Source of the DNA: an uncultured Alphaproteobacteria bacterium
GTDB taxonomy: Bacteria > Pseudomonadota > Alphaproteobacteria > HIMB59 > GCA-002718135
DNA: 64,000 nt
Assembly: GCA_902595425.1 (NCBI GenBank)
Contig: CACJPV010000001.1
Location: forward strand, 62,001-126,000
Direction: 5' to 3'
This document shows positions 1 through 64,000 of this stretch, in pieces. Both the position numbers and the translations under genes were made by a program. Within the stretch, counting starts at the first letter, position 1, and every line of letters starts with the position of its first letter. Under the pieces are notes generated by a model. The model ran no database searches and was not told the origin of the DNA. It saw only the letters and a program-made list of their open reading frames with translations.

Positions 1-213
1 ATTGCGATGAGAGTGTCGAAAGCTGTTCAAGCAGGAATTGTTTTTGTGAATACTTACAGATTAATTTCGCCTATAGCTCCTTTTGGTGGCTTTAAAAATA
101 GTGGGTATGGGAGAGAGTCAGGAATTGAAGTGATGAAAGGTTATTCTAATATTAAAACTACTTGGATTAGCACTTCTAAAGAGCCTTTAAGTGATCCCTT
201 TAATTTGCGATGA
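1..213 (+). CDS. aldehyde dehydrogenase, C-terminal fragment (5' end outside window)
   Basis: This is the last 71 codons of an NAD(P)-dependent aldehyde dehydrogenase; the reading frame is open to the window edge, so the catalytic Cys and Glu lie outside. The visible part carries the conserved family tail, APFGGFKNSGYGRESG, which forms part of the oligomerisation and cofactor region in this superfamily, followed by a short variable C-terminus. The stop is followed after 3 bases by the start of an M24 peptidase, so the two are probably co-transcribed. The substrate cannot be told from this fragment. Confidence 0.82.
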   Translation: MAMRVSKAVQAGIVFVNTYRLISPIAPFGGFKNSGYGRESGIEVMKGYSNIKTTWISTSKEPLSDPFNLR

Positions 214-216
214 TAA

Positions 217-1389
217 ATGAATTCTCAAACTAACATAAAAAAAGGTTTTGCAGATAAAGAATTTGAAAATCGAACCCTTCGTGCTCAAGAAATTATGCAT
301 GAGTACGAATTAGATGGTATTTTATTAACCACCCCACAAAATATTAGATACTTTACTGGATATGATTCTCAATTCTGGGAAAGTCCTACTCGTCCTTGGT
401 TTGTTATTGTGCCATTATCAGGAAAGCCGATTGCCATTGTTCCAGAAATTGGTGAATCTGAATTTAAAAAAACTTGGTTAGATGAAATTAAAACTTGGCC
501 GTCGCCCAGACCTGAAGATGAAGGTGTTAGTTTATTAAAATCAAATCTAGAAAATGTAAAAAAAACTTTTGGACAAATAGGTTTAGAATTAGGTAGTGAA
601 ATGGCACTAAGAATGCCGGTTAGGGACTTCTTGAAATTAAAAGAAGTTGTCGGCACTAATTTAGTGGATGGATCAAATGCTATTTGGAATATGCGCATGA
701 TTAAAACTAATGAAGAAATAAAAAAAATTAAATTTGTCTGCTCAATAGCAAGTGATGCATATAATGTATTACCATCAACTCTCTCTATTGGAAATACAGA
801 GAGAGAGGCAGTTAACAAATTAAAAATAGATATTCTAAACAGAGGTGCTGACAGCGTGCCTTTCATGCCTGGAATTTCTGGTCAAGGAGGTGTTTCGCAA
901 ATTGTTTGCGGACCTACCGATCGCATACTAGACGATGGTGATATTCTTTTCATAGATACAGGGTCTACTTTTGATGGATATTTTTGTGATTTTGATAGGA
1001 ATTATGCGTTTGGGCGAGTAACTAGTGATGTAGAAAAAGTATATGAGATTTTATGGCAAGCTACGGAAATAGGTATTAAAACATCAATTCCAGGAGCTAC
1101 TACGAATGACATTTTCAATGCGATGAATAAAGTTATTCAAGATGGTGGGACAATAGGAAATAATGTTGGAAGATTAGGTCATGGTCTTGGCCTACAACTT
1201 ACTGAGCCACCTTCACATCGATTAGGGGATAAAACAGTAATAAAAGAGAATATGATTTTAACTATTGAGCCTGCTATTGAATATGCTCCAGGAAAAATGA
1301 TTGTTCATGAAGAGAATATAATAATCCAGCAAGATGGCGCTGAATTAATTACCAAAAGAGCACCTAAAGAAATCCCAGTGATCAAATAA
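217..1389 (+). CDS. M24 family metallopeptidase (Xaa-Pro peptidase-like)
   Basis: A 390-residue cytoplasmic protein with the two-domain creatinase/aminopeptidase P layout: an N-terminal creatinase-like domain (about 20-160) and a C-terminal pita-bread domain. All five expected dinuclear-metal ligands can be placed: Asp247 in DTGS, Asp258 in CDFDRN, His322 in GHGLGL, Glu351 in TIEPA and Glu366 in HEEN. It should therefore be an active metal hydrolase, unlike the metal-less relative at 55.8 kb. It follows the aldehyde dehydrogenase with a 3-base gap and ends 2 bases from the convergent dioxygenase gene. Proline dipeptidase, another amide hydrolase or a DddP-like role are possible. I do not see the FDTD motif I associate with DddP, so a DMSP lyase call is not supported. 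Confidence 0.85.
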   Translation: MNSQTNIKKGFADKEFENRTLRAQEIMHEYELDGILLTTPQNIRYFTGYDSQFWESPTRPWFVIVPLSGKPIAIVPEIGESEFKKTWLDEIKTWPSPRPEDEGVSLLKSNLENVKKTFGQIGLELGSEMALRMPVRDFLKLKEVVGTNLVDGSNAIWNMRMIKTNEEIKKIKFVCSIASDAYNVLPSTLSIGNTEREAVNKLKIDILNRGADSVPFMPGISGQGGVSQIVCGPTDRILDDGDILFIDTGSTFDGYFCDFDRNYAFGRVTSDVEKVYEILWQATEIGIKTSIPGATTNDIFNAMNKVIQDGGTIGNNVGRLGHGLGLQLTEPPSHRLGDKTVIKENMILTIEPAIEYAPGKMIVHEENIIIQQDGAELITKRAPKEIPVIK

Positions 1390-1391
1390 AC

Positions 1392-2483
1392 TTATAAATT
1401 TGATTTTAATCTTCTTAATTTTCCTTCAGTTGAATCATGATCGATGTAACAACCCTGTAAGTGCCTAAATCCAGTATTAACATCATACTCAGTTCTGCCA
1501 TGTAAAACTCTGATATTATCAAACATCATTAACATCCCATTCTCCAGACGAAAATTTAACTCAAACTCTTCTGACTCATATAAATAATATAATTTTTTTC
1601 TTGCGGCATAAAAACTTTCTAATTTCTCTGGTTCTAAGTAAGGAACATAATCTAAACGACCGCTAAATCTACTTTGTACATAATTACCATTATCATCCAA
1701 TTCAATTAACTTACCATAATTTTCAAGAATAATATCCTGATCTACAAACTTAAATAATACATTTGTAGTTGTAAGAATTTCATACATCTCAGGCTCTTCT
1801 TTTTTTAGATGCTCAGCTACAGCATATCCATCTACTAGAGAAGAATCTCCTCCTTTAGCCTCATTAGCTATACAATGTAATATTTGAATTCCTGGCATAG
1901 GTTTTCTGTATGGATTATCAGTATGAGCTTTAATCCCAAGACTTGTATATGCCAAATCATTAGCTTTTGGTTTTGACACAACGTCAAAATGCTTTCCAAA
2001 ATTAGTTGTTCTTACAGGACCAAACATTTCAGCAAATTTAATTACTGTTCCTTCTTCGGCAGAGGTATTTTTAACAATAACAAAACCGAGTTCTTGAAAA
2101 TCAATCAGTAATTTTAAAATATATTTTTCTTCACTTAAATTGTTAAAATCATAAACAGGTAATTCTTTAAATTCATTTTTCCAAGATTTTTTCTTAGGAA
2201 TAATATCTTTGGACGTTAATTCTTCATTTAAGTTATCTAATGAAAAAATTCCATTTGAATTATCAGTAAACTCAACTTTTAAAATATTATCTTCAATAAA
2301 ATATTTTTGAAATTTAATTTCAGGATCCAAGAGTGAGGGCTCATATAATCTTTGATAATTATTTTGATCTAAATATTTTTCAGTGTTTAATCTTTCTCTC
2401 AACCAAAGCGGGTGGATCCTAAAGTTTTTTAAATCACTATGATCTATTTTTAAACAACCTTTTGCATCTAAAGAAATTTTCAT
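1392..2483 (-). CDS. gamma-butyrobetaine / trimethyllysine dioxygenase family protein
   Basis: A 363-residue Fe(II)/2-oxoglutarate dioxygenase of the TauD superfamily with the N-terminal accessory domain of gamma-butyrobetaine hydroxylases. The iron triad is His187 and Asp189 (HTD in KAHTDNPY) plus His328 (LHGRTEY); Arg340 in GFRHLQGCY is placed to bind 2-oxoglutarate. The family hydroxylates trimethylammonium substrates in carnitine synthesis, which fits the methylated-amine theme of the window. Odd: the N-terminal domain (HPLWLRERLNTEKY) aligns by eye with the usual HxxWLRDNCPC segment but has lost the cysteines that bind zinc. The exact substrate is uncertain. Confidence 0.82.
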   Translation of the reverse strand: MKISLDAKGCLKIDHSDLKNFRIHPLWLRERLNTEKYLDQNNYQRLYEPSLLDPEIKFQKYFIEDNILKVEFTDNSNGIFSLDNLNEELTSKDIIPKKKSWKNEFKELPVYDFNNLSEEKYILKLLIDFQELGFVIVKNTSAEEGTVIKFAEMFGPVRTTNFGKHFDVVSKPKANDLAYTSLGIKAHTDNPYRKPMPGIQILHCIANEAKGGDSSLVDGYAVAEHLKKEEPEMYEILTTTNVLFKFVDQDIILENYGKLIELDDNGNYVQSRFSGRLDYVPYLEPEKLESFYAARKKLYYLYESEEFELNFRLENGMLMMFDNIRVLHGRTEYDVNTGFRHLQGCYIDHDSTEGKLRRLKSNL

Positions 2484-2524
2484 AAAAAAAATATATTTAA
2501 AAATTCCAATTCTGCAATTATTAT

Positions 2525-3373
2525 TTACTTCCTTGTCTCTAAAATCATGTAAATTAATACCGAAGAAAGAAGCATTGTCCCTCCTAGAATTGTATTTAAT
2601 GATGGTGCTTCATTTATAATTATCCATACCCAAGCAGTTCCAAAAACACTCTCAAGAAGAAAAACAAGAGATACTTGGTAAGCTGGTGTATACTTTGGGG
2701 CAATTGTCATAATTATAAAAGGGATTGGCAATAGAATAAAGCACATTAAAGACAGGTAAATAATTTGATTAAAGTTTAAATTAAAATCTATCTCAAATGG
2801 CAGAGTATACAACCCCGCAATAATACAACCAACAAAGCAAGCTGGTACGAGATCAATTTTTTTAAAATAGCGTGCTAAAACAACACCTGAACCCATGGCA
2901 ATGGCACAAATAATAGCCATAAAATCTCCAAAAATACCTGATGTTGTGTAACTGCCCCAACCAATAATAAACATACTTGCCAAAGCCATGAAAATAATTA
3001 ACCATGTAAAGAATGATGGTTTTTCATTTAAAAAAATTATTGAGAAAATAGCTGAAAATATTGGAGCTCCAGCAATTATAACCAAAGTATTAGATACTGC
3101 CGTATGCTGTATTGAGTAAACAAAAGCAATATGCGTTGTAGCAAACAGCAAAGCATAAACTATCCCTGCAATACCAATAGCTAAAAATGCACTGAGAGTA
3201 TTTCTTCTATAAATAAATAAACAAAATAGAAATAATGGCACTGCTTGTAAATAACTTCTATAAAAAATTAAACTAAAATCAGATATGTTTACTAAACGTA
3301 TAAGTAAACTATCTGGGCTTAGGATTAATACTCCTAAGCCTGTTAATAATAACCATTGTGAACTTTTACTCAT
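2525..3373 (-). CDS. EamA/DMT-family transporter
   Basis: A 282-residue inner-membrane protein with about ten hydrophobic helices arranged as two EamA repeats, the pattern of drug/metabolite superfamily exporters. The second repeat ends with the typical stretch in which a glutamate (LLESVFGTAW) is followed by a paired glycine helix (LGGTMLLSSVLIY). It lies 8 bases after a second, related EamA gene on the same strand; the two may be co-transcribed and could act separately or as a pair. The substrate is unknown. Amino-acid or amine export is usual for the family. Confidence 0.85.
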   Translation of the reverse strand: MSKSSQWLLLTGLGVLILSPDSLLIRLVNISDFSLIFYRSYLQAVPLFLFCLFIYRRNTLSAFLAIGIAGIVYALLFATTHIAFVYSIQHTAVSNTLVIIAGAPIFSAIFSIIFLNEKPSFFTWLIIFMALASMFIIGWGSYTTSGIFGDFMAIICAIAMGSGVVLARYFKKIDLVPACFVGCIIAGLYTLPFEIDFNLNFNQIIYLSLMCFILLPIPFIIMTIAPKYTPAYQVSLVFLLESVFGTAWVWIIINEAPSLNTILGGTMLLSSVLIYMILETRK

Positions 3374-3381
3374 ATTAAATC

Positions 3382-4239
3382 TTAAATTGATTTTTGTTTT
3401 TTATTCTCTCTTAAAGAAATATAGACGCCACTGGCAATGATTATAATAAGACCAATCCAAATCCATTGATTTGGAAAATCTCCAAAAAAGTAATACCCAA
3501 TTATTACATTCATTATAATCTCAGAATAAGACAATGGAGCTAACTTTGATGCTTCAGCATAATTTAAAGATAAAATGAGTAAAAAATGTGCTAATGTTCC
3601 TATGGCTGCAAGAGATATCAAAATTAACCAGCCATTAAAATTCAGAGAGCTCCAATAAAAGGGAGCTATTAAACTTATAACAATTGCACCTGACAATCCT
3701 GTAAAAATTAAAGTCATCAAAGGACTATCAATAGAAGAAAGTTTTCTAGTGCTAATAATATAGAAAGCATAACAAATCCCTGCAGATACAGCTCCAACTG
3801 TTGCCATATTAATTTCAGTAAAGCCTGGTCTTATAACAAAAAGAACTCCAATAAAACCTGTTATGACTGCTATCCACCTTCTTGGCCCAACTCTCTCTTT
3901 TAAAATAACAAATGATAGAATTGTTGCAATTATAGGAGAAATAAAGGCTAGTGTTAAAGCTTCGGCCAAAGAAATTACAGAAATTGCATAGAAAAAAAAT
4001 ATTGTAGATAAAAATAAAAATAAACTTCTTAAGACTTGAATTTTTATTCCTTTTGGAAAACTAAGATGTCTTCTAAAAAAAATAGCAGTAATTAAAATGC
4101 TAAACAAAGCCATAAAAAAATACCTTCCCCAAACTACTTGAAGAAAATGTATTTCTTGACTTAAAAATTTTGCCAAACCATCCATAAAAGGAAGGAGCAT
4201 CCAAGCTGAAACGTTTAATATAATTGCTTTCATATTCAA
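3382..4239 (-). CDS. EamA/DMT-family transporter
   Basis: A 285-residue protein with ten predicted membrane helices in two EamA domains (about 5-135 and 148-280). The first repeat contains the family-typical LAEALTLAFISPIIATILS segment and the second LAPLSYSEIIMNVIIGYYFFG. It is the first gene of a two-gene run with the EamA gene at 2525-3373. Upstream lies a 110-base A/T-rich spacer before a small membrane ORF on the other strand. The substrate cannot be assigned. Confidence 0.86.
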   Translation of the reverse strand: MNMKAIILNVSAWMLLPFMDGLAKFLSQEIHFLQVVWGRYFFMALFSILITAIFFRRHLSFPKGIKIQVLRSLFLFLSTIFFFYAISVISLAEALTLAFISPIIATILSFVILKERVGPRRWIAVITGFIGVLFVIRPGFTEINMATVGAVSAGICYAFYIISTRKLSSIDSPLMTLIFTGLSGAIVISLIAPFYWSSLNFNGWLILISLAAIGTLAHFLLILSLNYAEASKLAPLSYSEIIMNVIIGYYFFGDFPNQWIWIGLIIIIASGVYISLRENKKQKSI

Positions 4240-4349
4240 TAATAATTTTAAATTATAAACTAGGATTTTTGAAAAAAGTTTATAACAAGAAAATATGTTT
4301 ATTTTGTTAAATGATTTTAAGACTTTTGTAATTAATATATTATAAATTC

Positions 4350-4595
4350 ATGAATTTTAGAATATTTGGAGATAACTGGTCAAAATATTATAAAAGAGGT
4401 TTTTTGGTAGCTTTCTTTGTGCTAACATTTATGTGTGTTGTTGATCAGACCTTAAACACACCTATATTTTTCTCTAAAGTTAATAACTTATCAATATTGA
4501 TCTTTACGATTAGTACAATTTTTTTTGCAGCTATTTTTTGTGGTTTGTTAAGTTTGATTTATTTATTAATAATCTCTTTGCTAAGTAAAAAATAA
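4350..4595 (+). CDS. small hypothetical membrane protein, 81 aa
   Basis: I do not recognise this gene. It encodes 81 residues with two hydrophobic stretches, about residues 18-35 and 45-78, separated by a short polar loop, so it is probably a two-helix inner-membrane protein. There is no clear Shine-Dalgarno sequence before the ATG, and no neighbour on the same strand suggests a role. It is flanked by the EamA pair on one side and, on the opposite strand, by small ORFs downstream of the ammonium transporter gene. Confidence 0.5.
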   Translation: MNFRIFGDNWSKYYKRGFLVAFFVLTFMCVVDQTLNTPIFFSKVNNLSILIFTISTIFFAAIFCGLLSLIYLLIISLLSKK

Positions 4596-4597
4596 AT

Positions 4598-4765
4598 CTA
4601 TTTTTTTTTGAAAAAATTTTTTAAAATAAAATCATTATCTTTTTTTGAAAGTCTCCATAAAAAAAATCCAAAAAGAAAAAACCAGAATATGCCTAAAGTT
4701 ATTCTGTGTTCTAAAACTAAAGAAAAAATATTATCAAAAAAAGATTGTACAACTAAATAATTCAT
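4598..4765 (-). CDS. possible small membrane protein, 55 aa
   Basis: An ATG-initiated frame of 55 codons that starts MNYLVVQSFFDNIFSL and holds one strongly hydrophobic segment (about residues 24-38) followed by a lysine-rich tail ending FFKKK. It lies on the same strand as amt and the 57-aa gene but beyond the hairpin at 4772-4797. Its start has no visible ribosome binding site, and it ends 3 bases from the convergent 81-aa gene. A single-helix membrane peptide is plausible. Chance A/T-rich ORFs of this size are also common here, so the call is weak. Confidence 0.3.
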   Translation of the reverse strand: MNYLVVQSFFDNIFSLVLEHRITLGIFWFFLFGFFLWRLSKKDNDFILKNFFKKK

Positions 4766-4771
4766 AAGTGC

Positions 4772-4797
4772 TTAAGGGCAGGTTCACCTGCCCTTAA
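4772..4797 (-). terminator. hairpin after the amt-57aa unit
   Basis: A perfect 12-bp inverted repeat (TTAAGGGCAGGT and its complement) with a 2-base centre, starting 9 bases past the stop of the 57-aa gene on the minus strand. It is the most G+C-rich structure in the area. No long T-run follows on the minus strand, so termination or 3'-end protection of the amt transcript are both possible. Confidence 0.6.
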
Positions 4798-4806
4798 TTT
4801 CAATAT

Positions 4807-4980
4807 TTATTTGTGCTTGTCAGCTACATCACTTTCATGTCTTGCTGCAGACCAAATGATACCAATCATTATAGCGCACATTACAAGAACAATAAAAACA
4901 AGCATTCCGGGAGAGTCAGCCCATGTAAAATAAGCATCAACACCTTCCCAACTATTTTCTGGTCCTGGCCATGAATTCAT
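4807..4980 (-). CDS. 57-aa single-span membrane protein downstream of amt
   Basis: A small gene of 57 codons starting ATG with a good Shine-Dalgarno sequence (AAAGGAA) about 6 bases upstream. The protein begins MNSWPGPENSWEGVDAYFTW, has one hydrophobic helix (about residues 25-44, FIVLVMCAIMIGIIW in its core) and ends in a charged tail rich in His, Asp and Lys. It lies 19 bases after the ammonium transporter gene and is followed by a hairpin, so amt plus this gene form a two-gene unit. A small accessory subunit of the transporter is a reasonable guess, but I know of no characterised homologue. Confidence 0.72.
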   Translation of the reverse strand: MNSWPGPENSWEGVDAYFTWADSPGMLVFIVLVMCAIMIGIIWSAARHESDVADKHK

Positions 4981-4999
4981 AACAAATTCCTTTCTTTAC

Positions 5000-6283
5000 T
5001 TATTTATCGGCGTAAGCTCTTAGATTTAGTTCAGCGCTATCAATTCCAGCAGCTTGAACTTCATCAGGAACTCTTAACCAACCCATTGATTTCATTATAA
5101 ACGATATAACATAACCTGGAATAAGTCCTGTCAATACCATTACAATACAACCGACTAATTGACCTACAAAAGAGGTTGGAGGAATATCTCCTGCTGAAGG
5201 AAAACCAGCAGCAAAAATACCTACTGCTAATACACCTAAAACACCTGCAACTCCGTGAATTGAAACCGCTCCTACACAGTCATCAATTTTAAAAGTATTG
5301 TGAAGCCAATTGTTAGCTGGAATAATTACACATCCTGCTATTATACCAAGTACAAAAGCAAAACCTGGATACCAAATGTCTAAACCGCCAGCACAAATGA
5401 AGATACCTGCAAGTCCACCAGACATCATCCAGAATGGATTACCTTTACTCCACCAGAAAGCACCAATCATGCCTCCAGCTAATCCCATTAATGTATTGAA
5501 TACAAACGAAGATAAAGTAGCAGGCGCACCGTATATGTTCACCCATCCACCAAAGTCTGCTCCGGCCCAAATTAAACAAGCTCCAAGGAATCCAAAGAAC
5601 CCAACTATAAGCATTAAGAGACCAATGAATGAAGAAACTAAACTATGTCCTTCAATTTCATTTGCACTACCATCTTCATTATATTTTCCAATACGTGGTC
5701 CAAGATTAAGGAGCACTCCAAATGCAAACCAACCAGCAATTGTATGTACAACTCCGGCTGCTGCTACATCATGGTAACCCCATCCTGTTACTAACCAACC
5801 ATCTGGATGCCATCCCCATGCAGCACCAAGGATCCATACCACGGAACCTAAAATAACTGCTAGAAATGTAAAGGCACTTATTCTTATACGCTCAATTACA
5901 GCTCCTGAGAAAATTGAAGCTGTTGTACAAGCAAATAAAGTAAAAGCTGCCCAGAAAACACCAGTCGCTTGATCGCTTAACATTGGACCCATAGATACAT
6001 TCCATGGTGTACCATAACCTTCAAGATCTATTGGTACAAAACCACCAGGAAATGCTAGGTATATATACCATCCAAATAACCAAAAAGTTGGTATCATAAA
6101 TGCGAAAGCTAATAAGTTTTTAACACCTGAAGAAACAGCATTCTTCATTCGTGTAGCACCTACTTCGTACATTAAGAAACCAACATGAATGATAATCATA
6201 AACCCTGTACACCACCAATAATAAGCTTCCATCCCAACGTTAGCTTGCGTGGTGACAAAGGTATTTAACTCCTCTAAAGTCAT
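5000..6283 (-). CDS. amt: ammonium / methylammonium transporter (Amt/MEP/Rh family)
   Basis: A 427-residue channel with eleven predicted membrane helices. Family marks include WWCTGFMIIIHVGFLMYEVGATR in the first helices (given here only as the region 23-45), the SGAVIERIR segment, the first pore histidine in VAAAGVVHTIAGW and the second in VSIHGVAGVLG. It conducts NH4+ or NH3 and, in many members, methylammonium. It is divergent from a type III glutamine synthetase-family ligase gene and lies within a methylated-amine gene region, so uptake of methylamine as well as ammonium is a fair inference. A 57-aa membrane protein gene follows. I see no PII gene (glnK) next to it, unlike the usual glnK-amtB pair. 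Confidence 0.93.
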   Translation of the reverse strand: MTLEELNTFVTTQANVGMEAYYWWCTGFMIIIHVGFLMYEVGATRMKNAVSSGVKNLLAFAFMIPTFWLFGWYIYLAFPGGFVPIDLEGYGTPWNVSMGPMLSDQATGVFWAAFTLFACTTASIFSGAVIERIRISAFTFLAVILGSVVWILGAAWGWHPDGWLVTGWGYHDVAAAGVVHTIAGWFAFGVLLNLGPRIGKYNEDGSANEIEGHSLVSSFIGLLMLIVGFFGFLGACLIWAGADFGGWVNIYGAPATLSSFVFNTLMGLAGGMIGAFWWSKGNPFWMMSGGLAGIFICAGGLDIWYPGFAFVLGIIAGCVIIPANNWLHNTFKIDDCVGAVSIHGVAGVLGVLAVGIFAAGFPSAGDIPPTSFVGQLVGCIVMVLTGLIPGYVISFIMKSMGWLRVPDEVQAAGIDSAELNLRAYADK

Positions 6284-6512
6284 GTTACCCCCTTTCGAGA
6301 AATAAAATTAATTATAGGCTCCTTTTAAATTATATTGATAAAGATTCTAAGCAAATTTTGTCTCTTTTTGGCTAAAAACCTCGATTTTTTATGTATTAAA
6401 TTAGAATATTCTTAATATAATTTTATAATATGAAACATATTACATTATTCTTGTTTTAAAATTATCTTTAAATTAAACAATTATAGTTCTTTAATTTTAC
6501 AGGAGGGGGAAC
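6284..6512. promoter_or_regulatory. divergent amt / glnT intergenic region
   Basis: This 229-base spacer must hold the promoters for both divergent genes. The glnT-family gene has a strong Shine-Dalgarno run (AGGAGGGGGA, ending 4 bases before its ATG) and amt has a GGGG-type one. A 10-bp palindrome AGAATATTCT at 6403-6412 is present but is weak evidence in such A/T-rich DNA. I do not see the TGTTTC-N7-GAAACA repeat found at other methylamine promoters, nor a recognisable sigma-54 box. Confidence 0.4.
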
Positions 6513-7832
6513 ATGGATTTAAAAAAAGAAGCAAAAAAAAGAAAAATAAAATATTTTTTAATCTGTTACGTTGATTTTTTTGGCGTTGTAAGATCAAAAT
6601 TAGTTCCTAGTCAGGTAATTGATCAAATGCAAAAAGAGGGCGCTGGATTTGCAGGTTTTTCAACTTACTTAGACATGTCTCCCGCTGATGCAGACATGGC
6701 TTCTATTCCTGACCCTTCAAGCTTAATTCAACTTCCTTGGAAACCTGAAGTTGGTTGGCTAGCAGGAGATTTATGGATGAATGGTGAGCCAGTAAAATCT
6801 TCACCAAGAGTAATGTTAAGAAATCAAATTGAAAAATTAAAGAAAAAAAATATGAATTTAAAATCTGGAGTTGAATGTGAATATTTTCTCATATCTCCTA
6901 ATGGAAATTCAATTGCAGATGAGCGCGATCAAGCATCTAAACCCTGTTATGACCAATCAGCACTAATGCGCCAATATGATTTAATAAGCGAAATATGCGA
7001 TGCAATGATAAAACTTGGCTGGGGGCCATACCAAAATGATCATGAAGATGCCAATGGACAATTTGAGATGAATTGGGATTTTTCAAATTGTTTACAAACA
7101 GCAGACAGACATGTTTTTTTTAAATTTATGGTCAAGTCATTAGCAGAACAAAGAGGTCTTCGAGCAACTTTTATGCCAAAACCCTTTGAAAATAAAACAG
7201 GCAATGGTTGTCATGCACATTTATCTGTTTGGGATAAAAATGGAAAAAATTTATTCCTCGATAAAAAAGATAAACTTGGTTTATCAAAAACTGCTTATAA
7301 ATTTATGGGCGGTATTATGCATTCAGCAGAAGCACTTACTGCTTGGTTTAACCCTACTGTAAACAGTTATAAACGTATTAACGCACCAGTTACTGACTCA
7401 GGAGCAACTTGGTCACCAAATACAATCACATATTCTGATAACAACAGAACTCATATGATTAGGGTACCTGGTTCTGGAAGATTTGAATTAAGACTTATGG
7501 ATGGAGCAACTAATCCATACCTCTTACAAGCAGGTATTATAGCTGCAGGTATTGATGGTTTAGAAAATAATCGCAATCCTGGAAAACCAAGCTTTCTAAA
7601 TATGTATGCGGAAGCTCACAAAGCAAAGGGTGCAAAAAAATTGCCTAAAAATTTAGAAACTGCTTTATCTCATTTATCAAAAAGTAAAGTTATGAATAAA
7701 GCTTTTTCAAAAGATACAATTAATTCATATGTAAAACTTCGTTCTTTGGATATTAAAGATTTTCAAAAATCAAAAGACGCAAAGAAAAAAGGTATTACAG
7801 ATTGGGAAAAACTTAACACTCTTGACTGTTAA
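6513..7832 (+). CDS. glnT: type III glutamine synthetase family ligase (GlnT; possible gamma-glutamylmethylamide synthetase)
   Basis: A 439-residue glutamine synthetase-fold ligase of the rhizobial GlnT type. It matches that subfamily through the N-terminal YVDFFGVVRSKLVP, the catalytic segment NDHEDANGQFEMNW, the ATP-binding GNGCHAHLSVWD, and the NNRTHMIRVPGSGRFELR region. Such enzymes join glutamate to ammonia or, in methylotrophs, to methylamine, giving gamma-glutamylmethylamide (GmaS). The divergent amt gene and the surrounding TMA genes make the GmaS reaction plausible, but sequence alone does not separate GlnT from GmaS. A second GS-like gene sits in the mgs operon at 12-13.4 kb and competes for that role. 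The start follows a strong Shine-Dalgarno sequence. Confidence 0.82.
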   Translation: MDLKKEAKKRKIKYFLICYVDFFGVVRSKLVPSQVIDQMQKEGAGFAGFSTYLDMSPADADMASIPDPSSLIQLPWKPEVGWLAGDLWMNGEPVKSSPRVMLRNQIEKLKKKNMNLKSGVECEYFLISPNGNSIADERDQASKPCYDQSALMRQYDLISEICDAMIKLGWGPYQNDHEDANGQFEMNWDFSNCLQTADRHVFFKFMVKSLAEQRGLRATFMPKPFENKTGNGCHAHLSVWDKNGKNLFLDKKDKLGLSKTAYKFMGGIMHSAEALTAWFNPTVNSYKRINAPVTDSGATWSPNTITYSDNNRTHMIRVPGSGRFELRLMDGATNPYLLQAGIIAAGIDGLENNRNPGKPSFLNMYAEAHKAKGAKKLPKNLETALSHLSKSKVMNKAFSKDTINSYVKLRSLDIKDFQKSKDAKKKGITDWEKLNTLDC

Positions 7833-7834
7833 AT

Positions 7835-8380
7835 ATGGGAAGAGTTGGTTGGAAAGATTTTATTGTTTGGCAGTGTAGCATTCGTCAAAGGAATTTTAGA
7901 TTATACAAAGGCAAACCATCAGAAGGTTTGGTATGTAATCTGTATGAAAAAAAAAATAATGTTGAAATAAAAAAATTTATTTCTGTTATGCTAGAAAAAG
8001 AGGTCGAAGACTCATCAAGAATGTTTGAGTTTATGTACAAAAAAACTCATGATCCTGAAGATAGATATTTAAAAGCGGTTAAACTTTTTAGTGATGAATA
8101 TTTTAACCAGCCAAATAAATTTGATGGAAGGTTTACTGCTACTTTCAATAAAGATGATCCTTCATTAAAATTATTAAGTTCAAAAAAATCTTTTCAGGCT
8201 CAGTTTTTTGAGAGAGAAACTGGTTTCGATTTTCCTTTAAAGGTTCAGAAACTATCAAAAACGAAGAGTGAATGGAAGTTCACCTTTTGGCATAACTTTT
8301 TATTCAATCCTTCTTTAAATGAAAATATAGAAATATTTTTATTTAGCCCAGAGAAATCTGGGCTAAAAAGTCTAACTTAA
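7835..8380 (+). CDS. hypothetical protein, 181 aa, coupled to glnT
   Basis: I cannot assign a function. The protein has 181 residues, no signal peptide or membrane helix, and begins MGRVGWKDFIVWQCSIRQRN, which looks like a conserved, structured start. Its ATG lies 2 bases after the glnT-family stop, so translation is probably coupled and a role tied to that ligase is likely. Its last codons (FSPEKSGLKSL) are encoded by a perfect hairpin at 8342-8367, and its TAA overlaps the stop of the convergent gene by 4 bases. Confidence 0.72.
   Translation: MGRVGWKDFIVWQCSIRQRNFRLYKGKPSEGLVCNLYEKKNNVEIKKFISVMLEKEVEDSSRMFEFMYKKTHDPEDRYLKAVKLFSDEYFNQPNKFDGRFTATFNKDDPSLKLLSSKKSFQAQFFERETGFDFPLKVQKLSKTKSEWKFTFWHNFLFNPSLNENIEIFLFSPEKSGLKSLT
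8342..8367. terminator. GAAA-loop hairpin inside the 3' end of the 181-aa gene
   Basis: An 11-bp perfect stem (TTTAGCCCAGA and its complement) closes a GAAA tetraloop as read on the plus strand. It lies between two convergent operons, inside the last codons of the plus-strand gene and 10 bases past the stop of the minus-strand gene. It probably ends transcription from either side, although only short T-runs follow. Confidence 0.55.
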
Positions 8381-8787
8381 TTTTTCTTATAAGCCTTTTT
8401 GAGAGTAACCAATGGATGGTTGGAAGACATTTGGAACTTAATTAAAAGTTCCCTAGCAATCATATCTCTATCTTGTTGATCTTTTGGTAGTTTTAATTTT
8501 GGTGGAGTGGTCACCCAACCATTGATATTTCTATCAAATACTGCAGGTTTACCATCTTCATAACCCATATGAACATCTTCTAACCAATTAAGATCATCCC
8601 ACCCCATATGTTCTATGTATTTTCTTAGAAATGGAGTTAGTCTATTATAATCAGGCAATAAGTTTACATCATATCTATAACCAATATGTTGACCAATCAT
8701 TTTTTCTCTTGCTGTCTTAATTCCTTTGTCTTTAGAAGAACTAGACTTTCTTTTTTTAACAACCTTTTTTGTTTTTTTCTTAGCCAT
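8377..8787 (-). CDS. hypothetical basic protein, 136 aa, last gene of the mgs operon
   Basis: I do not recognise this family. The first 25 residues are very rich in lysine and serine (MAKKKTKKVVKKRKSSSSKD), followed by a folded-looking region with several Trp, Tyr and His residues (about 32-130). There is no signal peptide or membrane helix. It lies 9 bases after the large subunit gene mgsC, which also begins MAKK with a lysine-rich leader, so the product may act with the glutamate-synthase-like enzyme, for example as an assembly or stabilising partner. The stop overlaps the convergent gene's stop. Confidence 0.72.
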   Translation of the reverse strand: MAKKKTKKVVKKRKSSSSKDKGIKTAREKMIGQHIGYRYDVNLLPDYNRLTPFLRKYIEHMGWDDLNWLEDVHMGYEDGKPAVFDRNINGWVTTPPKLKLPKDQQDRDMIARELLIKFQMSSNHPLVTLKKAYKKN

Positions 8788-8796
8788 TATTTTCTC

Positions 8797-10146
8797 CTAG
8801 ATAGAATGGAAGTTATCTACGCCAACAGTATAATCTGTACCCGCTAAAGGAACTTTTGCTAGCGCTGATGCTTCCATTGTTAATGCTGCCAAATCCTCAG
8901 GTTCTAATGAATGAATATTGGTTTTACCACAAGCTCTAGCAAGTAATTGAGCTTCTAAAGTCATCGAATGAAGATAATTATATACTCTTAATGCTGCGTC
9001 ATCCGGATTTAGTCGTTTACGCAGCTTTGGATCTTGAGTTGCAACTCCAACTGGACATCTACCAGTATGACAATGATAACAATAACCTGCTTCAACACCC
9101 AACTCTTTTTCAAAATCTGCTTCTGGTATATCTTTGTTACAGTTTAGTGCAACTAAGGCGCCTGTTCCAACGGAAATACAGTCAGCACCAAGAGCAAGTG
9201 CTTTTGCCATATCAGCGCCATCTCTTAATCCTCCAGCAAAAATAAGGGTAACATCCCCAGACTTTCCAACATCATCTAATGCTCTTCTTGCTTCTCTAAC
9301 TGCTGCAATACCTGGGATACCAGTATTTGCTGCTGCAATATGTGGTCCTGCACCAGTTGATCCTTCCATACAATCTAAATAGATTGAGTCTGGATCACAT
9401 TTTGCTGCCATACGAACATCGTCGTAAACTTTTGCAGCACCTAGTTTTAATTGAATAGGAACCTGATTATCTGTTAGCTCACGTAATTCCTGAACCTTAA
9501 GAGCTAAATCATCTGGACCTAACCAATCTGGGTGTCTTGCTGGAGAACGCTGATCGATACCAGCGGGTAGTGATCTCATTTCTGCAACTTGATCAGTTAC
9601 TTTTTGACCCATCAAATGTCCACCCATACCTACTTTTTGACCTTGACCGATAAACACCTCAATACCATCGGCTAGTTGAGCATGATGAGGATTAAATCCA
9701 TATCTAGATTGAATACATTGATAATACCACTTATGAGAGTATCTTCTTTCATCAGGTATCATTCCTCCTTCACCAGAGCACGTAGCACTACCTGCCATAG
9801 TAGCTCCTCTAGCAAGAGCAGTCTTCGCCTCATAGGATAAAGCACCAAAACTCATTGAAGTTATGTAAACTGGTATATCTAACTCTATTGGATTTTTACA
9901 TCGTGGACCAATAACGGTTTTAGTTTCACATTTTTCTCTATAACCTTCAATAACAAACCTAGTAAGTGTGCCTGGTAAGAAAGTTAAATCATCCCAATGA
10001 GGAATTTTTTTCATTAATGCCATACCTCTCATTCGGTAACGACCTAGTTGAGATTTTATATGAATGTCATTGATTACATCAGGGGTAAAAATAGCATTGC
10101 GCCCTAATAAACTTTTATCATCTTTTTTCTTTGCTTTTTTTGCCAT
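8797..10146 (-). CDS. mgsC: glutamate synthase large-subunit-like protein, FMN domain (MgsC/GlxD type)
   Basis: A 449-residue protein corresponding to the FMN-binding synthase domain of glutamate synthase. Visible marks are CSGEGGMIPDERR and SMSFGALSYEAK near the FMN site, LKLGAAKVYDD, the GSTGAGPHIAA segment, and a cysteine cluster (YCYHCHTGRCPVGVATQDP) for a 3Fe-4S centre. Together with the two upstream proteins it rebuilds a split GltB, the arrangement of N-methylglutamate synthase (MgsABC) and of rhizobial GlxBCD. In the methylamine route it would make N-methylglutamate from gamma-glutamylmethylamide and 2-oxoglutarate. That role is inferred from the neighbouring GS-like ligase and the TMA genes; ordinary glutamate synthesis is the alternative. 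Confidence 0.83.
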   Translation of the reverse strand: MAKKAKKKDDKSLLGRNAIFTPDVINDIHIKSQLGRYRMRGMALMKKIPHWDDLTFLPGTLTRFVIEGYREKCETKTVIGPRCKNPIELDIPVYITSMSFGALSYEAKTALARGATMAGSATCSGEGGMIPDERRYSHKWYYQCIQSRYGFNPHHAQLADGIEVFIGQGQKVGMGGHLMGQKVTDQVAEMRSLPAGIDQRSPARHPDWLGPDDLALKVQELRELTDNQVPIQLKLGAAKVYDDVRMAAKCDPDSIYLDCMEGSTGAGPHIAAANTGIPGIAAVREARRALDDVGKSGDVTLIFAGGLRDGADMAKALALGADCISVGTGALVALNCNKDIPEADFEKELGVEAGYCYHCHTGRCPVGVATQDPKLRKRLNPDDAALRVYNYLHSMTLEAQLLARACGKTNIHSLEPEDLAALTMEASALAKVPLAGTDYTVGVDNFHSI

Positions 10147-10159
10147 AAATTTACCCTTT

Positions 10160-11002
10160 CTATATTGCCCCTTTTCTCTCAGTTGGCTCTAAATTATCAT
10201 AGTTCCATAATTTCTTTCCTGAAACAATCTTTGTCATTTTTTTAAAATCAACTTTTTTATCGATTTCAGATACTTTTAACTTTCTCTTAAGCCACGCAAC
10301 ATCCAAGTCAGTCATCTCAGCTTCGACTGCATCTGCTCCAAGTGATTTGATACTTCCACCTACAAAAATTGTACCATCATACAATGAATCACCTAAGTTA
10401 GGTCCAACATCTCCTAAAATCACAATACGCCCTCTTTGCATCATGAAACCTGTGAAGGCTCCTGCATCACCACCTATTATAATTGTCCCGCCTTTCATAT
10501 CAATTCCTGACCTAGCTCCAACACTTCCCTTACAAATAAGGTCGCCGCCTCTTATAGCAGCACCAAAACAAGAACCTGCATTTTTTTCAACAACAACTTT
10601 TCCAGCCATCATATTTTCAGCACAAGACCATCCTACTCTGCCAGATATTCTTACTGTTGGCCCATCAACTGAACCTATGCCAAAATAACCAAGACTACCG
10701 TCTACAATTAAATTTAGTTTATTTAAAATTCCAACTCCAACGCTGTGCTTCGATCCTGGATTTTTTATTACAATTGTACCATAACCTTTAGACATCATGT
10801 TTTTAATTTGATCATTAATATCTCTGCAATCTAAATTCTTAGCATCAATCTCAGTTCTTTTATTAAAGTCTACATCATATGCATCGTGATAGAAAAAATT
10901 TTCACTTTCTTCAGGATTGAAAAATACTTGCTGCGTACGACCTGTTAGTACTTCATCATGAAGTCCCATTTCTTCTGACTTATGTTTTTTTACGCTTGCC
11001 AT
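10160..11002 (-). CDS. mgsB: glutamate synthase GXGXG-domain protein (MgsB/GlxC type)
   Basis: A 280-residue protein made almost entirely of the right-handed beta-helix GXGXG domain that closes large glutamate synthase subunits. Repeats such as GGDLICKGSVGARSG, GGTIIIGGDAGAFTG and RGRIVILGDVGPNLGDSLYDG are clear from about residue 90 to 230. It has no catalytic centre of its own and would bridge the amidotransferase and FMN subunits. Its start overlaps the end of mgsA by 13 bases and mgsC follows 13 bases later, so the three are translated from one message. Confidence 0.85.
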   Translation of the reverse strand: MASVKKHKSEEMGLHDEVLTGRTQQVFFNPEESENFFYHDAYDVDFNKRTEIDAKNLDCRDINDQIKNMMSKGYGTIVIKNPGSKHSVGVGILNKLNLIVDGSLGYFGIGSVDGPTVRISGRVGWSCAENMMAGKVVVEKNAGSCFGAAIRGGDLICKGSVGARSGIDMKGGTIIIGGDAGAFTGFMMQRGRIVILGDVGPNLGDSLYDGTIFVGGSIKSLGADAVEAEMTDLDVAWLKRKLKVSEIDKKVDFKKMTKIVSGKKLWNYDNLEPTERKGAI

Positions 11003-11931
11003 ACTTTTACCTCCCCTTCATATGGATCATATGTGTCTATTTCTTTAGGCAAGACTGTTCTGATTGCTACCTCCTCAGATGCCAAGGCAACTAAATCTTT
11101 ACTTTCATATAAAACCATTGGTTTTGCAGCCATATGATCTTTTGCCATTCCTAATTTATCTTTAGTCGCTACTAAATAAGTAAACACACCATCAAGATCT
11201 TCAAGAGAGCCTCTCATTGCTTCTTCTAAATCAACACCGTTTCTAATTTTATCAGCTAAATAAACAGCTATTAGTTCAGAGTCACAAGACGACATAAATC
11301 TCATACCTTTTTTCTCTAGAGTTCTTCTGTTATTCCAGTAATTAGTTAACTGACCGTTATGAACTACAGAAACATCACTAAACGGATAAGCCCAGTAAGG
11401 ATGTGCAGAACGAATATCTACTCCAGACTCAGTTGCCATTCGTGTGTGCCCAATACCGTGGGTGCCGTTAAATTTATTTAACCCATAATTATCAGCAACT
11501 ACAGAAGCATCTCCAATATCTTTTATTAATTCTAAAGACTTACCAAGTGATAAAATTTCAGTCATTTCAACTGACTCAATTAGTTTTGCTAAATCTAAAA
11601 GGTCACCCTTGTATGAAATTACATATCTAAAAGAGTAAGGTGTTATTTGAGCCTGTTTATGAATCTTGGCGCCAGCCTCTTTTATTTTTTTATTAACTTC
11701 ATCTTTTCTTGTTTCATAAATACTAGCATCTTCCATTATAGCGGAACTACCTTCTTTTACATTTTCACCAACTTTAAATCTTAAAATATAGTTGTTAGAT
11801 TCACCATTGCCATATAAGGCATAGCCGGTTGAGTCAGGACCTCTGTGTTTAAGAGATTGCAACATTTTTTGCATTTCTCCACCAACATTTGTTGATTTAC
11901 CTTTATGTATAATTCCAGCAATTCCGCACAT
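10990..11931 (-). CDS. mgsA: class II glutamine amidotransferase subunit (MgsA/GlxB type)
   Basis: A 313-residue Ntn-type glutamine amidotransferase. The nucleophile is Cys2, exposed after removal of Met1 (MCGIAGI), and the supporting motifs LKHRGPDSTGYA, GIGHTRMATES, SVVHNGQLTNYW and CDSELIAVYLADK are all present in the usual order. In the split synthase it would release ammonia, or methylamine from gamma-glutamylmethylamide, and pass it to the FMN subunit. It lies 20 bases after the GS-like gene and overlaps mgsB. Its length and lack of other domains match GlxB/MgsA rather than full-length GltB or GlmS. Confidence 0.86.
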   Translation of the reverse strand: MCGIAGIIHKGKSTNVGGEMQKMLQSLKHRGPDSTGYALYGNGESNNYILRFKVGENVKEGSSAIMEDASIYETRKDEVNKKIKEAGAKIHKQAQITPYSFRYVISYKGDLLDLAKLIESVEMTEILSLGKSLELIKDIGDASVVADNYGLNKFNGTHGIGHTRMATESGVDIRSAHPYWAYPFSDVSVVHNGQLTNYWNNRRTLEKKGMRFMSSCDSELIAVYLADKIRNGVDLEEAMRGSLEDLDGVFTYLVATKDKLGMAKDHMAAKPMVLYESKDLVALASEEVAIRTVLPKEIDTYDPYEGEVKVWQA

Positions 11932-11951
11932 AATTTAATTCCTTCCTTAAT

Positions 11952-13424
11952 TTATGGTAATACATCCAAATAGGTATCGACATCCCACTGCGTTACAGCA
12001 GATAAGAATTTTTCCCATTCATCTTTTTTATAGTGCATAAATACACGAAGCATATCTTCAGGTAGTGCAGATCTTACAACATCATCACTTTCTAACCTTT
12101 GAATAGCCTCTCCTAAAGTTAAAGGAAGTTTATCAACTTCTTTTCCTTCTTTCATTGCATCATAAATATTCTTTTTCTCTGGTTCGCCAGGATCCATTTT
12201 GTTATCTAAACCATCTTCAAAAGCTTTCAATATTCCAGCTCCCATTAAGTAAGGATTATGAGATGAATCAACGGATCTGTATTCAACACGACCAGGAGCA
12301 GATACACGAACACTACATGTCCTATTTTGATATCCCCAATCAGCATAAACTGGAGCCCAAAAACCAGTGTCCCACAATCTTCTGTAAGAATTAACTGTTG
12401 GAGATCCCAGACAAGTTAAAGCTGGTAAATGTTTCAGCAAACCTGCTATGCTCTGTAATCCAACAGGACCAGGTTTTACCTTATCAATTTTTGGATCAGG
12501 CATAAACATATTTTCCCCACCAGAAATATGAGTGAAAACTTGCTCCATACCAGGTAAAGGGTCGTTACCGATTGGGGTAGATTTAAGTTCCCCACCTTTC
12601 CATAAAGAAACGTTTGTATGACATCCGTTAGCCGATACGCCCATAAATGGTTTACTCATAAAACAGGCAATCAAATTAAACTCTCTTGCAACTTGAGCAC
12701 AAATTTGACGATATGTAGTAAGTCTGTCAGCATTTCTTAGAACATCATCATACGTAAAGTTTAATTCTAGCTGTCCAGGAGCATCTTCATGATCGCCTTG
12801 GATTACATCTAGTCCCATAGCTCGGCAATATTCAATAACCTTCATATAAACTGGTCTCAATGACTCAAACTGATCTATGTGATAACAATAAGGTCTAGAA
12901 AAACCGTCTCCTGTTGGCTCTCCATTATCTTTTTTGGTCAGCCACATCATTTCAGGCTCAGTACCAGCTCGCATGTTCATGTTAAATTTTTCTTGAAACT
13001 GATCTTGGAAAATTTTTAAATTTCCTCGACAATCAGATGTTAGATGACCTCCAGGATTTTCTTCCTCTTCTCTGTTTCTAAAGCATGTACACCAAACACG
13101 TGCAATTCTTTTGTCCCAAGGCAATTGAACAAATGTATCTGGCTCAGGTATACCTACTAGCTCAGAAGACTCTGGGCCGTACCCTATATAATCACCATGT
13201 CTATCAACAAATAAGTTTGCAGTTGCTCCATAAACAAGTTGGAAACCTTTTTCAGCTAACGACTCCCAATGATCAGCAGGAACACCCTTGCCAACTATTC
13301 TTCCAGTAACAGAAACAAATTGATAATAAATATACTCTATACCTAAATCTTTAATTTTCTTTCTAACATCTTTAACTAGTTTATCGCGACCTGGTTGATT
13401 CACGAAATTTTCTAAGTCTGTCAT
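11952..13424 (-). CDS. glutamine-synthetase-like gamma-glutamyl ligase in the mgs operon
   Basis: A 490-residue ligase with the GS fold, clearly distinct from the GlnT-type protein at 6.5 kb. Marks include the N-terminal YYQFVSVTGRIVGKGVP, the catalytic region QGDHEDAPGQLELNF, CHTNVSLW, and CSVRVSAPGRVEYRS near the end. I chose the ATG at 13424 because it is preceded by GGGAGG; a TTG 12 bases upstream would put the start inside that site. It is followed by mgsABC, so its likely product, a gamma-glutamyl amide of an amine, would be the substrate of the synthase. It could be the true GMA synthetase or may use another amine. Assignment between this and the 6.5-kb ligase is open. Confidence 0.8.
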   Translation of the reverse strand: MTDLENFVNQPGRDKLVKDVRKKIKDLGIEYIYYQFVSVTGRIVGKGVPADHWESLAEKGFQLVYGATANLFVDRHGDYIGYGPESSELVGIPEPDTFVQLPWDKRIARVWCTCFRNREEEENPGGHLTSDCRGNLKIFQDQFQEKFNMNMRAGTEPEMMWLTKKDNGEPTGDGFSRPYCYHIDQFESLRPVYMKVIEYCRAMGLDVIQGDHEDAPGQLELNFTYDDVLRNADRLTTYRQICAQVAREFNLIACFMSKPFMGVSANGCHTNVSLWKGGELKSTPIGNDPLPGMEQVFTHISGGENMFMPDPKIDKVKPGPVGLQSIAGLLKHLPALTCLGSPTVNSYRRLWDTGFWAPVYADWGYQNRTCSVRVSAPGRVEYRSVDSSHNPYLMGAGILKAFEDGLDNKMDPGEPEKKNIYDAMKEGKEVDKLPLTLGEAIQRLESDDVVRSALPEDMLRVFMHYKKDEWEKFLSAVTQWDVDTYLDVLP

Positions 13425-13450
13425 TTTTCCTCCCAAATAATCTACCTAAA

Positions 13451-14797
13451 TTAACTCCACGGAAATGGGCTATTAGAGGTAGGATGTAATTTACCTTCTT
13501 CGTATCTGGAGAATCTAAAAGGCTCTAAAAGTGAGCTTTTTTCTCCTAAAACTTCATCAGCAACTAATTTACCAACACCAATCATTTTATAACCATGATT
13601 AGAGTCAGCTATCAAGTAAACATTTTCATTAAATTGATCAAATATTGGGAAAGAGTCTGGTGTAAAGCATCCAAGACCGCCTGTTGCACCCTTTTTGAAT
13701 AAATGAGATTTACCTTCAAACCTTTTATGACAAAAAGCTAAAGCTGAAGTCCACATATGTGCAAAATTATCATCAATGATGAATTCACTTGATTTAGGTC
13801 CATATGGATCTACACTGACACCCTCACCTCCTGGCTCTCCAACTTTATAAGGTGATGCTCCTCCCTGAATACCATTGAAGTGAAAATCTGGTTTGTAATA
13901 TATTCCCCAAAGCTTATCGGTAATTAACGATTTATCTACATCTGAATATAGAGGAGCATCAGTATCAACATGAATTACAGGAGGCATATTTCCTTCTTCA
14001 GTTTTTAAAAAATCAGGTTCTACTCTTAAAACGCCTTCAGTTAAAAACCAATAGTACCACATTGGAACATTGTTATGTATTTTACCATCATCACCTTTAA
14101 TTGAAATTTTGTTTGGAAGATCTAACATATCCCAAAATGATTTAATCCAGGGTCCGGCGCCAACAATCACTTGTTCACATTTAATTGTACCTTTGTCCGT
14201 TTGCACTCCAGTAACTGCGTTCGAGTTAGATCCAAACTCAAATCCTGTAACAGTAGTGCTGGTTAATATTTTTACTCCCAAAGCCTCAGCTTTATCAGCA
14301 AGTCCATATATGGCAGAAGTATTATTAGCATAACCACCTCTTTTTTCGTGCAAAACACTTGTGATGCCTTGTGCTTGCCAATCCCCAAACATTTTTTTCA
14401 TGTAATTTTCAGAGTCTTTTTTTCCCTGAATAAACACTGAGTCATATCCAATGTTTTTTTGTTGAGCGTAAATTTCTGCTACATCACTTTCCATACACTC
14501 CGGACTAATTTGCATGTATCCAACATCGTGGTAATGAAAGTTTTTAGCATCACTTTCCCATACTTCGACGCACATTGCCATTAACTCTCTCATAGCGGGT
14601 TGGTAATAATTATTTCTAACTACTCCACATGCAATTCCACTTGCTCCTGCTGCAATACCATCCTTATCAATAACAACTATATTTGAACCATCACCTTTAC
14701 CTTTAGCTTTAAGTTTTGCAGCTAAATGCCATGCAGTGCTTAGACCATGTATGCCAGCGCCAATTATTACGTAGTTAACTTTTTCCGGAAAAGCCAT
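13451..14797 (-). CDS. FAD-dependent oxidoreductase of the DAO / sarcosine oxidase beta type
   Basis: A 448-residue flavoprotein with an N-terminal dinucleotide-binding motif (VIIGAGIHGLSTAWHLA), a second conserved stretch GIACGVVRNNYYQP near residue 60, and the C-terminal GGLGCFTPDSFPIF and ADSNHGYKMIGVGKL segments of DAO-family enzymes. Such enzymes oxidise N-methyl or amino groups. It is the first gene of the operon with the GS-like ligase and mgsABC and lies 65 bases downstream of an inverted repeat that recurs at tmm/tmoX. It may oxidise N-methylglutamate or supply the dimethylamine step that otherwise lacks a gene here. Neither role is proven by the sequence. Confidence 0.82.
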   Translation of the reverse strand: MAFPEKVNYVIIGAGIHGLSTAWHLAAKLKAKGKGDGSNIVVIDKDGIAAGASGIACGVVRNNYYQPAMRELMAMCVEVWESDAKNFHYHDVGYMQISPECMESDVAEIYAQQKNIGYDSVFIQGKKDSENYMKKMFGDWQAQGITSVLHEKRGGYANNTSAIYGLADKAEALGVKILTSTTVTGFEFGSNSNAVTGVQTDKGTIKCEQVIVGAGPWIKSFWDMLDLPNKISIKGDDGKIHNNVPMWYYWFLTEGVLRVEPDFLKTEEGNMPPVIHVDTDAPLYSDVDKSLITDKLWGIYYKPDFHFNGIQGGASPYKVGEPGGEGVSVDPYGPKSSEFIIDDNFAHMWTSALAFCHKRFEGKSHLFKKGATGGLGCFTPDSFPIFDQFNENVYLIADSNHGYKMIGVGKLVADEVLGEKSSLLEPFRFSRYEEGKLHPTSNSPFPWS

Positions 14798-14861
14798 AAA
14801 TATTCCTTTATAAAAAATTTTTAAAAAGCTTTATTTTAAAGTAATATTTGCTTAAAGTAAG

Positions 14862-14880
14862 TGTTTCAAGCTTTGAAACA
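14862..14880. promoter_or_regulatory. TGTTTC-N7-GAAACA operator candidate, copy 1
   Basis: Sequence TGTTTCAAGCTTTGAAACA: an 8-bp inverted repeat around a 3-base centre. It lies 65-83 bases upstream of the FAD oxidoreductase start and 2 bases past the iclR stop, so it most likely controls the FAD/GS/mgs operon. The same 19-bp pattern recurs at 20794 and, with one mismatch, at 62126. KdgR, an IclR-family regulator, uses related half-sites (TGAAACA/TGTTTCA), so the adjacent IclR protein is the natural candidate to bind it. Confidence 0.68.
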
Positions 14881-14882
14881 TA

Positions 14883-15644
14883 CTAATTTTCTTTCAGTTT
14901 ATTTGAAATTAATTTAGCAGTTTCTCTTACCTTATGTGATAAATGAGGAATGGATTTAATATTTATACTTCCTTTTGTTCCTGAAATTGCAATACCTGCA
15001 ATTGCTCTGTTTTGAATATCCATAATAGGTGCGCCGATTCCATAAACATAATCAAATGTCTCTGCCTCATTTACGCTAAAGCCATTTTTTCTCACTTTAT
15101 CTAAATTTGCATATAATTTATCAATAGATGTAATTGTATTAGCAGTATGCTTATGAAGAGTATAACTTTTATATATTTCTTTAAGTTCATCTCTTGATTT
15201 AAAAGCAAGAATAGCCTTTCCTAATGCACAACTATGCGCGTCCATTCTCATTCTATACGCTCTTGGAGCGTTCTCTCCTAAAGGGTCTACTTTATCACAA
15301 TAAACAATATGGGGGCCCTCTAAGACAGCTAGGTACGTAATATGATTTGTATCATAAGATAACTTTTTTATATGATCAAAGCACAAGGTTGTTAGAGTTT
15401 TAAGAAAATCTGATTTATCTCCAAATTCAAAAATTTTATGTCCTAATGAATATAAATTATTAGAAGTATCTTTAAAAATATATCCAAGGCTTGTTAAATA
15501 TGTAAGAATTCTAAATGCTGTTGCTCTATCTAATTTTGTTATAAAAGATACCTGACTAGCTTTAAGTGGTTTTGGTGATTTTCCAACACATTCAATTATT
15601 GCAAGAGCTTTCTTAATCGATCCACTTAAATAGTTTCGAGTCAT
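14883..15644 (-). CDS. IclR-family transcriptional regulator
   Basis: A 253-residue regulator with an N-terminal winged helix-turn-helix (about residues 6-65; LDRATAFRILTYLTSLGYI is the recognition region) and the C-terminal IclR effector domain (DAHSCALGKAILAF, GFSVNEAETFDYVYGIGAPI). I moved the start to the ATG at 15644, because the upstream frame encodes an A/T-derived hydrophobic stretch unlike any IclR leader. It lies directly upstream of the FAD/GS/mgs operon with the TGTTTC-N7-GAAACA repeat in between, and is divergent from a choline-kinase-like gene. The inducer is unknown; a methylated amine or a glutamyl derivative would fit. Confidence 0.88.
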   Translation of the reverse strand: MTRNYLSGSIKKALAIIECVGKSPKPLKASQVSFITKLDRATAFRILTYLTSLGYIFKDTSNNLYSLGHKIFEFGDKSDFLKTLTTLCFDHIKKLSYDTNHITYLAVLEGPHIVYCDKVDPLGENAPRAYRMRMDAHSCALGKAILAFKSRDELKEIYKSYTLHKHTANTITSIDKLYANLDKVRKNGFSVNEAETFDYVYGIGAPIMDIQNRAIAGIAISGTKGSINIKSIPHLSHKVRETAKLISNKLKEN

Positions 15645-15718
15645 AATAAAATTGTAAATAAAATATACATGATTAATTGAAAATAATTTATTATAAAATA
15701 AAATATATAAAAAAATGT

Positions 15719-16582
15719 ATGGATAAAAAAAACTTAGAATTAATTTCTTCAATAAGTTTTTGGGAGAATGAAATTGAAATTACGCCCATAAAAGGCGGAA
15801 TAACAAATCAAAATTTTCTAGTAACTGATAATTCAAAAAAGTATTTTGTAAGAATTGGAAATGATATTCCAGAACATTTAGTTTTTAGAGCAAATGAAGT
15901 TCAAGCTAGTATCGCTGCATCAAAAATTGGTGTTAGTCCAGATTTATTATTTTATAACAAATCAATTCAAATTTTTAAGTACGTTGAAGGATTAACTTTC
16001 AATTCTGAAAATATTAAAAAAAATCTTGATGAAATAATTAAACTTTTAAAAAAAGTACACAACTCAATACCTGAAAAATTAATTGGCCAATCAGTAATTT
16101 TTTGGGTTTTTCATGTCATTAGAAATTATAAAAAATTTTTAGATGAAAATTCAAGTGTATATATTAAAATTTTACCCGATCTTTTAAACAAAGCACAAAA
16201 ACTCGAAGAAAAATCTTCACCTTTTGAAATTGTATTTGGTCATAATGATCTCCTTCCTGCCAATTTTATACAAAACGATCAGCAGTTATGGTTGATAGAT
16301 TGGGAGTATGCTGGTTTTAATACACCATTATTTGATCTTGGTGGACTTGCATCAAATAATGAGTTTAGTGAAAATGAGGAAATATTTTTACTTGAAAACT
16401 ACTTTGAAAAAAAATTATCTTCGGAATTAAGTGAGAAATATAGAGCAGTAAAATGTGCTTCTTTATTAAGAGAAACTATGTGGAGCATGGTATCTGAAAT
16501 AACTTCAAACATAGATTTTGATTACAAGACTTACACTAATGAGAATTTAATAAAATTTGATAAAGCAATGAAAGAGATTTAA
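15719..16582 (+). CDS. choline/ethanolamine kinase-like phosphotransferase (APH fold)
   Basis: A 287-residue aminoglycoside-phosphotransferase-fold kinase. The catalytic loop is FGHNDLLPANFI (Asp of the HxD-type motif, then Asn) and the metal site is LIDWEYAGFNTPLFDLG, both as in choline kinases. The start at 15719 (MDKKNLELIS) is preferred over an in-frame ATG 42 bases upstream, which would add a lysine- and isoleucine-rich leader lying in the promoter area of the divergent iclR gene. It is followed by the TMAO demethylase gene in the same direction. It could phosphorylate choline or another alkylamine alcohol; related kinases also act on thiamine or sugars. Confidence 0.78.
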   Translation: MDKKNLELISSISFWENEIEITPIKGGITNQNFLVTDNSKKYFVRIGNDIPEHLVFRANEVQASIAASKIGVSPDLLFYNKSIQIFKYVEGLTFNSENIKKNLDEIIKLLKKVHNSIPEKLIGQSVIFWVFHVIRNYKKFLDENSSVYIKILPDLLNKAQKLEEKSSPFEIVFGHNDLLPANFIQNDQQLWLIDWEYAGFNTPLFDLGGLASNNEFSENEEIFLLENYFEKKLSSELSEKYRAVKCASLLRETMWSMVSEITSNIDFDYKTYTNENLIKFDKAMKEI

Positions 16583-16662
16583 AATAAATTGAAGTTTGTT
16601 CTAGAAAGATTAATATAAATTAGTTTTTTATAATAAAAATTGAAAAAAAAAATTAAACTAAA

Positions 16663-19020
16663 GTGAATATTGATATTGATAAATACCCAGTGAGAAGATC
16701 AAATCCAATAGTTGTTGGATCATATGGGTTGCCAAAAGATACTGAAAGATATGTTATTAAAGGTCAAGGGTTAATTGGAATTGATCTAGATCAAGGTGAT
16801 GTTTTATTTTTAAAAAATTTAGAGGGTAATCAAGTATGTGAAATTACGGTTTTTGATCATAATGGCAACAATAATCAAAAAATTATAGGCAAAGGGTCTG
16901 ATATAGAAAACTCTTATCTTAAAAAAGTTTTAAAGTTAAGTTCTGATAAATTATTTTTAATTCAAAAACTTCAAAATAAAAAAATTAATTTAGATCAATT
17001 TTCATCATCATTAATTTTTAATGAAGTTTCTAAAAGAAATGATAGTGAAAAAATTTTGATCCATGAAAACTGTTTTACTGTTCTCGCATGTCCAGGAGAG
17101 AATATGATTGTAGGTGATCAAAACCCACCAACTGACATAGAAGTTATAGTCAAAAGAGCTAATCCAAAAAATAATAAATTAGAGAGAATTTTACCAGATC
17201 CATTGGCAACTCCAAAAGAGGAAATACTAATTAAGGATAGCTCTGCGAGTGCTTATGAAATTAAAAAAGGCGACTTTATTCAAGTAATCGATTTATACGG
17301 AAGACAATGCTCTGATTTTATGGCATTTGATAGTAATGCTCTTCAAACAGGACAAGAGCTTGCAATTGATACTACAGCTACTAGAGCTATTTTAGGTGGC
17401 GCTTATGCAATGCCAGGATTGCATTCAAAATATTTTGATAAAAATCTAGAACCATTAGTTGAGGTTGTTCAAGACACTATTGGTCGTCACGATACATTTG
17501 GTACTGCATGCACAAGAAAATTGTATGAAGATCAAGGGTATTTTGGACACATAAACTGTTCTGATAACTTTAACTATGCCCTCGATAAATTCGGCGTAGA
17601 AAAAAGAAATGGGTGGGCAGCTTTAAACCTTTTTTTTAATACAGGAATTGATGCAAATAACGTAATATTTTCTGATATGCCTTGGTCAAGACCAGGTGAC
17701 TATGTTTTGTTTCAAGCGCAAAAAGATCTTGTATGCGTATCATCTTCCTGCCCTGATGATATTGATACAGCAAATGACTGGAACCCCACAGATATATACG
17801 TTAGAGTTTATTCAGAAAAAAACAAATTTTCTAAATCAATTGGATATAGAAAAAATGCAGGAAGTGATTTTATGTTAACAAAAGAAACTGGTTTTCATTC
17901 AAGAACATCAAAATTAACAAACGATATGATGGATTCTTCAGGATTTTGGATACCTAATAAATATAATAATTACGGAACAATAAAAGAATACACAGAATGC
18001 AGAAACAATGTCGTGATGATGGATCTTTCTTCACTCAGAAAATTTGAAGTACTTGGTCCTGATGCGGAGGAACTTTTGAATGTAGCCTTAACAAGAAATA
18101 TAAAAAAACTTGCAGTTGGGCAAGTGGTGTATACAGCGATGTGTTACGAAAATGGAACGATGATTGATGATGGAACACTCTATAAATTAGGTGATCATAA
18201 TTTTAGATGGATTTGTGGAAGTGATTATTCTGGTGAATGGCTTACACAGCTAAGTGAAGAATTAAAACTTCATGCAAACATTAAATCTTCAACAGATCAT
18301 CTTCATAATATTTCTGTACAAGGTCCAAATAGTAGAAAAGTTCTCTCTAAAATTATATGGACACCGCCGGCACATCCGAATGTTAAAAGTTTAGAATGGT
18401 TTCACTTTACAATCAGTAGAATTGGTGATCATACTGGAATTCCAATCATGTTATCTAGAACTGGGTATACTGGTGAGCTTGGCTATGAAATATATTGTCA
18501 TCCAACCGATGCTCCTAAAGTTTGGGATGCTGTTTGGGAAGCTGGTCAAGAATTTAAAATTTCTCCAATGGGGTTTGAAGCTCTAGATATGCTTAGAATT
18601 GAAGCAGGCTTAATTTTAGGCGGAAATGAATTTAGTGATGAAACTGATCCGTTTGAAGCAGGAATTAGTTTTACTGTTCCTCTAAAATCTAAAGAGCAAA
18701 ATTTCATTGGCAAAGAAGCATTAATAGAGAGAAAAGCTCACCCTCATAGAAAATTAGTTGGTTTAGAAATTGATGGTAACGAAAAAGCTAATCATGGAGA
18801 TTGTGTACACTCGGGAAGAGCACAAGTTGGTATCATTACTAGTGGCACCATGTCTCCCACGTTAAATAAAAATATTGCATTATGTCGAGTTGACATACGC
18901 TCATCGGAAATAGGGACAGAATTAGAAATTGGAAAATTAGATGGTCATCAAAAAAGAATTTCAGCGAAAGTAGTTAGTTTTCCTTTTTATGACCCCACAA
19001 AGAGTAGAGTAAGAACTTAA
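16663..19020 (+). CDS. tdm: trimethylamine N-oxide demethylase (Tdm)
   Basis: A 785-residue two-domain protein: an N-terminal DUF1989-type zinc domain (to about 390) and a C-terminal GcvT-like tetrahydrofolate-binding domain (about 400-785; TMIDDGTLYKLG, SRTGYTGELGYEIY). This combination is that of TMAO demethylase, which splits TMAO to dimethylamine and formaldehyde, the latter captured by THF. Cys283 (GTACTRK), Cys299 (HINCSD) and Cys363 (SSSCPDD) are spaced 16 and 64 apart, the same as the zinc cysteines I recall for Methylocella Tdm (263/279/343). The start is GTG with no clear Shine-Dalgarno sequence. tmm and tmoXWV lie just downstream, strongly supporting the call. Confidence 0.93.
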   Translation: MNIDIDKYPVRRSNPIVVGSYGLPKDTERYVIKGQGLIGIDLDQGDVLFLKNLEGNQVCEITVFDHNGNNNQKIIGKGSDIENSYLKKVLKLSSDKLFLIQKLQNKKINLDQFSSSLIFNEVSKRNDSEKILIHENCFTVLACPGENMIVGDQNPPTDIEVIVKRANPKNNKLERILPDPLATPKEEILIKDSSASAYEIKKGDFIQVIDLYGRQCSDFMAFDSNALQTGQELAIDTTATRAILGGAYAMPGLHSKYFDKNLEPLVEVVQDTIGRHDTFGTACTRKLYEDQGYFGHINCSDNFNYALDKFGVEKRNGWAALNLFFNTGIDANNVIFSDMPWSRPGDYVLFQAQKDLVCVSSSCPDDIDTANDWNPTDIYVRVYSEKNKFSKSIGYRKNAGSDFMLTKETGFHSRTSKLTNDMMDSSGFWIPNKYNNYGTIKEYTECRNNVVMMDLSSLRKFEVLGPDAEELLNVALTRNIKKLAVGQVVYTAMCYENGTMIDDGTLYKLGDHNFRWICGSDYSGEWLTQLSEELKLHANIKSSTDHLHNISVQGPNSRKVLSKIIWTPPAHPNVKSLEWFHFTISRIGDHTGIPIMLSRTGYTGELGYEIYCHPTDAPKVWDAVWEAGQEFKISPMGFEALDMLRIEAGLILGGNEFSDETDPFEAGISFTVPLKSKEQNFIGKEALIERKAHPHRKLVGLEIDGNEKANHGDCVHSGRAQVGIITSGTMSPTLNKNIALCRVDIRSSEIGTELEIGKLDGHQKRISAKVVSFPFYDPTKSRVRT

Positions 19021-19027
19021 ATAAATA

Positions 19028-19396
19028 ATGCCAAGCTTATCTGAATTAAGAAAAGTCGCTAACATTAATACCCTTGATTGGGAACTTTTAGAAGACGAGT
19101 GCAAAGATCAGAAAGGTGATATTTGGTGGTACAATCTTAGTTATAATTTTGAAACTGGTGAAGGATCCTATCTTTATAAGATGGGTCCGAATACTGTATC
19201 TAAAGCACACTCCCACACAGGCCCAGAAGAATTTTTTATTTTGGAAGGAGATTTAAAAGACTCAGATGGTTTCACATACAAAAAAGGTGATTTTGTTCAT
19301 TTGGGACCAGATTCAAAACACTTTAGCACTACGGTCTCAGGATGTACAAGTGTTGTGACGCATAGAGGTAAATTTATTTATACCGACGATAATTAA
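19028..19396 (+). CDS. small cupin protein next to tdm
   Basis: A 122-residue single-domain cupin. The first motif is KAHSHTGPEEFFILEGDL (metal ligands His, His, Glu) and the second is GDFVHLGPDSKHFSTT with a further His. It lies 7 bases after tdm, so the two are very likely translated together, and it ends 1 base from the convergent tmm gene. The fold is close to ChrR-type cupins, but no anti-sigma part is present. A role in sensing or handling formaldehyde or a metal for Tdm is possible but unproven. Confidence 0.78.
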   Translation: MPSLSELRKVANINTLDWELLEDECKDQKGDIWWYNLSYNFETGEGSYLYKMGPNTVSKAHSHTGPEEFFILEGDLKDSDGFTYKKGDFVHLGPDSKHFSTTVSGCTSVVTHRGKFIYTDDN

Positions 19397-19397
19397 T

Positions 19398-20732
19398 TTA
19401 TTTTGATTTCATAAAAGTATCCATAGAGTCATCCATTGCTTTTGCCCATGGCGTATGATGAATTGGAGCCACTGTCCCAGTTACTGCAGAAGAAAAAGAT
19501 CTATTTCTATATGTTAGAATATCTTCTTCTTTGTGATGCTCCCATTCTTTAAAGTGTTTTCTTATTAACTCAAAGTCAATTGCGGGATAATCAGAAGCAG
19601 TGTGTAATTCTTTAGTATATTCAGTTTGAAAGTCTATCATTTGAATTGGATCTTCCAAACTTTCCTCCTCTGTAACCCATTTTTTTATATCTGCTTCAAT
19701 TTCAGCGTCACTTGGCAATTTAATTTTGCCCATAATTACATCTCGTGCATACCAAGCTTGACAATCAAACATATTGAATGTGTGGAATTGATCTTGCATT
19801 CCTAGATACATTAACTGATGATTATCTTGCCAAATAATTCCTTTGAAAAGTTTGGGAGGGTATAAACGATTGCCTGTTTTTAACTTCAAACTGTCATCAA
19901 GAAATGGAAAATGATGCAAATAGCCACTGCATAAAATGATAGCATCAGCATTTTGTTCATTTCCATCTTTAAAAATCGCTTTGCCACCCTCCAACCTATC
20001 TAAGTAATGAACTTCTTTCATACCATTTGGCCATTTAAAGCCCATAGGATTATTTCTATAACCAATAGTTACAGATTTCGCTCCGTATTTGTAACATTGA
20101 AGTGCTATATCTTCGGCAGAATAACTACTTCCTAATACAACAACATCCTTATTTCTAAATTCTTCAGCATCTCTAAAATCATGACCATGTAAAATTCTTC
20201 CAGGAAAAGATTTCATTCCTTTATATTCAGGAATATATGGTACTGAAAAGTGACCATTTGAAACAACTACATAATCAAAATTTTCTTTAGTTATTTTATT
20301 TTCTTTTTTATTTATTGATGTAACTTCAAACTGACTATCATTGAAATTAACATTTGTTACAGTAGTACTAAATTTAATATATTTTTTTAAGTTACCATTT
20401 TTTGCTCTACCTAATATATAATCGTATAAGACTTCTCTTGGTGGAAAAGATGGGATCGGTTGTTTAAAATGTTCATCAAACGAATAATCTGCAAACTCCA
20501 AACATTCTTTTGGTCCATTTGACCATAGGTAACGATACATACTATTTGGAACGGGATCTCCAAATTGATCAGATCCAGTTCTCCAACTATAATTCCATAA
20601 ACCTCCCCAATCCTCTTGTTTCTCATAACAAACAATTTCAGGTATACTTTGACCTTTTTCTTCAGCTTGTTGAAAAGCTCTGAGCATTGATAAGCCACAT
20701 GGGCCTGAACCTATAATTGCAACTTTAGTCAT
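19398..20732 (-). CDS. tmm: trimethylamine monooxygenase (Tmm)
   Basis: A 444-residue flavin-containing monooxygenase that oxidises TMA to TMAO with NADPH and O2. The FAD site is IIGSGPCGLSM at the N-terminus, the FMO fingerprint is FPGRILHGHDF, and the NADPH site is VVLGSSYSAEDIA. The start at 20732 is fixed by GGAGG 5-9 bases upstream; the longer open frame would run into the divergent tmoX promoter. The length and the neighbours tdm and tmoXWV match bacterial Tmm. The shared intergenic region with tmoX carries an inverted repeat at 20794-20812, so both are probably induced together. Confidence 0.93.
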   Translation of the reverse strand: MTKVAIIGSGPCGLSMLRAFQQAEEKGQSIPEIVCYEKQEDWGGLWNYSWRTGSDQFGDPVPNSMYRYLWSNGPKECLEFADYSFDEHFKQPIPSFPPREVLYDYILGRAKNGNLKKYIKFSTTVTNVNFNDSQFEVTSINKKENKITKENFDYVVVSNGHFSVPYIPEYKGMKSFPGRILHGHDFRDAEEFRNKDVVVLGSSYSAEDIALQCYKYGAKSVTIGYRNNPMGFKWPNGMKEVHYLDRLEGGKAIFKDGNEQNADAIILCSGYLHHFPFLDDSLKLKTGNRLYPPKLFKGIIWQDNHQLMYLGMQDQFHTFNMFDCQAWYARDVIMGKIKLPSDAEIEADIKKWVTEEESLEDPIQMIDFQTEYTKELHTASDYPAIDFELIRKHFKEWEHHKEEDILTYRNRSFSSAVTGTVAPIHHTPWAKAMDDSMDTFMKSK

Positions 20733-20793
20733 ATATCCTCCTGAAATTAAGTTATAGTATTCAATAAAAAACGAAATTTTAAAAGTAAAAAGT

Positions 20794-20812
20794 TGTTTCA
20801 AGATAAGAAACA
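20794..20812. promoter_or_regulatory. TGTTTC-N7-GAAACA operator candidate, copy 2
   Basis: Sequence TGTTTCAAGATAAGAAACA, with outer half-sites identical to copy 1 at 14862 and the same 7-base spacing. It lies in the divergent spacer, 62-80 bases upstream of the tmm start and 72-90 bases upstream of the tmoX start, so one bound regulator could control both directions. The IclR protein at 14883-15644 is the suggested ligand. Confidence 0.68.
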
Positions 20813-20883
20813 CATAACTGAAATGTTTACAGATGAGATTAACAGTAATGGTAGATTTAAATCTAAACCTAACGGGAGGTAAT

Positions 20884-21834
20884 ATGGTAAAATTAATCAG
20901 AGGATTAGTGCTTACTGCTATAGTGGTTTCTTTCACAGTTTTTGGAAGTATTGCTAAAGCTGCTGATCCAATTAGAATACCAGTTCTAAACTGGTCAAGT
21001 CAAATAGTTATGGCAAATGTTATGGCTCAAGTTTTTGAGGAAATGGGCCACACAGTTGAACTAGTACCAGCTGAATCAGCTTCACGATATGAAGCAGTTA
21101 GAATTGGTGACTTACACGTAGCACATGAAACATGGGAGTCTACAATGGCTCTTCCTTTTTATGCTGCAATGGACAAAGGTGGTTTGATCGATGCAGGTAG
21201 TCATAACCTAATAACTTTTGAGGAAATGGGTGTACCTAACTGGGTAATTGAAGAAGGTCTATGTCCTGGTTTACCTAATTGGGAAGCATTGAAGTCACCA
21301 GAATGTGCAGCTAATTTTGCTACAGCTGATTCTGATGGAAAAGGTCGTTGGTTAGAAGGACCTTATGAATGGCATACTGAAGTTATGCCAAACAGACTTA
21401 AAGGTCTTGGAATTGATGATTTATGGACTGTTAAATTTGCTGGTAGTGCAGATGCATTATGGGCAGAATTAAAAGCAGCAAAAGCAGAAGGTCGTGGAAC
21501 AGTTATATTTAACTGGTCTCCAAACTTCACCGATGCTGCAGGATTTACATTTATTGATTTTCCACCATACTTTGAAGGATGTAGATTGGAAAATGGAGGA
21601 ACTCTTGAAACTACAGGTTGTGGTTCTCCAAAAGGTTGGCTGAAAAAAGCTGCTCATATCAAATTTCCTATTACACATCCAGATGCATATAAATTTTATA
21701 CAAAAATGTCATTTACAGCTCCACAAATTGGTCTGATGGCAGATTTAGTTGATAGTCAAGGCATGGATCATGCTGCCGCTGCAACTGAATTTATTGCTCA
21801 ACATAGAGATCTTATTGATCTTTGGAAAAATTAA
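20884..21834 (+). CDS. tmoX: TMAO/glycine betaine ABC transporter substrate-binding protein (TmoX)
   Basis: A 316-residue periplasmic binding protein of the ProX/OpuAC class with a Sec signal peptide (hydrophobic core to about residue 22, cleavage near AKAADP). Tryptophans that could form the aromatic cage for a trimethylated nitrogen are seen in PVLNWSSQ, AHETWEST and PNWVIEEG. I took the ATG at 20884 because it follows GGGAGG with ideal spacing; an upstream in-frame ATG lacks one. Divergence from tmm and the following ATPase and fused permease give the tmoXWV order known for TMAO import. A strong terminator follows directly. Choline or betaine binding cannot be excluded. Confidence 0.9.
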   Translation: MVKLIRGLVLTAIVVSFTVFGSIAKAADPIRIPVLNWSSQIVMANVMAQVFEEMGHTVELVPAESASRYEAVRIGDLHVAHETWESTMALPFYAAMDKGGLIDAGSHNLITFEEMGVPNWVIEEGLCPGLPNWEALKSPECAANFATADSDGKGRWLEGPYEWHTEVMPNRLKGLGIDDLWTVKFAGSADALWAELKAAKAEGRGTVIFNWSPNFTDAAGFTFIDFPPYFEGCRLENGGTLETTGCGSPKGWLKKAAHIKFPITHPDAYKFYTKMSFTAPQIGLMADLVDSQGMDHAAAATEFIAQHRDLIDLWKN

Positions 21835-21850
21835 AAATTTAATTAACTAT

Positions 21851-21882
21851 AAAATCCCCCTATAAAAAGGGGGATTTTTTTA
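21851..21882 (+). terminator. intrinsic terminator between tmoX and tmoW
   Basis: A perfect 10-bp stem (AAAATCCCCC and complement) with an 8-base loop and a run of seven T. It begins 16 bases after the tmoX stop and 35 bases before tmoW. As the downstream genes have no obvious separate promoter, it probably works as a leaky terminator that makes binding protein more abundant than ATPase and permease. Confidence 0.85.
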
Positions 21883-21917
21883 TTTTATTTAGCTTTAAAA
21901 TAGAATATTGTTCAAAA

Positions 21918-22958
21918 ATGTCTGAATCATTAGATAATTCTAATAATACCCCAGTAATTAAGTGCGAATCTGTTTATAAAATTTTTGGAAATAATGCTTC
22001 AAAACTTTTAGAAGACTCAAATGGTCAAGTTGATGCAAAAACTTTTCAAGAAGCTGGCTGTATTGTTGGAGTAAATAATGCATCCTTTGGAGTTAATAAA
22101 GGAGAAATGATGGTTGTCATGGGATTGTCAGGCTCAGGAAAATCAACGTTACTTCGATGTATATCAAAACTCACAGATGCCACTGCAGGAAAAATATTTA
22201 TTGATGGTGAAGATTTATTGGCAATGAATAATAAACAACTAATTGAATTGCGTAGAAACAAAATGGGTATGGTCTTTCAAAGTTTTGCACTTTTACCTCA
22301 TAAAACTGTAATTGAAAACATTGCCTTTCCTCTTCAAATTAAAGGTACTAACACCAGAGAAAGTATGGCAAAAGCTCTTGAAATGGTTGAGTTAGTAGGT
22401 TTAAAGGGAAGAGAAAATTATTTTCCAAGAGAACTTTCAGGGGGACAGCAACAAAGAGTAGGAATTGCACGTTCATTAGCAGTGGAACCTGACATTTGGT
22501 TTTTAGACGAACCGTTTTCTGCACTTGATCCACTTATACGAAAAGAAATGCAGGATGAATTCTTAAGGTTGCAAGGAGTTTTAAATAAAACAATTATGTT
22601 TGTTACTCATGATTTTGATGAGGCTCTTCGTTTAGCAGATCGTATTGCAATTATGAAAGATGGAATAATTGAACAATTAGATACACCTGATAATATTGTT
22701 TTGAATCCAGCAACTGAATATGTAAAAAAATTTACAGAAGATGTGCCTCGAGAAAAAGTTCTTAAAATTGAATCTATTATGGATGCATATGACCCCAATA
22801 ATTCAAGTTCTACTAAAGTTTCTAAGGATGCAATTATCGAAACATTAGCTGAGTCAATTCTTAATAGTAAAGAAATACTAACTGTAGTTAATAAAAATAA
22901 TGAAGTTGTCGGTTCTTTAAATCCATCAAAAGTAATTAAAGTAATTTTTGGAAAATAA
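21918..22958 (+). CDS. tmoW: TMAO/betaine ABC transporter ATP-binding protein (TmoW)
   Basis: A 346-residue ABC ATPase of the ProV/OpuAA class. Walker A is GLSGSGKSTL (about residue 70), the Q-loop is VFQSFALLPH, the signature is LSGGQQQRVGIARSL, Walker B is IWFLDEPFSALD, and the switch His is in FVTHDFDEA. As in ProV, an N-terminal extension precedes the Walker A motif. A C-terminal CBS-like tail (about 285-346) probably senses ionic strength or regulates transport. It is followed after 12 bases by the permease gene. Confidence 0.92.
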   Translation: MSESLDNSNNTPVIKCESVYKIFGNNASKLLEDSNGQVDAKTFQEAGCIVGVNNASFGVNKGEMMVVMGLSGSGKSTLLRCISKLTDATAGKIFIDGEDLLAMNNKQLIELRRNKMGMVFQSFALLPHKTVIENIAFPLQIKGTNTRESMAKALEMVELVGLKGRENYFPRELSGGQQQRVGIARSLAVEPDIWFLDEPFSALDPLIRKEMQDEFLRLQGVLNKTIMFVTHDFDEALRLADRIAIMKDGIIEQLDTPDNIVLNPATEYVKKFTEDVPREKVLKIESIMDAYDPNNSSSTKVSKDAIIETLAESILNSKEILTVVNKNNEVVGSLNPSKVIKVIFGK

Positions 22959-22970
22959 TTTTAATAAATA

Positions 22971-25028
22971 ATGTTAGCAAATTTTAAAAATTCAAGACCA
23001 CAACAATTTACTCTTTTATTTTTTGTTTTCTTACTTTTATATTTTGTAGTACCCGAGAATGAAAATAGTTTGTTATGGAGATTGCCCCCACTCTTAAAAG
23101 ATATTCCGTTATTAATTAATACTTTACTCGATAATCTTATGTTTAAATGGCTGACTATTCCAGTGTATGATCCAGATTGGCAAATGTATGAAGACAAACC
23201 TGTTTTTAGAATAATAACAAGATCTATCGCAGATTTTCTCCTATTTTTAATTATTTTTATTAGAGAAATATTTCTAGGTGGTCTTCAAACAATAGGTTCA
23301 ATAACTGGCGGTGCTTTTAAAGAATTTAAATGGCTTTATCTCCCAGCTGTTCCATGGACTGCAGTTGTTGTAGGATTATTTATTCTTGGATATAGATTAC
23401 AAGGATTAGGTTTAGCCTTTATTGCAAGCATAGGTTTTTTCTACGTCTCTATTTTTGGTCAGTGGGAACCAACAATGGAAACTTTATCACTAGTTTTAGT
23501 TACAGCGCCAATTTGTTTTGTTTTAGGATTATCTTTTGGGATATTAGGTTATTTAAGTAAAAAAGTTGAAAAAATATTACAACCAATCTTAAATATTGCA
23601 CAAACGATGCCTCACTTTTCTTATCTTGTGCCAATTTTGGTTTTATTTGGAATAGGTGATCATGCTGGCGCTGTAGCTACAATAATATTTGCCACTCCAC
23701 CAATGATACGCCTAACAATTCTTGGCTTGAAAAAAATATCTCCAGAAGTAGTTGAATCAGGTTTGATGAGTGGATGTAATAGATTTCAATTATTATTTAG
23801 AGTTTTAATTCCAACAGCAAGAAGAGATATTTTAATTGGAGTAAACCAAGTGATAATGCAATGTCTTGCAATGACAACTATAGCAGCTTTTATTGGAGCA
23901 AAAGGTTTAGGATTTAATTTAAAAGTTGCTTTAAATGGACTTAAAATTGGAAAAGCTGCTGAAATAGGTATTTGCGTAGTTATAATTGCTGTTGTGCTTG
24001 ATAAATTATCATTAGCTTGGGCAAATAAACAAAAAGATTATTTTGCAAATTTAAATTTTTATAAAAAAAATCTAGCTTCAATTTATTTTATTTTACTAAC
24101 AGCGATTTTAGGAGTTGTAGCTTACTTCAGTGCATTTTATTTTGAAAATGGATTCAATTATTTATACTTAATACCTTTTGGTGAAGGTTTAACAATTGCT
24201 CCAATTTTAGATGCAGGTGTAGATTGGATTTGGGAAACATTTTTCTATTACTTAAATATTTTTAATAAATTTTTAATAACAAATGTTCTTTTTGTAATGA
24301 GAGATGCTTATCTTGGAATGCCAGTAATATCTACTTTTGTTTTAGTAATGGGTGCAGGATACATTATTGGAGGAATAAGATCTTGTATAATAGTTGGTGC
24401 ATTAATATTGTTTATAGCTTTATCTGAATATTGGAATAGAGCGTTAATTACTGCCTATATGGCTACTTTTGCAGTAGGTGTATCAGCTATACTAGGAATT
24501 GTAACTGGTTCAATATGTGCACGAAATGAAATTTCAGCTAAATTCATTCTTGGCGTTTGTGATTTTTTTCAAACTTTTCCTTCATTTATTTATCTAATAC
24601 CTGTTATTCTTCTTTTTGGTATTACAGATACTTCAGTTATGATTGCTGCTATTGCTTATGCATCAGTCCCAGCAACAAGATATACTGTGGAGGGACTAAG
24701 AAGCGTCCCATCTTCTTTACATGATGCTGCATCAATGTCAGGAGTATCTAATTTTCAAAGATGGAAATCCATTGAATTACCACTGGCATTTCCCCATATT
24801 ATGCTGGGTATAAATCAAACTCTAATTTTTGCACTTATGATGATCGTTTTAGGTGCTCTAATTGGAACAGAAGATTTGGGTCAAATCATTATGGGTTGTT
24901 TATCAAGACCAAATGGCGCAGGTATTGGCCTCACATTAGGTATATTTGTCTCATTCATTTGCTTGGCTGCTGATAATCTAATTAGAACTTGGGCTGACGA
25001 AAGAAAAAAATTACTTGGTATCGAATAA
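22971..25028 (+). CDS. tmoV: TMAO/betaine ABC transporter permease, fused double domain (TmoV)
   Basis: A 685-residue membrane protein in which two ProW-like permease domains are joined. Each half has a coupling loop for the ATPase: ESGLMSGCNRFQLLFRVLIP in the first half (about residues 262-281) and DAASMSGVSNFQRWKSIELP in the second (about 584-603). About twelve or more membrane helices are visible, with an extended N-terminal segment. Fusion of both permease copies is the typical TmoV form, unlike single-domain ProW. It is the last gene of the tmo unit and converges on a short-chain dehydrogenase gene. Confidence 0.91.
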   Translation: MLANFKNSRPQQFTLLFFVFLLLYFVVPENENSLLWRLPPLLKDIPLLINTLLDNLMFKWLTIPVYDPDWQMYEDKPVFRIITRSIADFLLFLIIFIREIFLGGLQTIGSITGGAFKEFKWLYLPAVPWTAVVVGLFILGYRLQGLGLAFIASIGFFYVSIFGQWEPTMETLSLVLVTAPICFVLGLSFGILGYLSKKVEKILQPILNIAQTMPHFSYLVPILVLFGIGDHAGAVATIIFATPPMIRLTILGLKKISPEVVESGLMSGCNRFQLLFRVLIPTARRDILIGVNQVIMQCLAMTTIAAFIGAKGLGFNLKVALNGLKIGKAAEIGICVVIIAVVLDKLSLAWANKQKDYFANLNFYKKNLASIYFILLTAILGVVAYFSAFYFENGFNYLYLIPFGEGLTIAPILDAGVDWIWETFFYYLNIFNKFLITNVLFVMRDAYLGMPVISTFVLVMGAGYIIGGIRSCIIVGALILFIALSEYWNRALITAYMATFAVGVSAILGIVTGSICARNEISAKFILGVCDFFQTFPSFIYLIPVILLFGITDTSVMIAAIAYASVPATRYTVEGLRSVPSSLHDAASMSGVSNFQRWKSIELPLAFPHIMLGINQTLIFALMMIVLGALIGTEDLGQIIMGCLSRPNGAGIGLTLGIFVSFICLAADNLIRTWADERKKLLGIE

Positions 25029-25043
25029 ATAAATTATAATTAA

Positions 25044-25895
25044 TTATTCTCCGAGTAAAGAGTCATCCAAAATAGACGTATCATAAGCTGAATAAGAGTG
25101 CCAACCATTAACGGTTTGATCATAATCGATAACACTTCCTGTAACTAGCCCTGACTCTTCAGAGCAAAAATAAGCTGCGGCTCTTGCAACATCAATTGGT
25201 TTTGTGAGTCTTTTGAAAGGGACTTTTGCCTCAGCTTTTTTAAGCCAATCCTCACCTCCATCATGAAATTTTTTTTGAATTGTGTCTTCCCCAGGTGTGT
25301 CAGTCCATCCTATATTTAATGCATTAACCCTAATTTTATGTCCTGAAACGCCATTAGCTACATTTTTAGTTATAATTGCAAGAGCTGCTTTAGATCCACT
25401 GTATGCTGTTAAAAAAGGCATTCCACTATACATGGCCATAGATAATACATTCAAAATTGTTCCTTGAATTTTTTCTCTTATCATTATTTTTATTGACTCT
25501 TGCATTAATAAAAATGGAGCTCTTGTATTAATATTAAAGTTTTGATTATAATTATCAATTGAAGTACTCAATATAGTGCCTCTTTCTGTAAAGCCAGCTA
25601 CATTTATTAGAGAATTAATTTTTCCAAAAGTAGCATCAGTTTTCTTAACAATATTTTGACATTCTTCCACTTCATTTAAATCTGCTTTTACATAAATACA
25701 TTTACATCCAATAGACTCAATTTCAGATTTAACTTGAAATCCTTTTTTTTCATTTCTACCGCAAATTGTAATTCCTGCTGCGCCCCTGTGAGCTAATAGT
25801 TTTGCAGTTTCAGCACCACTTCCCTGTGTACTTCCAGTAATAATAATAATTTTATCTTTATATTGTTTTGATAATTCAGGAATATATTGGTTCAT
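25044..25895 (-). CDS. short-chain dehydrogenase/reductase
   Basis: A 283-residue SDR with the cofactor motif TGSTQGSGAETA near the N-terminus, an NVAG stretch, and a catalytic Tyr/Lys pair in YSGSKAALA. A serine is expected in MAMYSG just upstream. The C-terminal EESGLVTGSVIDYDQT is typical of the classical SDR fold. It lies 15 bases after an inositol-dehydrogenase-like gene on the same strand and is part of a sugar-dehydrogenase group. The substrate is unknown; a polyol or a sugar intermediate is likely from context. Confidence 0.85.
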   Translation of the reverse strand: MNQYIPELSKQYKDKIIIITGSTQGSGAETAKLLAHRGAAGITICGRNEKKGFQVKSEIESIGCKCIYVKADLNEVEECQNIVKKTDATFGKINSLINVAGFTERGTILSTSIDNYNQNFNINTRAPFLLMQESIKIMIREKIQGTILNVLSMAMYSGMPFLTAYSGSKAALAIITKNVANGVSGHKIRVNALNIGWTDTPGEDTIQKKFHDGGEDWLKKAEAKVPFKRLTKPIDVARAAAYFCSEESGLVTGSVIDYDQTVNGWHSYSAYDTSILDDSLLGE

Positions 25896-25910
25896 GACAT
25901 CTCCTATATA

Positions 25911-26915
25911 TTAAGAATAGTCTACCTTAACAACTGATTTTGAATTAAAGGAATCATAAGCTGCATTGGCCAAGATTAGAGCATTTCTTCCATCATCAAA
26001 AGTAACTTTTGATTTTTCATTATTTTTTATTGTTTTAATAAACTCATTTAATTGATCAGTATATGCTTGCTGATATCTTTCTATAAAAAAATTATAAATG
26101 GGCTCTCTACTAGAAGTTTGTATTGATGAAAATTTTTCAACTGATGTTGGTGTTTGATTTCCTGAAATCATCATACCTTTACTTCCAAAAATTTCTACTC
26201 TTTGATCATATCCATATACAGCTCGACGAGAATTATTGATATGAATTAAAACCCCAGTTTTTGATTTTAAAATAAACATTGCCGTATCAAAATCTTTTGC
26301 TTTTTTTACATTTTCATCAAACAAATTATCTCCAAAAGCTGTAACCTCTTCAATTGGATCATCGCCTAAAATAAATCTTGAAAGGTCAAAGTCGTGAATA
26401 GTAGTATCTCGAAAAAAACCTCCTGCAGCATTTAGGTAATCAAGTCCTGGAGGCGCTGGATCACGACTAGATATAATAATCATTTCTAAATCACCTATTT
26501 CTCCATTTAATCGAGCTTGTTGAAGCTTTGCATGACTGTTATCAAAACGTCGATTAAAACCAATTTGAATAATATTAGACTTTCCAGAAATTTTTTTTCT
26601 ACATTCGTTTACCTTGTTGATGTCCAGATCTATTGGTTTTTCACACAAAATAGATTTATTTGCTTCAGTACCCATAATTAAAAATTCTGTATGAGTGGGA
26701 GTCGCTGAAGCAATTAAAATTGCATCAACTTCTTCGTTATTAATTGCCTCAAGAGGCGTTTGTGTAATTTTTGCATTATTTTCTTCAGCAACTTTTGAAG
26801 CAGATTCAGTATTAACGTCATAAACAAATTTTAAATTAGCATATGGATTTTCATTAATAATTTTTGCATGCATCTTTCCAATTCTTCCAGCACCTAATAA
26901 AGCAAAATTAATCAT
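25911..26915 (-). CDS. iolG: inositol 2-dehydrogenase-like Gfo/Idh/MocA oxidoreductase
   Basis: A 334-residue NAD-dependent oxidoreductase. The Rossmann motif is LLGAGRIGKMHAKII and the catalytic lysine lies in LCEKPIDLD; a GGFFRDTTIHDFDLSRF segment carries the Asp and His typical of myo-inositol 2-dehydrogenases. The length fits IolG. Substrates of this subfamily include myo- and scyllo-inositol and several sugars, so the symbol is provisional. It is flanked by another Gfo/Idh/MocA gene and SDR genes but by no iolBCDE genes, which weakens a full inositol pathway reading. Confidence 0.78.
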   Translation of the reverse strand: MINFALLGAGRIGKMHAKIINENPYANLKFVYDVNTESASKVAEENNAKITQTPLEAINNEEVDAILIASATPTHTEFLIMGTEANKSILCEKPIDLDINKVNECRKKISGKSNIIQIGFNRRFDNSHAKLQQARLNGEIGDLEMIIISSRDPAPPGLDYLNAAGGFFRDTTIHDFDLSRFILGDDPIEEVTAFGDNLFDENVKKAKDFDTAMFILKSKTGVLIHINNSRRAVYGYDQRVEIFGSKGMMISGNQTPTSVEKFSSIQTSSREPIYNFFIERYQQAYTDQLNEFIKTIKNNEKSKVTFDDGRNALILANAAYDSFNSKSVVKVDYS

Positions 26916-26957
26916 AATTTCTTAGAGCAGATATAATAATTAAAATCAAGGTTTAAA

Positions 26958-28157
26958 CTAAACTTTAATCCACTTGGAATTTAAGTTAGATGATTTTTTT
27001 GCAGCATAAATAAACTTAATTCCCTTCACTCCATCTTCTATATTTGGATGAATCAGATTTAAATTTTTTTGTTTTTTAAAGGCATGTATAGACTCAGCAA
27101 ATTCTGTGTAAATATTTGCAAAAGCTTCAAAGAAACCTTCTGGATGACCTGCTGCAACACGCGAGGACTTTAATGATAAATTGCTTACATTGTTGCTTGC
27201 TCGTGTTACGAGTTGTGTTGGTTTATTCAATAAAGTAAATTTTATATAATTCGGATCATCTTGAAACCATTCTACTGCTCCTTTAGTTCCATAAACTCTA
27301 ATTTTAAGTCCATTCTCACCACCAGTAGCTGCAGATGAAACCCAAATTGAACCTCTCGCTTTATTATTTAATCTTAATGTTAAAAAAGCATTATCATCAA
27401 CTGTAATTTCTTCTGATAAAGAACTTACTTCTGCTGAAACTTCTTTTACTTCCAAACCGGTAACGTATCTTAAAAGATGATATGCATGTGTACCAATTTC
27501 GGATAATATCATTGAAGGTCCAGACATTTTCTTATCGAGTCTCCATTTTAAGATGTTTTTTTCATCTTTCTTTTTAACTGCAACTGTATATCCTTGAGGA
27601 TATTCAACATTAATTAGTTTTACTTTTCCAATTTTATTTTTTGAAACTAATTCTTTTGCTTCCCTTAACATAGGGTAAGCAGAATAATTATGAGTGAGTG
27701 CAAAAATGATATTATTTTTTTTTACAATTTTTTCCAGAGCTTCAGCATCTTTAATATTTGCAGTAAGTGGTTTATCACAAATTACATGGACTTTGTTTTC
27801 AGCAAAAGATCTTGCTATTTTATAATGATCACCTGATGGGGTCATTATACCTACTGCCTCTATACCATCACTTCTTTTAGATTCCTTTTCTGCCATAATT
27901 TTATAATCGTTATAACAACGTTGAGGATCTAAACCGAGTGATAGTCCAAACTCCATAGATTTTTCTTTATTCCTAGAAAAAACTCCAGCAACTGTCTCAA
28001 ATCTATTATCAAACCTTGAAGCTAATCTATGCGTGTAGCCAATAAATGAATTGGGACCACCACCAATAAAACCAATTTTAATTTTTTTATCAAAATTAAG
28101 CTGATCATTTCTTAGTAAGTTTAATTTTCCGAAAACAATTTTTTGTTTTTTTTTCAT
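26958..28157 (-). CDS. Gfo/Idh/MocA family oxidoreductase
   Basis: A 399-residue dehydrogenase with the N-terminal NAD site IGFIGGGPNSFIGYTHR and the catalytic lysine motif VICDKPLTANIKDA. The C-terminal half is a long substrate domain (LSEIGTHAYHLLRYVTG, AAGHPEGFFEAFANIY), as in MviM-like glucose-fructose oxidoreductase relatives. The start overlaps the SDR stop by one base (TAATG), so the two are translationally coupled. It probably oxidises a sugar or sugar acid in the same route as its neighbours. The exact substrate is not visible. Confidence 0.85.
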   Translation of the reverse strand: MKKKQKIVFGKLNLLRNDQLNFDKKIKIGFIGGGPNSFIGYTHRLASRFDNRFETVAGVFSRNKEKSMEFGLSLGLDPQRCYNDYKIMAEKESKRSDGIEAVGIMTPSGDHYKIARSFAENKVHVICDKPLTANIKDAEALEKIVKKNNIIFALTHNYSAYPMLREAKELVSKNKIGKVKLINVEYPQGYTVAVKKKDEKNILKWRLDKKMSGPSMILSEIGTHAYHLLRYVTGLEVKEVSAEVSSLSEEITVDDNAFLTLRLNNKARGSIWVSSAATGGENGLKIRVYGTKGAVEWFQDDPNYIKFTLLNKPTQLVTRASNNVSNLSLKSSRVAAGHPEGFFEAFANIYTEFAESIHAFKKQKNLNLIHPNIEDGVKGIKFIYAAKKSSNLNSKWIKV

Positions 28158-28924
28158 TAATTTACTATTCCTCCATCAACAATATAATTTTGTGCTGTAC
28201 AACCTGCACTTTGATCAGAGGCAAAAAATAACACAACTCTGGATATATCTTCTGGCAAAAGCATTCTTTTAATACATTGGCTTTTTAATTGTTCTTTTTC
28301 AATCTCAGGCGTAAGCCATAATTCTCTCTGACGTTCAGTTATAATCCATCCGGGAACTACTGAATTTACTCGAATATTAAATTCTCCTAAATCTCGAGCA
28401 ATAGTTCTAGTTAAACCCATAATTGCAGATTTGGCAGTTGTATAGCCAGGCATATTTCCTTGTGCCAACATCCATGAAAAACTTCCTATATTGATAATTT
28501 TTCCATCTCCTAATTTTTTCATATCTTTATAAACTGATTGAATAGCAAAAAAATAATGTTTTAAATTTATATTCATTCTGTCATCCCACATTTCTTCAGT
28601 AACACTGTCTATAGAGTGTCTTTCATCATTAGCTGCATTATTCACAAGAACTGAAATTAAACCTAATTCTTCTCTAATTTGATTTATATTGGATTTTAAT
28701 TCTTTCACATTTGTAACATCACAATGTTTAAAAACGAGGGTATTTTTTAAATTCCCTAAGTTTTTAACTAACTCAACACCTAGATTTTTTTCTTTATCTA
28801 AAAAAGCCACTTTTGAACCTTGTTGTAGAAAATGTTCAACTATTGATGCGCCTATTCCAGACGCGCCTCCAGAAATAACAACTACCTTATTTTGTAAAGA
28901 GGGGTAATTAGCTACTTCATTCAT
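28157..28924 (-). CDS. short-chain dehydrogenase/reductase
   Basis: A 255-residue SDR with VVISGGASGIGASIVEHF as cofactor site, VNNAANDERHS, a catalytic Ser in INIGSFSW and Tyr/Lys in YTTAKSAIMG, and the usual VNSVVPGWI segment. It is the first gene of the minus-strand sugar dehydrogenase group and is divergent from a UxaA-family dehydratase with only 44 bases between the chosen starts. Members close to this pattern act on L-fucose, L-rhamnose or L-arabinose; the true substrate is unknown here. Confidence 0.86.
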   Translation of the reverse strand: MNEVANYPSLQNKVVVISGGASGIGASIVEHFLQQGSKVAFLDKEKNLGVELVKNLGNLKNTLVFKHCDVTNVKELKSNINQIREELGLISVLVNNAANDERHSIDSVTEEMWDDRMNINLKHYFFAIQSVYKDMKKLGDGKIINIGSFSWMLAQGNMPGYTTAKSAIMGLTRTIARDLGEFNIRVNSVVPGWIITERQRELWLTPEIEKEQLKSQCIKRMLLPEDISRVVLFFASDQSAGCTAQNYIVDGGIVN

Positions 28925-28968
28925 AAATAAAATTGATAAAATTTAGTTATCGATTAATAATTATCATA

Positions 28969-30468
28969 ATGTTTAATATAATCAAATTAAATGCTGAAGA
29001 TAATGTTGCAGTTGCAACAATGAATATACCACCTGGTTCTTTTATTAATAAAGATTTAACAACTTCTGGAAAGATTCCTTACGGACACAAAATCAGTTTA
29101 AAAACTATAAATAAAGGTGAATTAATTTTAAAGTATGGACAGATTATTGGGATTGCAACAGATAAAATTAAAAAGGGATCTCATGTTCATTCACACAATA
29201 TGTCATTTCATGAATTCAACAGAATTTTTAAGAAACATAAAAAAATTCCACAAAAAACCAATCATGAAAGTAAATTTTTCAAAGGATATAAAAGAAATAA
29301 TGAAAAAGTAGGAACTAGAAATTATATTGGTCTGATTAGCACTGTAAATTGCTCTGCAACAGTAGTTAAAAAAATTGCTGAAAAAGTAAATGTATATTTA
29401 AATGAAAATACATATGAAAATATAGATGGAGCAGTCTGTCTTAAACATTCATCTGGTTGTGGAATGAATACTTCTGGGAAAGGCATGAGTGTTTTTAATA
29501 GAACAATTGAAGGTTTTAAAAATCATCAAAATTTTGGAAAAGTATTTGTTATTGGACTTGGTTGTGAATGTGCTCAAATTTCACTTTATCAAGAAAATAA
29601 ATTTAATGATGACATTGAATATTTAAACATTCAAGATGAAGGTGGGACTAATAATGTTATAGATTTTGTTTTCAAAAAAATAATTAACGATTTAGAAAAA
29701 ATAAATTCAATTAAGAGAACTAATGCATCATTATCAAAACTTAACCTTGCTCTACAATGTGGAGGTTCTGATTCCTACTCAGGAATAACAGCAAATCCTG
29801 CTTTAGGAATTGCTACTGATCTATTAATAGAGCATGGAGGGAGTGCAATTTTATCTGAAACACCTGAGATTTATGGTGCTGAACATTTGTTAATAGAAAG
29901 AGCTACAAGCGATAAAATAATAAAAAAAATAAATGATCAAATTTCTTGGTGGAAGAAATATACTGAAATTAATGAAGGAAGTTTAGATAACAATCCCTCA
30001 CCAGGAAATAAAAAAGGTGGACTTACAACTATTTTAGAAAAATCTTTGGGGGCGATTACTAAAGGAGGAAATTCACCATTGATTGATGCGCTTGATTATG
30101 GTGAACAAATTTCAAAGCATGGATTTCAATTTATGGACTCTCCAGGATACGATCCAGTTTCAGTGACTGGGCAAGTTGCTTCAGGTGCAAACTTAATCTG
30201 CTTTACAACAGGAAGAGGTTCTTGCTTTGGATTTAAACCTACTCCTAGTTTAAAAATTGCTACAAATACAAATATGTTTAATAAACTAGAAGAGGATATG
30301 GATATTAACGCTGGCACTATTATGGATGGTATAAATTCTGTTGAGGAGGTTGGAAAACAAATATTCAATCAGCTTATTGAGGTTGCATCAGGTAAAAAGA
30401 CTAAAAGTGAGATCAACGGATATGGAGATGATGAATTTAATCCATGGATAATTGGTGCAACCATGTAA
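28969..30468 (+). CDS. altronate/galactarate dehydratase family protein (UxaA/GarD)
   Basis: A 499-residue protein with an N-terminal SAF domain (about 1-85, IPYGHKISL) and the long UxaA/GarD catalytic part. Conserved stretches are GTRNYIGLISTVNCSATV, HSSGCGMNTSG, GLGCECAQ, CGGSDSYSGITANPALG and FTTGRGSCFGFKPTPSLK. The family dehydrates sugar acids (altronate, galactarate and relatives) with an Fe or Fe-S centre. I chose the ATG at 28969 because the upstream extension is a run of Ile and Leu unlike the family. It is divergent from the SDR group, suggesting that the sugar is first oxidised, then dehydrated. Confidence 0.85.
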   Translation: MFNIIKLNAEDNVAVATMNIPPGSFINKDLTTSGKIPYGHKISLKTINKGELILKYGQIIGIATDKIKKGSHVHSHNMSFHEFNRIFKKHKKIPQKTNHESKFFKGYKRNNEKVGTRNYIGLISTVNCSATVVKKIAEKVNVYLNENTYENIDGAVCLKHSSGCGMNTSGKGMSVFNRTIEGFKNHQNFGKVFVIGLGCECAQISLYQENKFNDDIEYLNIQDEGGTNNVIDFVFKKIINDLEKINSIKRTNASLSKLNLALQCGGSDSYSGITANPALGIATDLLIEHGGSAILSETPEIYGAEHLLIERATSDKIIKKINDQISWWKKYTEINEGSLDNNPSPGNKKGGLTTILEKSLGAITKGGNSPLIDALDYGEQISKHGFQFMDSPGYDPVSVTGQVASGANLICFTTGRGSCFGFKPTPSLKIATNTNMFNKLEEDMDINAGTIMDGINSVEEVGKQIFNQLIEVASGKKTKSEINGYGDDEFNPWIIGATM

Positions 30469-30503
30469 ATTAATTTATGTTTTATTAATAACGTAAATAT
30501 TAG

Positions 30504-31652
30504 CTACAATCTGCCATTAAATGAGTTTTGATACAATTCTTCAAAGTCTGATACCTCTAAAGCTACAGGATTACCTCCTGTGGAAGGGTCTTCTTTTGCC
30601 ATTATGCTCATTTTCTTTATTCGTGAGTCGTCATTTATTAGTTCTTTTAGTGTATGAGGGATTGATAACTTTTCTCTTAAATCCAAAATCCAGTTCATAA
30701 AACCATCAAATGAATAATCAGATAAATTTAAATATCTGGATAAAGATATCATTTTATCTTCAATAACATTTCTATTTCTTTTCAAAACATAAGGCATGAA
30801 AACAGCGTTAGTTAAACCATGATGAGTATTATAAATTGCACCAACTGGATGACTTAATGAGTGAATGGCTCCTAAACCTTTTTGAAAGGCTATTGATCCC
30901 ATTGATGATGCAGCTAACATATTACCTCTTGCTTCTATATCGTTACCATCTTCGTAAGCTCTTATTAAAAAATTGTTTACAATACTCATACCCTCTAATG
31001 CAATTCCTTGAGATAAAGGATGAAAGAAGTTCGAACTATAAGCTTCAAGGCAATGAGCTAAAGCATCCATTCCTGTAAAAGCAGTAAGATTTTTAGGGAG
31101 AGGTAAAGTCAATTCAGGGTCAAGAATTACTAATGATGGGAGCATTTTAGGATGAAAAATTATTTTTTTTTCCTTTGTTTCTTCATTAGTATAAACTCCA
31201 GCTCGACCAGTTTCAGAACCTGTACCGGCTGTAGTTGGTACAGCAATAATTGGTTTAATTACATTGCTATCTGCTCTAGTCCAATAGTCTCCGATATCCT
31301 CGAAGTCCCATAATGGTCTAGTCTGTCCAGCCATAAAAGCAATTCCTTTACCAACATCCATACCTGAGCCTCCGCCAACAGCAATTACACCATCATGAGA
31401 ATTCGCATTAAAATTTAAGACTCCCTCTTCAACATTTTTTCCAGTAGGATTTGATTGAACTTCACTAAAAATATTAGCTTTCTTACTTAGTGAGTCATTT
31501 ATTTTGATAATTATGTTTGTTTTTAAAATACCAGGATCTGTTACGATTAATGGATTTTTTATGTTTAAACTATCACAAGCTTTTTGAATTTCATCTATTC
31601 TTTTTTCACCAAACCAAATACTCGTTGGATAATTCCAGTTCATTGACATCAT
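30504..31652 (-). CDS. iron-containing alcohol dehydrogenase
   Basis: A 382-residue group III alcohol dehydrogenase. Marks are GGGSGMDVGKGIAF for NAD(P), PTTAGTGSETG, and the metal-binding stretch GLGAIHSLSHPVGAIYNTHHG with three His. The N-terminal segment is short; MSMNW at the third Met is an alternative start. It lies 5 bases after an aldehyde dehydrogenase gene in the same operon, so an alcohol-aldehyde-acid sequence on a short-chain substrate is likely. Lactaldehyde, glycolaldehyde or ethanol are the usual substrates of the family. Confidence 0.86.
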   Translation of the reverse strand: MMSMNWNYPTSIWFGEKRIDEIQKACDSLNIKNPLIVTDPGILKTNIIIKINDSLSKKANIFSEVQSNPTGKNVEEGVLNFNANSHDGVIAVGGGSGMDVGKGIAFMAGQTRPLWDFEDIGDYWTRADSNVIKPIIAVPTTAGTGSETGRAGVYTNEETKEKKIIFHPKMLPSLVILDPELTLPLPKNLTAFTGMDALAHCLEAYSSNFFHPLSQGIALEGMSIVNNFLIRAYEDGNDIEARGNMLAASSMGSIAFQKGLGAIHSLSHPVGAIYNTHHGLTNAVFMPYVLKRNRNVIEDKMISLSRYLNLSDYSFDGFMNWILDLREKLSIPHTLKELINDDSRIKKMSIMAKEDPSTGGNPVALEVSDFEELYQNSFNGRL

Positions 31653-31657
31653 ATCAA

Positions 31658-33037
31658 TTATACTTTCCTTAAATGATAACTTTTAGCGCGAGTCAAATGA
31701 TCAAATCCTAATACTGATAATGTAACCCCCATACCAGTATCTTTAACTCCAGTCCAAGCCAGTCCTGGATCTAAGTAGTCACATCTATTCATAAAAAATG
31801 TACCTGTTTGAATTTTATTGCCAAATTGGGTTGCAAAATTTTTGTCTGAGGTCCAAATACTAGCAGTTAAACCATAAGGACTATCATTCATCAATTTTTC
31901 TGCTTCATCATCATTCTTAACCTTCATAATGCCTACAGTGGGACCAAAAGTTTCTTCCATCATAAATTCCATACTATGATCAACATTTATAAGTGCTGAT
32001 GGGGATACATAACAATTATCAGAATTATCAATTTTAAACTTAGACTCGTCAATTATATTTTTAGCCCCATTATTTATAGCTTTGGATACTTGATTACGTA
32101 TATTATCAGCTGCACTTTGTCTTACTACAGGACCAAGATTAGTAGAAATATCTAGTGGATCGTTTAGGATATATTTTTCAGTTTGAACTTTAAAAGCATC
32201 AACAAAGTTATCAAAAATTTTTTCATCAACATAAATTCTCTCAATACCGCAACAAGATTGGCCAGAATTATAATAGGATCCATCAACTAAATTTTCAACT
32301 GCATGATCAAAATTACAATCAGCCTTAACATATGCAGGATCTTTTCCACCTAACTCTAAACCAGCCCCAATAAATCTTGTTCCTATAGCTTTTTTGACTT
32401 CTATCCCTCCTGAAACAGAGCCTGTAAATAAAACATGATCAACACGACTATCAGCAATAACTTTTGAAGTAGAAGAATGATCTAAGTGTAAAATTTGAAA
32501 AACATTTTTAGGTAAACCTGCCTTTTCTGATGCCTTTAGTAGCTGTTCAGCACATAAAGGTGTTTGAGAAGAATGTTTTAATATTACGCAGTTACCAGCA
32601 AGTAAACTTGGCACTATTGAATTTACAGAAGTATTGTAGGGATAATTCCAAGGTGCAATGACAAAAATTGTTCCTAGTGGATCTTTTGCAATAAAATTAT
32701 CAAACTCACTATCATTCTTAGAAATAACTTTTTGCAAGGCTTTATCAGCATTATCAATCATATATTTTGCTCTTTCTTCAAAGCCACGCATTTCACCTGC
32801 ACATTGCGATAAAGGTCTTCCCATCTGCCTACATAACTCTTCTTCTATTTCATTATTATTAGATAAAAAGCTCTCAACAAAATTAGAAATCAAACTTTTC
32901 CTATCTTCTAAACTTGTGCTTTTCCATTTTATTTTTGATTGATCTGATAACTCAAGAGCATGTTCAATTTCATTTGCGCTTGCATATGGTCTTTCTACGT
33001 AAATTGTATTGTCTATAGGTGAAATAGTTTTAAGCAT
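31658..33037 (-). CDS. NAD(P)-dependent aldehyde dehydrogenase
   Basis: A 459-residue aldehyde dehydrogenase with NAD site features in FTGSVSGGIEVK, the general base Glu in LELGGKDPAYV and the nucleophilic Cys in YNSGQSCCGIER. The C-terminal GVKDTGMG replaces the more common FGGxKxSGxG form seen in the other aldehyde dehydrogenases in this window, indicating a separate subfamily. It is first in a two-gene unit with an iron-type alcohol dehydrogenase and is divergent from an SDR gene. Confidence 0.87.
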   Translation of the reverse strand: MLKTISPIDNTIYVERPYASANEIEHALELSDQSKIKWKSTSLEDRKSLISNFVESFLSNNNEIEEELCRQMGRPLSQCAGEMRGFEERAKYMIDNADKALQKVISKNDSEFDNFIAKDPLGTIFVIAPWNYPYNTSVNSIVPSLLAGNCVILKHSSQTPLCAEQLLKASEKAGLPKNVFQILHLDHSSTSKVIADSRVDHVLFTGSVSGGIEVKKAIGTRFIGAGLELGGKDPAYVKADCNFDHAVENLVDGSYYNSGQSCCGIERIYVDEKIFDNFVDAFKVQTEKYILNDPLDISTNLGPVVRQSAADNIRNQVSKAINNGAKNIIDESKFKIDNSDNCYVSPSALINVDHSMEFMMEETFGPTVGIMKVKNDDEAEKLMNDSPYGLTASIWTSDKNFATQFGNKIQTGTFFMNRCDYLDPGLAWTGVKDTGMGVTLSVLGFDHLTRAKSYHLRKV

Positions 33038-33095
33038 GTTTACGATTTAGTGATTTTAAGTTATTAAATCAAATGATTTTTTATTATTTAAAAAA

Positions 33096-33842
33096 ATGAA
33101 ACTAAAATTTAAAGGTAAAATAGCTTTAGTCACCGGGGGTTCAGGTGGAATTGGCCTAGATATATCAAAAAAGCTAATAAAATTAAAAATCAAGGTTTTG
33201 ATACTTGATATTAATAAACCCAAATTCAGCAATAATAAATACATATACTTTGAAAAGGTAGATTTGAATAATGAAAAAGAGATTAATGAAGTCATGCGTA
33301 AGTTTATAATGAAGCATAAAAGAATAGATTATATTGTTAATGCTGCCGGTGTATTGTGGTTTGATAAAGATTTAGGTTTAGAAAAAATTCAAACTAATAT
33401 TTGGGATAAAGTTTTTTCAATAAATTTAAAATCAATGGTTATTCTATTAAAAAATGTACTGCCAAATATGAAAAAGAATAAATTTGGTTCAATTGTAAAC
33501 ATATCCTCTATTGATGCCTTAAGTGGAGATGATAAACCACAAGAAGCTTATGGAGCCTCAAAAGCAGCGATGATTAGATTATCAAAATCTATAGCTATTC
33601 AATACGCTAGTAAAAATATTCGCTCAAATACTATATTACCAGGACCAATTGATACACCAATGCAGAAAAGATGGAAAAAAAATCCAATAGCTAAAAAAAA
33701 TTTAAGTAAAATTATACCACTTCAAAGAGTTGGAAAGCCTGAAAACATATCAGACACAGTATTGTTTTTATTGAGTGAACAAAGTTCTTTTATTACTGGA
33801 ACAGAAATAATTGTGGACGGTGGTCTAAAAGCGAGACCTTAA
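33096..33842 (+). CDS. short-chain dehydrogenase/reductase
   Basis: A 248-residue SDR with cofactor site VTGGSGGIGLDI, the NAAG motif, a catalytic Ser in VNISSIDAL, YGASKAA for Tyr and Lys, and a C-terminal GTEIIVDGGL. It stands alone on the plus strand between the aldehyde dehydrogenase operon and the convergent TRAP transporter genes, ending at a strong hairpin. The N-terminal third is unusually rich in lysine and isoleucine, in line with the A/T bias rather than a special function. The substrate is unknown. Confidence 0.85.
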   Translation: MKLKFKGKIALVTGGSGGIGLDISKKLIKLKIKVLILDINKPKFSNNKYIYFEKVDLNNEKEINEVMRKFIMKHKRIDYIVNAAGVLWFDKDLGLEKIQTNIWDKVFSINLKSMVILLKNVLPNMKKNKFGSIVNISSIDALSGDDKPQEAYGASKAAMIRLSKSIAIQYASKNIRSNTILPGPIDTPMQKRWKKNPIAKKNLSKIIPLQRVGKPENISDTVLFLLSEQSSFITGTEIIVDGGLKARP

Positions 33843-33866
33843 AGCATCTCGATTAACGAGATGCTT
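33842..33866. terminator. bidirectional hairpin between SDR and TRAP genes
   Basis: A perfect 10-bp stem (AAGCATCTCG and complement) with a 5-base loop ATTAA, beginning in the SDR stop codon and lying 20 bases past the TRAP binding-protein stop on the other strand. Placement between two convergent genes points to termination in both directions. Confidence 0.75.
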
Positions 33867-33886
33867 AAATTAAAAATTCAGATCAA

Positions 33887-34957
33887 TTATCTATAAGGAT
33901 AACCAGCTTTATCCATTGTAGCTGCATATAATTTAAATGCCTCAACAACTTTTCCACTTCTTGGACTTTGACTTGCAACTTCATCCCAAAATCCTGAAGC
34001 ATCTTTAACAACCTGGCTCCACTCATTGGAAGGTATGCTTGTGAGCTCCATCTTTTTACCGTTAACACGAAGATCTGCCTCTCCACCCCAATACCATACT
34101 TGTCTGTAGTAATGTGATTGATCGATCGACATTTTAAATAATTCTTGAAGTTTTGGAGATAACTTTTCCCAACTCTTTGAATTAGCAAAATATGAACCAA
34201 ACCAAGCCCCTGTAACAGAATTTGTTAGAGCATAGTTGCATATATCAGCCCATCCAACTTCATATGCTTCTGTGAATCCACACCAACATACTCCATCAAG
34301 TTCACCAGTTTGCATTGCAACCTCAACATCATCCCAAGGAACGATTACAGGAATTAAACCATACTTAGCCATGAAACGTCCAGCTGTAGGAACACCAAAA
34401 ACTCTTAGACCTTTCATGTCTGCTAGAGATCTAACTGGTTTATTAACTGTAAATAAATGACAAGGGTCCCAAGCACTAGTACTAAGCCAAGTAACATTAT
34501 CTACTTCACCATAAGCTTCTGCCCAAATATTATCTAATCCATAATATTTAAACATTGCAGGGACATCTAAGCTGTAACGAGTTGCAAATGGAAAATATCC
34601 ACCAAATACAGAGATATCAACTGGGGACCCCATTGTTGCATCATCACTCTGTACGGCATCAATAGTGCCAGCTTGCATTGCTCTGAATAATTCATCAGTT
34701 GGAACTAATTGATCAGCATAATATAGTTCGATTTCCATCTCGCCATGAGCTGCTTTGTTAAATGCTTCAATTTGTGGAAGCACAACATGCGCTCCTAAAG
34801 GAGCACCAGAATAAGTCTGAAGTCTCCATTTAATCGGATTGGTTGCTGCGTATGCGTATGGTGCTGCTAATGTTGAAGCACCGATAGCTCCTGCAGAAAC
34901 TAAACTCGCTTTTTTTAAAAATTCACGTCTTTTAGTGATATTTTTTTTATTTTTCAT
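33887..34957 (-). CDS. TRAP transporter substrate-binding protein (DctP family)
   Basis: A 356-residue periplasmic binding protein with a Tat-like signal (KRREFLKKASLVSAGAIGA, cleavage near APYAYA). The body shows the DctP pattern: VVLPQIEAFNKAAHGEMEIE, DELFRAMQAGTIDAVQSDD, LADMKGLRVFGVPTAGRFM with the conserved Arg that binds the ligand carboxylate, and VPWDDVEVAMQTGELDGV. A good Shine-Dalgarno sequence (AGGAGG) precedes the ATG. It lies just downstream of the two membrane subunit genes. The ligand is probably an organic acid; this subgroup binds keto acids or related compounds, but the substrate cannot be read directly. Confidence 0.88.
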   Translation of the reverse strand: MKNKKNITKRREFLKKASLVSAGAIGASTLAAPYAYAATNPIKWRLQTYSGAPLGAHVVLPQIEAFNKAAHGEMEIELYYADQLVPTDELFRAMQAGTIDAVQSDDATMGSPVDISVFGGYFPFATRYSLDVPAMFKYYGLDNIWAEAYGEVDNVTWLSTSAWDPCHLFTVNKPVRSLADMKGLRVFGVPTAGRFMAKYGLIPVIVPWDDVEVAMQTGELDGVCWCGFTEAYEVGWADICNYALTNSVTGAWFGSYFANSKSWEKLSPKLQELFKMSIDQSHYYRQVWYWGGEADLRVNGKKMELTSIPSNEWSQVVKDASGFWDEVASQSPRSGKVVEAFKLYAATMDKAGYPYR

Positions 34958-35040
34958 TTAACTACCTCCTAAAGTTTTAAATAATAAATAATTTAATATA
35001 TTGGTGTGTAAATTTCCTTAAATCAAGTAAATAAAGTAAT

Positions 35041-36381
35041 TTAATTTTTTCTTGATACATATTCTGGAAGCCAAGTAGCTATTTCAGGAAAAATCATAAC
35101 AATTGCTAAGCCAAGACACATAACAAGCACAAAAGGAATAATAGATCTATAAATATCCATCAAATTAATTTCTTTTGGAGCCATTGCTCGCATTAAAAAA
35201 AGATTATAACCGAATGGAGGGGTCATATATGCGATTTGACATGTAATTGTATATAAAACTCCATACCAAATAGGATCGAAACCTAATGCTATAATCAAAG
35301 GCACATATAGAGGTGCTACAATTACAAGCATAGCTGTGTCATCTAAAAACATTCCCATTAAAATATATGATAACTGCATCATTATTAGAACACCCCAAGG
35401 ACTCAGATTCCATCTTTCAATAAATAAAGTTTCAATTGCTCTTACAGCACCTATTCCATCAAATACTGCTCCAAAACTTAGAGCGGCTAGTATTATCCAC
35501 ATAAACATACATGATACGCCAAGGGTTTTTTTGAGAGTAGTCTCAATAACATTCCAAGTAAGCTTTCCTTTTAATAAAGCAGCTAAAGATGCTCCAAAAG
35601 CTCCTACAGCTGAACACTCAACTAAGCTTGCTATGCCCATTAGAAACAAACCAGTCATAGAAAAGAAGATTGCAAAAGGTATTAATCCTGCTTGAAGCAA
35701 TTTAAATTTTTCCGCTCTTGTAATTTGCCTTTCTTCTTTTGGAAGTGCGGGGCCTAATTCAGGTTGAAGTTTACACCTTATGTAAATGTATAAAATAAAT
35801 AATGTCGCCATCATTATTCCTGGAAGAATGCCTGCTAACCATAATTTACTAACTGGTTGTCTTGCTATCATACCATAGAGAACCAGTACAACACTTGGAG
35901 GCACTAAAATTCCAAGAGAACTTCCAGCTTGGACTACCCCAGTAATCATTCTTTTATCATAACCAAGTTTTAACATTGCCGGTAAAGCAATAGTTGCTCC
36001 AATTGCCATTCCTGCTACACTCAAACCATTCATGGCTGAGATTGCAACCATCATTGCCATTGTTCCAATTGCTAAACCTCCCTTTATGCCACCAAAATAA
36101 ACATGAAACATTTTATATAAGTCGTCTGCAATACCTGACTCAGATATCATATAACCCATATAAATAAATAGAGGCAAAGTTAGCATTGGATACCACTTAA
36201 ATAATTTCCATGATGCTGTGTAAGGCATTTGCACAGCACCATCTCCCCAAAGTAATAATGCTGCCATTGCTGCTACAAAACCAATAGCTCCAAAAACTCT
36301 TTGACCAGTTAGCAACATTAGCAACATTGTTGCAAACATCGTAATTGCTATCATTTCATAACTTACATAATCTGCTATCAT
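35041..36381 (-). CDS. dctM: TRAP transporter large permease (DctM family)
   Basis: A 446-residue membrane protein with about twelve helices and the DctM signatures VAISAMNGLSVAGMAIGA, GSSLGILVPPSVVLVLYGM and MFLDDTAMLVIVAPLYVPL. It uses the sodium gradient to import the substrate delivered by the DctP protein. Its ATG overlaps the dctQ stop by four bases (ATGA), and the binding-protein gene follows after 83 bases. The order DctQ-DctM-DctP differs from the more common DctP-first order. Confidence 0.93.
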   Translation of the reverse strand: MIADYVSYEMIAITMFATMLLMLLTGQRVFGAIGFVAAMAALLLWGDGAVQMPYTASWKLFKWYPMLTLPLFIYMGYMISESGIADDLYKMFHVYFGGIKGGLAIGTMAMMVAISAMNGLSVAGMAIGATIALPAMLKLGYDKRMITGVVQAGSSLGILVPPSVVLVLYGMIARQPVSKLWLAGILPGIMMATLFILYIYIRCKLQPELGPALPKEERQITRAEKFKLLQAGLIPFAIFFSMTGLFLMGIASLVECSAVGAFGASLAALLKGKLTWNVIETTLKKTLGVSCMFMWIILAALSFGAVFDGIGAVRAIETLFIERWNLSPWGVLIMMQLSYILMGMFLDDTAMLVIVAPLYVPLIIALGFDPIWYGVLYTITCQIAYMTPPFGYNLFLMRAMAPKEINLMDIYRSIIPFVLVMCLGLAIVMIFPEIATWLPEYVSRKN

Positions 36382-36890
36382 TTAATCTCCAGATTAAAAG
36401 TTTTTGCTAAATCTTTGAAAAAAATTGAAATAGATTGCAGCAACATTAGCAAAATGCCGAATAACATAACAGTTTTTATAGGCCAAACATAAGGAGCCCA
36501 TGCTGTAAAGAGCCTTTGGTTAGTTTGAATAGTATATTGTAAGCTTGAGTATGCGCCTATTAACAAAATCACAAGATAGGTAATTAAAAAAACACTAGTC
36601 AAAGTATCGAGTAAAGCTTTAGTCCTATCATTAAGTCTACTATATATTAAATCCATTCTAACATGATCATCAGATAGAAGAGAATACCCACCACCTAATA
36701 AATAGTAACCAGTCATGACAAACTGTGCCATTTCAATTATCCATATTAGAGGTATGTTAATTATATTACGTGTAACAAATGATAAAATTAAAATAAACAT
36801 CATTACAAACACGAGGTACATAGTTGCCCTACCTGTTTTAAGACTAATATAATCTATAAATTTAATGTAATATTTAATTATATTTGGCAT
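36378..36890 (-). CDS. dctQ: TRAP transporter small permease (DctQ family)
   Basis: A 170-residue four-helix membrane protein, the small partner of DctM. Typical features are IPLIWIIEMAQFVMTGYYLL and DDHVRMDLIYSRL between helices 2 and 3. It is the first gene of the TRAP operon; its start is 55 bases from the divergent aldehyde dehydrogenase gene, so a shared control region is likely. Confidence 0.9.
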   Translation of the reverse strand: MPNIIKYYIKFIDYISLKTGRATMYLVFVMMFILILSFVTRNIINIPLIWIIEMAQFVMTGYYLLGGGYSLLSDDHVRMDLIYSRLNDRTKALLDTLTSVFLITYLVILLIGAYSSLQYTIQTNQRLFTAWAPYVWPIKTVMLFGILLMLLQSISIFFKDLAKTFNLEIK

Positions 36891-36945
36891 GTTTTTGTGA
36901 TAGAGAATAATTACAGATTAAACAAATATTTTCAAACAAAGAATT

Positions 36946-38379
36946 ATGAAACTTTATAAAAATTATATTGACGGTAAATGGATAGAGAGTGAATCTAAAG
37001 AAATTATTCAAGTTGATGATCCTGCAACAGGTAAAATTATAGGAGAAATTTCTTGCGCAAAAAAGAATGAAGTAGACCTTGCAGTATCTGCAGCAAAAGC
37101 AGCATTTAATTCAAGAGTACTAGTTGACATGCCTTTGCTCGAAAGAGCAAAACTGATGCACCGCATTGCAGATGAAACAAGAAAGATAGCTGATGAAGGT
37201 GGAAAAATGCTTTGCTATGAAAATGGTAAAATGTTGGGTGCAGCAATAAAAGAATTTAATGATGTAGCTGATATGTTTGATTATTATGCTGGTCTGACTG
37301 ATAAACTTGAAGGTAAAACAATTCCTGTCTCACCTACTATTTTTGATTATACTGTTTTAGAACCATTTGGTGTTTCTGCACATATTGTTCCATGGAACTT
37401 TCCAATATCAATGGTTGGTAGATCTCTTGCATGTTCCTTTGCAACAGGAAATTCAACAATTGTAAAAACTGCTGAACTAACACCTCTTTCGGCAACATTT
37501 TTTGCAAAAGCAATTGAAAATGCAGGTGTTCCAAACGGGCTTGTAAATATAATTTGTGGATATGGAAATGAAGCTGGTTCTTATTTAGTATCACATCCAG
37601 ATGTAAATCATGTTGTATTTACTGGTTCGGTTTCTACAGGAAAAAAAATATTACACTCATGTGCAGATAAAACAATTCCAGCAGTAATTGAGCTTGGTGG
37701 AAAATCAGCGGGCATAGTTTATGAAGATGCTGATCTTGATCAAGTTATAGACAGTGCACGTCATGGTATTTTTGGAGTTGCTGGTCAAATATGTACAGCC
37801 ATGTCACGATTGGTAGTTCATAAATCAGTTAAAAATGAATTAATAGAAAAACTTGTGGATTTGAGTAAGTCTCTTAAAGTTGGGCCTGGGTACGAAAAAG
37901 ATACAGGACTAACACCAATTATTTCAGAAAAGCAACTTGAAAAGGTTGAGGGTTATGCTCGTTCTGGTGTTCAGCAAGGGGCAGAAGCTGTTCATGGTGG
38001 AAAAAGAGCTGATCGTGAAGGATATTTTATGGAAGCGACAGTTTTAAATAATGTCAAACAAGACACATCAGTAGCTAGAGAAGAAATATTTGGTCCTGTT
38101 TTATCAGTTCTTGAATATGAAGATCAAGATGAGGCAATTCATATTGCTAATGATACTGATTTTGGATTAGGTGCGGGAGTTTTCACTAAAGATCTAAAAA
38201 AAGCATCATGGACTGCAAGTAAATTAGAGTCAGGACAGGTTTATGTTAATAAATGGTTTGCAGGCAATCATGCAACTCCATTTGGAGGTTACAAACAATC
38301 AGGCTATAGTAGAGAAAAAGGTGTAGATGCCCTCAAATCATATCTTCAAGTTAAAAACGTGGGAATTAGTTTAGACTAA
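36946..38379 (+). CDS. NAD(P)-dependent aldehyde dehydrogenase
   Basis: A 477-residue aldehyde dehydrogenase with a full set of marks: PWNFPISMVGRSLACSF, FTGSVSTGKKI, the general base Glu in ELGGKSAGIVYEDAD, the nucleophile Cys in GQICTAMSR, and the tail PFGGYKQSGYSREKG. Similar proteins oxidise amino- and betaine-type aldehydes or succinate semialdehyde. It sits between the TRAP operon (divergent) and a convergent FAD amino-acid oxidase and polyamine-type ABC importer, which suggests an aldehyde from amine breakdown, though this is inference. The stop overlaps that of the convergent gene by four bases. Confidence 0.88.
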   Translation: MKLYKNYIDGKWIESESKEIIQVDDPATGKIIGEISCAKKNEVDLAVSAAKAAFNSRVLVDMPLLERAKLMHRIADETRKIADEGGKMLCYENGKMLGAAIKEFNDVADMFDYYAGLTDKLEGKTIPVSPTIFDYTVLEPFGVSAHIVPWNFPISMVGRSLACSFATGNSTIVKTAELTPLSATFFAKAIENAGVPNGLVNIICGYGNEAGSYLVSHPDVNHVVFTGSVSTGKKILHSCADKTIPAVIELGGKSAGIVYEDADLDQVIDSARHGIFGVAGQICTAMSRLVVHKSVKNELIEKLVDLSKSLKVGPGYEKDTGLTPIISEKQLEKVEGYARSGVQQGAEAVHGGKRADREGYFMEATVLNNVKQDTSVAREEIFGPVLSVLEYEDQDEAIHIANDTDFGLGAGVFTKDLKKASWTASKLESGQVYVNKWFAGNHATPFGGYKQSGYSREKGVDALKSYLQVKNVGISLD

Positions 38380-39611
38380 TTAAATCGATTAGGTTTAAAT
38401 GGCTCAATATTAATATTTGGCACTCTATCATTACATAATGAATTAATTATTTTTCCAGTTACTGCTCCGAGAGTCCAACCAATGTGTTGATGTCCAAATC
38501 CATATATTATATTTTTACTTTTTTCTGATTGGCCTATCACTGGTAATGAATCAGGTAGCGTTGGTCTAAATCCTAACCAAGTACTTTTAACTTCATTTAG
38601 TTGTGGTAATAATTTTCGTGCCTGAATTTCAATCATTTTTGTTCTTTTTTTATTTTCTGGTTTATGTAAACCTGCAATTTCTACTGTACCAGCTGCTCTT
38701 AGGCCTTCTTCAAGTTGAACGAGATAAAAACCACTTTGTGACCAACCTATAGGTCTTTTTATTAAATCATTATTATTAAATAAAACATGATATCCTCTCT
38801 CAGTATCTAATGGAAAATCATCTCCGTAGTTTTTTGTCAAAATCTTTGACCATGCTCCAGTACAAACAACCACTTTATCAAAATTATCAGTAGTTTCATC
38901 ATAACTAAGCCCGACCCCCACCTCATTAGGTGAAATATTTTTAACACTCTTTTTGTAAAAATTTCCTCCATTATTAATAAAAGACTCAAATATTTTGTTA
39001 CTTATTTCTTGAGGATTAGTCGTATGTCGAGATCCCATAAAAAGCTGACCATTATAAAAAACTGAAGCAAGATTTGGCTCCATATCTAAAATTTCTTTTT
39101 TAGATAAAATTTTTATTTTAACTCCATTATTTTCTCTTACAGTATTTGAAATTTTTGCTTTTAAAAATTCATTTTCATTTTGATATAAGTATAAAGCCTC
39201 TTCATTGTTAATATATTTTGAAACATCTACATCATTAAAAATCTCATCATAACTAGTACTAGCATTATTTAATAAGTTGCCCAAAGAATTTGAAATATAT
39301 TCAACTTTATTAGCCGTGCAATTTTGTAAAAATTTATAAGCCCAACTAAAATTTTTAAAAACATGTAAAAAATCTACTGCAAGTGGTCCATCACTTTTTA
39401 AAAGCATTGTAGGTATTTCTTTAAATAAATCTGGAGAATTCACTGGAACACAGGCGTAATCCGCAAATGTACATGCATGACCATAACTCGTCATAGTGCC
39501 AGGATCGTTTCTATCAATAAGGGTAACTTTAAAGCCTGATTTATTCAAAAAATATGCTGAGCATATGCCAACTATTCCAGCACCTACCACAGCAATATGC
39601 GGCTTAATCAT
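38376..39611 (-). CDS. FAD-dependent D-amino-acid dehydrogenase-like oxidoreductase (DadA type)
   Basis: A 411-residue flavoprotein of the DAO superfamily. The FAD motif is VVGAGIVGICSAYFLNK; further marks are SYGHACTFADYACVPVN near residue 43, CTGAWS, and WLGFRPTLPDSLPVIGQ with GHQHIGWTLGAVTG at the end, as in DadA. It should oxidise a D-amino acid or secondary amine and pass electrons to the respiratory chain. It is the last gene of the ABC importer operon, 6 bases after a permease gene, so the imported compound is probably its substrate or is processed to it. Confidence 0.85.
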   Translation of the reverse strand: MIKPHIAVVGAGIVGICSAYFLNKSGFKVTLIDRNDPGTMTSYGHACTFADYACVPVNSPDLFKEIPTMLLKSDGPLAVDFLHVFKNFSWAYKFLQNCTANKVEYISNSLGNLLNNASTSYDEIFNDVDVSKYINNEEALYLYQNENEFLKAKISNTVRENNGVKIKILSKKEILDMEPNLASVFYNGQLFMGSRHTTNPQEISNKIFESFINNGGNFYKKSVKNISPNEVGVGLSYDETTDNFDKVVVCTGAWSKILTKNYGDDFPLDTERGYHVLFNNNDLIKRPIGWSQSGFYLVQLEEGLRAAGTVEIAGLHKPENKKRTKMIEIQARKLLPQLNEVKSTWLGFRPTLPDSLPVIGQSEKSKNIIYGFGHQHIGWTLGAVTGKIINSLCNDRVPNINIEPFKPNRFN

Positions 39612-39617
39612 ACTATT

Positions 39618-40514
39618 TTATCTCGGTTTAATACCGCGCAATCGTTCTGATCTTCTTCTTAATAATTCTACAGTAGTAAGTAAGAATATAGATAGAGCTA
39701 CCAGACAAGTAGCCATACATAAAATTACAGGACTAATTTCTTGTCTAATTCCAGCCCACATTTGTTTTGGTATGGTTAATTGATCCAAGCTGGCCATAAA
39801 CATAACTATAACAACCTCATCAAATGAAGTTATAAAAGCAAACAACGCTCCAGAAATTATACCTGGCAAAATTAACGGCATTATAACTCGGAAAAAAGTT
39901 TTCACAGGTCTTGCTCCAAGACTTTGGGCAGCTTTAACCATGTTCATATCAAATCCAACTAAGGTTGCTGTTACAGTAATCACTACAAAAGGTGTAGCCA
40001 AAGCCACATGAGCAAGAATTACTCCAGTAAAAGTATAAACTAAGTTTATTCTTGCATAAAAAAAGAACATTCCCGCAGCTGTTATTATTAGTGGCACAAT
40101 CATTGGTGAAATTAAAACTGCCATTATTAATCCTTTGAACGGCATATGAGGTCGACTTAATCCTAAGGCAGCAAGTGTTCCAAGGGCAGTTGCAATTACA
40201 GTTGCAATAATACCAATAAAGAAACTATTTACTGTTCCTATCATCCATTTATTTGAACAAGGAACTGTAGATGAAACAACATCAGCGCTGCAATCTCCTA
40301 TCATATTTCTATACCATCTAAAGGACCAAGCTTCAGGATCAGGTGGCCATGCTAACATTCCATCGGTAAATACCATGAAAGGTGATACGCTAAATGAAAT
40401 AGGTACAATAGCAATCAAAGGAGCAACAAGGAAAAAGAAAACAACTCCACAAAAGAATAAGTATAAGTAATAGTATGTTTTTTGAACAGGTGATGCGTAA
40501 CTTGGTAATGCCAT
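39618..40514 (-). CDS. polyamine-type ABC transporter permease (PotC-like)
   Basis: A 298-residue permease with six helices of the PotC type. The coupling loop for the ATPase is AAQSLGARPVKTFFRVIMPLI. A periplasmic loop with two Cys (GDCSADVVSSTVPCSN) follows the first helix, and SFDEVVIVMF lies in a late helix as in PotC. It follows the other permease after 2 bases and precedes the DadA-like gene by 6. Substrates of this class include putrescine, spermidine, opines and other cationic amines. Confidence 0.9.
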   Translation of the reverse strand: MALPSYASPVQKTYYYLYLFFCGVVFFFLVAPLIAIVPISFSVSPFMVFTDGMLAWPPDPEAWSFRWYRNMIGDCSADVVSSTVPCSNKWMIGTVNSFFIGIIATVIATALGTLAALGLSRPHMPFKGLIMAVLISPMIVPLIITAAGMFFFYARINLVYTFTGVILAHVALATPFVVITVTATLVGFDMNMVKAAQSLGARPVKTFFRVIMPLILPGIISGALFAFITSFDEVVIVMFMASLDQLTIPKQMWAGIRQEISPVILCMATCLVALSIFLLTTVELLRRRSERLRGIKPR

Positions 40515-40516
40515 AT

Positions 40517-41794
40517 CTATCCTAACTTAATATTATCTATTCCAACAATTTTATTATAAAGCCAATAGAAAACTAACATGACTGCAAGTAGTATAGCTCC
40601 TAAAGCTGCACATAAACCCCAGTTCAATGTAGTTTTAAGATGAAAAGCTATCCAGCTTCCAATTAATTTTCCATCTTTTCCTCCTACTAGTTCAGGAGTA
40701 ATAAAATAACCAATTGCTAAAACAAAAACTAATAGGCCTCCTGCGCTCATACCCGGTATAGTTTGAGGCAAATATACTTTCCAAAAAGCAAGTGCTGGTT
40801 TTGCGCCTAAATTTTGAGCAGCTCTCATATGACTTTTTGGTATTACCTTCATCACACTATAAAGTGGCAAAATCATAAAAGGTAATAGTATTTGAGTCAT
40901 TGCAATTAATGTTCCTGTTTCGTTATAAACCATTTGAAGTCTACCATCATCACTCAATACACCGAGCCATACTAGTACACCATTAATAACTCCTTTTTGT
41001 TGAAGCATCACAATCCATGCTGTTGTCCGAACAAGCAAAGATGTCCAGAATGGAAGAAGTACAAATATCATCAGAAGGTTACTGTAACGCAAAGGTAGGT
41101 TTGCTAATAAGTGAGCTACTGGAAAACCTAATATTAAACAAAAGAAAGTTACATAAACGCTTACTTTTAAAGTCTTAAACCATGTTTGAACATAAATTCT
41201 TCTTTTCTCATCCTGCATGATGACGTTTTGATCTTGATCATATGTTCGGTCAATTGCATTCCAATAATAAATTGGTGTCTGTTTATTTACCATTTGAGAC
41301 ATTGAGTACCAAAATGTTGGATCACCCCAATCTTTGTTTATCTCAATAAGGGTCTCTTTATAAGACTCAGGAACCATCCCTTTCCTTGTCATTTTTTTAA
41401 TTTCTCTAGAAGTTTTTTTAATCAAACTTTTCCAACCTGATTTAGAATAATTCATTCTAGTTAAAGCTCTACCAATTTGAATTTTCTCTCCAGTAGCTAG
41501 TTCTTCAAAAAGAGTTCGATATACTACTTCAGGTGGAAGCTTATCTTTTTCTCTATCCCATTTGTTGAACTCTTCAAATGTTTTTGGAAATACAGTATTG
41601 ATTTGAGCATCGTCTACACTTCTTAAAAGCATATCTCCAATAGGCATTACAAAAGTAACAAAAATAAAAAGCAGCAAAGGAAATACTAAAAGGAAAGCTC
41701 TTATTTTATTCTTTCTTTCGGCTTTTTTTAAACTTTGCTTAAGCGGAATACCATCAGTTGTAAGTAGCTGTGTAGTAGAAATAATAACCTCCAA
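40517..41794 (-). CDS. polyamine-type ABC transporter permease (PotB-like) with long periplasmic insert
   Basis: A permease of about 425 residues, longer than usual PotB (about 280) because roughly 130 polar residues sit between helix 1 and helix 2 (about 60-200). The remaining helices and the coupling loop AAQNLGAKPALAFWKVYLPQ are normal. The start is unclear: the longest frame begins with TTG, but that codon overlaps a perfect GGAGG. No ATG follows until within the first membrane helix, so an ATT 5 bases after GGAGG (41782) is a possible real start. The gene follows the binding-protein gene across an intrinsic terminator. Confidence 0.86.
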   Translation of the reverse strand: MEVIISTTQLLTTDGIPLKQSLKKAERKNKIRAFLLVFPLLLFIFVTFVMPIGDMLLRSVDDAQINTVFPKTFEEFNKWDREKDKLPPEVVYRTLFEELATGEKIQIGRALTRMNYSKSGWKSLIKKTSREIKKMTRKGMVPESYKETLIEINKDWGDPTFWYSMSQMVNKQTPIYYWNAIDRTYDQDQNVIMQDEKRRIYVQTWFKTLKVSVYVTFFCLILGFPVAHLLANLPLRYSNLLMIFVLLPFWTSLLVRTTAWIVMLQQKGVINGVLVWLGVLSDDGRLQMVYNETGTLIAMTQILLPFMILPLYSVMKVIPKSHMRAAQNLGAKPALAFWKVYLPQTIPGMSAGGLLVFVLAIGYFITPELVGGKDGKLIGSWIAFHLKTTLNWGLCAALGAILLAVMLVFYWLYNKIVGIDNIKLG

Positions 41795-41825
41795 ATTAAA
41801 AAGGCGAGAATAAATCTCGCCTTTT
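41793..41825 (-). terminator. intrinsic terminator between binding-protein and permease genes
   Basis: On the minus strand an 11-bp perfect stem (AAAAGGCGAGA and complement) with a 5-base loop is followed by TTTTTAATTT. It begins about 30 bases after the binding-protein stop and ends where the permease start region begins. As at tmoX, it probably limits read-through so that binding protein exceeds membrane subunits. Confidence 0.8.
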
Positions 41826-41855
41826 AGTTAAATTAATATTGTAACTTAATCAAGC

Positions 41856-42959
41856 TTAGTTACCCATCCATGCTGCATAACGCTCATTAATTTCAGCACC
41901 ATAATCAGACCACCATTGTGGATCACTTACGATCGAAACTTTTAAACGCTCAGGCGTATTAGGCATATGAGGCATAATATCTACACCACCTGGTCCCCAA
42001 GGCTCATTGTTTTGAATGATTGGAATACCAGAAGCTCTCATAGGTCCATAAGTAATATATTTTGCTTGTTCAGCTTGAGATTCAGGTGAAGAAGCATGCA
42101 TCATGAAATCAAGAGCAGCATCTCTGTTAGGAGCACCAGTAGTAAGACATAGATACTCTTGATCTAACACTTGACCTTCCCAAATATATTCAAAGTTTTC
42201 ACCTTCAGCTAGGTTAGCTGCACCAACACGACCATTATAGGCAATTGCCATTACAACTTCACCACTTTTTACTAATTCTAATGGTTTTGATCCTGAAGAC
42301 CAGAAAACAACGTGATCCTTGATAGTATCTAATTTAGCAAAAGCTCTATCAAGCGCACCAGTTTGGTTAGCTAGAACTGTAGGAACTGCCGTTGGCTTAA
42401 CACCATCAGCAACCATTGCTTTTTCAATTATACCAGTTGCCCAAGTATGGATACCTCTTTTGCCAGGGAATTTTTCCACGTCAAAAAAGTCTGCCATGCT
42501 GCTTGGCTTATCACCAGGGAAAGCATCTGGATCATAGAACACTACGTAAGTCCAGAAAATTTGTGGAACACAACAATCCCAACCAGAGTGATACTCTAGA
42601 CCATTGTTTTCCATATCTTCCAACATTGACTCACCGTCAGGTCCTGGAACAGAACTAGAAGCGATCTCAGATGAAATGTCTTCGAACAAACCTTCATCAC
42701 AACCAGTGATTGCATCACTTGGAAGCACGTCTACTAAGTCCCAAGTTACGTTACCACTTTCAACTTGCGCTCTTACTTCACCTAGACCGCCGTTATAGTT
42801 CTCAAATTGAATTGAGCTTGGATCTGAGTAAGTATCAGCATAAGCTTTTTGTTGACTTTCTGTGTAAGCACCACCCCACGAAGCAACCGTTACTGCTTTA
42901 ACAGCAAAAGATGAAACTAGAAGTGAAGCAAACAAGAATGCTTTAATAAATTTTGACAT
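41856..42959 (-). CDS. polyamine-type ABC transporter substrate-binding protein (PotD/PotF family)
   Basis: A 367-residue periplasmic binding protein with a Sec signal peptide (MSKFIKAFLFASLLVSSFAV, cleavage after VKA). The mature part starts TVASWGGAYTESQQKAY, a pattern of the family that binds polyamines, opines or other cationic compounds. A Cys-Cys pair (DCCVPQIFWTYVVFYDPD) is characteristic of this marine subgroup. Codon use is richer in G+C than its neighbours, as expected for a highly expressed binding protein. A 14-bp palindrome lies 22 bases upstream of the start. Confidence 0.9.
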   Translation of the reverse strand: MSKFIKAFLFASLLVSSFAVKAVTVASWGGAYTESQQKAYADTYSDPSSIQFENYNGGLGEVRAQVESGNVTWDLVDVLPSDAITGCDEGLFEDISSEIASSSVPGPDGESMLEDMENNGLEYHSGWDCCVPQIFWTYVVFYDPDAFPGDKPSSMADFFDVEKFPGKRGIHTWATGIIEKAMVADGVKPTAVPTVLANQTGALDRAFAKLDTIKDHVVFWSSGSKPLELVKSGEVVMAIAYNGRVGAANLAEGENFEYIWEGQVLDQEYLCLTTGAPNRDAALDFMMHASSPESQAEQAKYITYGPMRASGIPIIQNNEPWGPGGVDIMPHMPNTPERLKVSIVSDPQWWSDYGAEINERYAAWMGN

Positions 42960-42980
42960 ATGTTCCTCCTATTCGTTGGT

Positions 42981-42994
42981 TAATCTTAAGATTA
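42981..42994. promoter_or_regulatory. 14-bp palindrome upstream of the binding-protein gene
   Basis: TAATCTTAAGATTA is a perfect palindrome in the 116-base spacer between the ATPase stop and the binding-protein start, 22 bases before the start. A second, 10-bp palindrome (CTATCGATAG) follows at 43000-43009. They could be an operator pair for an internal promoter, but A/T-rich palindromes also arise by chance. Confidence 0.35.
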
Positions 42995-43075
42995 TATGTC
43001 TATCGATAGCCCCCTAATAACATGATGAAATTATAAAAAAAAGTACTAAAATACCGCAGAATACTTACAATAAAA

Positions 43076-44173
43076 CTAATTTAGAGGATCTAAAGCTCTT
43101 ATATCATCAGGATTCCAGTTAAGTTTAATAGAGTCTCCTTCATTATAGTTAAAAGATCCTTCATTTGGTACTTTAACAATAAACTCGTTATTTCCACACA
43201 CATCTAATCGAACCCTGATATGATCACCTAAATATATTAACTCTTCAACTTTTCCTGTGAATACATTTTCCCCGCTTCCATCTGAACCTAATGATACTCT
43301 TTCAGGTCTGACAGAGAGTTGAGTTTTATCTCCAACACCACCAACATTAACTTTAAGAGCTTTTACAATACCTGCTCCTTTTTCAAGTTCTACAGAACAA
43401 TAATTATTTTCCATACTCTTAATTGTTCCTGACATTCTATTATTCTCACCGATAAATTGAGCAACAAAAGAATTTTCTGGTTTTTCATATAATATATCTG
43501 GCGTTGATAATTGCTGCACAACTCCATCATTAAAAACTGCTATTCTATTAGACATCGTTAAAGCTTCACTTTGATCGTGTGTTACGTAAACGACTGTAAT
43601 TCCTATTCTGTCATGAATATGTTTGATCTCATATTGCATCTGTTCTCTTAAATTTTTATCTAATGCTCCAAGGGGCTCGTCCATTAAAACAAGTCTTGGT
43701 TCAAAAACAAGGGCTCTTGCCAGCGCAACTCTTTGTTGTTGACCTCCAGATAACTGCGCAGGAAAACGAGTACCAAAGTCACCAAGCTCAACCATGTCGA
43801 GAGCCTTTTGAACTTTTTCTTTAGTCTCTTCTTTTGATAATTTTCTAACTTCGAGTGGAAATGCTAAATTTTCTTGCACAGTCATATGAGGGAAAAGAGC
43901 ATAATTTTGAAAGACCATTCCAATTTCTCTCTCATATGGTGGGATTTTACTAATTGGCATTCCATCTAAAAAAATTTCTCCATTCGTTGGAGTCTCAAAT
44001 CCTGCCAACATCATAAGCGTGGTAGTTTTGCCAGAACCAGAAGGGCCAAGCATAGTTACAAACTCACCCTTGGCGATATCTAAATTTAGATTTTTAACTA
44101 CTAGCACTTCCCCATCGTAACTTTTGTCAATTTTTTCAAATTTAACAAAGGTTTTTTCTGACTCAAAATTCAT
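43076..44173 (-). CDS. polyamine-type ABC transporter ATP-binding protein (PotA-like)
   Basis: A 365-residue ABC ATPase with Walker A GPSGSGKTTTLMM, Q-loop VFQNYALFPHMT, signature LSGGQQQRVALARAL, Walker B LVLMDEPLGALD and switch His in YVTHDQSEA. The C-terminal third (about 245-365) is a TOBE-type regulatory domain (LSVRPERVSLG). It is the first gene of the importer operon: ATPase, binding protein, two permeases, DadA-like oxidase. Confidence 0.92.
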   Translation of the reverse strand: MNFESEKTFVKFEKIDKSYDGEVLVVKNLNLDIAKGEFVTMLGPSGSGKTTTLMMLAGFETPTNGEIFLDGMPISKIPPYEREIGMVFQNYALFPHMTVQENLAFPLEVRKLSKEETKEKVQKALDMVELGDFGTRFPAQLSGGQQQRVALARALVFEPRLVLMDEPLGALDKNLREQMQYEIKHIHDRIGITVVYVTHDQSEALTMSNRIAVFNDGVVQQLSTPDILYEKPENSFVAQFIGENNRMSGTIKSMENNYCSVELEKGAGIVKALKVNVGGVGDKTQLSVRPERVSLGSDGSGENVFTGKVEELIYLGDHIRVRLDVCGNNEFIVKVPNEGSFNYNEGDSIKLNWNPDDIRALDPLN

Positions 44174-44248
44174 ATATTGATTATTTTTTTGTTGTTGGAC
44201 TGTGAATACCTGTCATAAGTGCATTAGTCAAAAAAAAATTTAAATTAT

Positions 44249-45112
44249 ATGAATATTTTGGGCATAATATTTGCTTTACTTGCTGGTGTTTTTTTTGGAA
44301 TTATTGGTCCCATTACAAAAACTGCTTATAATCTAGGAGCCGGTATAGGCCTTGCTATCTTTTTACGATATATTGTTGCGTTAATAATAGTCTCTCCCCT
44401 AATTCCAAATCAACAAAACTTATTCAATATTTATAAAAATAATATACGTGATTTTTTACTGATCACTGTTGCCTCCATAATGCTAACCACAGGATTATTA
44501 ATTTCAGTTACATATATTAATGTTAGTCTAACAATAATAATATTTTGTACCTATCCAATTTTGGTCTTGTCGATATCTATTTTTATAACCAAAGAAAAAA
44601 TAAAAAATGTTATCAAATTTTTATTTTTTACAACATTTATTGGATTGTTTCTTGCATTAAGTCCCTCAACTGATGACTTAAAAATTGAAGGAATTATTTT
44701 TGCTTTGATTGCATCATTGGGTGCTGCAATCATGATAGTGACTAATCAAACAATGTCTAAAAAAAATATTTCCCCTATTCCAATCAATATTTTTATTAAT
44801 TTTTTTAACACAATATTCTTTTTTATTATTTTAAATTTATTCTACGAGATAGACACCGACATCAATCTCAATGCATTTTTAATTCTATTAATTCCTTCTT
44901 GTTCTTATGCAATTGCTTTATTTCTTCAATTACTTGCAATACCAAGAATTGGTCAAACGAATACAGCTTTATTTTTATATCTTGAACCAATAACAGGTAT
45001 ATTTGGAGCAGTAATACTTCTTAATGAGTCCTTAACTTCAATGCAGTTATTTGGTACTGCAATTGTCTTAATCAGTCTTGCATCTTCAACGTTTGTAACA
45101 AGAAGAACTTAA
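44249..45112 (+). CDS. EamA/DMT-family transporter
   Basis: A 287-residue protein with ten membrane helices in two EamA repeats; the first has FGIIGPITKTAYNLGAG and the second LQLLAIPRIGQTNTALFLYL followed by LEPITGIFGAVILLNE. It is divergent from the PotA-like gene and ends by a four-base stop overlap with an M19 dipeptidase gene. It may export amino acids or amines. The substrate is unknown. Confidence 0.86.
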   Translation: MNILGIIFALLAGVFFGIIGPITKTAYNLGAGIGLAIFLRYIVALIIVSPLIPNQQNLFNIYKNNIRDFLLITVASIMLTTGLLISVTYINVSLTIIIFCTYPILVLSISIFITKEKIKNVIKFLFFTTFIGLFLALSPSTDDLKIEGIIFALIASLGAAIMIVTNQTMSKKNISPIPINIFINFFNTIFFFIILNLFYEIDTDINLNAFLILLIPSCSYAIALFLQLLAIPRIGQTNTALFLYLEPITGIFGAVILLNESLTSMQLFGTAIVLISLASSTFVTRRT

Positions 45113-46086
45113 AAATGATTGGTCATAAATTTAAACCAGTTTTTTCCAGCTATTTTATTTGCAGTTTTTTCATTAATTCCATTTGAAATCATTTCAGTTA
45201 AAAAACTAGATAAGTCTTCTGGTTTAGAATACCACGATGCGGGTTTAGGCCAATTAGCATTTTTATCCTTTGACTCGCCATAATCAATTTTTTTAGTCCA
45301 TTTACCATTACGCATCCACATTACTACTTCATCTGGCCAATTAACGCATAAATCTGATCCTATACCAATGTTATCTTCTCCAATCATATTAACTAGTTGT
45401 TTAATCATGTCACAAAAATCTTCTAACTTACAATCTCCATGATTTTTTAAATGATACGGGTAGACGCTTAGACCAATAAAACCATTTTTATTTGCTAATT
45501 TTTTTAATACAACATCATCTATGTTTCTAATTGATTTATGAAAAAAAATTGGGTTTGCATGAGATATGGCCACAGGTTTTTTTGATAAATTAATAGCATC
45601 TAAACATGTTTGTCTTCCTGCATGACTTAAATCTACTATCATGCCTAGTCGATTCATTTCTTCAATCACCATTGCACCAAAACGAGATACGCCAGAATCA
45701 TTTTTTTCATAACATCCACCTGCTAAAGGTGTTTGATTATTGTATGTTAATTGCATGAAACGCAAACCTCGTGAAAAAAATTTTTCTACTAAAAAAATAT
45801 CATTTGCAATTGGTGCTGAATTTTGAAAACCATAAACGATACCAACTTTATTTTTTTCTTTTGCCACAAGTATGTCAGATGATTTTTTAACATGCATTAA
45901 AATATCATTATTTGATTGAATTAAATCATCCCAATAATTCATTTTCTCAAACGACTCATGAGTATCCTCCCAATATACTAAAGTTGCGTGAATAGCTGTT
46001 AAACCTCCTGCATGAGCTTTTTCAAATAAGTCTCTATTCCAATTTACATATTCAAGACCGTCGATGAGTATATTGTCCATTTCCAT
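45109..46086 (-). CDS. M19 (renal dipeptidase) family protein with altered metal site
   Basis: A 325-residue TIM-barrel protein of the membrane dipeptidase family. Later motifs are intact (RFMQLTYNNQTPLAGGC, MIVDLSHAGRQTCLDA, PVAISHANP, GIGSDL). At the N-terminus the usual DGHNDL motif, which provides two metal ligands, is replaced by DGLEYVNW, so the dinuclear centre must differ or be lost. This DGL-x-Y form appears to mark a separate bacterial subfamily whose substrate I do not know. It is divergent from an uncharacterised 569-codon ORF, with 20 bases between, and convergent with the EamA gene. Confidence 0.82.
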   Translation of the reverse strand: MEMDNILIDGLEYVNWNRDLFEKAHAGGLTAIHATLVYWEDTHESFEKMNYWDDLIQSNNDILMHVKKSSDILVAKEKNKVGIVYGFQNSAPIANDIFLVEKFFSRGLRFMQLTYNNQTPLAGGCYEKNDSGVSRFGAMVIEEMNRLGMIVDLSHAGRQTCLDAINLSKKPVAISHANPIFFHKSIRNIDDVVLKKLANKNGFIGLSVYPYHLKNHGDCKLEDFCDMIKQLVNMIGEDNIGIGSDLCVNWPDEVVMWMRNGKWTKKIDYGESKDKNANWPKPASWYSKPEDLSSFLTEMISNGINEKTANKIAGKNWFKFMTNHF

Positions 46087-46157
46087 ATATAATTTAACTT
46101 CTAATAGTGAAAAAAATGATAATTCACTATATATATTTGTATATGTTGCAACAAAGT

Positions 46158-47816
46158 ATGAATTCTTCAGAAATTATGACCCTTGATAAAATGGGCTCTA
46201 GATACCCTTCAAGGTTAAGTTTTTCTAGAAGCATGCTTAGAAGATTATTGTTTGATAATTGGAAAATTTCTAAATCAAAGTTTGATCTAGATGATAATGG
46301 TTATGGAACAGTTGTTTATGAAATTAAAATAAATAATAATATTTATTCTTTAGTTTGTTTTTCACAGCATCTTGATAGTGCTGACAGAAGTGACAGAGTA
46401 ATTGCAGAAAAATGGGATACTGCCTATTCTTTAATCAACGGAAAATTAGATGATGATGAACTTAATAGATTAAGAAAAAATGTACCACTTCAAGAGTCAG
46501 GGCGCAATTCTCCCAAAGAATTAATTTTAAGTAGAGCCAATAAAAGTGTTCGTTTATTTGAATATGTCGTCAATTGCTTATCTAATGGTAAGCAACCTGA
46601 AATTAATGAAATAAATAAAGTTGGATATCTCTTAAGAACAACGGCTGTTTACGGTAGTGGAAAATTTGGGCTATCAGACTTTGCAAATACTAAAGCAGTT
46701 ACTGAATTTAACCAACCATTTAGAGCTGAAATGCTTGCAGTTTATATTATAAGAGAATTTAGTGTTGAGTTGGTAGAACATGTAGCTAAAAAACAAAACC
46801 CTAGCAAAGCAATTACTCTTGAAAACAATATCAAACAACACTTAGGCATTGGTAATTCAACGGGTTTAGGGATGGCACCTTTCATCATTAAACATCCAAA
46901 ATTAATCAATAAGTGGATGAAACAGTATACTCATTCTCTAGATAATATCGTCAATAAAAATGTAGACGTAGAAAAACTTAATACTTATTTTCAATTACTT
47001 GAAAAAGCTCTTCTTTACTTAAGAGAGGTTACAACATTTGATGAATACCAAATTACAAAAAATTCAAAAACAGTTGAAGATTTAAAAAAATATATAAGTT
47101 ATATTAAAAAATTGCAAAAGGAAAAATTTACTAATTTAAAGTGGATTGATCTAATAAAATTTACCTCCAATAAATGTAATTATGATACGCAAGAAATTGC
47201 TAAGGTTCAGTTATTAGAACTTTATCCTGAAATTTCTGAAGAGTTGGCAGAAGATATGTCGGATGTTGAAGAGATGGGAATTAATGAGTCTCAAACTTTG
47301 AAACAATTAAATGCAATTATTGAAAAAAATTACCAGTGGGCTTTGAAAGTTGATTTTTCTAACAAAAATAACGATTACCTATTCTGGTATATTTCAGCAG
47401 CAAAACTCGAGCCAAGATTAGGTGAAAGATATAATGAAGAGGGTAGTGAACTGGAACAAAATCTTGGTATTGCAAAAATGGTTCAAAAACTTCACACATT
47501 AATACAAGAAGAAAATTTTGATTTATCTGTTGCTGAATATTTAGCTCTAAATCCTGAATTCAGAGGTATTATTAGAAGAATTCAATCTCTTGAACAATAT
47601 CCATTTGCAGAAGTACAAGACAATATTTTATCAAAAAAAACAATACCTATTAATATGCTAAGATTTAAATTATCTTTTTTTGGAGCAAATAGATATGACC
47701 CAAAATCAGATAGATGGCTTCGTGTGAGTTTTTTTTCAGGTGCTCCTTTTCTATCAACTTTAAATGCGAAGAATGTTGATAGCTGGGGTTTTGCAACGAT
47801 GAGTTCTTATAATTAA
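46158..47816 (+). CDS. conserved-looking hypothetical protein, about 552 aa, paired with a DUF3726-like protein
   Basis: I do not recognise a function. The protein (about 552 residues from the chosen ATG; the frame is open for 17 more codons back to a GTG at 46107) has no signal peptide or membrane helix. It begins with SEIMTLDKMGSRYPSRLSF and contains a run of basic and acidic helices. Distinct stretches include YGTVVYEIKINN, LVCFSQHLD, LRTTAVYGSGKFGLSDF and the C-terminal WLRVSFFSGAPFL. The next gene starts 3 bases after its stop with GTG, so the pair is almost surely co-translated. No Shine-Dalgarno sequence settles the start. It could be a new enzyme or a regulatory complex. Confidence 0.72.
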   Translation: MNSSEIMTLDKMGSRYPSRLSFSRSMLRRLLFDNWKISKSKFDLDDNGYGTVVYEIKINNNIYSLVCFSQHLDSADRSDRVIAEKWDTAYSLINGKLDDDELNRLRKNVPLQESGRNSPKELILSRANKSVRLFEYVVNCLSNGKQPEINEINKVGYLLRTTAVYGSGKFGLSDFANTKAVTEFNQPFRAEMLAVYIIREFSVELVEHVAKKQNPSKAITLENNIKQHLGIGNSTGLGMAPFIIKHPKLINKWMKQYTHSLDNIVNKNVDVEKLNTYFQLLEKALLYLREVTTFDEYQITKNSKTVEDLKKYISYIKKLQKEKFTNLKWIDLIKFTSNKCNYDTQEIAKVQLLELYPEISEELAEDMSDVEEMGINESQTLKQLNAIIEKNYQWALKVDFSNKNNDYLFWYISAAKLEPRLGERYNEEGSELEQNLGIAKMVQKLHTLIQEENFDLSVAEYLALNPEFRGIIRRIQSLEQYPFAEVQDNILSKKTIPINMLRFKLSFFGANRYDPKSDRWLRVSFFSGAPFLSTLNAKNVDSWGFATMSSYN

Positions 47817-47819
47817 TTT

Positions 47820-48497
47820 GTGAGTTACTCGTATTATGAAGTATACACAAATGCTAAAAGAGCATTTTCAGGCCTTGGTTTTCCCTATGGAGCTGATGAG
47901 GATGCAGCATTTATAATTAGTTGGTTAGAGGCATTCGAATTAAAAGGTATCCAATTATTTTCTAATATTCAAAAAAAAATTGATGGTAATTTTAATGGGG
48001 CGTTAGAAAATAATAAATTAATTAGCAAAATTGATTTAAAAAAAAGATCTAGCCTCATGATCGGGCCAGGTTTGATTGATCTATTAAATTTTCATACATC
48101 AAAAAAAAATGAAATAAAAATAGAAATACAAAATTGCTCTGATCCTCTTTTTTTGATACCACTTTTGTACAGAAGTATTAAGAAGAATATTTTTTCAAAA
48201 ATTACTAATCAAAATAAAACTTATGCAGTTTTAGATAAAAATGAGATTTTCATTCATGATAATTTAAAAAATAATCATTGTGCAAATTTTATTTTAAACC
48301 TGTCCACAAATGAATATCAAATACCGAATGGAGAAAAGACTTCAGATTATAAAATATTAAATATAAATTTATCAAAAGGACTAAGTCCCAAGCAGTCTAG
48401 CTGGGATAATATTTCAGATTTAGCATTTAGAACGTATGTTCCTGAATCAGAAGAATCTAGGGAAAAAGGAGCTGGCGGAGGTGATGCTAATGATTAG
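47820..48497 (+). CDS. DUF3726-like protein, 225 aa
   Basis: A 225-residue protein starting with GTG. The N-terminal part (SYYEVYTNAKRAFSGLGFPY and GADEDAAFIISWLE) resembles the DUF3726 family as I recall it; no function is known. The rest is rich in Asn and Lys with little motif content, ending in a flexible Glu/Gly tail (REKGAGGGDAND). It is coupled to the preceding 552-aa gene. Oligomerisation with that protein is likely from the tight pairing but not shown. The following 165 bases to the sox genes hold no gene I can support. Confidence 0.75.
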   Translation: MSYSYYEVYTNAKRAFSGLGFPYGADEDAAFIISWLEAFELKGIQLFSNIQKKIDGNFNGALENNKLISKIDLKKRSSLMIGPGLIDLLNFHTSKKNEIKIEIQNCSDPLFLIPLLYRSIKKNIFSKITNQNKTYAVLDKNEIFIHDNLKNNHCANFILNLSTNEYQIPNGEKTSDYKILNINLSKGLSPKQSSWDNISDLAFRTYVPESEESREKGAGGGDAND

Positions 48498-48695
48498 GAG
48501 TCTATTCTCTATGCTACTTAGTTGAGGGTAAATAGTAAAACCATTTTTTCAACAAATCGATATAGCACTCATTCTTGCTCTTTAATCTTTTAATTGGTAT
48601 ATTCTATTCAATTATATTAAATAACAAAATATCGTATATGTTATTATTTATTCAATCTTTAGTTGTTAAAAAATATGAAAATTAAAGGACTCAAA

Positions 48696-49118
48696 ATGTT
48701 AAAATATATTTTTTTAATTATTTCATTTATCTCAATATCTTTTTATAGCTATGCAGAGACCATAGAAATCGAAATGTTGAATAAACTTGGTAAAGAAAAA
48801 ATGGTTTATTCTATAAAAGTTGCAAAGATAGATATTGGTGACACAATTATTTGGAAATCAGTAGACAAAGGACATAATGTTCAATTTGTAGAGATGCCAG
48901 AAGGAGTTGAAAAATTCAAATCAAAAATAAACAAAGACGTAGAATATAAATTTGAAATTCCCGGAATATACTTATATGTATGCACTCCTCATAAATCGAT
49001 GGGTATGATAGGTTTAGTGGTGGTTGGAGATGACCTAAGCAATTTAGATAAGATTAAAAAAGCAAAAATGGGAGGTAAGTCAAAAAAAATATTTAAAGAG
49101 TTACTAAAAGAACTATAA
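48696..49118 (+). CDS. periplasmic blue copper protein (pseudoazurin/plastocyanin type)
   Basis: A 140-residue secreted cupredoxin. The signal peptide runs to SYA (about residue 20). The copper ligands are visible as His in DKGHNVQF and the CTPHKSMGM loop with Cys, His and Met, as in pseudoazurin. The ATG at 48696 is preceded by AAAGGA with good spacing; an upstream TTG frame is less likely. It heads the sulfur-oxidation gene row and may take electrons from a Sox cytochrome to the terminal oxidase. Confidence 0.85.
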   Translation: MLKYIFLIISFISISFYSYAETIEIEMLNKLGKEKMVYSIKVAKIDIGDTIIWKSVDKGHNVQFVEMPEGVEKFKSKINKDVEYKFEIPGIYLYVCTPHKSMGMIGLVVVGDDLSNLDKIKKAKMGGKSKKIFKELLKEL

Positions 49119-49154
49119 TTTTTTTTGAAAGACTGAATAAATTAGATTTTTCTT

Positions 49155-49517
49155 ATGGTGTTTAGGAAGTTGCTGAACTTTAAATTACTTTTAATAGTTA
49201 TTTTTTTATTATCATTTAAATCATCTTTTGCTGATAATAAACTATTAATGATAACTGCAGATTATTGCATTTACTGTCAAATTTGGGAAAGAGAAATTGG
49301 TGAAATTTATCCCAAGACAGATATTTCCAAAGACTTTCCCCTAGAAAGAATTGAGCTTGATGAACATTCAATAAAAAATGAGCCAAATAATTATGAAACA
49401 AAAATTACACCAACCTTTATTTTTTTTAGGGAAAAAGAAGAAATTGGTAGAATTACGGGTTATTCAAGTGCGGAAATGTTTTGGTGGCAAGTAGATGAAA
49501 TTCTTGATCGTGACTAA
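49155..49517 (+). CDS. soxS: periplasmic thioredoxin-fold protein (SoxS-like)
   Basis: A 120-residue protein with a Sec signal (hydrophobic core about residues 10-22, cleavage near SSFA) and a CIYC redox site, followed by the cis-Pro region KITPTFIFFR. The size and the position directly before soxY match SoxS, which keeps the SoxY carrier cysteine reduced. SoxW is the alternative but is usually longer. The membrane partner (SoxV/CcdA) that would supply electrons is not in the window. Confidence 0.78.
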   Translation: MVFRKLLNFKLLLIVIFLLSFKSSFADNKLLMITADYCIYCQIWEREIGEIYPKTDISKDFPLERIELDEHSIKNEPNNYETKITPTFIFFREKEEIGRITGYSSAEMFWWQVDEILDRD

Positions 49518-49596
49518 AATATTTGTTTGATTTGAATAAATTTAATATTAAATAATAAGTTAATTTTAACATTATTCATACTTTACAAGGATATTA

Positions 49597-50061
49597 ATGA
49601 AGTTAAGAAAATTAAAAAAAATTTCAAGGAGAAATGCCCTACAGCTTATTGCTGTTTTTACAGGAACTGCAGTATTTCCCTCAATATCATTTGCCCAATC
49701 TAATCAAGCCTTAGATAGAATAAATGAAATTACAAATGGATTGGGAGCAACTGAAAGTGATATTTGGTTAGACTTACCTGAAATTGCAGAAAATGGTAAT
49801 CAAGTAAAAGTTAGTTTTGAAATGGACAGCCCTATGACTGAAACTGATCATATTAAAACTGTGTATATTTTAGCAGACGGAAACCCCTCACCAAATGTTG
49901 CGAAATTCTCTTTCACACCAGAAATGGGATCGTGTTCTGCAACAACAAGAATGCGCTTATCAAAAACACAAAATGTCTATTTATTAGCTGCAAATAATAA
50001 TGAGCAATATTTTATGACCTATGCAAAAGTTAAAGTCACAATTGGTGGATGTGGCGGATAA
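49597..50061 (+). CDS. soxY: sulfur-oxidation carrier subunit SoxY
   Basis: A 154-residue protein with a twin-arginine signal (SRRNALQLIAVFTG, cleavage near SFA) and the C-terminal swinging arm ending GGCGG, whose Cys152 carries the sulfur intermediates. It pairs with SoxZ, encoded 12 bases downstream; folded export by Tat would carry SoxZ along. In the Sox cycle SoxAX loads thiosulfate on this Cys, SoxB removes sulfate and SoxCD oxidises the sulfane. The soxAX genes are missing here. Confidence 0.95.
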   Translation: MKLRKLKKISRRNALQLIAVFTGTAVFPSISFAQSNQALDRINEITNGLGATESDIWLDLPEIAENGNQVKVSFEMDSPMTETDHIKTVYILADGNPSPNVAKFSFTPEMGSCSATTRMRLSKTQNVYLLAANNNEQYFMTYAKVKVTIGGCGG

Positions 50062-50073
50062 TAAGGAGTAATT

Positions 50074-50400
50074 ATGTCTTCGATTAAACCAAGAGTTAAA
50101 GTACCAAAGGAAGTATCAATTGATGAGATTGTAGAAATTAAAACATTAATTAGACACCCTATGCATAGTGGCAGAATGAAAGATCCTGAAGGACAAACAA
50201 TCCCAAGACAAATAATTAATTCTTTTAGTGCTAAATTTAATGGTAAAGAGGTTTTCCAAATGGATCTTGAGCCTTCTATATCAACTAACCCATATATTGT
50301 TTTTCAATATAAGGTTAAAGAAAGTGGTAAATTTGATTTTGAATGGCTAGACGATAATGGTGAAAAATATTCAATTTCCAAAGAAATGATTGTTTCTTAA
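50074..50400 (+). CDS. soxZ: sulfur-oxidation carrier subunit SoxZ
   Basis: A 108-residue soluble protein lacking its own signal peptide, as expected for SoxZ, which is exported bound to SoxY. The family pattern VEIKTLIRHPMHSGR near residue 28 and the late GKFDFEWLDDNG stretch are clear. It has a good ribosome binding site (AAGGAG) and is followed after 2 bases by soxC. Confidence 0.95.
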   Translation: MSSIKPRVKVPKEVSIDEIVEIKTLIRHPMHSGRMKDPEGQTIPRQIINSFSAKFNGKEVFQMDLEPSISTNPYIVFQYKVKESGKFDFEWLDDNGEKYSISKEMIVS

Positions 50401-50402
50401 TT

Positions 50403-51692
50403 GTGAAAAAAAATAAAAAAAAAGAATTATCTACATTTAAAAAAATCAACCGTAGAGACCTAATAATTGGTGCGTCAAGTATTGGAGCTTTTTCATTGAC
50501 TCCAAAAAAACTTTTATCAGAAGAGGCAAATCCTGAAAACTTACCACCGAACCTTCCAGAGTGGACTCAATACCTTGGTGACGGTGTAGATGTAAATCCT
50601 TACGGCATGCCTTCTGAATTTGAGGGACATGTTATAAGAAGAAATGTTGAGTGGCTTACAGCAAGTGCTGAATCTTCAGTTAATTTTACTCCATTACAAG
50701 ATCTAGAAGGAATTGTAACACCAAATGGCCTATGCTTTGAAAGACATCATGGAGGTGTTTCAGTAATTAATCCTCAAGACTTTAGATTGATGATCAATGG
50801 CTTGGTAGATCGAGAAATGATATTTACTCTTGATGACTTAAAACGTTTTCCTCAAACAAATAAATTTTATTTTCTTGAGTGTGCTGCAAATGGTGGGATG
50901 GAATGGAGAGGATCGCAATTAAATGGCTGCCAATACACATTTGGAATGGTTCATAATGTTCAATACACAGGTGTTAAATTATCAGATCTTCTTTTAGAGA
51001 CAGGGTTAAAAGAAAAAGCCAAGTGGGTTTTAGCGGAAGGCAGTGATTCATCAGGAATGACACGTTCTATTCCTATAGAAAAAATTTTAGATGATTGTAT
51101 CATTGCATGGGCAATGAATGGAGAAGCATTAAGACCTGAACAAGGTTATCCGGCGCGCCTCGTAGTTCCTGGTTGGGAAGGTAATATGTGGGTAAAATGG
51201 ATTAGACGACTAGAGTTTGGTGACAAACCTTATATGACTAGAGAAGAAACCTCTAAATATACAGATTTGTTAACAAGTGGAAAAGCTAGAATGTTTACAT
51301 GGGTTATGGATGCTAAATCGGTCATAACTTCTCCAAGTCCTGAAAAACCAATACTTGCAAAAGGATTGCATCAATTAAGAGGTCTTGCTTGGTCAGGCAG
51401 AGGTAAAATTAAACGTGTAGACGTTTCCATTGATGGTGGTAAGAATTGGAAAACTGCTCAACTGCACTCACCAGTCCTAAGCAAATCATTAACTAGATTT
51501 ACTTTACCATTTGAATGGAATGGTGAGGAATTACTGCTACAATCAAGAGCAATTGATGAGACAAATTACGTACAACCAACTATTAGTGAGCTTCAAAAAA
51601 TTAGAGGGGTGAATTCAATTTATCATAATAATTCAATTGCAACTTGGCTAGTCTCAAAAAATGGAAAGGTTGATAATGTTAGGCTTGGTTAG
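50403..51692 (+). CDS. soxC: sulfane dehydrogenase molybdenum subunit SoxC
   Basis: A 429-residue molybdopterin protein of the sulfite oxidase family with a Tat signal (NRRDLIIGASSIGAFSL). The cofactor-binding Cys160 is in FLECAANGG; later marks include GYPARLVVPGWEGNMWVKW and the C-terminal dimerisation domain (ISIDGG-type: VDVSIDGGKNWKTA). It works with SoxD to oxidise the sulfane bound to SoxY, a step that makes full oxidation without sulfur globules possible. The start is GTG. The end overlaps soxD by 17-32 bases. Confidence 0.94.
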   Translation: MKKNKKKELSTFKKINRRDLIIGASSIGAFSLTPKKLLSEEANPENLPPNLPEWTQYLGDGVDVNPYGMPSEFEGHVIRRNVEWLTASAESSVNFTPLQDLEGIVTPNGLCFERHHGGVSVINPQDFRLMINGLVDREMIFTLDDLKRFPQTNKFYFLECAANGGMEWRGSQLNGCQYTFGMVHNVQYTGVKLSDLLLETGLKEKAKWVLAEGSDSSGMTRSIPIEKILDDCIIAWAMNGEALRPEQGYPARLVVPGWEGNMWVKWIRRLEFGDKPYMTREETSKYTDLLTSGKARMFTWVMDAKSVITSPSPEKPILAKGLHQLRGLAWSGRGKIKRVDVSIDGGKNWKTAQLHSPVLSKSLTRFTLPFEWNGEELLLQSRAIDETNYVQPTISELQKIRGVNSIYHNNSIATWLVSKNGKVDNVRLG

Positions 51693-52314
51693 ATGCATAC
51701 TAGGCTTTTCATTAATAATATTTATAGCAAATACAGCTACAGCAAGTGATAGAAAATTCAATTTAGGGCAGATTGCTTCTTCTGAAGAAGTGGCAGGATG
51801 GGATATTGATGTAAGGCCTGATGGGTTTGGCGCACCAATTGGAAGTGGGACTGCTTTTTCTGGAGAGGAAATATATGCTGAAGTATGTGCAGCATGCCAT
51901 GGTGATTTTGGTGAAGGGGCAGATAGGTGGCCTCCTCTCGTTGGAGGTGAAGGAAGTTTAGCTTCACATGATCCAGAGAAAACTACTACAAGTTACTGGC
52001 CCTTTGCTTCTACAATCTTTGATTATATTTATAGAGCAATGCCATATGGTGAAGCTCAATCCCTATCTTATGATGAAACGTATGAAATTGTAGCCTATCT
52101 TCTGTATATGGGTGACATAATCGAAGAAGATTTTGTTTTATCAGATAAAAATATTGGTGAAATAGAGATGCCAAATAAAGATGGTTTTTTATTACCTGAT
52201 CCAAGACCAGACATCATGAATACACATGGGAATCCTTGTATGACTAATTGTCAAGTATCTACAAATATTATTGGAAAAGCTAGAGATATTGATGTAACTC
52301 CAGAAGACGAATAG
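51661..52314 (+). CDS. soxD: cytochrome c subunit SoxD, short one-heme form
   Basis: A 217-residue cytochrome c with a signal peptide (about residues 6-28, cleavage near TATA). One heme motif is present, CAACH at residues 76-80, followed by GDFGEGADRWPPLVGG; a late CMTNC motif could form a disulfide but lacks the heme His. The Paracoccus-type SoxD is much longer and has a second heme domain. An ATG at 51676 gives a more typical signal peptide and a smaller overlap with soxC and may be the true start. It receives electrons from SoxC. Confidence 0.9.
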   Translation: MERLIMLGLVRCILGFSLIIFIANTATASDRKFNLGQIASSEEVAGWDIDVRPDGFGAPIGSGTAFSGEEIYAEVCAACHGDFGEGADRWPPLVGGEGSLASHDPEKTTTSYWPFASTIFDYIYRAMPYGEAQSLSYDETYEIVAYLLYMGDIIEEDFVLSDKNIGEIEMPNKDGFLLPDPRPDIMNTHGNPCMTNCQVSTNIIGKARDIDVTPEDE

Positions 52315-52345
52315 TTATTAAAGGTAATTATTTGAGAGTAACATA

Positions 52346-54031
52346 ATGCAATCGAGGCGAGAATTTCTTCAATTAGCTACAATTACAGCAATGTTGATTG
52401 GGGGGAAAAGTTGGAGCGCAGTTGCCGCTAAACAAGAAATTTCTGAAAATGATCTTTTAAAATTTGACTCAAAAGGTCAAATTACTCTACTGCATATAAC
52501 TGATATACATGGCCAACTTAAACCTGTTTTTTTTAGACCACCATCAGAAAATTTTGGCATTGGAAAATACGAAGGCATTCCTCCTCATCTTGTTGGAAAA
52601 GTTTTTTTAGATTATTTTGGCATTGAGCCCAACACACCACTTGCATACGCACATACTATGCTGGACTACATTCCATTAGCTAGAGAGTATGGCAAACTGG
52701 GGGGATTAGATAGAACAGCTAGCTTGATTAAAAACATCAGGGCTGAAAGAGGAGAAGACAAAGTACTTTTATTAGATGGTGGTGATACATGGCAAGGTTC
52801 ATACACTTCTTTAAAAACTCAAGGAGAAGATATGTTAGAAGCAATGAACCTCTTAAAGCCAGACGCTATGGTAGGTCATTGGGAGTTTACACTTGGCCAG
52901 GATCGTCTCAGTGAACTAATTGATAAAATAGATTTTCCATTTCTTGGCGGAAATGTTTTTGATACAGAATGGGATGAACCTGTCTTTGAAAGTACATCTT
53001 ATTTTGAAAAAGGGGGTGTTAAAATTGCTGTTATAGGGCAACACTTCCCATATACTCCTATTGCTAATCCAAGGTACTTAGTTGAGGGTTGGTCTTTTGG
53101 AATAAGACCAGAAATCATTCAAAAAAATATAAATAAAGCAAAAAAGAATGGTGCTGAAGTAGTGGTTTTATTATCGCATAATGGGTTCGATGTAGATCAG
53201 AAATTAGCGTCTATTCTAGATAATGTTGATGTTGTGTTAACTGGACATACTCATGATGCTATTCCAAGAGCAATTAAGATTAAAAATACTTTACTTCTTT
53301 CATCTGGATCTCATGGTAAATATTTAGGAAGGATTGACTTAAAAGTCGACAATGGCAAAGTTGTTGATTTCTCATCAAATTTAATACCGATTTTTTCAGA
53401 TGTAATTCAGCCTGATCCAGAAATGACGCGATTGATTGATAAAATTAGAGAACCATATGAAGAAGAATGTAACCGTGTCGTCGGAGCAGCTGAAACTTTA
53501 CTTTATAGAAGAGGTAATTTTGGTGGACCTTGGGATAGTGTTATATGTGACGCAATTATTCAGGAAAGAGATACAGAAATTTCATTAAGCCCAGGTTTTA
53601 GATGGGGAACAACTTTATTGCCAGGTCAAAAGATAACTATTGATGATATTTATTCGCAAACTTCAATGAATTATCCAGAAGTGTATAGAACTGAGATGAG
53701 TGGTGAGACTATAAAAAATCTTTTAGAAGACGTATGTGATAACATATTTAATCCAGACCCTTTTTTCCAACAAGGGGGGGATATGGTTAGAGTCGGAGGA
53801 ATGACTTATACTTGCCAGCCTAAGAACACAATGGGAAATCGAATAAGTGATTTAAAATTAATTAATGGTGAAAAAATTGAGTCGCAAAAAAAATATACTG
53901 TTGGAGGTTGGGGATCAATAAATCCTGAAGTTGAAGGACCTCCTATTTATAAATTGTTAGAAAATTATGTATCAAATGAAAAAATTATTAAACCAAAATA
54001 TAATAATCCAGTAACAGTGAAGGGAATTTAA
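52346..54031 (+). CDS. soxB: thiosulfohydrolase SoxB
   Basis: A 561-residue dimanganese hydrolase of the 5'-nucleotidase family with a Tat-like signal (SRREFLQLATITAMLIGG). Metal ligands are in LLHITDIHGQL, LLDGGDTWQGSYTSL, GHWEFTLGQ (the SoxB form of GNHE), LLSHNGFD and LTGHTHDA. It releases sulfate from SoxY-bound thiosulfate. Gene order after soxCD is as in other Sox clusters. Its stop is followed at once by a strong hairpin. Confidence 0.95.
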   Translation: MQSRREFLQLATITAMLIGGKSWSAVAAKQEISENDLLKFDSKGQITLLHITDIHGQLKPVFFRPPSENFGIGKYEGIPPHLVGKVFLDYFGIEPNTPLAYAHTMLDYIPLAREYGKLGGLDRTASLIKNIRAERGEDKVLLLDGGDTWQGSYTSLKTQGEDMLEAMNLLKPDAMVGHWEFTLGQDRLSELIDKIDFPFLGGNVFDTEWDEPVFESTSYFEKGGVKIAVIGQHFPYTPIANPRYLVEGWSFGIRPEIIQKNINKAKKNGAEVVVLLSHNGFDVDQKLASILDNVDVVLTGHTHDAIPRAIKIKNTLLLSSGSHGKYLGRIDLKVDNGKVVDFSSNLIPIFSDVIQPDPEMTRLIDKIREPYEEECNRVVGAAETLLYRRGNFGGPWDSVICDAIIQERDTEISLSPGFRWGTTLLPGQKITIDDIYSQTSMNYPEVYRTEMSGETIKNLLEDVCDNIFNPDPFFQQGGDMVRVGGMTYTCQPKNTMGNRISDLKLINGEKIESQKKYTVGGWGSINPEVEGPPIYKLLENYVSNEKIIKPKYNNPVTVKGI

Positions 54032-54054
54032 AAAGGCGGCTAGTAGCCGCCTTT
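54032..54054. terminator. bidirectional hairpin between soxB and soxF
   Basis: A perfect 11-bp stem (AAAGGCGGCTA and complement) around one central base, directly after the soxB stop and 24 bases past the convergent flavoprotein stop. The outer A and T runs make it a plausible terminator on both strands. Confidence 0.78.
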
Positions 54055-54078
54055 ATCTGTTTCTATTAATTAAGAATT

Positions 54079-55344
54079 TTAAGAAAACATGTCCGCAGTC
54101 ATACCATTGTACCAATCTATAGATTCTTGGTAGTTAGCTGCTCTTGTTTCACTAGTATCATCAGCTTGTGAAATAAATTTACTTTCAACATCAATAGCTT
54201 CTGCACCAGCAACATAACTCGCTCCAACTTTAACATCATCATCAGGAGCAATTAGTGACCAGCAGGTATTTGAATAACGAGCATCAAATACTTTACTTCC
54301 TGTCAAAGCACCTCTGATATGATTAGCTGCTACTTTGGCTTGGCTGTTTGCTGAAAAACCTGACTTAGGCATTGATTTAGCTACAGATGCATCACCTAAA
54401 ACATAAATATTTTCATCTGCTTGAGATTGCATAGATGCAGGAACAATAGGACACCAATCACCATTGTTAACGCCTGCTGCCATTGCAATAGCGCCAGCTC
54501 TTTGAGCTGGGACAACACATGCAGCGTCAGCTTTAAATGTATCTAAATCTGTTTCAAACTCCATTGTAGAAGCATTTACATTTTTAAGCCCGCCATGATC
54601 CTCTGAACTAATCCACTCTATCATGCCTGGATAATGTTTTTGCCATCCTGCCTCAAATAAACCTTGTTTAGAAAATTTAGGTTTAGGATCTAAGATAACA
54701 ATTTTTCCTGTAGGATTTGATTGTTTAAATTGATGAGCGATCATAGACACTCTTTCATATGGTCCAGGTGGACATCTATATGGATTAGGTGGAGGAACCA
54801 TTACAAAAGTTCCACCTTGTTTCATGTTCATAACCTGATTTCTCAATAACTGAACCTGTGTACCAGACTTCCATGCATGAGGCATTTTATCTTGGACTGC
54901 AGCAGAGTATCCATTAATCTTATCATATTTAAGATCAATACCTGGTGAAATAACAAGTTTATCATACGAAAGATGTTCGCCAGAACCTAATTTGACCTTT
55001 CTAGCAACTGCATCAACTGAAACAGCCCACTCATGAACTACGTTAACACCTTGGTTTACAGCTAGCCCATAGTAATTATGTCCTATAGAAGCGTAATTTC
55101 TAAATCCACCTAAATAAATATTAGAAAAAAAACATGTGTAGTATCTCTTTGAAGCCTCAACTAGTGTAACATGAACTGCGCCACCAGAGTCTTTCGCAAT
55201 ATATCTTGCTGCGGTTGCACCACCTGCTCCGCCTCCAATAACTACAACTTTTGGTACAGCACCAAGTGAAATAGATGGAAATGCAAGTGTTCCAACTGAG
55301 GCAGCAGCAAGACCTGTAAAAGCACGTCTTGAAATTTTTGACAT
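54079..55344 (-). CDS. soxF: flavocytochrome c sulfide dehydrogenase flavin subunit (SoxF/FccB)
   Basis: A 421-residue FAD protein with a Tat signal (SRRAFTGLAAASVGTLAF), the FAD motif VVVIGGGAGGATAARYIA, and the two redox-active cysteines expected in FccB: YYTCFFSN near the N-terminus and NTCWSLIAPDD late. The NPYRCPPGPYERVSM segment is also characteristic. It oxidises sulfide and passes electrons to the small cytochrome encoded downstream. It is convergent with soxB across the hairpin. Confidence 0.9.
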   Translation of the reverse strand: MSKISRRAFTGLAAASVGTLAFPSISLGAVPKVVVIGGGAGGATAARYIAKDSGGAVHVTLVEASKRYYTCFFSNIYLGGFRNYASIGHNYYGLAVNQGVNVVHEWAVSVDAVARKVKLGSGEHLSYDKLVISPGIDLKYDKINGYSAAVQDKMPHAWKSGTQVQLLRNQVMNMKQGGTFVMVPPPNPYRCPPGPYERVSMIAHQFKQSNPTGKIVILDPKPKFSKQGLFEAGWQKHYPGMIEWISSEDHGGLKNVNASTMEFETDLDTFKADAACVVPAQRAGAIAMAAGVNNGDWCPIVPASMQSQADENIYVLGDASVAKSMPKSGFSANSQAKVAANHIRGALTGSKVFDARYSNTCWSLIAPDDDVKVGASYVAGAEAIDVESKFISQADDTSETRAANYQESIDWYNGMTADMFS

Positions 55345-55410
55345 TTTGTCCTCCCTGTAAATGACTATAAAGATGTTATCAGCTTTTAAGAGTAAGTAAA
55401 AGAAAAATGA

Positions 55411-55737
55411 TTATTTTGGCGGTTCTAATTGACTAAAATAAAGAGCTAAAGAGCCAATTTGTTCATCATTAAGTCTCCCAGCGATCATTCTCATAACAGG
55501 ATTCTCCATCTCTTTTGCTCTGTAAGCAAGCATTAATGCAACGAAAACCTCTGCGTCCATACCATGAATTGCAGGAATACCTTCACTTGCTCCTTTCTGT
55601 TGATGACATGACACACATTCAGCACCTAGATATTCTCCATATTCAATATCACCCATTGCAATAATTTGTTGTTCATCTGAAAATGCAAATTTGCAAAAAA
55701 ATGTTAGTAAAAAAATAACAAATAATAATTTTTTCAT
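55411..55737 (-). CDS. small cytochrome c (SoxE/FccA-like)
   Basis: A 108-residue secreted cytochrome with a signal peptide (hydrophobic to about residue 18, cleavage near AFS) and one heme site CVSCH at 41-45; the distal Met is probably in MRMIAGRLN. It lies 66 bases upstream of soxF on the same strand, which fits the electron acceptor of flavocytochrome c sulfide dehydrogenase. A general c-type carrier is the alternative. Confidence 0.83.
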   Translation of the reverse strand: MKKLLFVIFLLTFFCKFAFSDEQQIIAMGDIEYGEYLGAECVSCHQQKGASEGIPAIHGMDAEVFVALMLAYRAKEMENPVMRMIAGRLNDEQIGSLALYFSQLEPPK

Positions 55738-55802
55738 ATTTATAATTTAAAACAATTCAGCTTTGATTTGTCAATGAGTTAAATATACTAATTCACAATA
55801 TA

Positions 55803-56978
55803 TTAGTTTACTATATGTAAATCTCTTGAAAGATTACATAAAAGCTCACATCCATTCTCTGTCACATTAATTGACTCACTAACTTCCAAACCCCAAGTAT
55901 CCATCCACATTCCTGCAATCATATGAAACGTAACATTGGGTTGCAATATCGTCATATCGTTTTTTCTGATAGACATAGTGTGCTCTCCCCAATCAGGAGG
56001 ATAACCAACTCCTATAGCATAACCAAGGCGCGAGTCTTTTTCGATACCATTTTTTTCTAAGACTGACCAAAAAGCAACAGCAACATCGTGAGCTGTTTTA
56101 CCAGGTTTAATAGTAGAAATTGCTTGCTCCACTCCCTCATTGGTTATTTTCATGGTGTCTGAAATTTTTGAATCAGGCTTTCCACAATAAACAGTTCTAG
56201 ATAAGGGACAGTGGTATCGATGCTTAACACCCGCTAACTCAATAATGGTACCCTCATTATTATTAAACAAATTATCTTTGGGTGTTAAATGTGAGGCTGA
56301 TGCAGAAACTCCACTTGCTAAAATAGTTGTTAAACCTGCATATTCTCCACCTATATTAATTTCTTCATTTCCACCAATAAGACTATTTTGGATTTTTCCA
56401 GCAACATAACTCTGTTTAACTCCAGGCTTAATATTTTCGTATGCTGTCATCATTCCAGTTTCAACAAGTTTAGCTCCTTCTTTCATATAATTTATTTCAT
56501 TTTCAGACTTAATTAATCTTATCCAATTCACTAAAAGTGTTGCATCACTAAAATTAACATTAGGACAGGTTGATGTTAATCTGTAATGATTCTCTGCAGT
56601 GTAATAATAAGCATCCATTTCAACCCCTATATTTTTGTTCGCCCAATTATTTTCATGAATAAAAGATGATACAAAATCATAAGGATGTGTTGGTGGTGCT
56701 TGAATAAAATCCTCAGGATAATAAATAATATTTTTATCTTGAAGGTAAGTTGTTACCTTTGCTCCTTTAGAGTCTTGTCTCCTTCCAAACCATATTGGTT
56801 CACTCAAGTCTAAAGCCACAATTATTCCTTGTGGAACATAAAAAGACCAACCATCATAACCAGTTAAATAATTCATATTTGATGGATCGGTCAGGATGAT
56901 TACATCCATATTCTTTTGAAACATTATATTTTTTACTTTTGATAATCTGGATAAATATTCTTCTTTAGTAAAAATCAT
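55803..56978 (-). CDS. doeA: ectoine hydrolase (DoeA/EutD type)
   Basis: A 391-residue creatinase-fold protein. The N-terminal TDPSNMNYLTGYDGWSFYVP and PIWFGRRQDSKGAKVT segments match ectoine hydrolase closely. The C-terminal domain lacks the metal ligands of M24 peptidases (ELAGVKHRYHCPLSRT instead of DxG and DxxR), as in creatinase-like metal-free members. The enzyme opens ectoine to acetyl-diaminobutyrate. No doeB, doeC or ectoine uptake gene is in the window. It lies upstream of the sox sulfur genes and 42 bases downstream of the sarcosine-oxidase-type operon on the same strand. Confidence 0.85.
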   Translation of the reverse strand: MIFTKEEYLSRLSKVKNIMFQKNMDVIILTDPSNMNYLTGYDGWSFYVPQGIIVALDLSEPIWFGRRQDSKGAKVTTYLQDKNIIYYPEDFIQAPPTHPYDFVSSFIHENNWANKNIGVEMDAYYYTAENHYRLTSTCPNVNFSDATLLVNWIRLIKSENEINYMKEGAKLVETGMMTAYENIKPGVKQSYVAGKIQNSLIGGNEEINIGGEYAGLTTILASGVSASASHLTPKDNLFNNNEGTIIELAGVKHRYHCPLSRTVYCGKPDSKISDTMKITNEGVEQAISTIKPGKTAHDVAVAFWSVLEKNGIEKDSRLGYAIGVGYPPDWGEHTMSIRKNDMTILQPNVTFHMIAGMWMDTWGLEVSESINVTENGCELLCNLSRDLHIVN

Positions 56979-57020
56979 AAATAAATGTTTAGTATGGAAA
57001 AAGAATAATGTCTAATAACT

Positions 57021-57587
57021 TTAACTGTCTATTACTTCATAACCAAATTGAGAAGCTGTCTCGAGCAAAATTTCCCAAATAGATAAAGCGAAACCTCTAG
57101 GAATTAAAAGTCTAAATTCTTTCTCACTAAGTCTAAAAAGTTTGACACTTACATGATGAATTGCTGAACTTGCTGATGAATGTATTGGAAAATTATCTAA
57201 TCGTAGATCAAGAGGTAAATGTCTATTAAGTAATATGTCACTTTTTTCACCTTTAATAGTAATTGAAGTAAAAGCGTGAGATAGCTCTAGTGATGTTCCT
57301 AAATTCTCTGGCAAATTAATAGTACTACCTAATAGCAACCATTTAGAAGGCTCCATTCTCCATAGTGAATTGTTGTTTAGTATTTTTCCTCTATTAAAAT
57401 CAATATTTTTTTGAACTCCTAATTGATCAGAAAAAAACTTTTCTACATTTGGTATTTCATCAGGCCATGCAGCAATTTGCTGAATTATAAGGTTCCGGTT
57501 TTCAAAGAGTATAATTTCAATTTTATCTTCAAAAGGATATTTTCCAATATTATACTTTTCTATAATTGCTGAATTTCTATTAAGCAT
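57021..57587 (-). CDS. sarcosine oxidase gamma-type subunit (SoxG/MgdD)
   Basis: A 188-residue protein related to the gamma subunit of heterotetrameric sarcosine oxidase, with LWRMEPSKWLLLG, the LELSHAFTSITIKGE stretch and the C-terminal RGFALSIWEILLETA. It shares the GcvT-like fold but has no cofactor. I took the ATG at 57587; the longer frame starts with TTG at 57611. The start overlaps the stop of the alpha gene by 8 bases. In N-methylglutamate dehydrogenase the matching subunit is MgdD. Confidence 0.85.
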   Translation of the reverse strand: MLNRNSAIIEKYNIGKYPFEDKIEIILFENRNLIIQQIAAWPDEIPNVEKFFSDQLGVQKNIDFNRGKILNNNSLWRMEPSKWLLLGSTINLPENLGTSLELSHAFTSITIKGEKSDILLNRHLPLDLRLDNFPIHSSASSAIHHVSVKLFRLSEKEFRLLIPRGFALSIWEILLETASQFGYEVIDS

Positions 57588-60537
57588 ACATTCTCTTACC
57601 TTCTGGATCAATCATATGAGGTGATACAACTTTTATTTCCATTTGTTTGTTTCTTACTGGATCTGCACCTATGAGTGTTATATCTTTCCACTTTTCAAGA
57701 CCTCCTCTAACAAACCCTATTCCAATCCAATGGCCTAACTCTGGCGAATGCGTAACTGACGTTATACGACCAACGCCCTGCCCTTTAATATTATTTTTTT
57801 CACAAACAATTGTGCCAGCATTAAAAGTTTCTTTTTCATTTATAGGGAAAAAACCAACTAGCATTTCTCTGTCATCCGCACTTAGAACTCCTCTTTTTCT
57901 CATAGCACTTCCAATGTAGGATTTTTTTGTTGATGCCATCTTTCCCAAACCAGCATCATCAATTGTTACTCTTCCATCAAGCTCAGCAGCAGTTACATGT
58001 CCTTTTTCAACCCTTAAAGCTCCTAAAGCCTCAAGACCATATAAACAACCATCATATTTTTGAGCACTTTCCCATAATAAGTCCATCATTCCATGAGCAT
58101 AATCAGACTCAATATACATCTCGTAAGCTAACTCTCCTGAGAAACTTATTCTAACAACTCTACATGGTGTGCCATCTTTGAGTTTAGTTTGTAGTACGCC
58201 CATGAAAGGTAAATTATCATTTGTAATTTCACTTGGATCAAAAACACATTCATTCAAAACATCTCGAGATTTTGGACCAGCGATTGCGGCACCTGCCCAT
58301 TGTTCAGAGACGCTTGTCACATTCACTTTTAGATCTGTCCATCTAGTTTGGAGTAATTCTTCTAACCATGACATCACTTTTGCAGCAGCTGCAGTTGATG
58401 TAGTCATAAAGTATTCATTTTCACCAAGTCTCCATGACGTACCATCATCCATCACAATACCATCATCGCGTAACATGATTCCATAACGTGCTTTACCAAT
58501 TGGAAGTTTAGCAAAGGGGTTTGTGTAAATACGATTTACGAGTTCTGTTGCATCAGGACCTTGAATAGCAATTTTACCCAGTGATGTAACATCACAAATA
58601 CCAACTGTTTTTCTAACAATTGTTGTCTCCCTAATATATGAATCACTTAATGTTTCATTTTTTTTAGGGTAGTACCAAGGTCTTTGATAAAGGCCAACCT
58701 CAATCATTTTTGCTCCATGATCAATATTCCATTGATGCATTGGTGTTACTCTTAAAGGCCTGAAATGCTTTCCAACATTTCTTCCTGTTAAAGCACCTAT
58801 TGGAACTGGTGTATAGGGTGGTCGAAAAACTGTTGTTCCAACTTGTGGAATAGTTTTATCTAGTTGTTCCGCCATAAGAGATAAACCAATTATATTGCCC
58901 ATTTTGCCTTGGTCGTTTGCCATTCCTAGAGTGGTGTATCTTTTTAAATGCTCAACAGAGATAAACCCTTCTCTGTGTGCTAACCTTACATCCTCAGCAG
59001 TTACATCATGTTGAAAGTCGACAAAACTTTTTGATGGAAATTTATTTGATTTAACTTCAAATAAAGGTTCTATCGGATTTGACCACCCCCCTACTGATGG
59101 AAAAGAAATTTCTTTTTTGTGTATGCCAAAAGTATTCATTGCTTCATTGGCACCAACAAAGCCTGACTCTATGCAATTCTTTTCATCCCAAATACCTTTT
59201 GCCGATCCTACAACAGAAATATTCTCTTTAATTTCTCCTGGAATGAAACATAAGTTTTCTTGATTCCATGTAGGTTTTATACCTCGGTGAGACACAAGAT
59301 TAACAATTGGTGACCAGCCTCCTGACATTAAAACTTGATCACAAATAATTGTATTTTTATTTGATAGATCTGTTGTTTTACAAATATCAATACCGTCAAT
59401 TTTTTTTCTACCATTAATACTGAATGGCAGAGTATTTAAATGAAGATCAATGTCTTTGGATAAATCATGATTGACATTTTCTCTTGAGTCTAAAATTGTA
59501 ACTTTTGAGCCTGCCTCATGCAATTCTTTAGCTGTTTGATATACAGAGTCATTATTTGTTGAGATGACAATATTATTTCCGGTTAAAACACCATATCTAT
59601 TTAAATAATGTTTAGATGCGTTTACAGTCATTGCTCCAGGTAAATCATTGTTATTAAATGCAATATGTCTTTCAAGAGCACCACTTGCTACAATGATATG
59701 TTTTGCTCTAATTGTCCAAAAACGTTGGCGAGGCAAATTATTATGAGGATTAGGCACATGATCAGTTACTCTTTCCAACGCTCCAATAATAGTATTATCA
59801 TAAATACCAAAGGCTGTTGTTCTGGGCATGACTCTAATACCACTGCTTTTTAGTTGAGTATTTAAAAGGTAAGGATCAAAATCTTTTTGAGATAAACTAT
59901 TTCCTCCAAGTAAAGAGTCCTGTTCAATTAAAATAACATCTAATTTATTATTAGCTATTTCTTGAGCTGCAGCAATACCTGCAGGACCAGAACCAATAAC
60001 AAGTACATCACAAAAATCATTCGCATGTTCGTAGCTATCTGGATCAGGTTCTCTAGAAGCTTTACCCATGCCGGCTGCTTTTCGAATAATTTTCTCAAAA
60101 ATCATCCAAATTCCAGTGCCCTTACCCCATTCAAATGGCGGTAGACCCATAAATGTTTTATAATAAAAACCAGCTGCAAAAAAACGGCTTAAATAATTAT
60201 TTACACCTCCAAAATCAAAATTAACATTCGGAAATGCATTTTGACCTGAGGCGTTTAATCCAGAATAAAGTTCTTGTGTTGTTGCACGAACATTCGGATC
60301 TCTGCTACTTCCAGATCCAACAGTTACTAAAGCGCCTGACTCTTCAACGCCACAAGACATTACTCCTCGTGGACGATGATATTTAAAACTTCTACCAACT
60401 ATTCTAACATCATTTGCTAATAGTGCAGAGGCTAGAGAGTCACCTTCATATCCAAAATATTCTTTATTATCCCAATTAAAGCCCAGCACTTTTTCTCTGT
60501 TAATTTTACCGTAGTTTTCTTTTCTTAGCGATGTCAT
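57580..60537 (-). CDS. sarcosine oxidase alpha-type subunit (SoxA/MgdC)
   Basis: A 985-residue protein with three parts: an N-terminal ferredoxin-like domain (about 15-110; GRSFKYHRPRGVMSCG), an FAD/NAD-binding domain starting with VIGSGPAGIAAAQEIA near residue 180, and a C-terminal aminomethyltransferase domain (about 600-985; GIMLRDDGIVMDDGTSWRLG, FSGELAYEMY). It would move the methyl group, oxidised on the beta subunit, onto tetrahydrofolate. The length is normal for the family. The name SoxA here means sarcosine oxidase, not the sulfur cytochrome. Sarcosine or N-methylglutamate are the candidate substrates. Confidence 0.9.
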   Translation of the reverse strand: MTSLRKENYGKINREKVLGFNWDNKEYFGYEGDSLASALLANDVRIVGRSFKYHRPRGVMSCGVEESGALVTVGSGSSRDPNVRATTQELYSGLNASGQNAFPNVNFDFGGVNNYLSRFFAAGFYYKTFMGLPPFEWGKGTGIWMIFEKIIRKAAGMGKASREPDPDSYEHANDFCDVLVIGSGPAGIAAAQEIANNKLDVILIEQDSLLGGNSLSQKDFDPYLLNTQLKSSGIRVMPRTTAFGIYDNTIIGALERVTDHVPNPHNNLPRQRFWTIRAKHIIVASGALERHIAFNNNDLPGAMTVNASKHYLNRYGVLTGNNIVISTNNDSVYQTAKELHEAGSKVTILDSRENVNHDLSKDIDLHLNTLPFSINGRKKIDGIDICKTTDLSNKNTIICDQVLMSGGWSPIVNLVSHRGIKPTWNQENLCFIPGEIKENISVVGSAKGIWDEKNCIESGFVGANEAMNTFGIHKKEISFPSVGGWSNPIEPLFEVKSNKFPSKSFVDFQHDVTAEDVRLAHREGFISVEHLKRYTTLGMANDQGKMGNIIGLSLMAEQLDKTIPQVGTTVFRPPYTPVPIGALTGRNVGKHFRPLRVTPMHQWNIDHGAKMIEVGLYQRPWYYPKKNETLSDSYIRETTIVRKTVGICDVTSLGKIAIQGPDATELVNRIYTNPFAKLPIGKARYGIMLRDDGIVMDDGTSWRLGENEYFMTTSTAAAAKVMSWLEELLQTRWTDLKVNVTSVSEQWAGAAIAGPKSRDVLNECVFDPSEITNDNLPFMGVLQTKLKDGTPCRVVRISFSGELAYEMYIESDYAHGMMDLLWESAQKYDGCLYGLEALGALRVEKGHVTAAELDGRVTIDDAGLGKMASTKKSYIGSAMRKRGVLSADDREMLVGFFPINEKETFNAGTIVCEKNNIKGQGVGRITSVTHSPELGHWIGIGFVRGGLEKWKDITLIGADPVRNKQMEIKVVSPHMIDPEGKRMYA

Positions 60538-60818
60538 GATTTATTTTTTGTAATTTTTTCAATTTGTGGATGGCATGCTTTTACACTTTTTATTTCATGC
60601 GTAATCGTAGACCTCTCTACCTCTAACCATAGTCTACAACCATTGGTATGATGCCAAGTTTCTTTTTGCATACCTCTTATATTTTCGCGAAAGAAAATAG
60701 CCTTCGTCCACTCTGATACAGGTGCATCTAGTGCTGGATATTTTATAGAAGCATCACCACCGTAAGTGAACTCACTATGATCTCTTTCACCACAATATGG
60801 ACATTTAATTCTAATCAT
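60534..60818 (-). CDS. sarcosine oxidase delta-type subunit (SoxD/MgdB)
   Basis: A 94-residue zinc-binding subunit. The start MIRIKCPYCGERDHSEF gives the CPYC metal site and is followed by TYGGDAS, both standard for this family; His and Cys in HTNGCRLWL complete the site. The chosen ATG (60818) lies 1 base after the stop of the beta gene, while the longer frame overlaps that gene. It overlaps the alpha gene start by four bases, so all four subunits form one operon. Confidence 0.9.
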   Translation of the reverse strand: MIRIKCPYCGERDHSEFTYGGDASIKYPALDAPVSEWTKAIFFRENIRGMQKETWHHTNGCRLWLEVERSTITHEIKSVKACHPQIEKITKNKS

Positions 60819-60819
60819 A

Positions 60820-62085
60820 TCAACCGTGCAACTTTGGATCTGGACCAGCGCCACGCTCATCAATATTAATTCCTTTTTCAAATCTCTCTAAATTATGATT
60901 CTGTACATGTTTATGAGGTTGCTCATTAGCTATTAAATCAGCAAAATACCAGCCAGAGGCAGGGCTTGCTTTAAAGCCTCCATAATTCCATCCAGCATTA
61001 AGATATAAATTTGATAATGGCGTTTTGCATATGAAAAAAGAACCGTCCATAGACATATCCATCACACCCGCCCAATGTCGTAAAAGACGTATTCTTCCTA
61101 AACAAGGCATGATAGCCATAGCAGCCTCAGCACAATCTTGAACAATTGGCAGATTCCCTCTTTGGGCATACGACTTATACCAATCTAAATCTCCACCAAA
61201 AACCATACTACCCTTGTCTGATTGAGAAATATAAAAATGAGCTCCACCAACACCGTATACTACAACATGATCTAATAGAGGTTTAATAGACTCTGTAACA
61301 AAAGCTTGGAGTTTATGTGACTCAATTGGTAAATTTCCAAGACCTGCCATCTGCCATAAAACAGATGTATGACCTGCGACTGCAAATCCTACTTTTTTAG
61401 CTTTAATGGTTCCTCTTGATGTTTCTAAACTCTCAATATTATTTTGAGATCTCTTAACACCTGTTACTTCACAATTTTGTAATATATCAACGCCTAAACT
61501 ATCTGCAGCTCGTGCATAACCCCATACTGCTGAGTCATGTCTAGCATTACCAGCTCTTCTTTGTACTGCAGCACCCATTATTGGAAATCTTGCATCCTCA
61601 TAATTTAAATGTGGGATATTTTTTTTAAGAGTTTCTAAGTCCCATAATTCTGCATCCGTTCCATGTAAACGCATAATATTATATCTTCTTGCAGCTCCGT
61701 CTCTTGCACCTGGACTGTGAAAAAGCGAAACATGCGCTCTTTGACTAAACATCACATTATAATTTAAGTCATGACTTAAATCTTCCCATAGCTTTAATGA
61801 ATGCTCATAAAATTCATGATTACCTGGCATCATATAATTCGAGCGAACTATTGTTGTGTTTCGTCCAGCATTTCCACCGCCTATCCATCCTTTTTCAAGA
61901 ACTGCTATATTTTTTTTATTATGATTTTTTGCTAAATAGTAAGCAGTGGCTAAGCCATGAAGCCCTCCTCCTACTATGATGATATCATATTCTTTTTTTG
62001 GTACAGGATCACGCCATTGTCTGTCCCAACTTTTTTGGCCAGTAAAACCATTTTTAAATACATTCCAGGCATTAAAACGTGTCAT
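60820..62085 (-). CDS. sarcosine oxidase beta-type subunit (SoxB/MgdA)
   Basis: A 421-residue FAD enzyme of the DAO family. The dinucleotide motif is IIIVGGGLHGLATAYYLA, and GRNTTIVRSNYMMPGN is the family stretch near residue 74. His183 in ARHDSAVWGYAR corresponds to the residue that carries covalent FMN in heterotetrameric sarcosine oxidase. It oxidises the N-methyl substrate. It is the first gene of a beta-delta-alpha-gamma operon with an inverted repeat 41-59 bases upstream that matches the methylamine operators, favouring N-methylglutamate over sarcosine. This preference is inference. Confidence 0.9.
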   Translation of the reverse strand: MTRFNAWNVFKNGFTGQKSWDRQWRDPVPKKEYDIIIVGGGLHGLATAYYLAKNHNKKNIAVLEKGWIGGGNAGRNTTIVRSNYMMPGNHEFYEHSLKLWEDLSHDLNYNVMFSQRAHVSLFHSPGARDGAARRYNIMRLHGTDAELWDLETLKKNIPHLNYEDARFPIMGAAVQRRAGNARHDSAVWGYARAADSLGVDILQNCEVTGVKRSQNNIESLETSRGTIKAKKVGFAVAGHTSVLWQMAGLGNLPIESHKLQAFVTESIKPLLDHVVVYGVGGAHFYISQSDKGSMVFGGDLDWYKSYAQRGNLPIVQDCAEAAMAIMPCLGRIRLLRHWAGVMDMSMDGSFFICKTPLSNLYLNAGWNYGGFKASPASGWYFADLIANEQPHKHVQNHNLERFEKGINIDERGAGPDPKLHG

Positions 62086-62125
62086 AAAAAATCCTATATC
62101 TTCAAATATTTTGACCTAAATAAAA

Positions 62126-62144
62126 AGTTTCAGATCTTGAAACA
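62126..62144. promoter_or_regulatory. TGTTTC-N7-GAAACA operator candidate, copy 3
   Basis: Sequence AGTTTCAGATCTTGAAACA: the consensus of copies 1 and 2 with one outer mismatch (A for T) and the same 7-base spacing. It lies 41-59 bases upstream of the sarcosine-oxidase-type beta gene and 94-112 bases upstream of the divergent Ldh2-family gene. It links this operon to the tmm/tmoX and mgs promoters. Confidence 0.62.
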
Positions 62145-62237
62145 ATTTAAAATATACATATATCTTTAGCCATTTAATCCTTATTGTAAATGCGCTATAA
62201 ATAGACATTTCACATTTGATTTAATAAGAGGAATATT

Positions 62238-63239
62238 ATGACAACTACCGATTTATCCCTGGAAGAAATATATAACTTAGCCTTAAAAACACTCAAATTT
62301 AATGGATGTGATGATCTTAACGCAGAAGCTGTTGCCCATACAGTAACGAATGCGGAAAAAGATGGAAGTGTATCCCACGGACTTTTTAGAATTCCTGGAT
62401 ATATTGCTTCTTTAAAAAGTAAAAAAGTTAAAGGTGATGCACGGCCAAAAAATAATTATCTAACTCAAAACGCAATAAGAGTGGAAGGTGATTATGGATT
62501 CGCCCCAACTGCTATTGGTGTAGGAATTCCAGCTTTAGTAGAGGTTACAAAAAAACATGGTGTAGGTGTTTTAACTATTACTAATACTCACCACTTTGCT
62601 GCTTTATGGCATGAGACCGAGGCTTTAGCAGAAAATGAATTAATTGGCATTGCATGTACTGCTTACAAACCAAGTGTTGCACCCGCTGGTGCAAAAAAAC
62701 CATTATTTGGAACTAATCCAATTTCCTTTGCTTGGCCAAGAAAAAATAAAACTCCTGTAGTTTATGATATGGCAACTTCAACAATGGCGATGGGTGAAGT
62801 ACAAGTTGCTGCAAGAGATGGTCATAAAGTTCCATTCGGTACTGGATTAAATAAAGATGGTGAAAAAACAGATAATCCTTCTGAAATAGCTAATGGAGGA
62901 GTTCTATTAACTTTTGGTGATTATAAAGGATCTGCGATTGCCATGATGATAGAGTTATTAGCAGCTGGATTAGTTGGTGACTTATTTAGTTTTGAAGCAA
63001 AAGAGGCTGACAATAATGATGGTGGTCCTGCACGAGGTGGTGAATTTATAATGGCACTATCTCCAGAATTAATTGCAGGTAATAATTGGAATGATCATGC
63101 AGAAAAATTTTTTGAACAAATGAAATCGCTTAAAGGTGTAAGACTACCTGGTGAGAGAAGACATAAAAATCGTTTAGATACTGGTTCAAGAAGTATTAAT
63201 ACAGAGTTAGTAAATAAAATTATTTCACTATCAGAATAA
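62238..63239 (+). CDS. Ldh2/malate-lactate dehydrogenase family oxidoreductase
   Basis: A 333-residue NAD(P)-dependent oxidoreductase of the Ldh2 fold. Conserved segments include DGSVSHGLFRIPGY, VLTITNTHHFAALWHE, FGTNPISFAWPRK, VYDMATSTMAMG and FGDYKGSAIAMMIELLAAG. The family includes ureidoglycolate, sulfolactate and delta-1-pyrroline/piperideine-2-carboxylate reductases. A convergent proline racemase/epimerase gene 5 bases from its end favours an imino-acid reductase acting in proline or hydroxyproline use. A good ribosome binding site (AGAGGAA) precedes the ATG. Confidence 0.86.
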   Translation: MTTTDLSLEEIYNLALKTLKFNGCDDLNAEAVAHTVTNAEKDGSVSHGLFRIPGYIASLKSKKVKGDARPKNNYLTQNAIRVEGDYGFAPTAIGVGIPALVEVTKKHGVGVLTITNTHHFAALWHETEALAENELIGIACTAYKPSVAPAGAKKPLFGTNPISFAWPRKNKTPVVYDMATSTMAMGEVQVAARDGHKVPFGTGLNKDGEKTDNPSEIANGGVLLTFGDYKGSAIAMMIELLAAGLVGDLFSFEAKEADNNDGGPARGGEFIMALSPELIAGNNWNDHAEKFFEQMKSLKGVRLPGERRHKNRLDTGSRSINTELVNKIISLSE

Positions 63240-63244
63240 AAGTA

Positions 63245-64000
63245 TTAGAGATCTGGCCAGGTATCATTAAGTCTGTAGCCTTCAGGAAAAGGGTCTTTTT
63301 TCGAAACATAAAATTCTTGTTTACCTGTAATAAACGCTGAACCTTTAATTTGGGGTTTAATCATTTTTTTACCATTACTGTTAAATTCTTCTTTTATTTT
63401 TGTTTCAAATGTAGATCCAATAATTGATCTAGAAATAAATGTTTCATTTATATCTATCTCTTTTTTTTCTCTCATAAGTGCAAGCCTAGCTGATGTTCCA
63501 GTCCCACATGGAGATCTATCTAATTTACCAGGTCTAATACTAACTGTATTCCATCCTTCTTTTTGATTTAGATTATTTATTTTGACAGGTTCAATAAATT
63601 GACAGAATGAAATATAGTTTAAAGATGGGAGTGTAGGGTGAGAAAAACCAAACTCATTATTTGCAATTTTTATTATTTCCTTAGATATTTCAACAAATTT
63701 TTTTGCATTCTTAGGTTCAATTGTTAGGTTAAAATCTTTTGCATTGCAAATTATAAATGTATCTCCTCCAAATACAGTACTGACTGTTATTTCTCCAAAA
63801 TTTTGTGATTTAAGTTTAACATCTAATAAATCAACAAAAGATGGGAGATTTTCTATTTCTACCGATTGTACACAATTATTTTTTACTTCAGCTTTTATTG
63901 ATATTAAACCTCCAGGTGCTTCAAGAATAAATTCACTTAAAGGTTCAGTAGATTGAATTATTTTTTTTTCTAATAAAACGGTTGCAACACAAATACTGTT
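63245..64000 (-). CDS. proline racemase / 4-hydroxyproline epimerase family protein, N-terminus outside window
   Basis: The minus-strand frame is open to the window edge, giving the last 251 residues of a proline racemase-family enzyme. The second catalytic cysteine is present in LDRSPCGTGTSARLAL; trans-3-hydroxyproline dehydratases have Thr there, so a racemase or epimerase is favoured. The tail GSAFITGKQEFYVSKKDPFP and DTWPDL is also typical. The first catalytic cysteine lies outside. No in-frame ATG upstream of 63475 is seen in the window, and the ATG at 63475 is internal, inside the conserved domain. Confidence 0.85.
   Translation of the reverse strand, partial: NSICVATVLLEKKIIQSTEPLSEFILEAPGGLISIKAEVKNNCVQSVEIENLPSFVDLLDVKLKSQNFGEITVSTVFGGDTFIICNAKDFNLTIEPKNAKKFVEISKEIIKIANNEFGFSHPTLPSLNYISFCQFIEPVKINNLNQKEGWNTVSIRPGKLDRSPCGTGTSARLALMREKKEIDINETFISRSIIGSTFETKIKEEFNSNGKKMIKPQIKGSAFITGKQEFYVSKKDPFPEGYRLNDTWPDL

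Follow-up and report, generated by a model that had tools for sequence, protein, structure and literature searches.

A conserved inverted repeat and an IclR-family protein suggest a methylated-amine regulon in a SAR11-type bacterium

Introduction

What controls the use of methylated amines in SAR11 bacteria? Published accounts rank these organisms as the most abundant heterotrophs or oligotrophic plankton in the oceans and report that they use methylated compounds and TMAO (PMC3160333, PMC8918994). No SAR11 regulator for the methylated-amine pathway was found in the open-licence PubMed Central literature that we searched. The locus studied here lies in a 64,000-nucleotide stretch of DNA (the window), for which an initial annotation, made from sequence alone, had claimed that three copies of a 19-bp inverted repeat place three methylamine-related promoters under one IclR-type protein. 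The host is a SAR11-type (Pelagibacterales) bacterium, in which this protein is proposed to control methylated-amine use.

Results

Three copies of the repeat and a linked regulator gene

The three copies were confirmed, the third with one mismatch (Table 1), and their distances from the four gene starts fall within the claimed 40–90 bases. Also as claimed, copy 1 is 2 bp from iclR; it follows the stop codon, on the 3′ side of the gene, and belongs to the promoter of the operon that follows (FAD-GS-mgsABC), not to that of iclR itself.

Table 1. Coordinates of the putative operators and of the genes around them in the window
Feature	Position	Strand	Remark
Putative operator 1	14862..14880	.	TGTTTCAAGCTTTGAAACA; exact TGTTTC-N7-GAAACA; 64 bp upstream of the FAD gene of the FAD-GS-mgsABC operon
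Putative operator 2	20794..20812	.	TGTTTCAAGATAAGAAACA; exact TGTTTC-N7-GAAACA; middle of divergent tmm-tmoX spacer, 61 bp from tmm, 71 bp from tmoX
Putative operator 3	62126..62144	.	AGTTTCAGATCTTGAAACA; one mismatch to TGTTTC-N7-GAAACA; 40 bp upstream of soxB
Weak candidate operator	6419..6437	.	3 of 14 mismatches; spacer between ammonium transporter gene (amt) and glnT
iclR regulator	14883..15644	-	proposed binder of the operators; no binding data
FAD-dependent oxidoreductase (DAO family)	13451..14797	-	first gene of operon behind operator 1
Glutamine-synthetase-like protein (GS)	11952..13436	-	candidate gamma-glutamylmethylamide synthetase on positional grounds
mgsA-like glutamine amidotransferase	10990..11931	-	name from domain and order
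mgsB-like GXGXG protein	10160..11002	-	name from domain and order
mgsC-like glutamate synthase domain protein	8797..10146	-	name from domain and order
tdm, TMAO demethylase	16663..19020	+	NF053776 over cut-off
tmm, trimethylamine monooxygenase	19398..20732	-	NF058570 over cut-off
tmoX-like OpuAC substrate-binding protein	20884..21834	+	domain match
ABC transporter genes downstream of tmoX	21918..25028	+	21918-22958, proV/choline-type ATPase
Second ABC transporter ORF downstream of tmoX	22971-25028	+	putative assignment
soxB, heterotetrameric sarcosine-oxidase-type beta subunit	60820..62085	-	first gene behind operator 3
soxD-type subunit	60534..60881	-	Pfam over cut-off; NCBIfam 101.5 vs 116.5 bits
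soxA-type subunit	57580..60537	-	NCBIfam 1146.9 vs 1164 bits, just below
soxG-position subunit	57021..57611	-	no family match; name from gene order

The iclR product belongs to the IclR family, with both domains above the Pfam cut-offs: PF09339 (HTH_IclR, N-terminal; 35.3 bits, cut-off 22) and PF01614 (IclR_C, C-terminal; 107.4 bits, cut-off 24). The closest solved chain is 1mkm_A, an IclR regulator (E = 2.3e-28). It is the only IclR_C protein found in its own genome (G000); a relative, G061, carries a second one. Narrower identities were rejected. The best NCBIfam match was the PcaR/PcaU/PobR group (TIGR02431, E = 3.3e-34), of which it is not a member (118.3 bits, cut-off 284.75); it scored 110.6 bits against 275 for KdgR (NF011671) and 109.3 against 350 for BhcR (NF045644).

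Across relatives, the outer 14 operator positions are conserved while the inner 5 drift; the refined consensus, TGTTTCA-N5-TGAAACA, has 14 informative positions. The window's own genome is a draft of 1,494,543 bases (1.49 Mb), 84% complete. Exact matches to TGTTTC-N7-GAAACA numbered two, both inside the window; with at most one of 12 mismatches there were 12, against 8 for reversed-pattern controls. The 14-position pattern at one mismatch or fewer gave four matches, three of them operators 1–3 and the fourth in the 3′-terminal part of an aminotransferase-like gene; at two or fewer it gave 34, against 14 controls. Weak matches say little, because the 11 that the window contains when 2 of 12 mismatches are allowed lie within the range of shuffles (6.1 expected, largest 13). 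Many unrelated matches genome-wide would have refuted the initial annotation; strong matches were few, and it was not refuted.

The initial annotation had noticed no further copies in other intergenic regions, and an intergenic scan of the window at up to 2 of 14 mismatches found none besides operators 1–3. At 3 mismatches, the amt-glnT spacer holds a weak candidate (Table 1), which has 2 mismatches in G061 and 3 in G056. Seven other amt-glnT spacers scored in the window's family (f1) had no site at three or fewer, and that of a second-family genome, G117, had a 1-mismatch site. No good operator was found directly upstream of tdm, the middle step of the pathway, in this genome, which qualifies the reading of the initial annotation.

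Conservation and co-occurrence with iclR

The iclR gene was found in 23 of 110 genomes of the window's family. Exact 12-position matches numbered 27 against 2 reversed-pattern controls in these 23, and 17 against 32, no excess, in the 87 without iclR. The 27 comprised 21 at the FAD promoter, 2 in the tmm-tmoX spacer, 3 before soxB and 1 in a D-Ala ligase gene. All 21 iclR-carrying genomes of the genus had an exact match just 3′ of iclR, at the FAD-GS-mgsABC promoter. For the 14-position pattern, this operator was present at 21 of 22 scored loci with at most one mismatch (0.0 expected) and at all 22 with at most two. Upstream of tmm, 17 of 21 loci had a site at up to 2 mismatches (0.03 expected), and 18 of 19 tmm-tmoX spacers of iclR-carrying genomes had one at up to 3. 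The operator is therefore conserved at orthologous promoters, with two exceptions at tmm: G001, which has iclR and no tmm-tmoX site, and G109. Absence at such promoters would have been a second refutation; the repeat was present at most of them and tracked iclR.

This co-occurrence is partly linkage, since two of the three sites share one locus with iclR. At the unlinked soxB promoter, a site at up to 2 mismatches was found in 17 of 21 iclR-carrying genomes (0.0 expected from shuffles) but in only 4 of 56 without iclR (0.05 expected). At this threshold the site was missing in G001 (3 mismatches), G102, G105 and G033; the 4 iclR-lacking genomes with a site are one sequence type, and the site is half-degenerate. 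G056 and G006 have good soxB sites, yet no iclR was found in them. They were left out of the iclR-lacking count because the G056 contig ends inside GS and G006 is 64% complete; including them gives 6 of 58. Calls of absence depend on incomplete genomes. G109 retains FAD, GS, mgsABC, tdm and tmm, along with the beginning of tmoX, but not iclR; no IclR_C protein was found in it, and no operator at three or fewer mismatches in its FAD or tmm-tmoX spacer. In the window's family the operator is tied to the presence of iclR, except in the four genomes named above and in four to six iclR-lacking ones.

The repeat in a second family

The IclR proteins of a second family (f2) are 42–45% (about 43%) identical to that of the window. 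Here the palindrome again lies upstream of the FAD-GS-mgsABC operon and in a tmm/sox spacer. At the FAD promoter of ten loci, some nearly identical to one another, it was exact in 8, with one mismatch in 1 and two in 1. Between tmm (NF058570 over cut-off) and the sox-type operon of L222, L239 and L241, it was exact in two and had one mismatch in one. The 52 genomes held 272 matches at up to one mismatch, against 11 controls. The tie to iclR is not clean in this family: iclR was undetected at E ≤ 1e-60 in 14 of the 52, and these 14, two of which are 92 and 94% complete, held 54 matches against 3 controls. Sites with one mismatch also lie, in one to three genomes each, near genes for N,N-dimethylformamidase, ammonium transport/glutamine synthetase III, a betaine-type ABC transporter, a BhcA-like aminotransferase and rhodopsin.

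Which sox operon carries the putative operator

Sun et al. 2011 (PMC3160333) describe two soxBDAG operons in SAR11, of which one presumably acts on sarcosine and the other on N-methylglutamate, and leave the assignment unclear. In the window's clade a strong operator was found only on the copy not linked to fhs, which points to this copy as the amine-pathway enzyme there. This is not proof, because a related but weaker palindrome accompanies the copy linked to fhs. This palindrome, TATTTC-N7-GAAATA, precedes the fhs-sox2 operon in all 10 iclR-carrying genomes scored. With at most one mismatch it also lies before fhs in G051, G009 and G046, three of the 15 genomes in which iclR was undetected, so another factor might read similar sites. 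No IclR_C protein was found in these three, which are 74, 61 and 82% complete. The initial annotation had assigned the final oxidation to the window's four-subunit oxidase. This was not shown: the same soxB type was also scored in 56 relatives without iclR, and its two nearest plasmid relatives have different gene neighbourhoods.

Discussion

The proposed regulon

The three repeats are likely to be operators of the IclR protein, acting as a pathway-specific regulator of methylated-amine use; binding is inferred, without binding or expression data. The support shown comes from sequence, conservation, co-occurrence with iclR, one joint absence and recurrence beside an IclR gene in the second family, so that the single regulon over three promoters is supported comparatively. 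Matches in second-family genomes without detected iclR slightly lower our confidence in the binder. The protein, presumably a dimer or tetramer, would read two TGTTTCA half-sites flanking a free 5-bp centre. Operator 1 would serve the methylamine-to-N-methylglutamate operon (FAD-GS-mgsABC), operator 2 the divergent tmm and TMAO-transporter promoters, and operator 3 the unlinked sarcosine-oxidase-type operon. The effector may be a metabolite formed from methylamine, with gamma-glutamylmethylamide and N-methylglutamate as examples; this inference could as easily be wrong as right.

Downstream of the site, at a distance of 4–5 bp, a conserved block begins. In f1 it reads CTTTAAG, followed by TAAAATAAA at 23 nt; in f2 it reads TGTTTTT, followed by CAAAAT at 27 nt. 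This spacing would place the site upstream of -35. Because the sites end a few bp before this poor, conserved -35-like block, we favour moderately, and without expression data, the inference that IclR is mainly an activator.

Alternative explanations

The opposite reading, that IclR is mainly a repressor of these promoters, with a methylamine metabolite relieving the block, is less likely but a real possibility. In its favour, TTGAAA at the end of operator 1 scores 5 of 6 as a -35 box, and a 17-bp spacer separates it from TATTAC; CTGAAA at operator 3 scores 4 of 6, also with a 17-bp spacer. KdgR and PlaR, whose half-sites are related, belong to the IclR family and have been described as repressing targets (PMC6958661). 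Against it, TATTAC is unconserved across relatives, and the conserved block puts the site upstream of -35. G109, without iclR, has a perfect TATAAT in both upstream regions, although this is one genome with poor -35 matches. BhcR has its potential palindrome upstream of the bhcA -35, where activation is proposed (PMC11323563).

It is unlikely that the operators are real but bound by another transcription factor, such as a reader of TATTTC-N7-GAAATA, with iclR doing something else. The fhs palindrome in G051, G009 and G046 and the second-family matches without detected iclR speak for this. However, those three genomes are incomplete and the fhs palindrome (10 of 10 with iclR) leans the same way as iclR; strong TGTTTCA-N5-TGAAACA tracks iclR at the unlinked soxB promoter; sites and iclR are both missing in G109; and sites adjoin iclR in two families whose IclR proteins have diverged as far as stated above.

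That the repeats are RNA hairpins or terminators is very unlikely: copy 1 is a near-perfect inverted repeat directly after the iclR stop codon, but divergent spacers contain the other copies, and 51-nt stretches show ordinary folding (z = -1.0, -0.15 and -1.2). Chance matches in AT-rich DNA, suggested by the window count near the shuffle range, are refuted by conservation: the matches outnumber both reversed-pattern and shuffled controls and lie at orthologous positions.

Implications

The IclR reading names a regulator, its operator and the targets, all of them testable with purified protein; binding tests could show how SAR11-type bacteria switch on nitrogen and carbon supply from trimethylamine and methylamine. 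The regulon is also relevant to the question of which sox operon in SAR11 is the one for N-methylglutamate oxidation. A bolder extension, which we hold tentatively and would bet slightly against, is an old, SAR11-order-wide regulon for methylated-amine and one-carbon metabolism under IclR, with sox recruitment and, in the second family, reach to all the additional genes listed above. If it were true, one switch would serve both a light-driven pump and amine use, and operator gain in the window's family would mark the soxBDAG copy recruited as N-methylglutamate dehydrogenase.

Comparison with known systems

The KdgR parallel drawn by the initial annotation is only loose. KdgR (consensus AAATGAAACAnTGTTTCATTT, PMC5559549) and PlaR (box ATnTGAAACnnnGTTCAnTT, PMC6958661) are likewise of the IclR family and have half-sites of TGAAAC/GTTTCA type, but spaced more closely than ours and in reverse order: the KdgR order, TGAAACA-n-TGTTTCA, is not met in the window, which has TGTTTCA-N5-TGAAACA. 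BhcR of Paracoccus denitrificans (PMC11323563) resembles the window's protein as a metabolic IclR regulator and proposed activator with a potential palindrome upstream of -35, and differs in serving glyoxylate assimilation; P. denitrificans is an alphaproteobacterium. The PcaR/PcaU/PobR group is by description concerned with the beta-ketoadipate pathway, not methylamine. In HTCC1062, whose iclR status is not established, tmoX, tdm and gmaS transcripts increased on TMAO (PMC8918994).

In Ruegeria pomeroyi DSS-3, where TmaR and TmoR are described, TmaR binds at the promoters of tmm, tdm, dmm, gmaS-mgs and mgd and responds to a catabolite of monomethylamine (PMC13390433). The words 'IclR', 'motif' and 'palindrom' are absent from the main text of that paper, where 'SAR11' appears two times (introduction and references). 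No match to the AraC HTH (PF12833) was found in the window's own genome (84% complete), and 9 of 14 control genomes had one. Like TmaR, the IclR protein would be a single regulator for most of the trimethylamine pathway, but TmaR is AraC-type whereas the SAR11 protein is IclR-type; the same job is therefore apparently done by a non-homologous regulator. This suggests that roseobacters and SAR11 met the same control problem with unrelated regulators.

Motif and its genome-wide specificity

The initial annotation had reported a shared inverted repeat, TGTTTC-N7-GAAACA, at three methylamine-related promoters. This observation held: the genome that carries the window (a draft of 1.49 Mb with 33% G+C, taken to be SAR11-type) has two exact matches to these 12 positions, both in the window. 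Across relatives, the motif resolved to a 14-position form, TGTTTCA-N5-TGAAACA, with five nearly free inner bases. Its information content was about 21.6 bits (51 distinct sites), a value inflated by the choice of sites at up to three mismatches.

For the window's family, the comparison establishes the operator and its association with iclR, the gene of an IclR-family protein. The gene was found in 23 of the 110 genomes of this family. These 23 genomes held 27 exact 12-position matches versus 2 matches to reversed-pattern controls, and the 87 genomes without detected iclR held 17 versus 32. Of the 27 exact matches, 21 were at the FAD promoter, 2 in the tmm-tmoX spacer, 3 before soxB and 1 within a D-Ala ligase gene (locus L158). 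With one mismatch allowed in the 14-position form, there were 69 matches versus 12 controls in 22 iclR-bearing genomes (own genome excluded; many of the extra matches remain unplaced). A fourth such site in the own genome was set aside, since it falls in the 3′ part of a gene resembling aminotransferases and its counterpart in another genome (G057) has no gene leading away from it.

Coordinates of operators, genes and candidate sites (window positions unless a locus, L, or the own-genome contig, C1, is named; window features in order along the + axis)
Feature	Position	Strand	Remark
mgsC, mgsB, mgsA, GS-like gene		-	
FAD oxidoreductase gene	13451-14797	-	first gene of the FAD-GS-mgsABC operon
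Operator 1	14862-14880		FAD promoter
iclR	14883-15644	-	
Choline-kinase-like gene	15740-16582	+	between iclR and tdm
tdm		+	
Cupin gene		+	
tmm		-	
Operator 2	20794-20812		tmm-tmoX spacer
tmoX and its ABC transporter		+	
Creatinase/M24-peptidase-like gene	55803-56978		follows the sox operon
Operator 3	62126-62144		40 bp before soxBDAG, 47 kb from iclR
fhs-sox2 palindrome	L153:4204-4222 = C1:223703-223721		53-60 bp before the operon, relatives included
Fourth own-genome site	C1:268530		set aside
Dimethylformamidase-like operon site	L224:8910		1 mismatch; 40 bp before two genes (8969-11751)
Rhodopsin-gene sites	L224:2713, L225:2674, L231:2136, L159:2572		1 mismatch; 57-62 bp upstream

Sites in the iclR locus

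The tmm and tdm genes passed the curated NCBIfam cut-offs. The mgs names of genes identified by domain only are inferred, and so are the one-carbon roles given to genes.

An exact 12-position match adjoined the 3′ end of iclR in all 21 iclR-bearing genomes of the window's genus. The FAD site had at most one mismatch in 14 in 21 of 22 scored loci and two in the remaining one (G105); shuffles gave expectations of 0.0 and 0.05. In the tmm-tmoX spacer, a site with three or fewer mismatches was present in 18 of the 19 iclR-bearing loci with a complete tmm start, and was missing in G001; it was also present in G070, whose contig stops short of iclR. The scored loci came from 21 (FAD) and 18 (tmm) genomes of the family plus one MAG from outside the 110-genome set (L091). 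Upstream stretches shorter than 100 nt were dropped before counting, as were matches, those of soxB included, that began beyond residue 6. FAD could not be scored in G007 (off the contig) and G004 (split match), both of which have an exact site beside iclR.

Downstream of the FAD site, a block is conserved at a fixed distance (CTTTAAG, followed by TAAAATAAA, which lies 23 nt beyond the site), and the rest of the spacer mostly drifts across relatives. The initial annotation had named absence of the repeat from orthologous promoters as a refutation of its regulon; at the FAD and tmm promoters, the repeat held for most relatives, with exceptions at tmm in G001 and G109. The co-occurrence of these two sites with iclR is partly explained by linkage, as they lie in the same locus.

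Two genes of this locus deserve mention. The FAD gene, which heads the methylamine operon, encodes a DAO-type oxidoreductase of unclear role; it is kept in a second family of the same order at 52-56% identity, and no mgdABCD lies beside it in the window. The choline-kinase-like gene had no match in the loci of four genomes (G102, G030, G105 and G001), in which iclR and tdm stand side by side.

The unlinked soxB promoter

The most telling test is soxB, because it lies far from iclR and is also present in genomes without it; the linkage weakness of the FAD and tmm sites does not apply here. A site with two or fewer mismatches, 38-49 bp before the start, was found in 17 of 21 iclR-bearing genomes and in 4 of 56 genomes without detected iclR, the latter representing one sequence type with a decayed right half (Fisher p = 6e-10). 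Both genomes set apart as 'iclR unknown' (G056 and G006, in which the gene was not found and is perhaps off the assembly) had the site; when they were counted as lacking iclR (6/58), p was 5e-9. Both values are uncorrected for shared ancestry. Two promoter types are represented among the 17 sites: 11 lie 39-40 bp and 6 lie 49 bp from the start. Among iclR-bearing genomes, no site at this threshold was seen in G102, G105 or G033, and G001 has one with three mismatches. Upstream stretches shorter than 60 nt and soxB matches below 75% identity were left out, and neither G007 nor G005 offered a soxB of this type for scoring. The proposed co-occurrence with iclR held in the window's family, with these exceptions.

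A dehydrogenase gene at 62238 is unlikely to be the true target of operator 3, since loci L065-L068 of the second clade, with more than 800 bases upstream, keep the site with no ldh2 detected. Two other loci (L069 and L070) were too short to tell.

The reverse situation was seen in G109, a 93% complete genome of another genus. A single stretch of it retains FAD, GS, mgsABC, tdm, tmm and the beginning of tmoX; FAD and tdm are back to back there, without iclR between them. No site with three or fewer mismatches was found in its FAD-tdm or tmm-tmoX spacer, and no IclR_C protein was found. This is a single genome, in which iclR might have been lost or never gained. Absences of iclR are soft, as most genomes are incomplete.

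A second family

The pattern was repeated in the distant second family, but not cleanly. IclR homologues at 42-45% identity were found in 38 of its 52 genomes, and iclR again adjoined FAD-GS-mgsABC in 10 of 10 fetched loci, some of them nearly identical. The FAD-promoter site in these loci was exact in eight, with one mismatch in one and two in another. Among 14 iclR-bearing genomes inspected, 13 (all but G111) had a site with at most one mismatch next to iclR. Three loci, each with a tmm that passed the cut-off, had a site between this gene and a sox-type operon: exact in L222 and L241, with one mismatch in L239. At one mismatch or fewer, the 52 genomes held 272 matches versus 11 controls. 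The 14 genomes without iclR at E <= 1e-60 (G116, G126, G127, G131, G136, G137, G142, G145, G147, G151, G155, G156, G157 and G160) still held 54 versus 3. In G116, two sites are 824 bases apart, roughly room for an iclR gene, and a copy of greater divergence may be present there.

Further sites precede genes for N,N-dimethylformamidase, amt/glnT, an OpuAC protein, a BhcA-like aminotransferase, a TctC protein and rhodopsin. These readings rest on one to three genomes each, and of the 22 sites in the 20 hand-picked stretches, 6 were within genes. Rhodopsin-gene sites were found in three second-family genomes (G123, G113 and G124) and in G004, a genome of the window's family that has iclR, and the amine regulator and a light-driven pump might be under common control. 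The rhodopsin call rests on PF01036 in L224, L231 and L159, and on a near-identical start in L225.

The large protein of the dimethylformamidase-like operon matches PF20254; enzymes of this kind would release dimethylamine. In loci L179-L185 and L191-L193, another, divergent mgsA-, mgsB- and mgsC-like set lies across iclR, 33-54% identical to that of the window, with a palindrome at one mismatch or fewer on the iclR start side in 5 of 10.

The two sox copies and weaker candidates

SAR11 bacteria have two soxBDAG operons, and which of them encodes N-methylglutamate dehydrogenase is unclear (Sun et al. 2011, PMC3160333). The copy that carries the strong operator in the window's clade is the one without linkage to fhs (formate-THF ligase; confirmed by NCBIfam). 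The fhs-linked copy, sox2, has a related palindrome, TATTTC-N7-GAAATA, at one mismatch or fewer in 10 of 10 iclR-bearing and 3 of 15 other genomes scored; in four clade-2 genomes it differs from the amine operator at 1-2 of 14 positions. The fhs-sox2 promoter is a possible further target. Both copies may be regulated, and assigning N-methylglutamate dehydrogenase to the operator-bearing copy is only a prediction. The second-family sox-type operon does not settle it, being about equally far from both copies (57-59% versus 56-57% identity). On plasmids, the closest relatives of the window's soxB (77% and 76%) are found in different gene neighbourhoods. Roseovarius and Aminobacter plasmids have a gene annotated as Xaa-Pro peptidase family upstream of a window-type soxB.

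The amt-glnT spacer is at best a weak candidate: it had 3, 2 and 3 mismatches in the own genome, G061 and G056, and 4-6 in seven other spacers of the family with a glnT start (a usable start was lacking in 10 fetched stretches). The tdm promoter was not convincing as a target, although three-mismatch sites occur in G066, G005 and G007, and G105 has one between tdm and iclR.

Proposed regulation

IclR is the likely binder of the operators. This is an inference, as we have no binding or expression data. The main alternative, that another transcription factor reads the operators, is unlikely; in its favour are the 54 matches in second-family genomes without detected iclR, and this recount slightly raised it and slightly lowered our confidence in IclR. 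Chance matches were ruled out by the reversed-pattern and shuffle controls, and an RNA hairpin or terminator by a folding test and by the position in divergent spacers.

If IclR is the binder, we lean slightly towards a role as activator, inferred from site geometry: a -35-like block, poor though conserved, starts 4-5 bp past the site, and the distance to a -10-like block is fixed. Perfect TATAAT boxes in G109 fit activation weakly. Promoter reading by -10/-35 consensus was ambiguous. The effector would probably arise in the methylamine-to-N-methylglutamate step, because that operon adjoins iclR in both families.

Comparison with known systems

No paper came up in searches of the open-access literature for IclR together with either trimethylamine or methylamine; papers on SAR11 and IclR had other subjects by title and abstract, and wider searches returned no such regulator. 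The published regulators of the pathway found in this way are TmaR (AraC-type) and TmoR, in Ruegeria (PMC13390433). Neither IclR nor an operator motif appears in the text of the TmaR paper, and no AraC HTH was found in the own genome, an incomplete draft. The signal of TmaR is a catabolite of monomethylamine (PMC13390433). This parallel for the SAR11 effector is by analogy only, with no evidence on the IclR protein itself. The SAR11 protein belongs to the IclR family and by score is not KdgR, BhcR or PcaR. The operators of KdgR and PlaR have the same half-site letters as the SAR11 operator, in the opposite order.

Follow-up and report, generated by a model that had tools for sequence, protein, structure and literature searches.

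Described systems and the locus

Homarine (N-methylpicolinate), which has one carbon more than N-methylglutamate, is one of the nitrogen compounds that marine plankton produce in greatest abundance. A homarine operon, homABCDER, was reportedly described by Ferrer-Gonzalez et al. in 2026 (Nat Microbiol), with N-methylglutamate and glutamate as products. It is said to comprise a regulator and five enzyme genes, to be found in Rhodobacterales, SAR11 and others, and to involve N-methylglutamate dehydrogenase (Mgd). In the trigonelline pathway, ring opening is followed by an aldehyde dehydrogenase and a hydrolase. The ring opening of this N-methylpyridinium carboxylate is carried out in Acinetobacter by TgnA/TgnB (PMC8269262). 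Homarine itself accounted for up to 3% of particulate carbon on a North Pacific transect, where it was the most abundant compound measured (PMC8269262).

The locus analysed here lies in a 64,000-nucleotide stretch of DNA (the window) from an uncultured alphaproteobacterium, and is centred on a pair of adjacent genes, A and B, with a divergent gene for an M19-like amidohydrolase beside them. The A-B operon is probably homABCDER; the context of the A-B loci fits, including the link to Mgd, and homABCDER as a word had no match in the literature searched. The genus of the window differs from the reported operon in its divergent M19 gene, its Pot-type transporter and a sulfur block separating the Sox-type genes. 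Like the TgnA/TgnB pathway, the A-B route would open an N-methylpyridinium carboxylate ring and continue with an aldehyde dehydrogenase and a hydrolase. In contrast to TgnA/TgnB, A belongs to no Pfam or NCBIfam family and so is no recognised flavin oxygenase, B is Ldh_2-like, and there is no recurring reductase partner. Our main reading (probability about 0.6) is that A and B are two subunits of one enzyme and that, with the M19-like hydrolase, they make up the core of a pathway breaking down a cyclic N-methyl betaine, with homarine as the likeliest substrate. The homarine route has probably already been described (in 2026); the novelty appears to lie in the fold and the chemistry of A-B. The features of the window that bear on this are as follows.

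36946..38379, plus strand: aldehyde dehydrogenase (ALDH; PF00171), clustering with the operon ALDHs of other genomes
39618..44173, minus strand: Pot (polyamine-type) ABC transporter genes, a candidate uptake system where BCCT/OpuAC-type transporters are found elsewhere
45109..46086, minus strand: M19-like amidohydrolase (PF01244, E 1.8e-70), with substitutions at three of the five canonical metal ligands
46087..46157, no strand: 71-base spacer separating the divergent genes M19 and A, presumed to hold both promoters
46158..47816, plus strand: gene A, 552 aa, unclassified family, proposed core subunit of the ring-opening enzyme
47820..48497, plus strand: gene B, DUF3726 (PF12525), 225 aa, GTG start
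57021..62085, minus strand: SoxBDAG-type operon of four subunits with TIGR01372-01375 matches, candidate Mgd
62238..63239, plus strand: Ldh_2 family reductase, closest NCBIfam L-sulfolactate dehydrogenase, below cut-off

Gene pair A-B and its distribution

The reading frame of A runs from an ATG at 46158 to a stop at 47814-47816; an in-frame GTG lies upstream at 46107, and homology begins near 46158. The coordinates confirm the original prediction of two genes with a 3-base gap, the second starting with GTG. The proteins had also been described as free of membrane helices, and no membrane-like stretch was found in either of them (Kyte-Doolittle, 19-residue mean; maximum 1.13 in A and 1.17 in B). 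The three motifs that had been quoted as fitting no enzyme family, MTLDKMGSRYPSRLSF, TTAVYGSGKFGLSDF and WLRVSFFSGAPFL, are all within A, which has no match in Pfam or NCBIfam, even at E 1. B had been called DUF3726-like, and PF12525 places it there well above the curated cut-off (E 2.7e-10; 40.4 bits versus 22.1); the same profile matches 70/70 aligned B homologues.

Across 84,980 species genomes scanned, at least 564 A loci were found. The matches listed include Halomonas, Marinobacter, Vibrio, Photobacterium, Psychrobacter and Shewanella, and also Rhodobacteraceae, SAR11, rhizobia and Poseidonibacter. A is present in 36 of 61 whole genomes of relatives, and none was found in phage genomes. 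It is annotated merely as 'hypothetical protein' beside DUF3726, for which no literature was found. B is directly after A in 129/129 loci from alpha-, beta- and gammaproteobacteria and Campylobacterota, the commonest junction being a 4-base overlap. Sampling of 398 genomes of the phylum recovered 29 DUF3726 genes (in 27 genomes), every one with an A homologue directly upstream. In Poseidonibacter ostreae, A and B are fused in a protein of 802 aa (L133; A, residues 4-555; B, residues 563-800). Thirteen apparent cases of A without B were rejected, being over-extended ORFs or the fusion. A-B is an obligate unit, and the constant adjacency together with the one fusion makes a physical complex likely. 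Such a complex had been proposed from the tight coupling in the window, and the neighbourhood survey found the two genes always together rather than rarely adjacent in other genomes.

Predicted structures of A and B

Structure predictions were built from the loci without the rows of annotated plasmid records. The AlphaFold2 model of A is confident (pLDDT 91.2, pTM 0.91), and neither the PDB (best Foldseek hit at E 0.21, TM about 0.1) nor a viral protein library gave a match for it. Since these fold searches covered the PDB and viral proteins, a relative of A may be known from predicted structures alone. Comparison of A with PDB sequences, both as a single sequence and as a profile, gave nothing credible. 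V-ATPase subunit C (E 0.02) matched within a helical stretch only and was taken as chance, and a comparison of A with Ldh_2 showed no relation. Arginines 77, 80, 126, 132, 160, 420, 474 and 502 are invariant, the distant Sinorhizobium versions included, as are W86, D87, N128, S130, H246, E346, E354, W410 and E418; no His/Cys-rich metal site is found among the invariant residues.

For B (pLDDT 92.2), the top Foldseek matches in the PDB are Ldh_2-family chains (probability 1.00, TM by query 0.53-0.62). B thus shares the Ldh_2 (PF02615) fold with type 2 malate/lactate and sulfolactate dehydrogenases and delta1-piperideine-2-carboxylate reductase, but is about 110 residues shorter (225 aa versus about 335 aa), lacks the active-site Ser-His-Gly and has a Gly-rich tail of its own. 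PF02615 is matched by 12 of 70 B homologues, while the window B does not match it at E 1, and the N-terminal Ldh_2 profile match of B skips the GVASH stretch as a gap. Judged from the model, B is a shrunken malate/lactate (Ldh_2) dehydrogenase fold without the catalytic Ser-His-Gly, and is not classed as an active member of the Ldh_2 family. Its C-terminal tail (residues about 207-225) has the conserved consensus VPxSExSRxxGAGAGxxDND, with G217-A218-G219 conserved at 90-97%, and low model confidence despite this conservation. This is as expected of a tail that is ordered only within a complex, which may be the case here.

Neither protein had been placeable from the DNA alone, and prediction of the single proteins separates the two: the A model has neither a family match nor a clear structural match to a well-known enzyme in the PDB, so the claim stands for A, whereas it does not hold for B with its reduced Ldh_2 fold. 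It is quite possible that A-B is a new enzyme class, in which a fold absent from the PDB is combined with a dead Ldh_2 relative whose mobile Gly-rich tail would enter the active site of A, and in which an N-methylpyridinium ring would be opened without a recognised oxygenase cofactor domain. The A family, which spans hundreds of species (no fewer than 564 loci) and has no fold relative in the PDB, is a good target for work on structure and mechanism.

The M19-like protein

The M19-like protein belongs to PF01244 by sequence, but does not carry the full set of five metal ligands of the family (HxD, bridging Glu and two His). In the window, the canonical HxD is replaced with Leu/Tyr (DGLxYxNW) and the bridging Glu with Gln, while H155, H176 and D245 are kept. 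These replacements are common to the whole operon-linked subfamily. The closest solved relative is P. aeruginosa 2i5g, which aligns over nearly its full length and carries the same DGL....W and FQN replacements; its gene presumably has dimethylglycine genes as neighbours, with no A-B among them. An M19-like gene is found in 98 of 100 long loci, usually in the same operon and direction as A-B, and divergent only in this genus. A, B and M19 almost certainly act in one route. The original prediction had noted the divergent M19 gene with its altered active site, and had suggested that the three proteins could form one unknown route. The gene is indeed divergent, at a distance of 71 bases from the pair, and its product has lost the HxD and the bridging Glu. 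The single unit is borne out by the 98/100 loci; 'unknown' probably is not, as the companions point to the catabolism of a betaine, homarine being the likeliest, with N-methylglutamate as its end.

Genomic companions

A-B-M19 is usually accompanied by LysR, an aldehyde dehydrogenase, a betaine transporter and either Ldh_2 or RidA. Among the 100 long loci, ALDH is found in 75, LysR in 47 and BCCT in 43. The gene order is LysR, ALDH, M19, A, B, Ldh and a glycine-betaine ABC transporter (OpuAC-type) in Aminobacter, and SoxDAG-type, AraC/DJ-1 regulator, LysR, ALDH, M19, BCCT, A, B and Ldh in Ruegeria TM1040. In the sister family, an OpuAC-type betaine transporter, ALDH, M19, A and B follow one another with genes touching or overlapping. 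The genus of the window has the Pot-type transporter in place of BCCT. The window ALDH (36946..38379), whose closest NCBIfam is betaine-aldehyde dehydrogenase (below cut-off), is a probable pathway partner; operon ALDHs have their best scores against dioxovalerate and alpha-ketoglutarate-semialdehyde dehydrogenases, also below cut-off. No electron-donor partner recurring beside A-B was found in the neighbourhood survey.

Within 8 kb of A, an Ldh_2 gene is found at 20 loci, RidA at 20 and both at 0 (p 1e-4, from 64 loci reduced at 85% identity, with the significance inflated by shared ancestry); a recount by clustering gives 17, 23 and 0, respectively. As the Ldh_2 (delta1-piperideine-2-carboxylate reductases) and RidA families both act on imino/enamine acids, this mutual exclusion suggests one imine intermediate with two alternative exits. 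The window Ldh_2 (62238..63239) is a candidate for the N-methyl imino-acid reductase.

GcvT-type proteins, partly dimethylglycine-dehydrogenase-like (DAO + GcvT), are also seen near A-B at 15 reduced loci (L118:15747-18317 and 14 others), and never together with RidA.

Sox-type cluster and N-methylglutamate dehydrogenase

A SoxBDAG-type cluster adjoins A-B in Ruegeria TM1040, SAR11 and the genus of the window, and a Sox/Mgd-type cluster is near 22 of the 100 long loci only. In a tree of SoxA-like proteins, the A-adjacent copies of TM1040 and another roseobacter are in a clade with copies located 3-13 kb from gmaS, and the A-adjacent SAR11 copies join a gmaS-linked copy of the sister family with full support (100/100). 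SoxA-like proteins linked to gmaS are of the N-methylglutamate dehydrogenase type, and on sequence grounds the same assignment is made for those beside A in roseobacters and SAR11. Thus, the link of A-B to N-methylglutamate dehydrogenase that is expected of a homarine operon is found in these two groups. The SoxA-like clade of the window joins the larger group (95/93) on a long branch of 1.54, beside a second, unlabelled SoxA-like clade. This long branch and the low count of 22 loci speak against the homarine reading. The AraC/DJ-1 gene beside the TM1040 cluster parallels R. pomeroyi, where an AraC-type regulator is directly upstream of mgdABCD (PMC13390433). According to the same paper, which cites Ferrer-Gonzalez et al. 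2026, Mgd has a reported role in homarine catabolism (PMC13390433).

Elsewhere in the genus, the SoxGADB-type operon is either directly after A-B or behind an M24 gene, which is often present between the two. The M24 protein of the window (55803-56978, minus strand) is ectoine-hydrolase-like (DoeA/EutD), below the family cut-off. The window also has a sulfur-oxidation block (48663-54031; plastocyanin, thioredoxin, SoxYZ-like, SoxCD-type and SoxB-like) between A-B and the SoxGADB-type operon. A gmaS-type glutamine synthetase gene of methylamine assimilation (about 6522-7814, plus strand; G000:C1:68522-69814; TIGR03105, 614.8 bits, above cut-off) lies some 40 kb away from A-B.

Proposed route and alternatives

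In the proposed route, homarine would be imported by the betaine transporter, and A-B would dearomatise and open the pyridinium ring at the C5-C6 bond, giving an N-formyl-N-methyl-dehydroglutamate-semialdehyde-like product. Its aldehyde group would be oxidised by ALDH and its N-acyl (formyl) group presumably removed by the M19-like amidohydrolase. The N-methyl imino/enamine acid could then leave by either of two exits: reduction by Ldh_2 to N-methylglutamate, which Mgd would demethylate to glutamate, or hydrolysis by RidA to 2-oxoglutarate and methylamine. The substrate and the order of steps are those that we infer. Ring opening is assigned to A-B by elimination, since every accessory gene has a role and this step is left over, and an oxygenase role is likewise assigned by elimination, as no electron-donor partner recurs beside A-B. 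Overall, we consider it fairly probable that the A-B pathway is the homarine pathway. At the level of the organism, R. pomeroyi depletes homarine in a matter of hours (PMC12817926); counting against homarine, also at that level, its growth in one test was lower on homarine than on trigonelline (PMC8269262). If A-B is a marker of homarine use in streamlined ocean bacteria, it would allow flux to be followed in metagenomes.

The same catabolic unit might serve a betaine other than homarine, again N-methylated or cyclic (trigonelline, proline betaine, hydroxyproline betaine or a carnitine relative), with A-B-M19 handling its ring or amide. The BCCT/OpuAC transporters and ALDH specify only a 'betaine', and the divergent versions in Sinorhizobium and Neorhizobium lie among different genes (IclR, Pot-type ABC, class III aminotransferase, succinate-semialdehyde dehydrogenase and RidA), suggesting that substrates of more than one kind are handled by this module. 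However, the N-methylglutamate dehydrogenase link and the imine intermediate fit homarine better than proline betaine, the product of which is proline, and trigonelline, with its TgnA/TgnB route, also fits worse (PMC8269262), making another betaine rather unlikely at this locus.

More improbable is that the altered M19 enzyme does the key chemistry and needs A and B not as catalysts but as an accessory scaffold, chaperone or regulator. M19 accompanies A-B almost without exception (98/100), an M19 enzyme without three of its five metal ligands may need partners, and B resembles a catalytically dead Ldh_2. Nevertheless, the dozens of invariant residues in A, many of them polar or charged (R77, R80, D87, R126, R132, R160, H246, E346, E354, E418, R420, R474 and R502), are more typical of an active site, and the altered motif is shared with 2i5g, whose gene presumably lies apart from A-B. 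The position of the pair in the window, between polyamine-type transporter genes and the sulfur-oxidation block, had raised the question of a role in amine or sulfur metabolism unconnected with betaines. This is very improbable and was rejected: the congeneric genomes L058 and L060-L063 have no such sulfur block at the corresponding position and the companions are betaine-type across phyla, so that the neighbourhood survey largely refutes it.

The S. meliloti plasmids (L173:9941-21165 and L174) carry a divergent A'-B'-M19' trio with about 27% identity, neighboured by IclR, a Pot-type ABC transporter, a class III aminotransferase, succinate-semialdehyde dehydrogenase and two RidA genes. Candidate S. 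meliloti locus tags had no match in the literature searched. The trio is apparently the same module adapted to another substrate, and such a version in Sinorhizobium may point to a broader use of the module on other compounds of plants or plankton.
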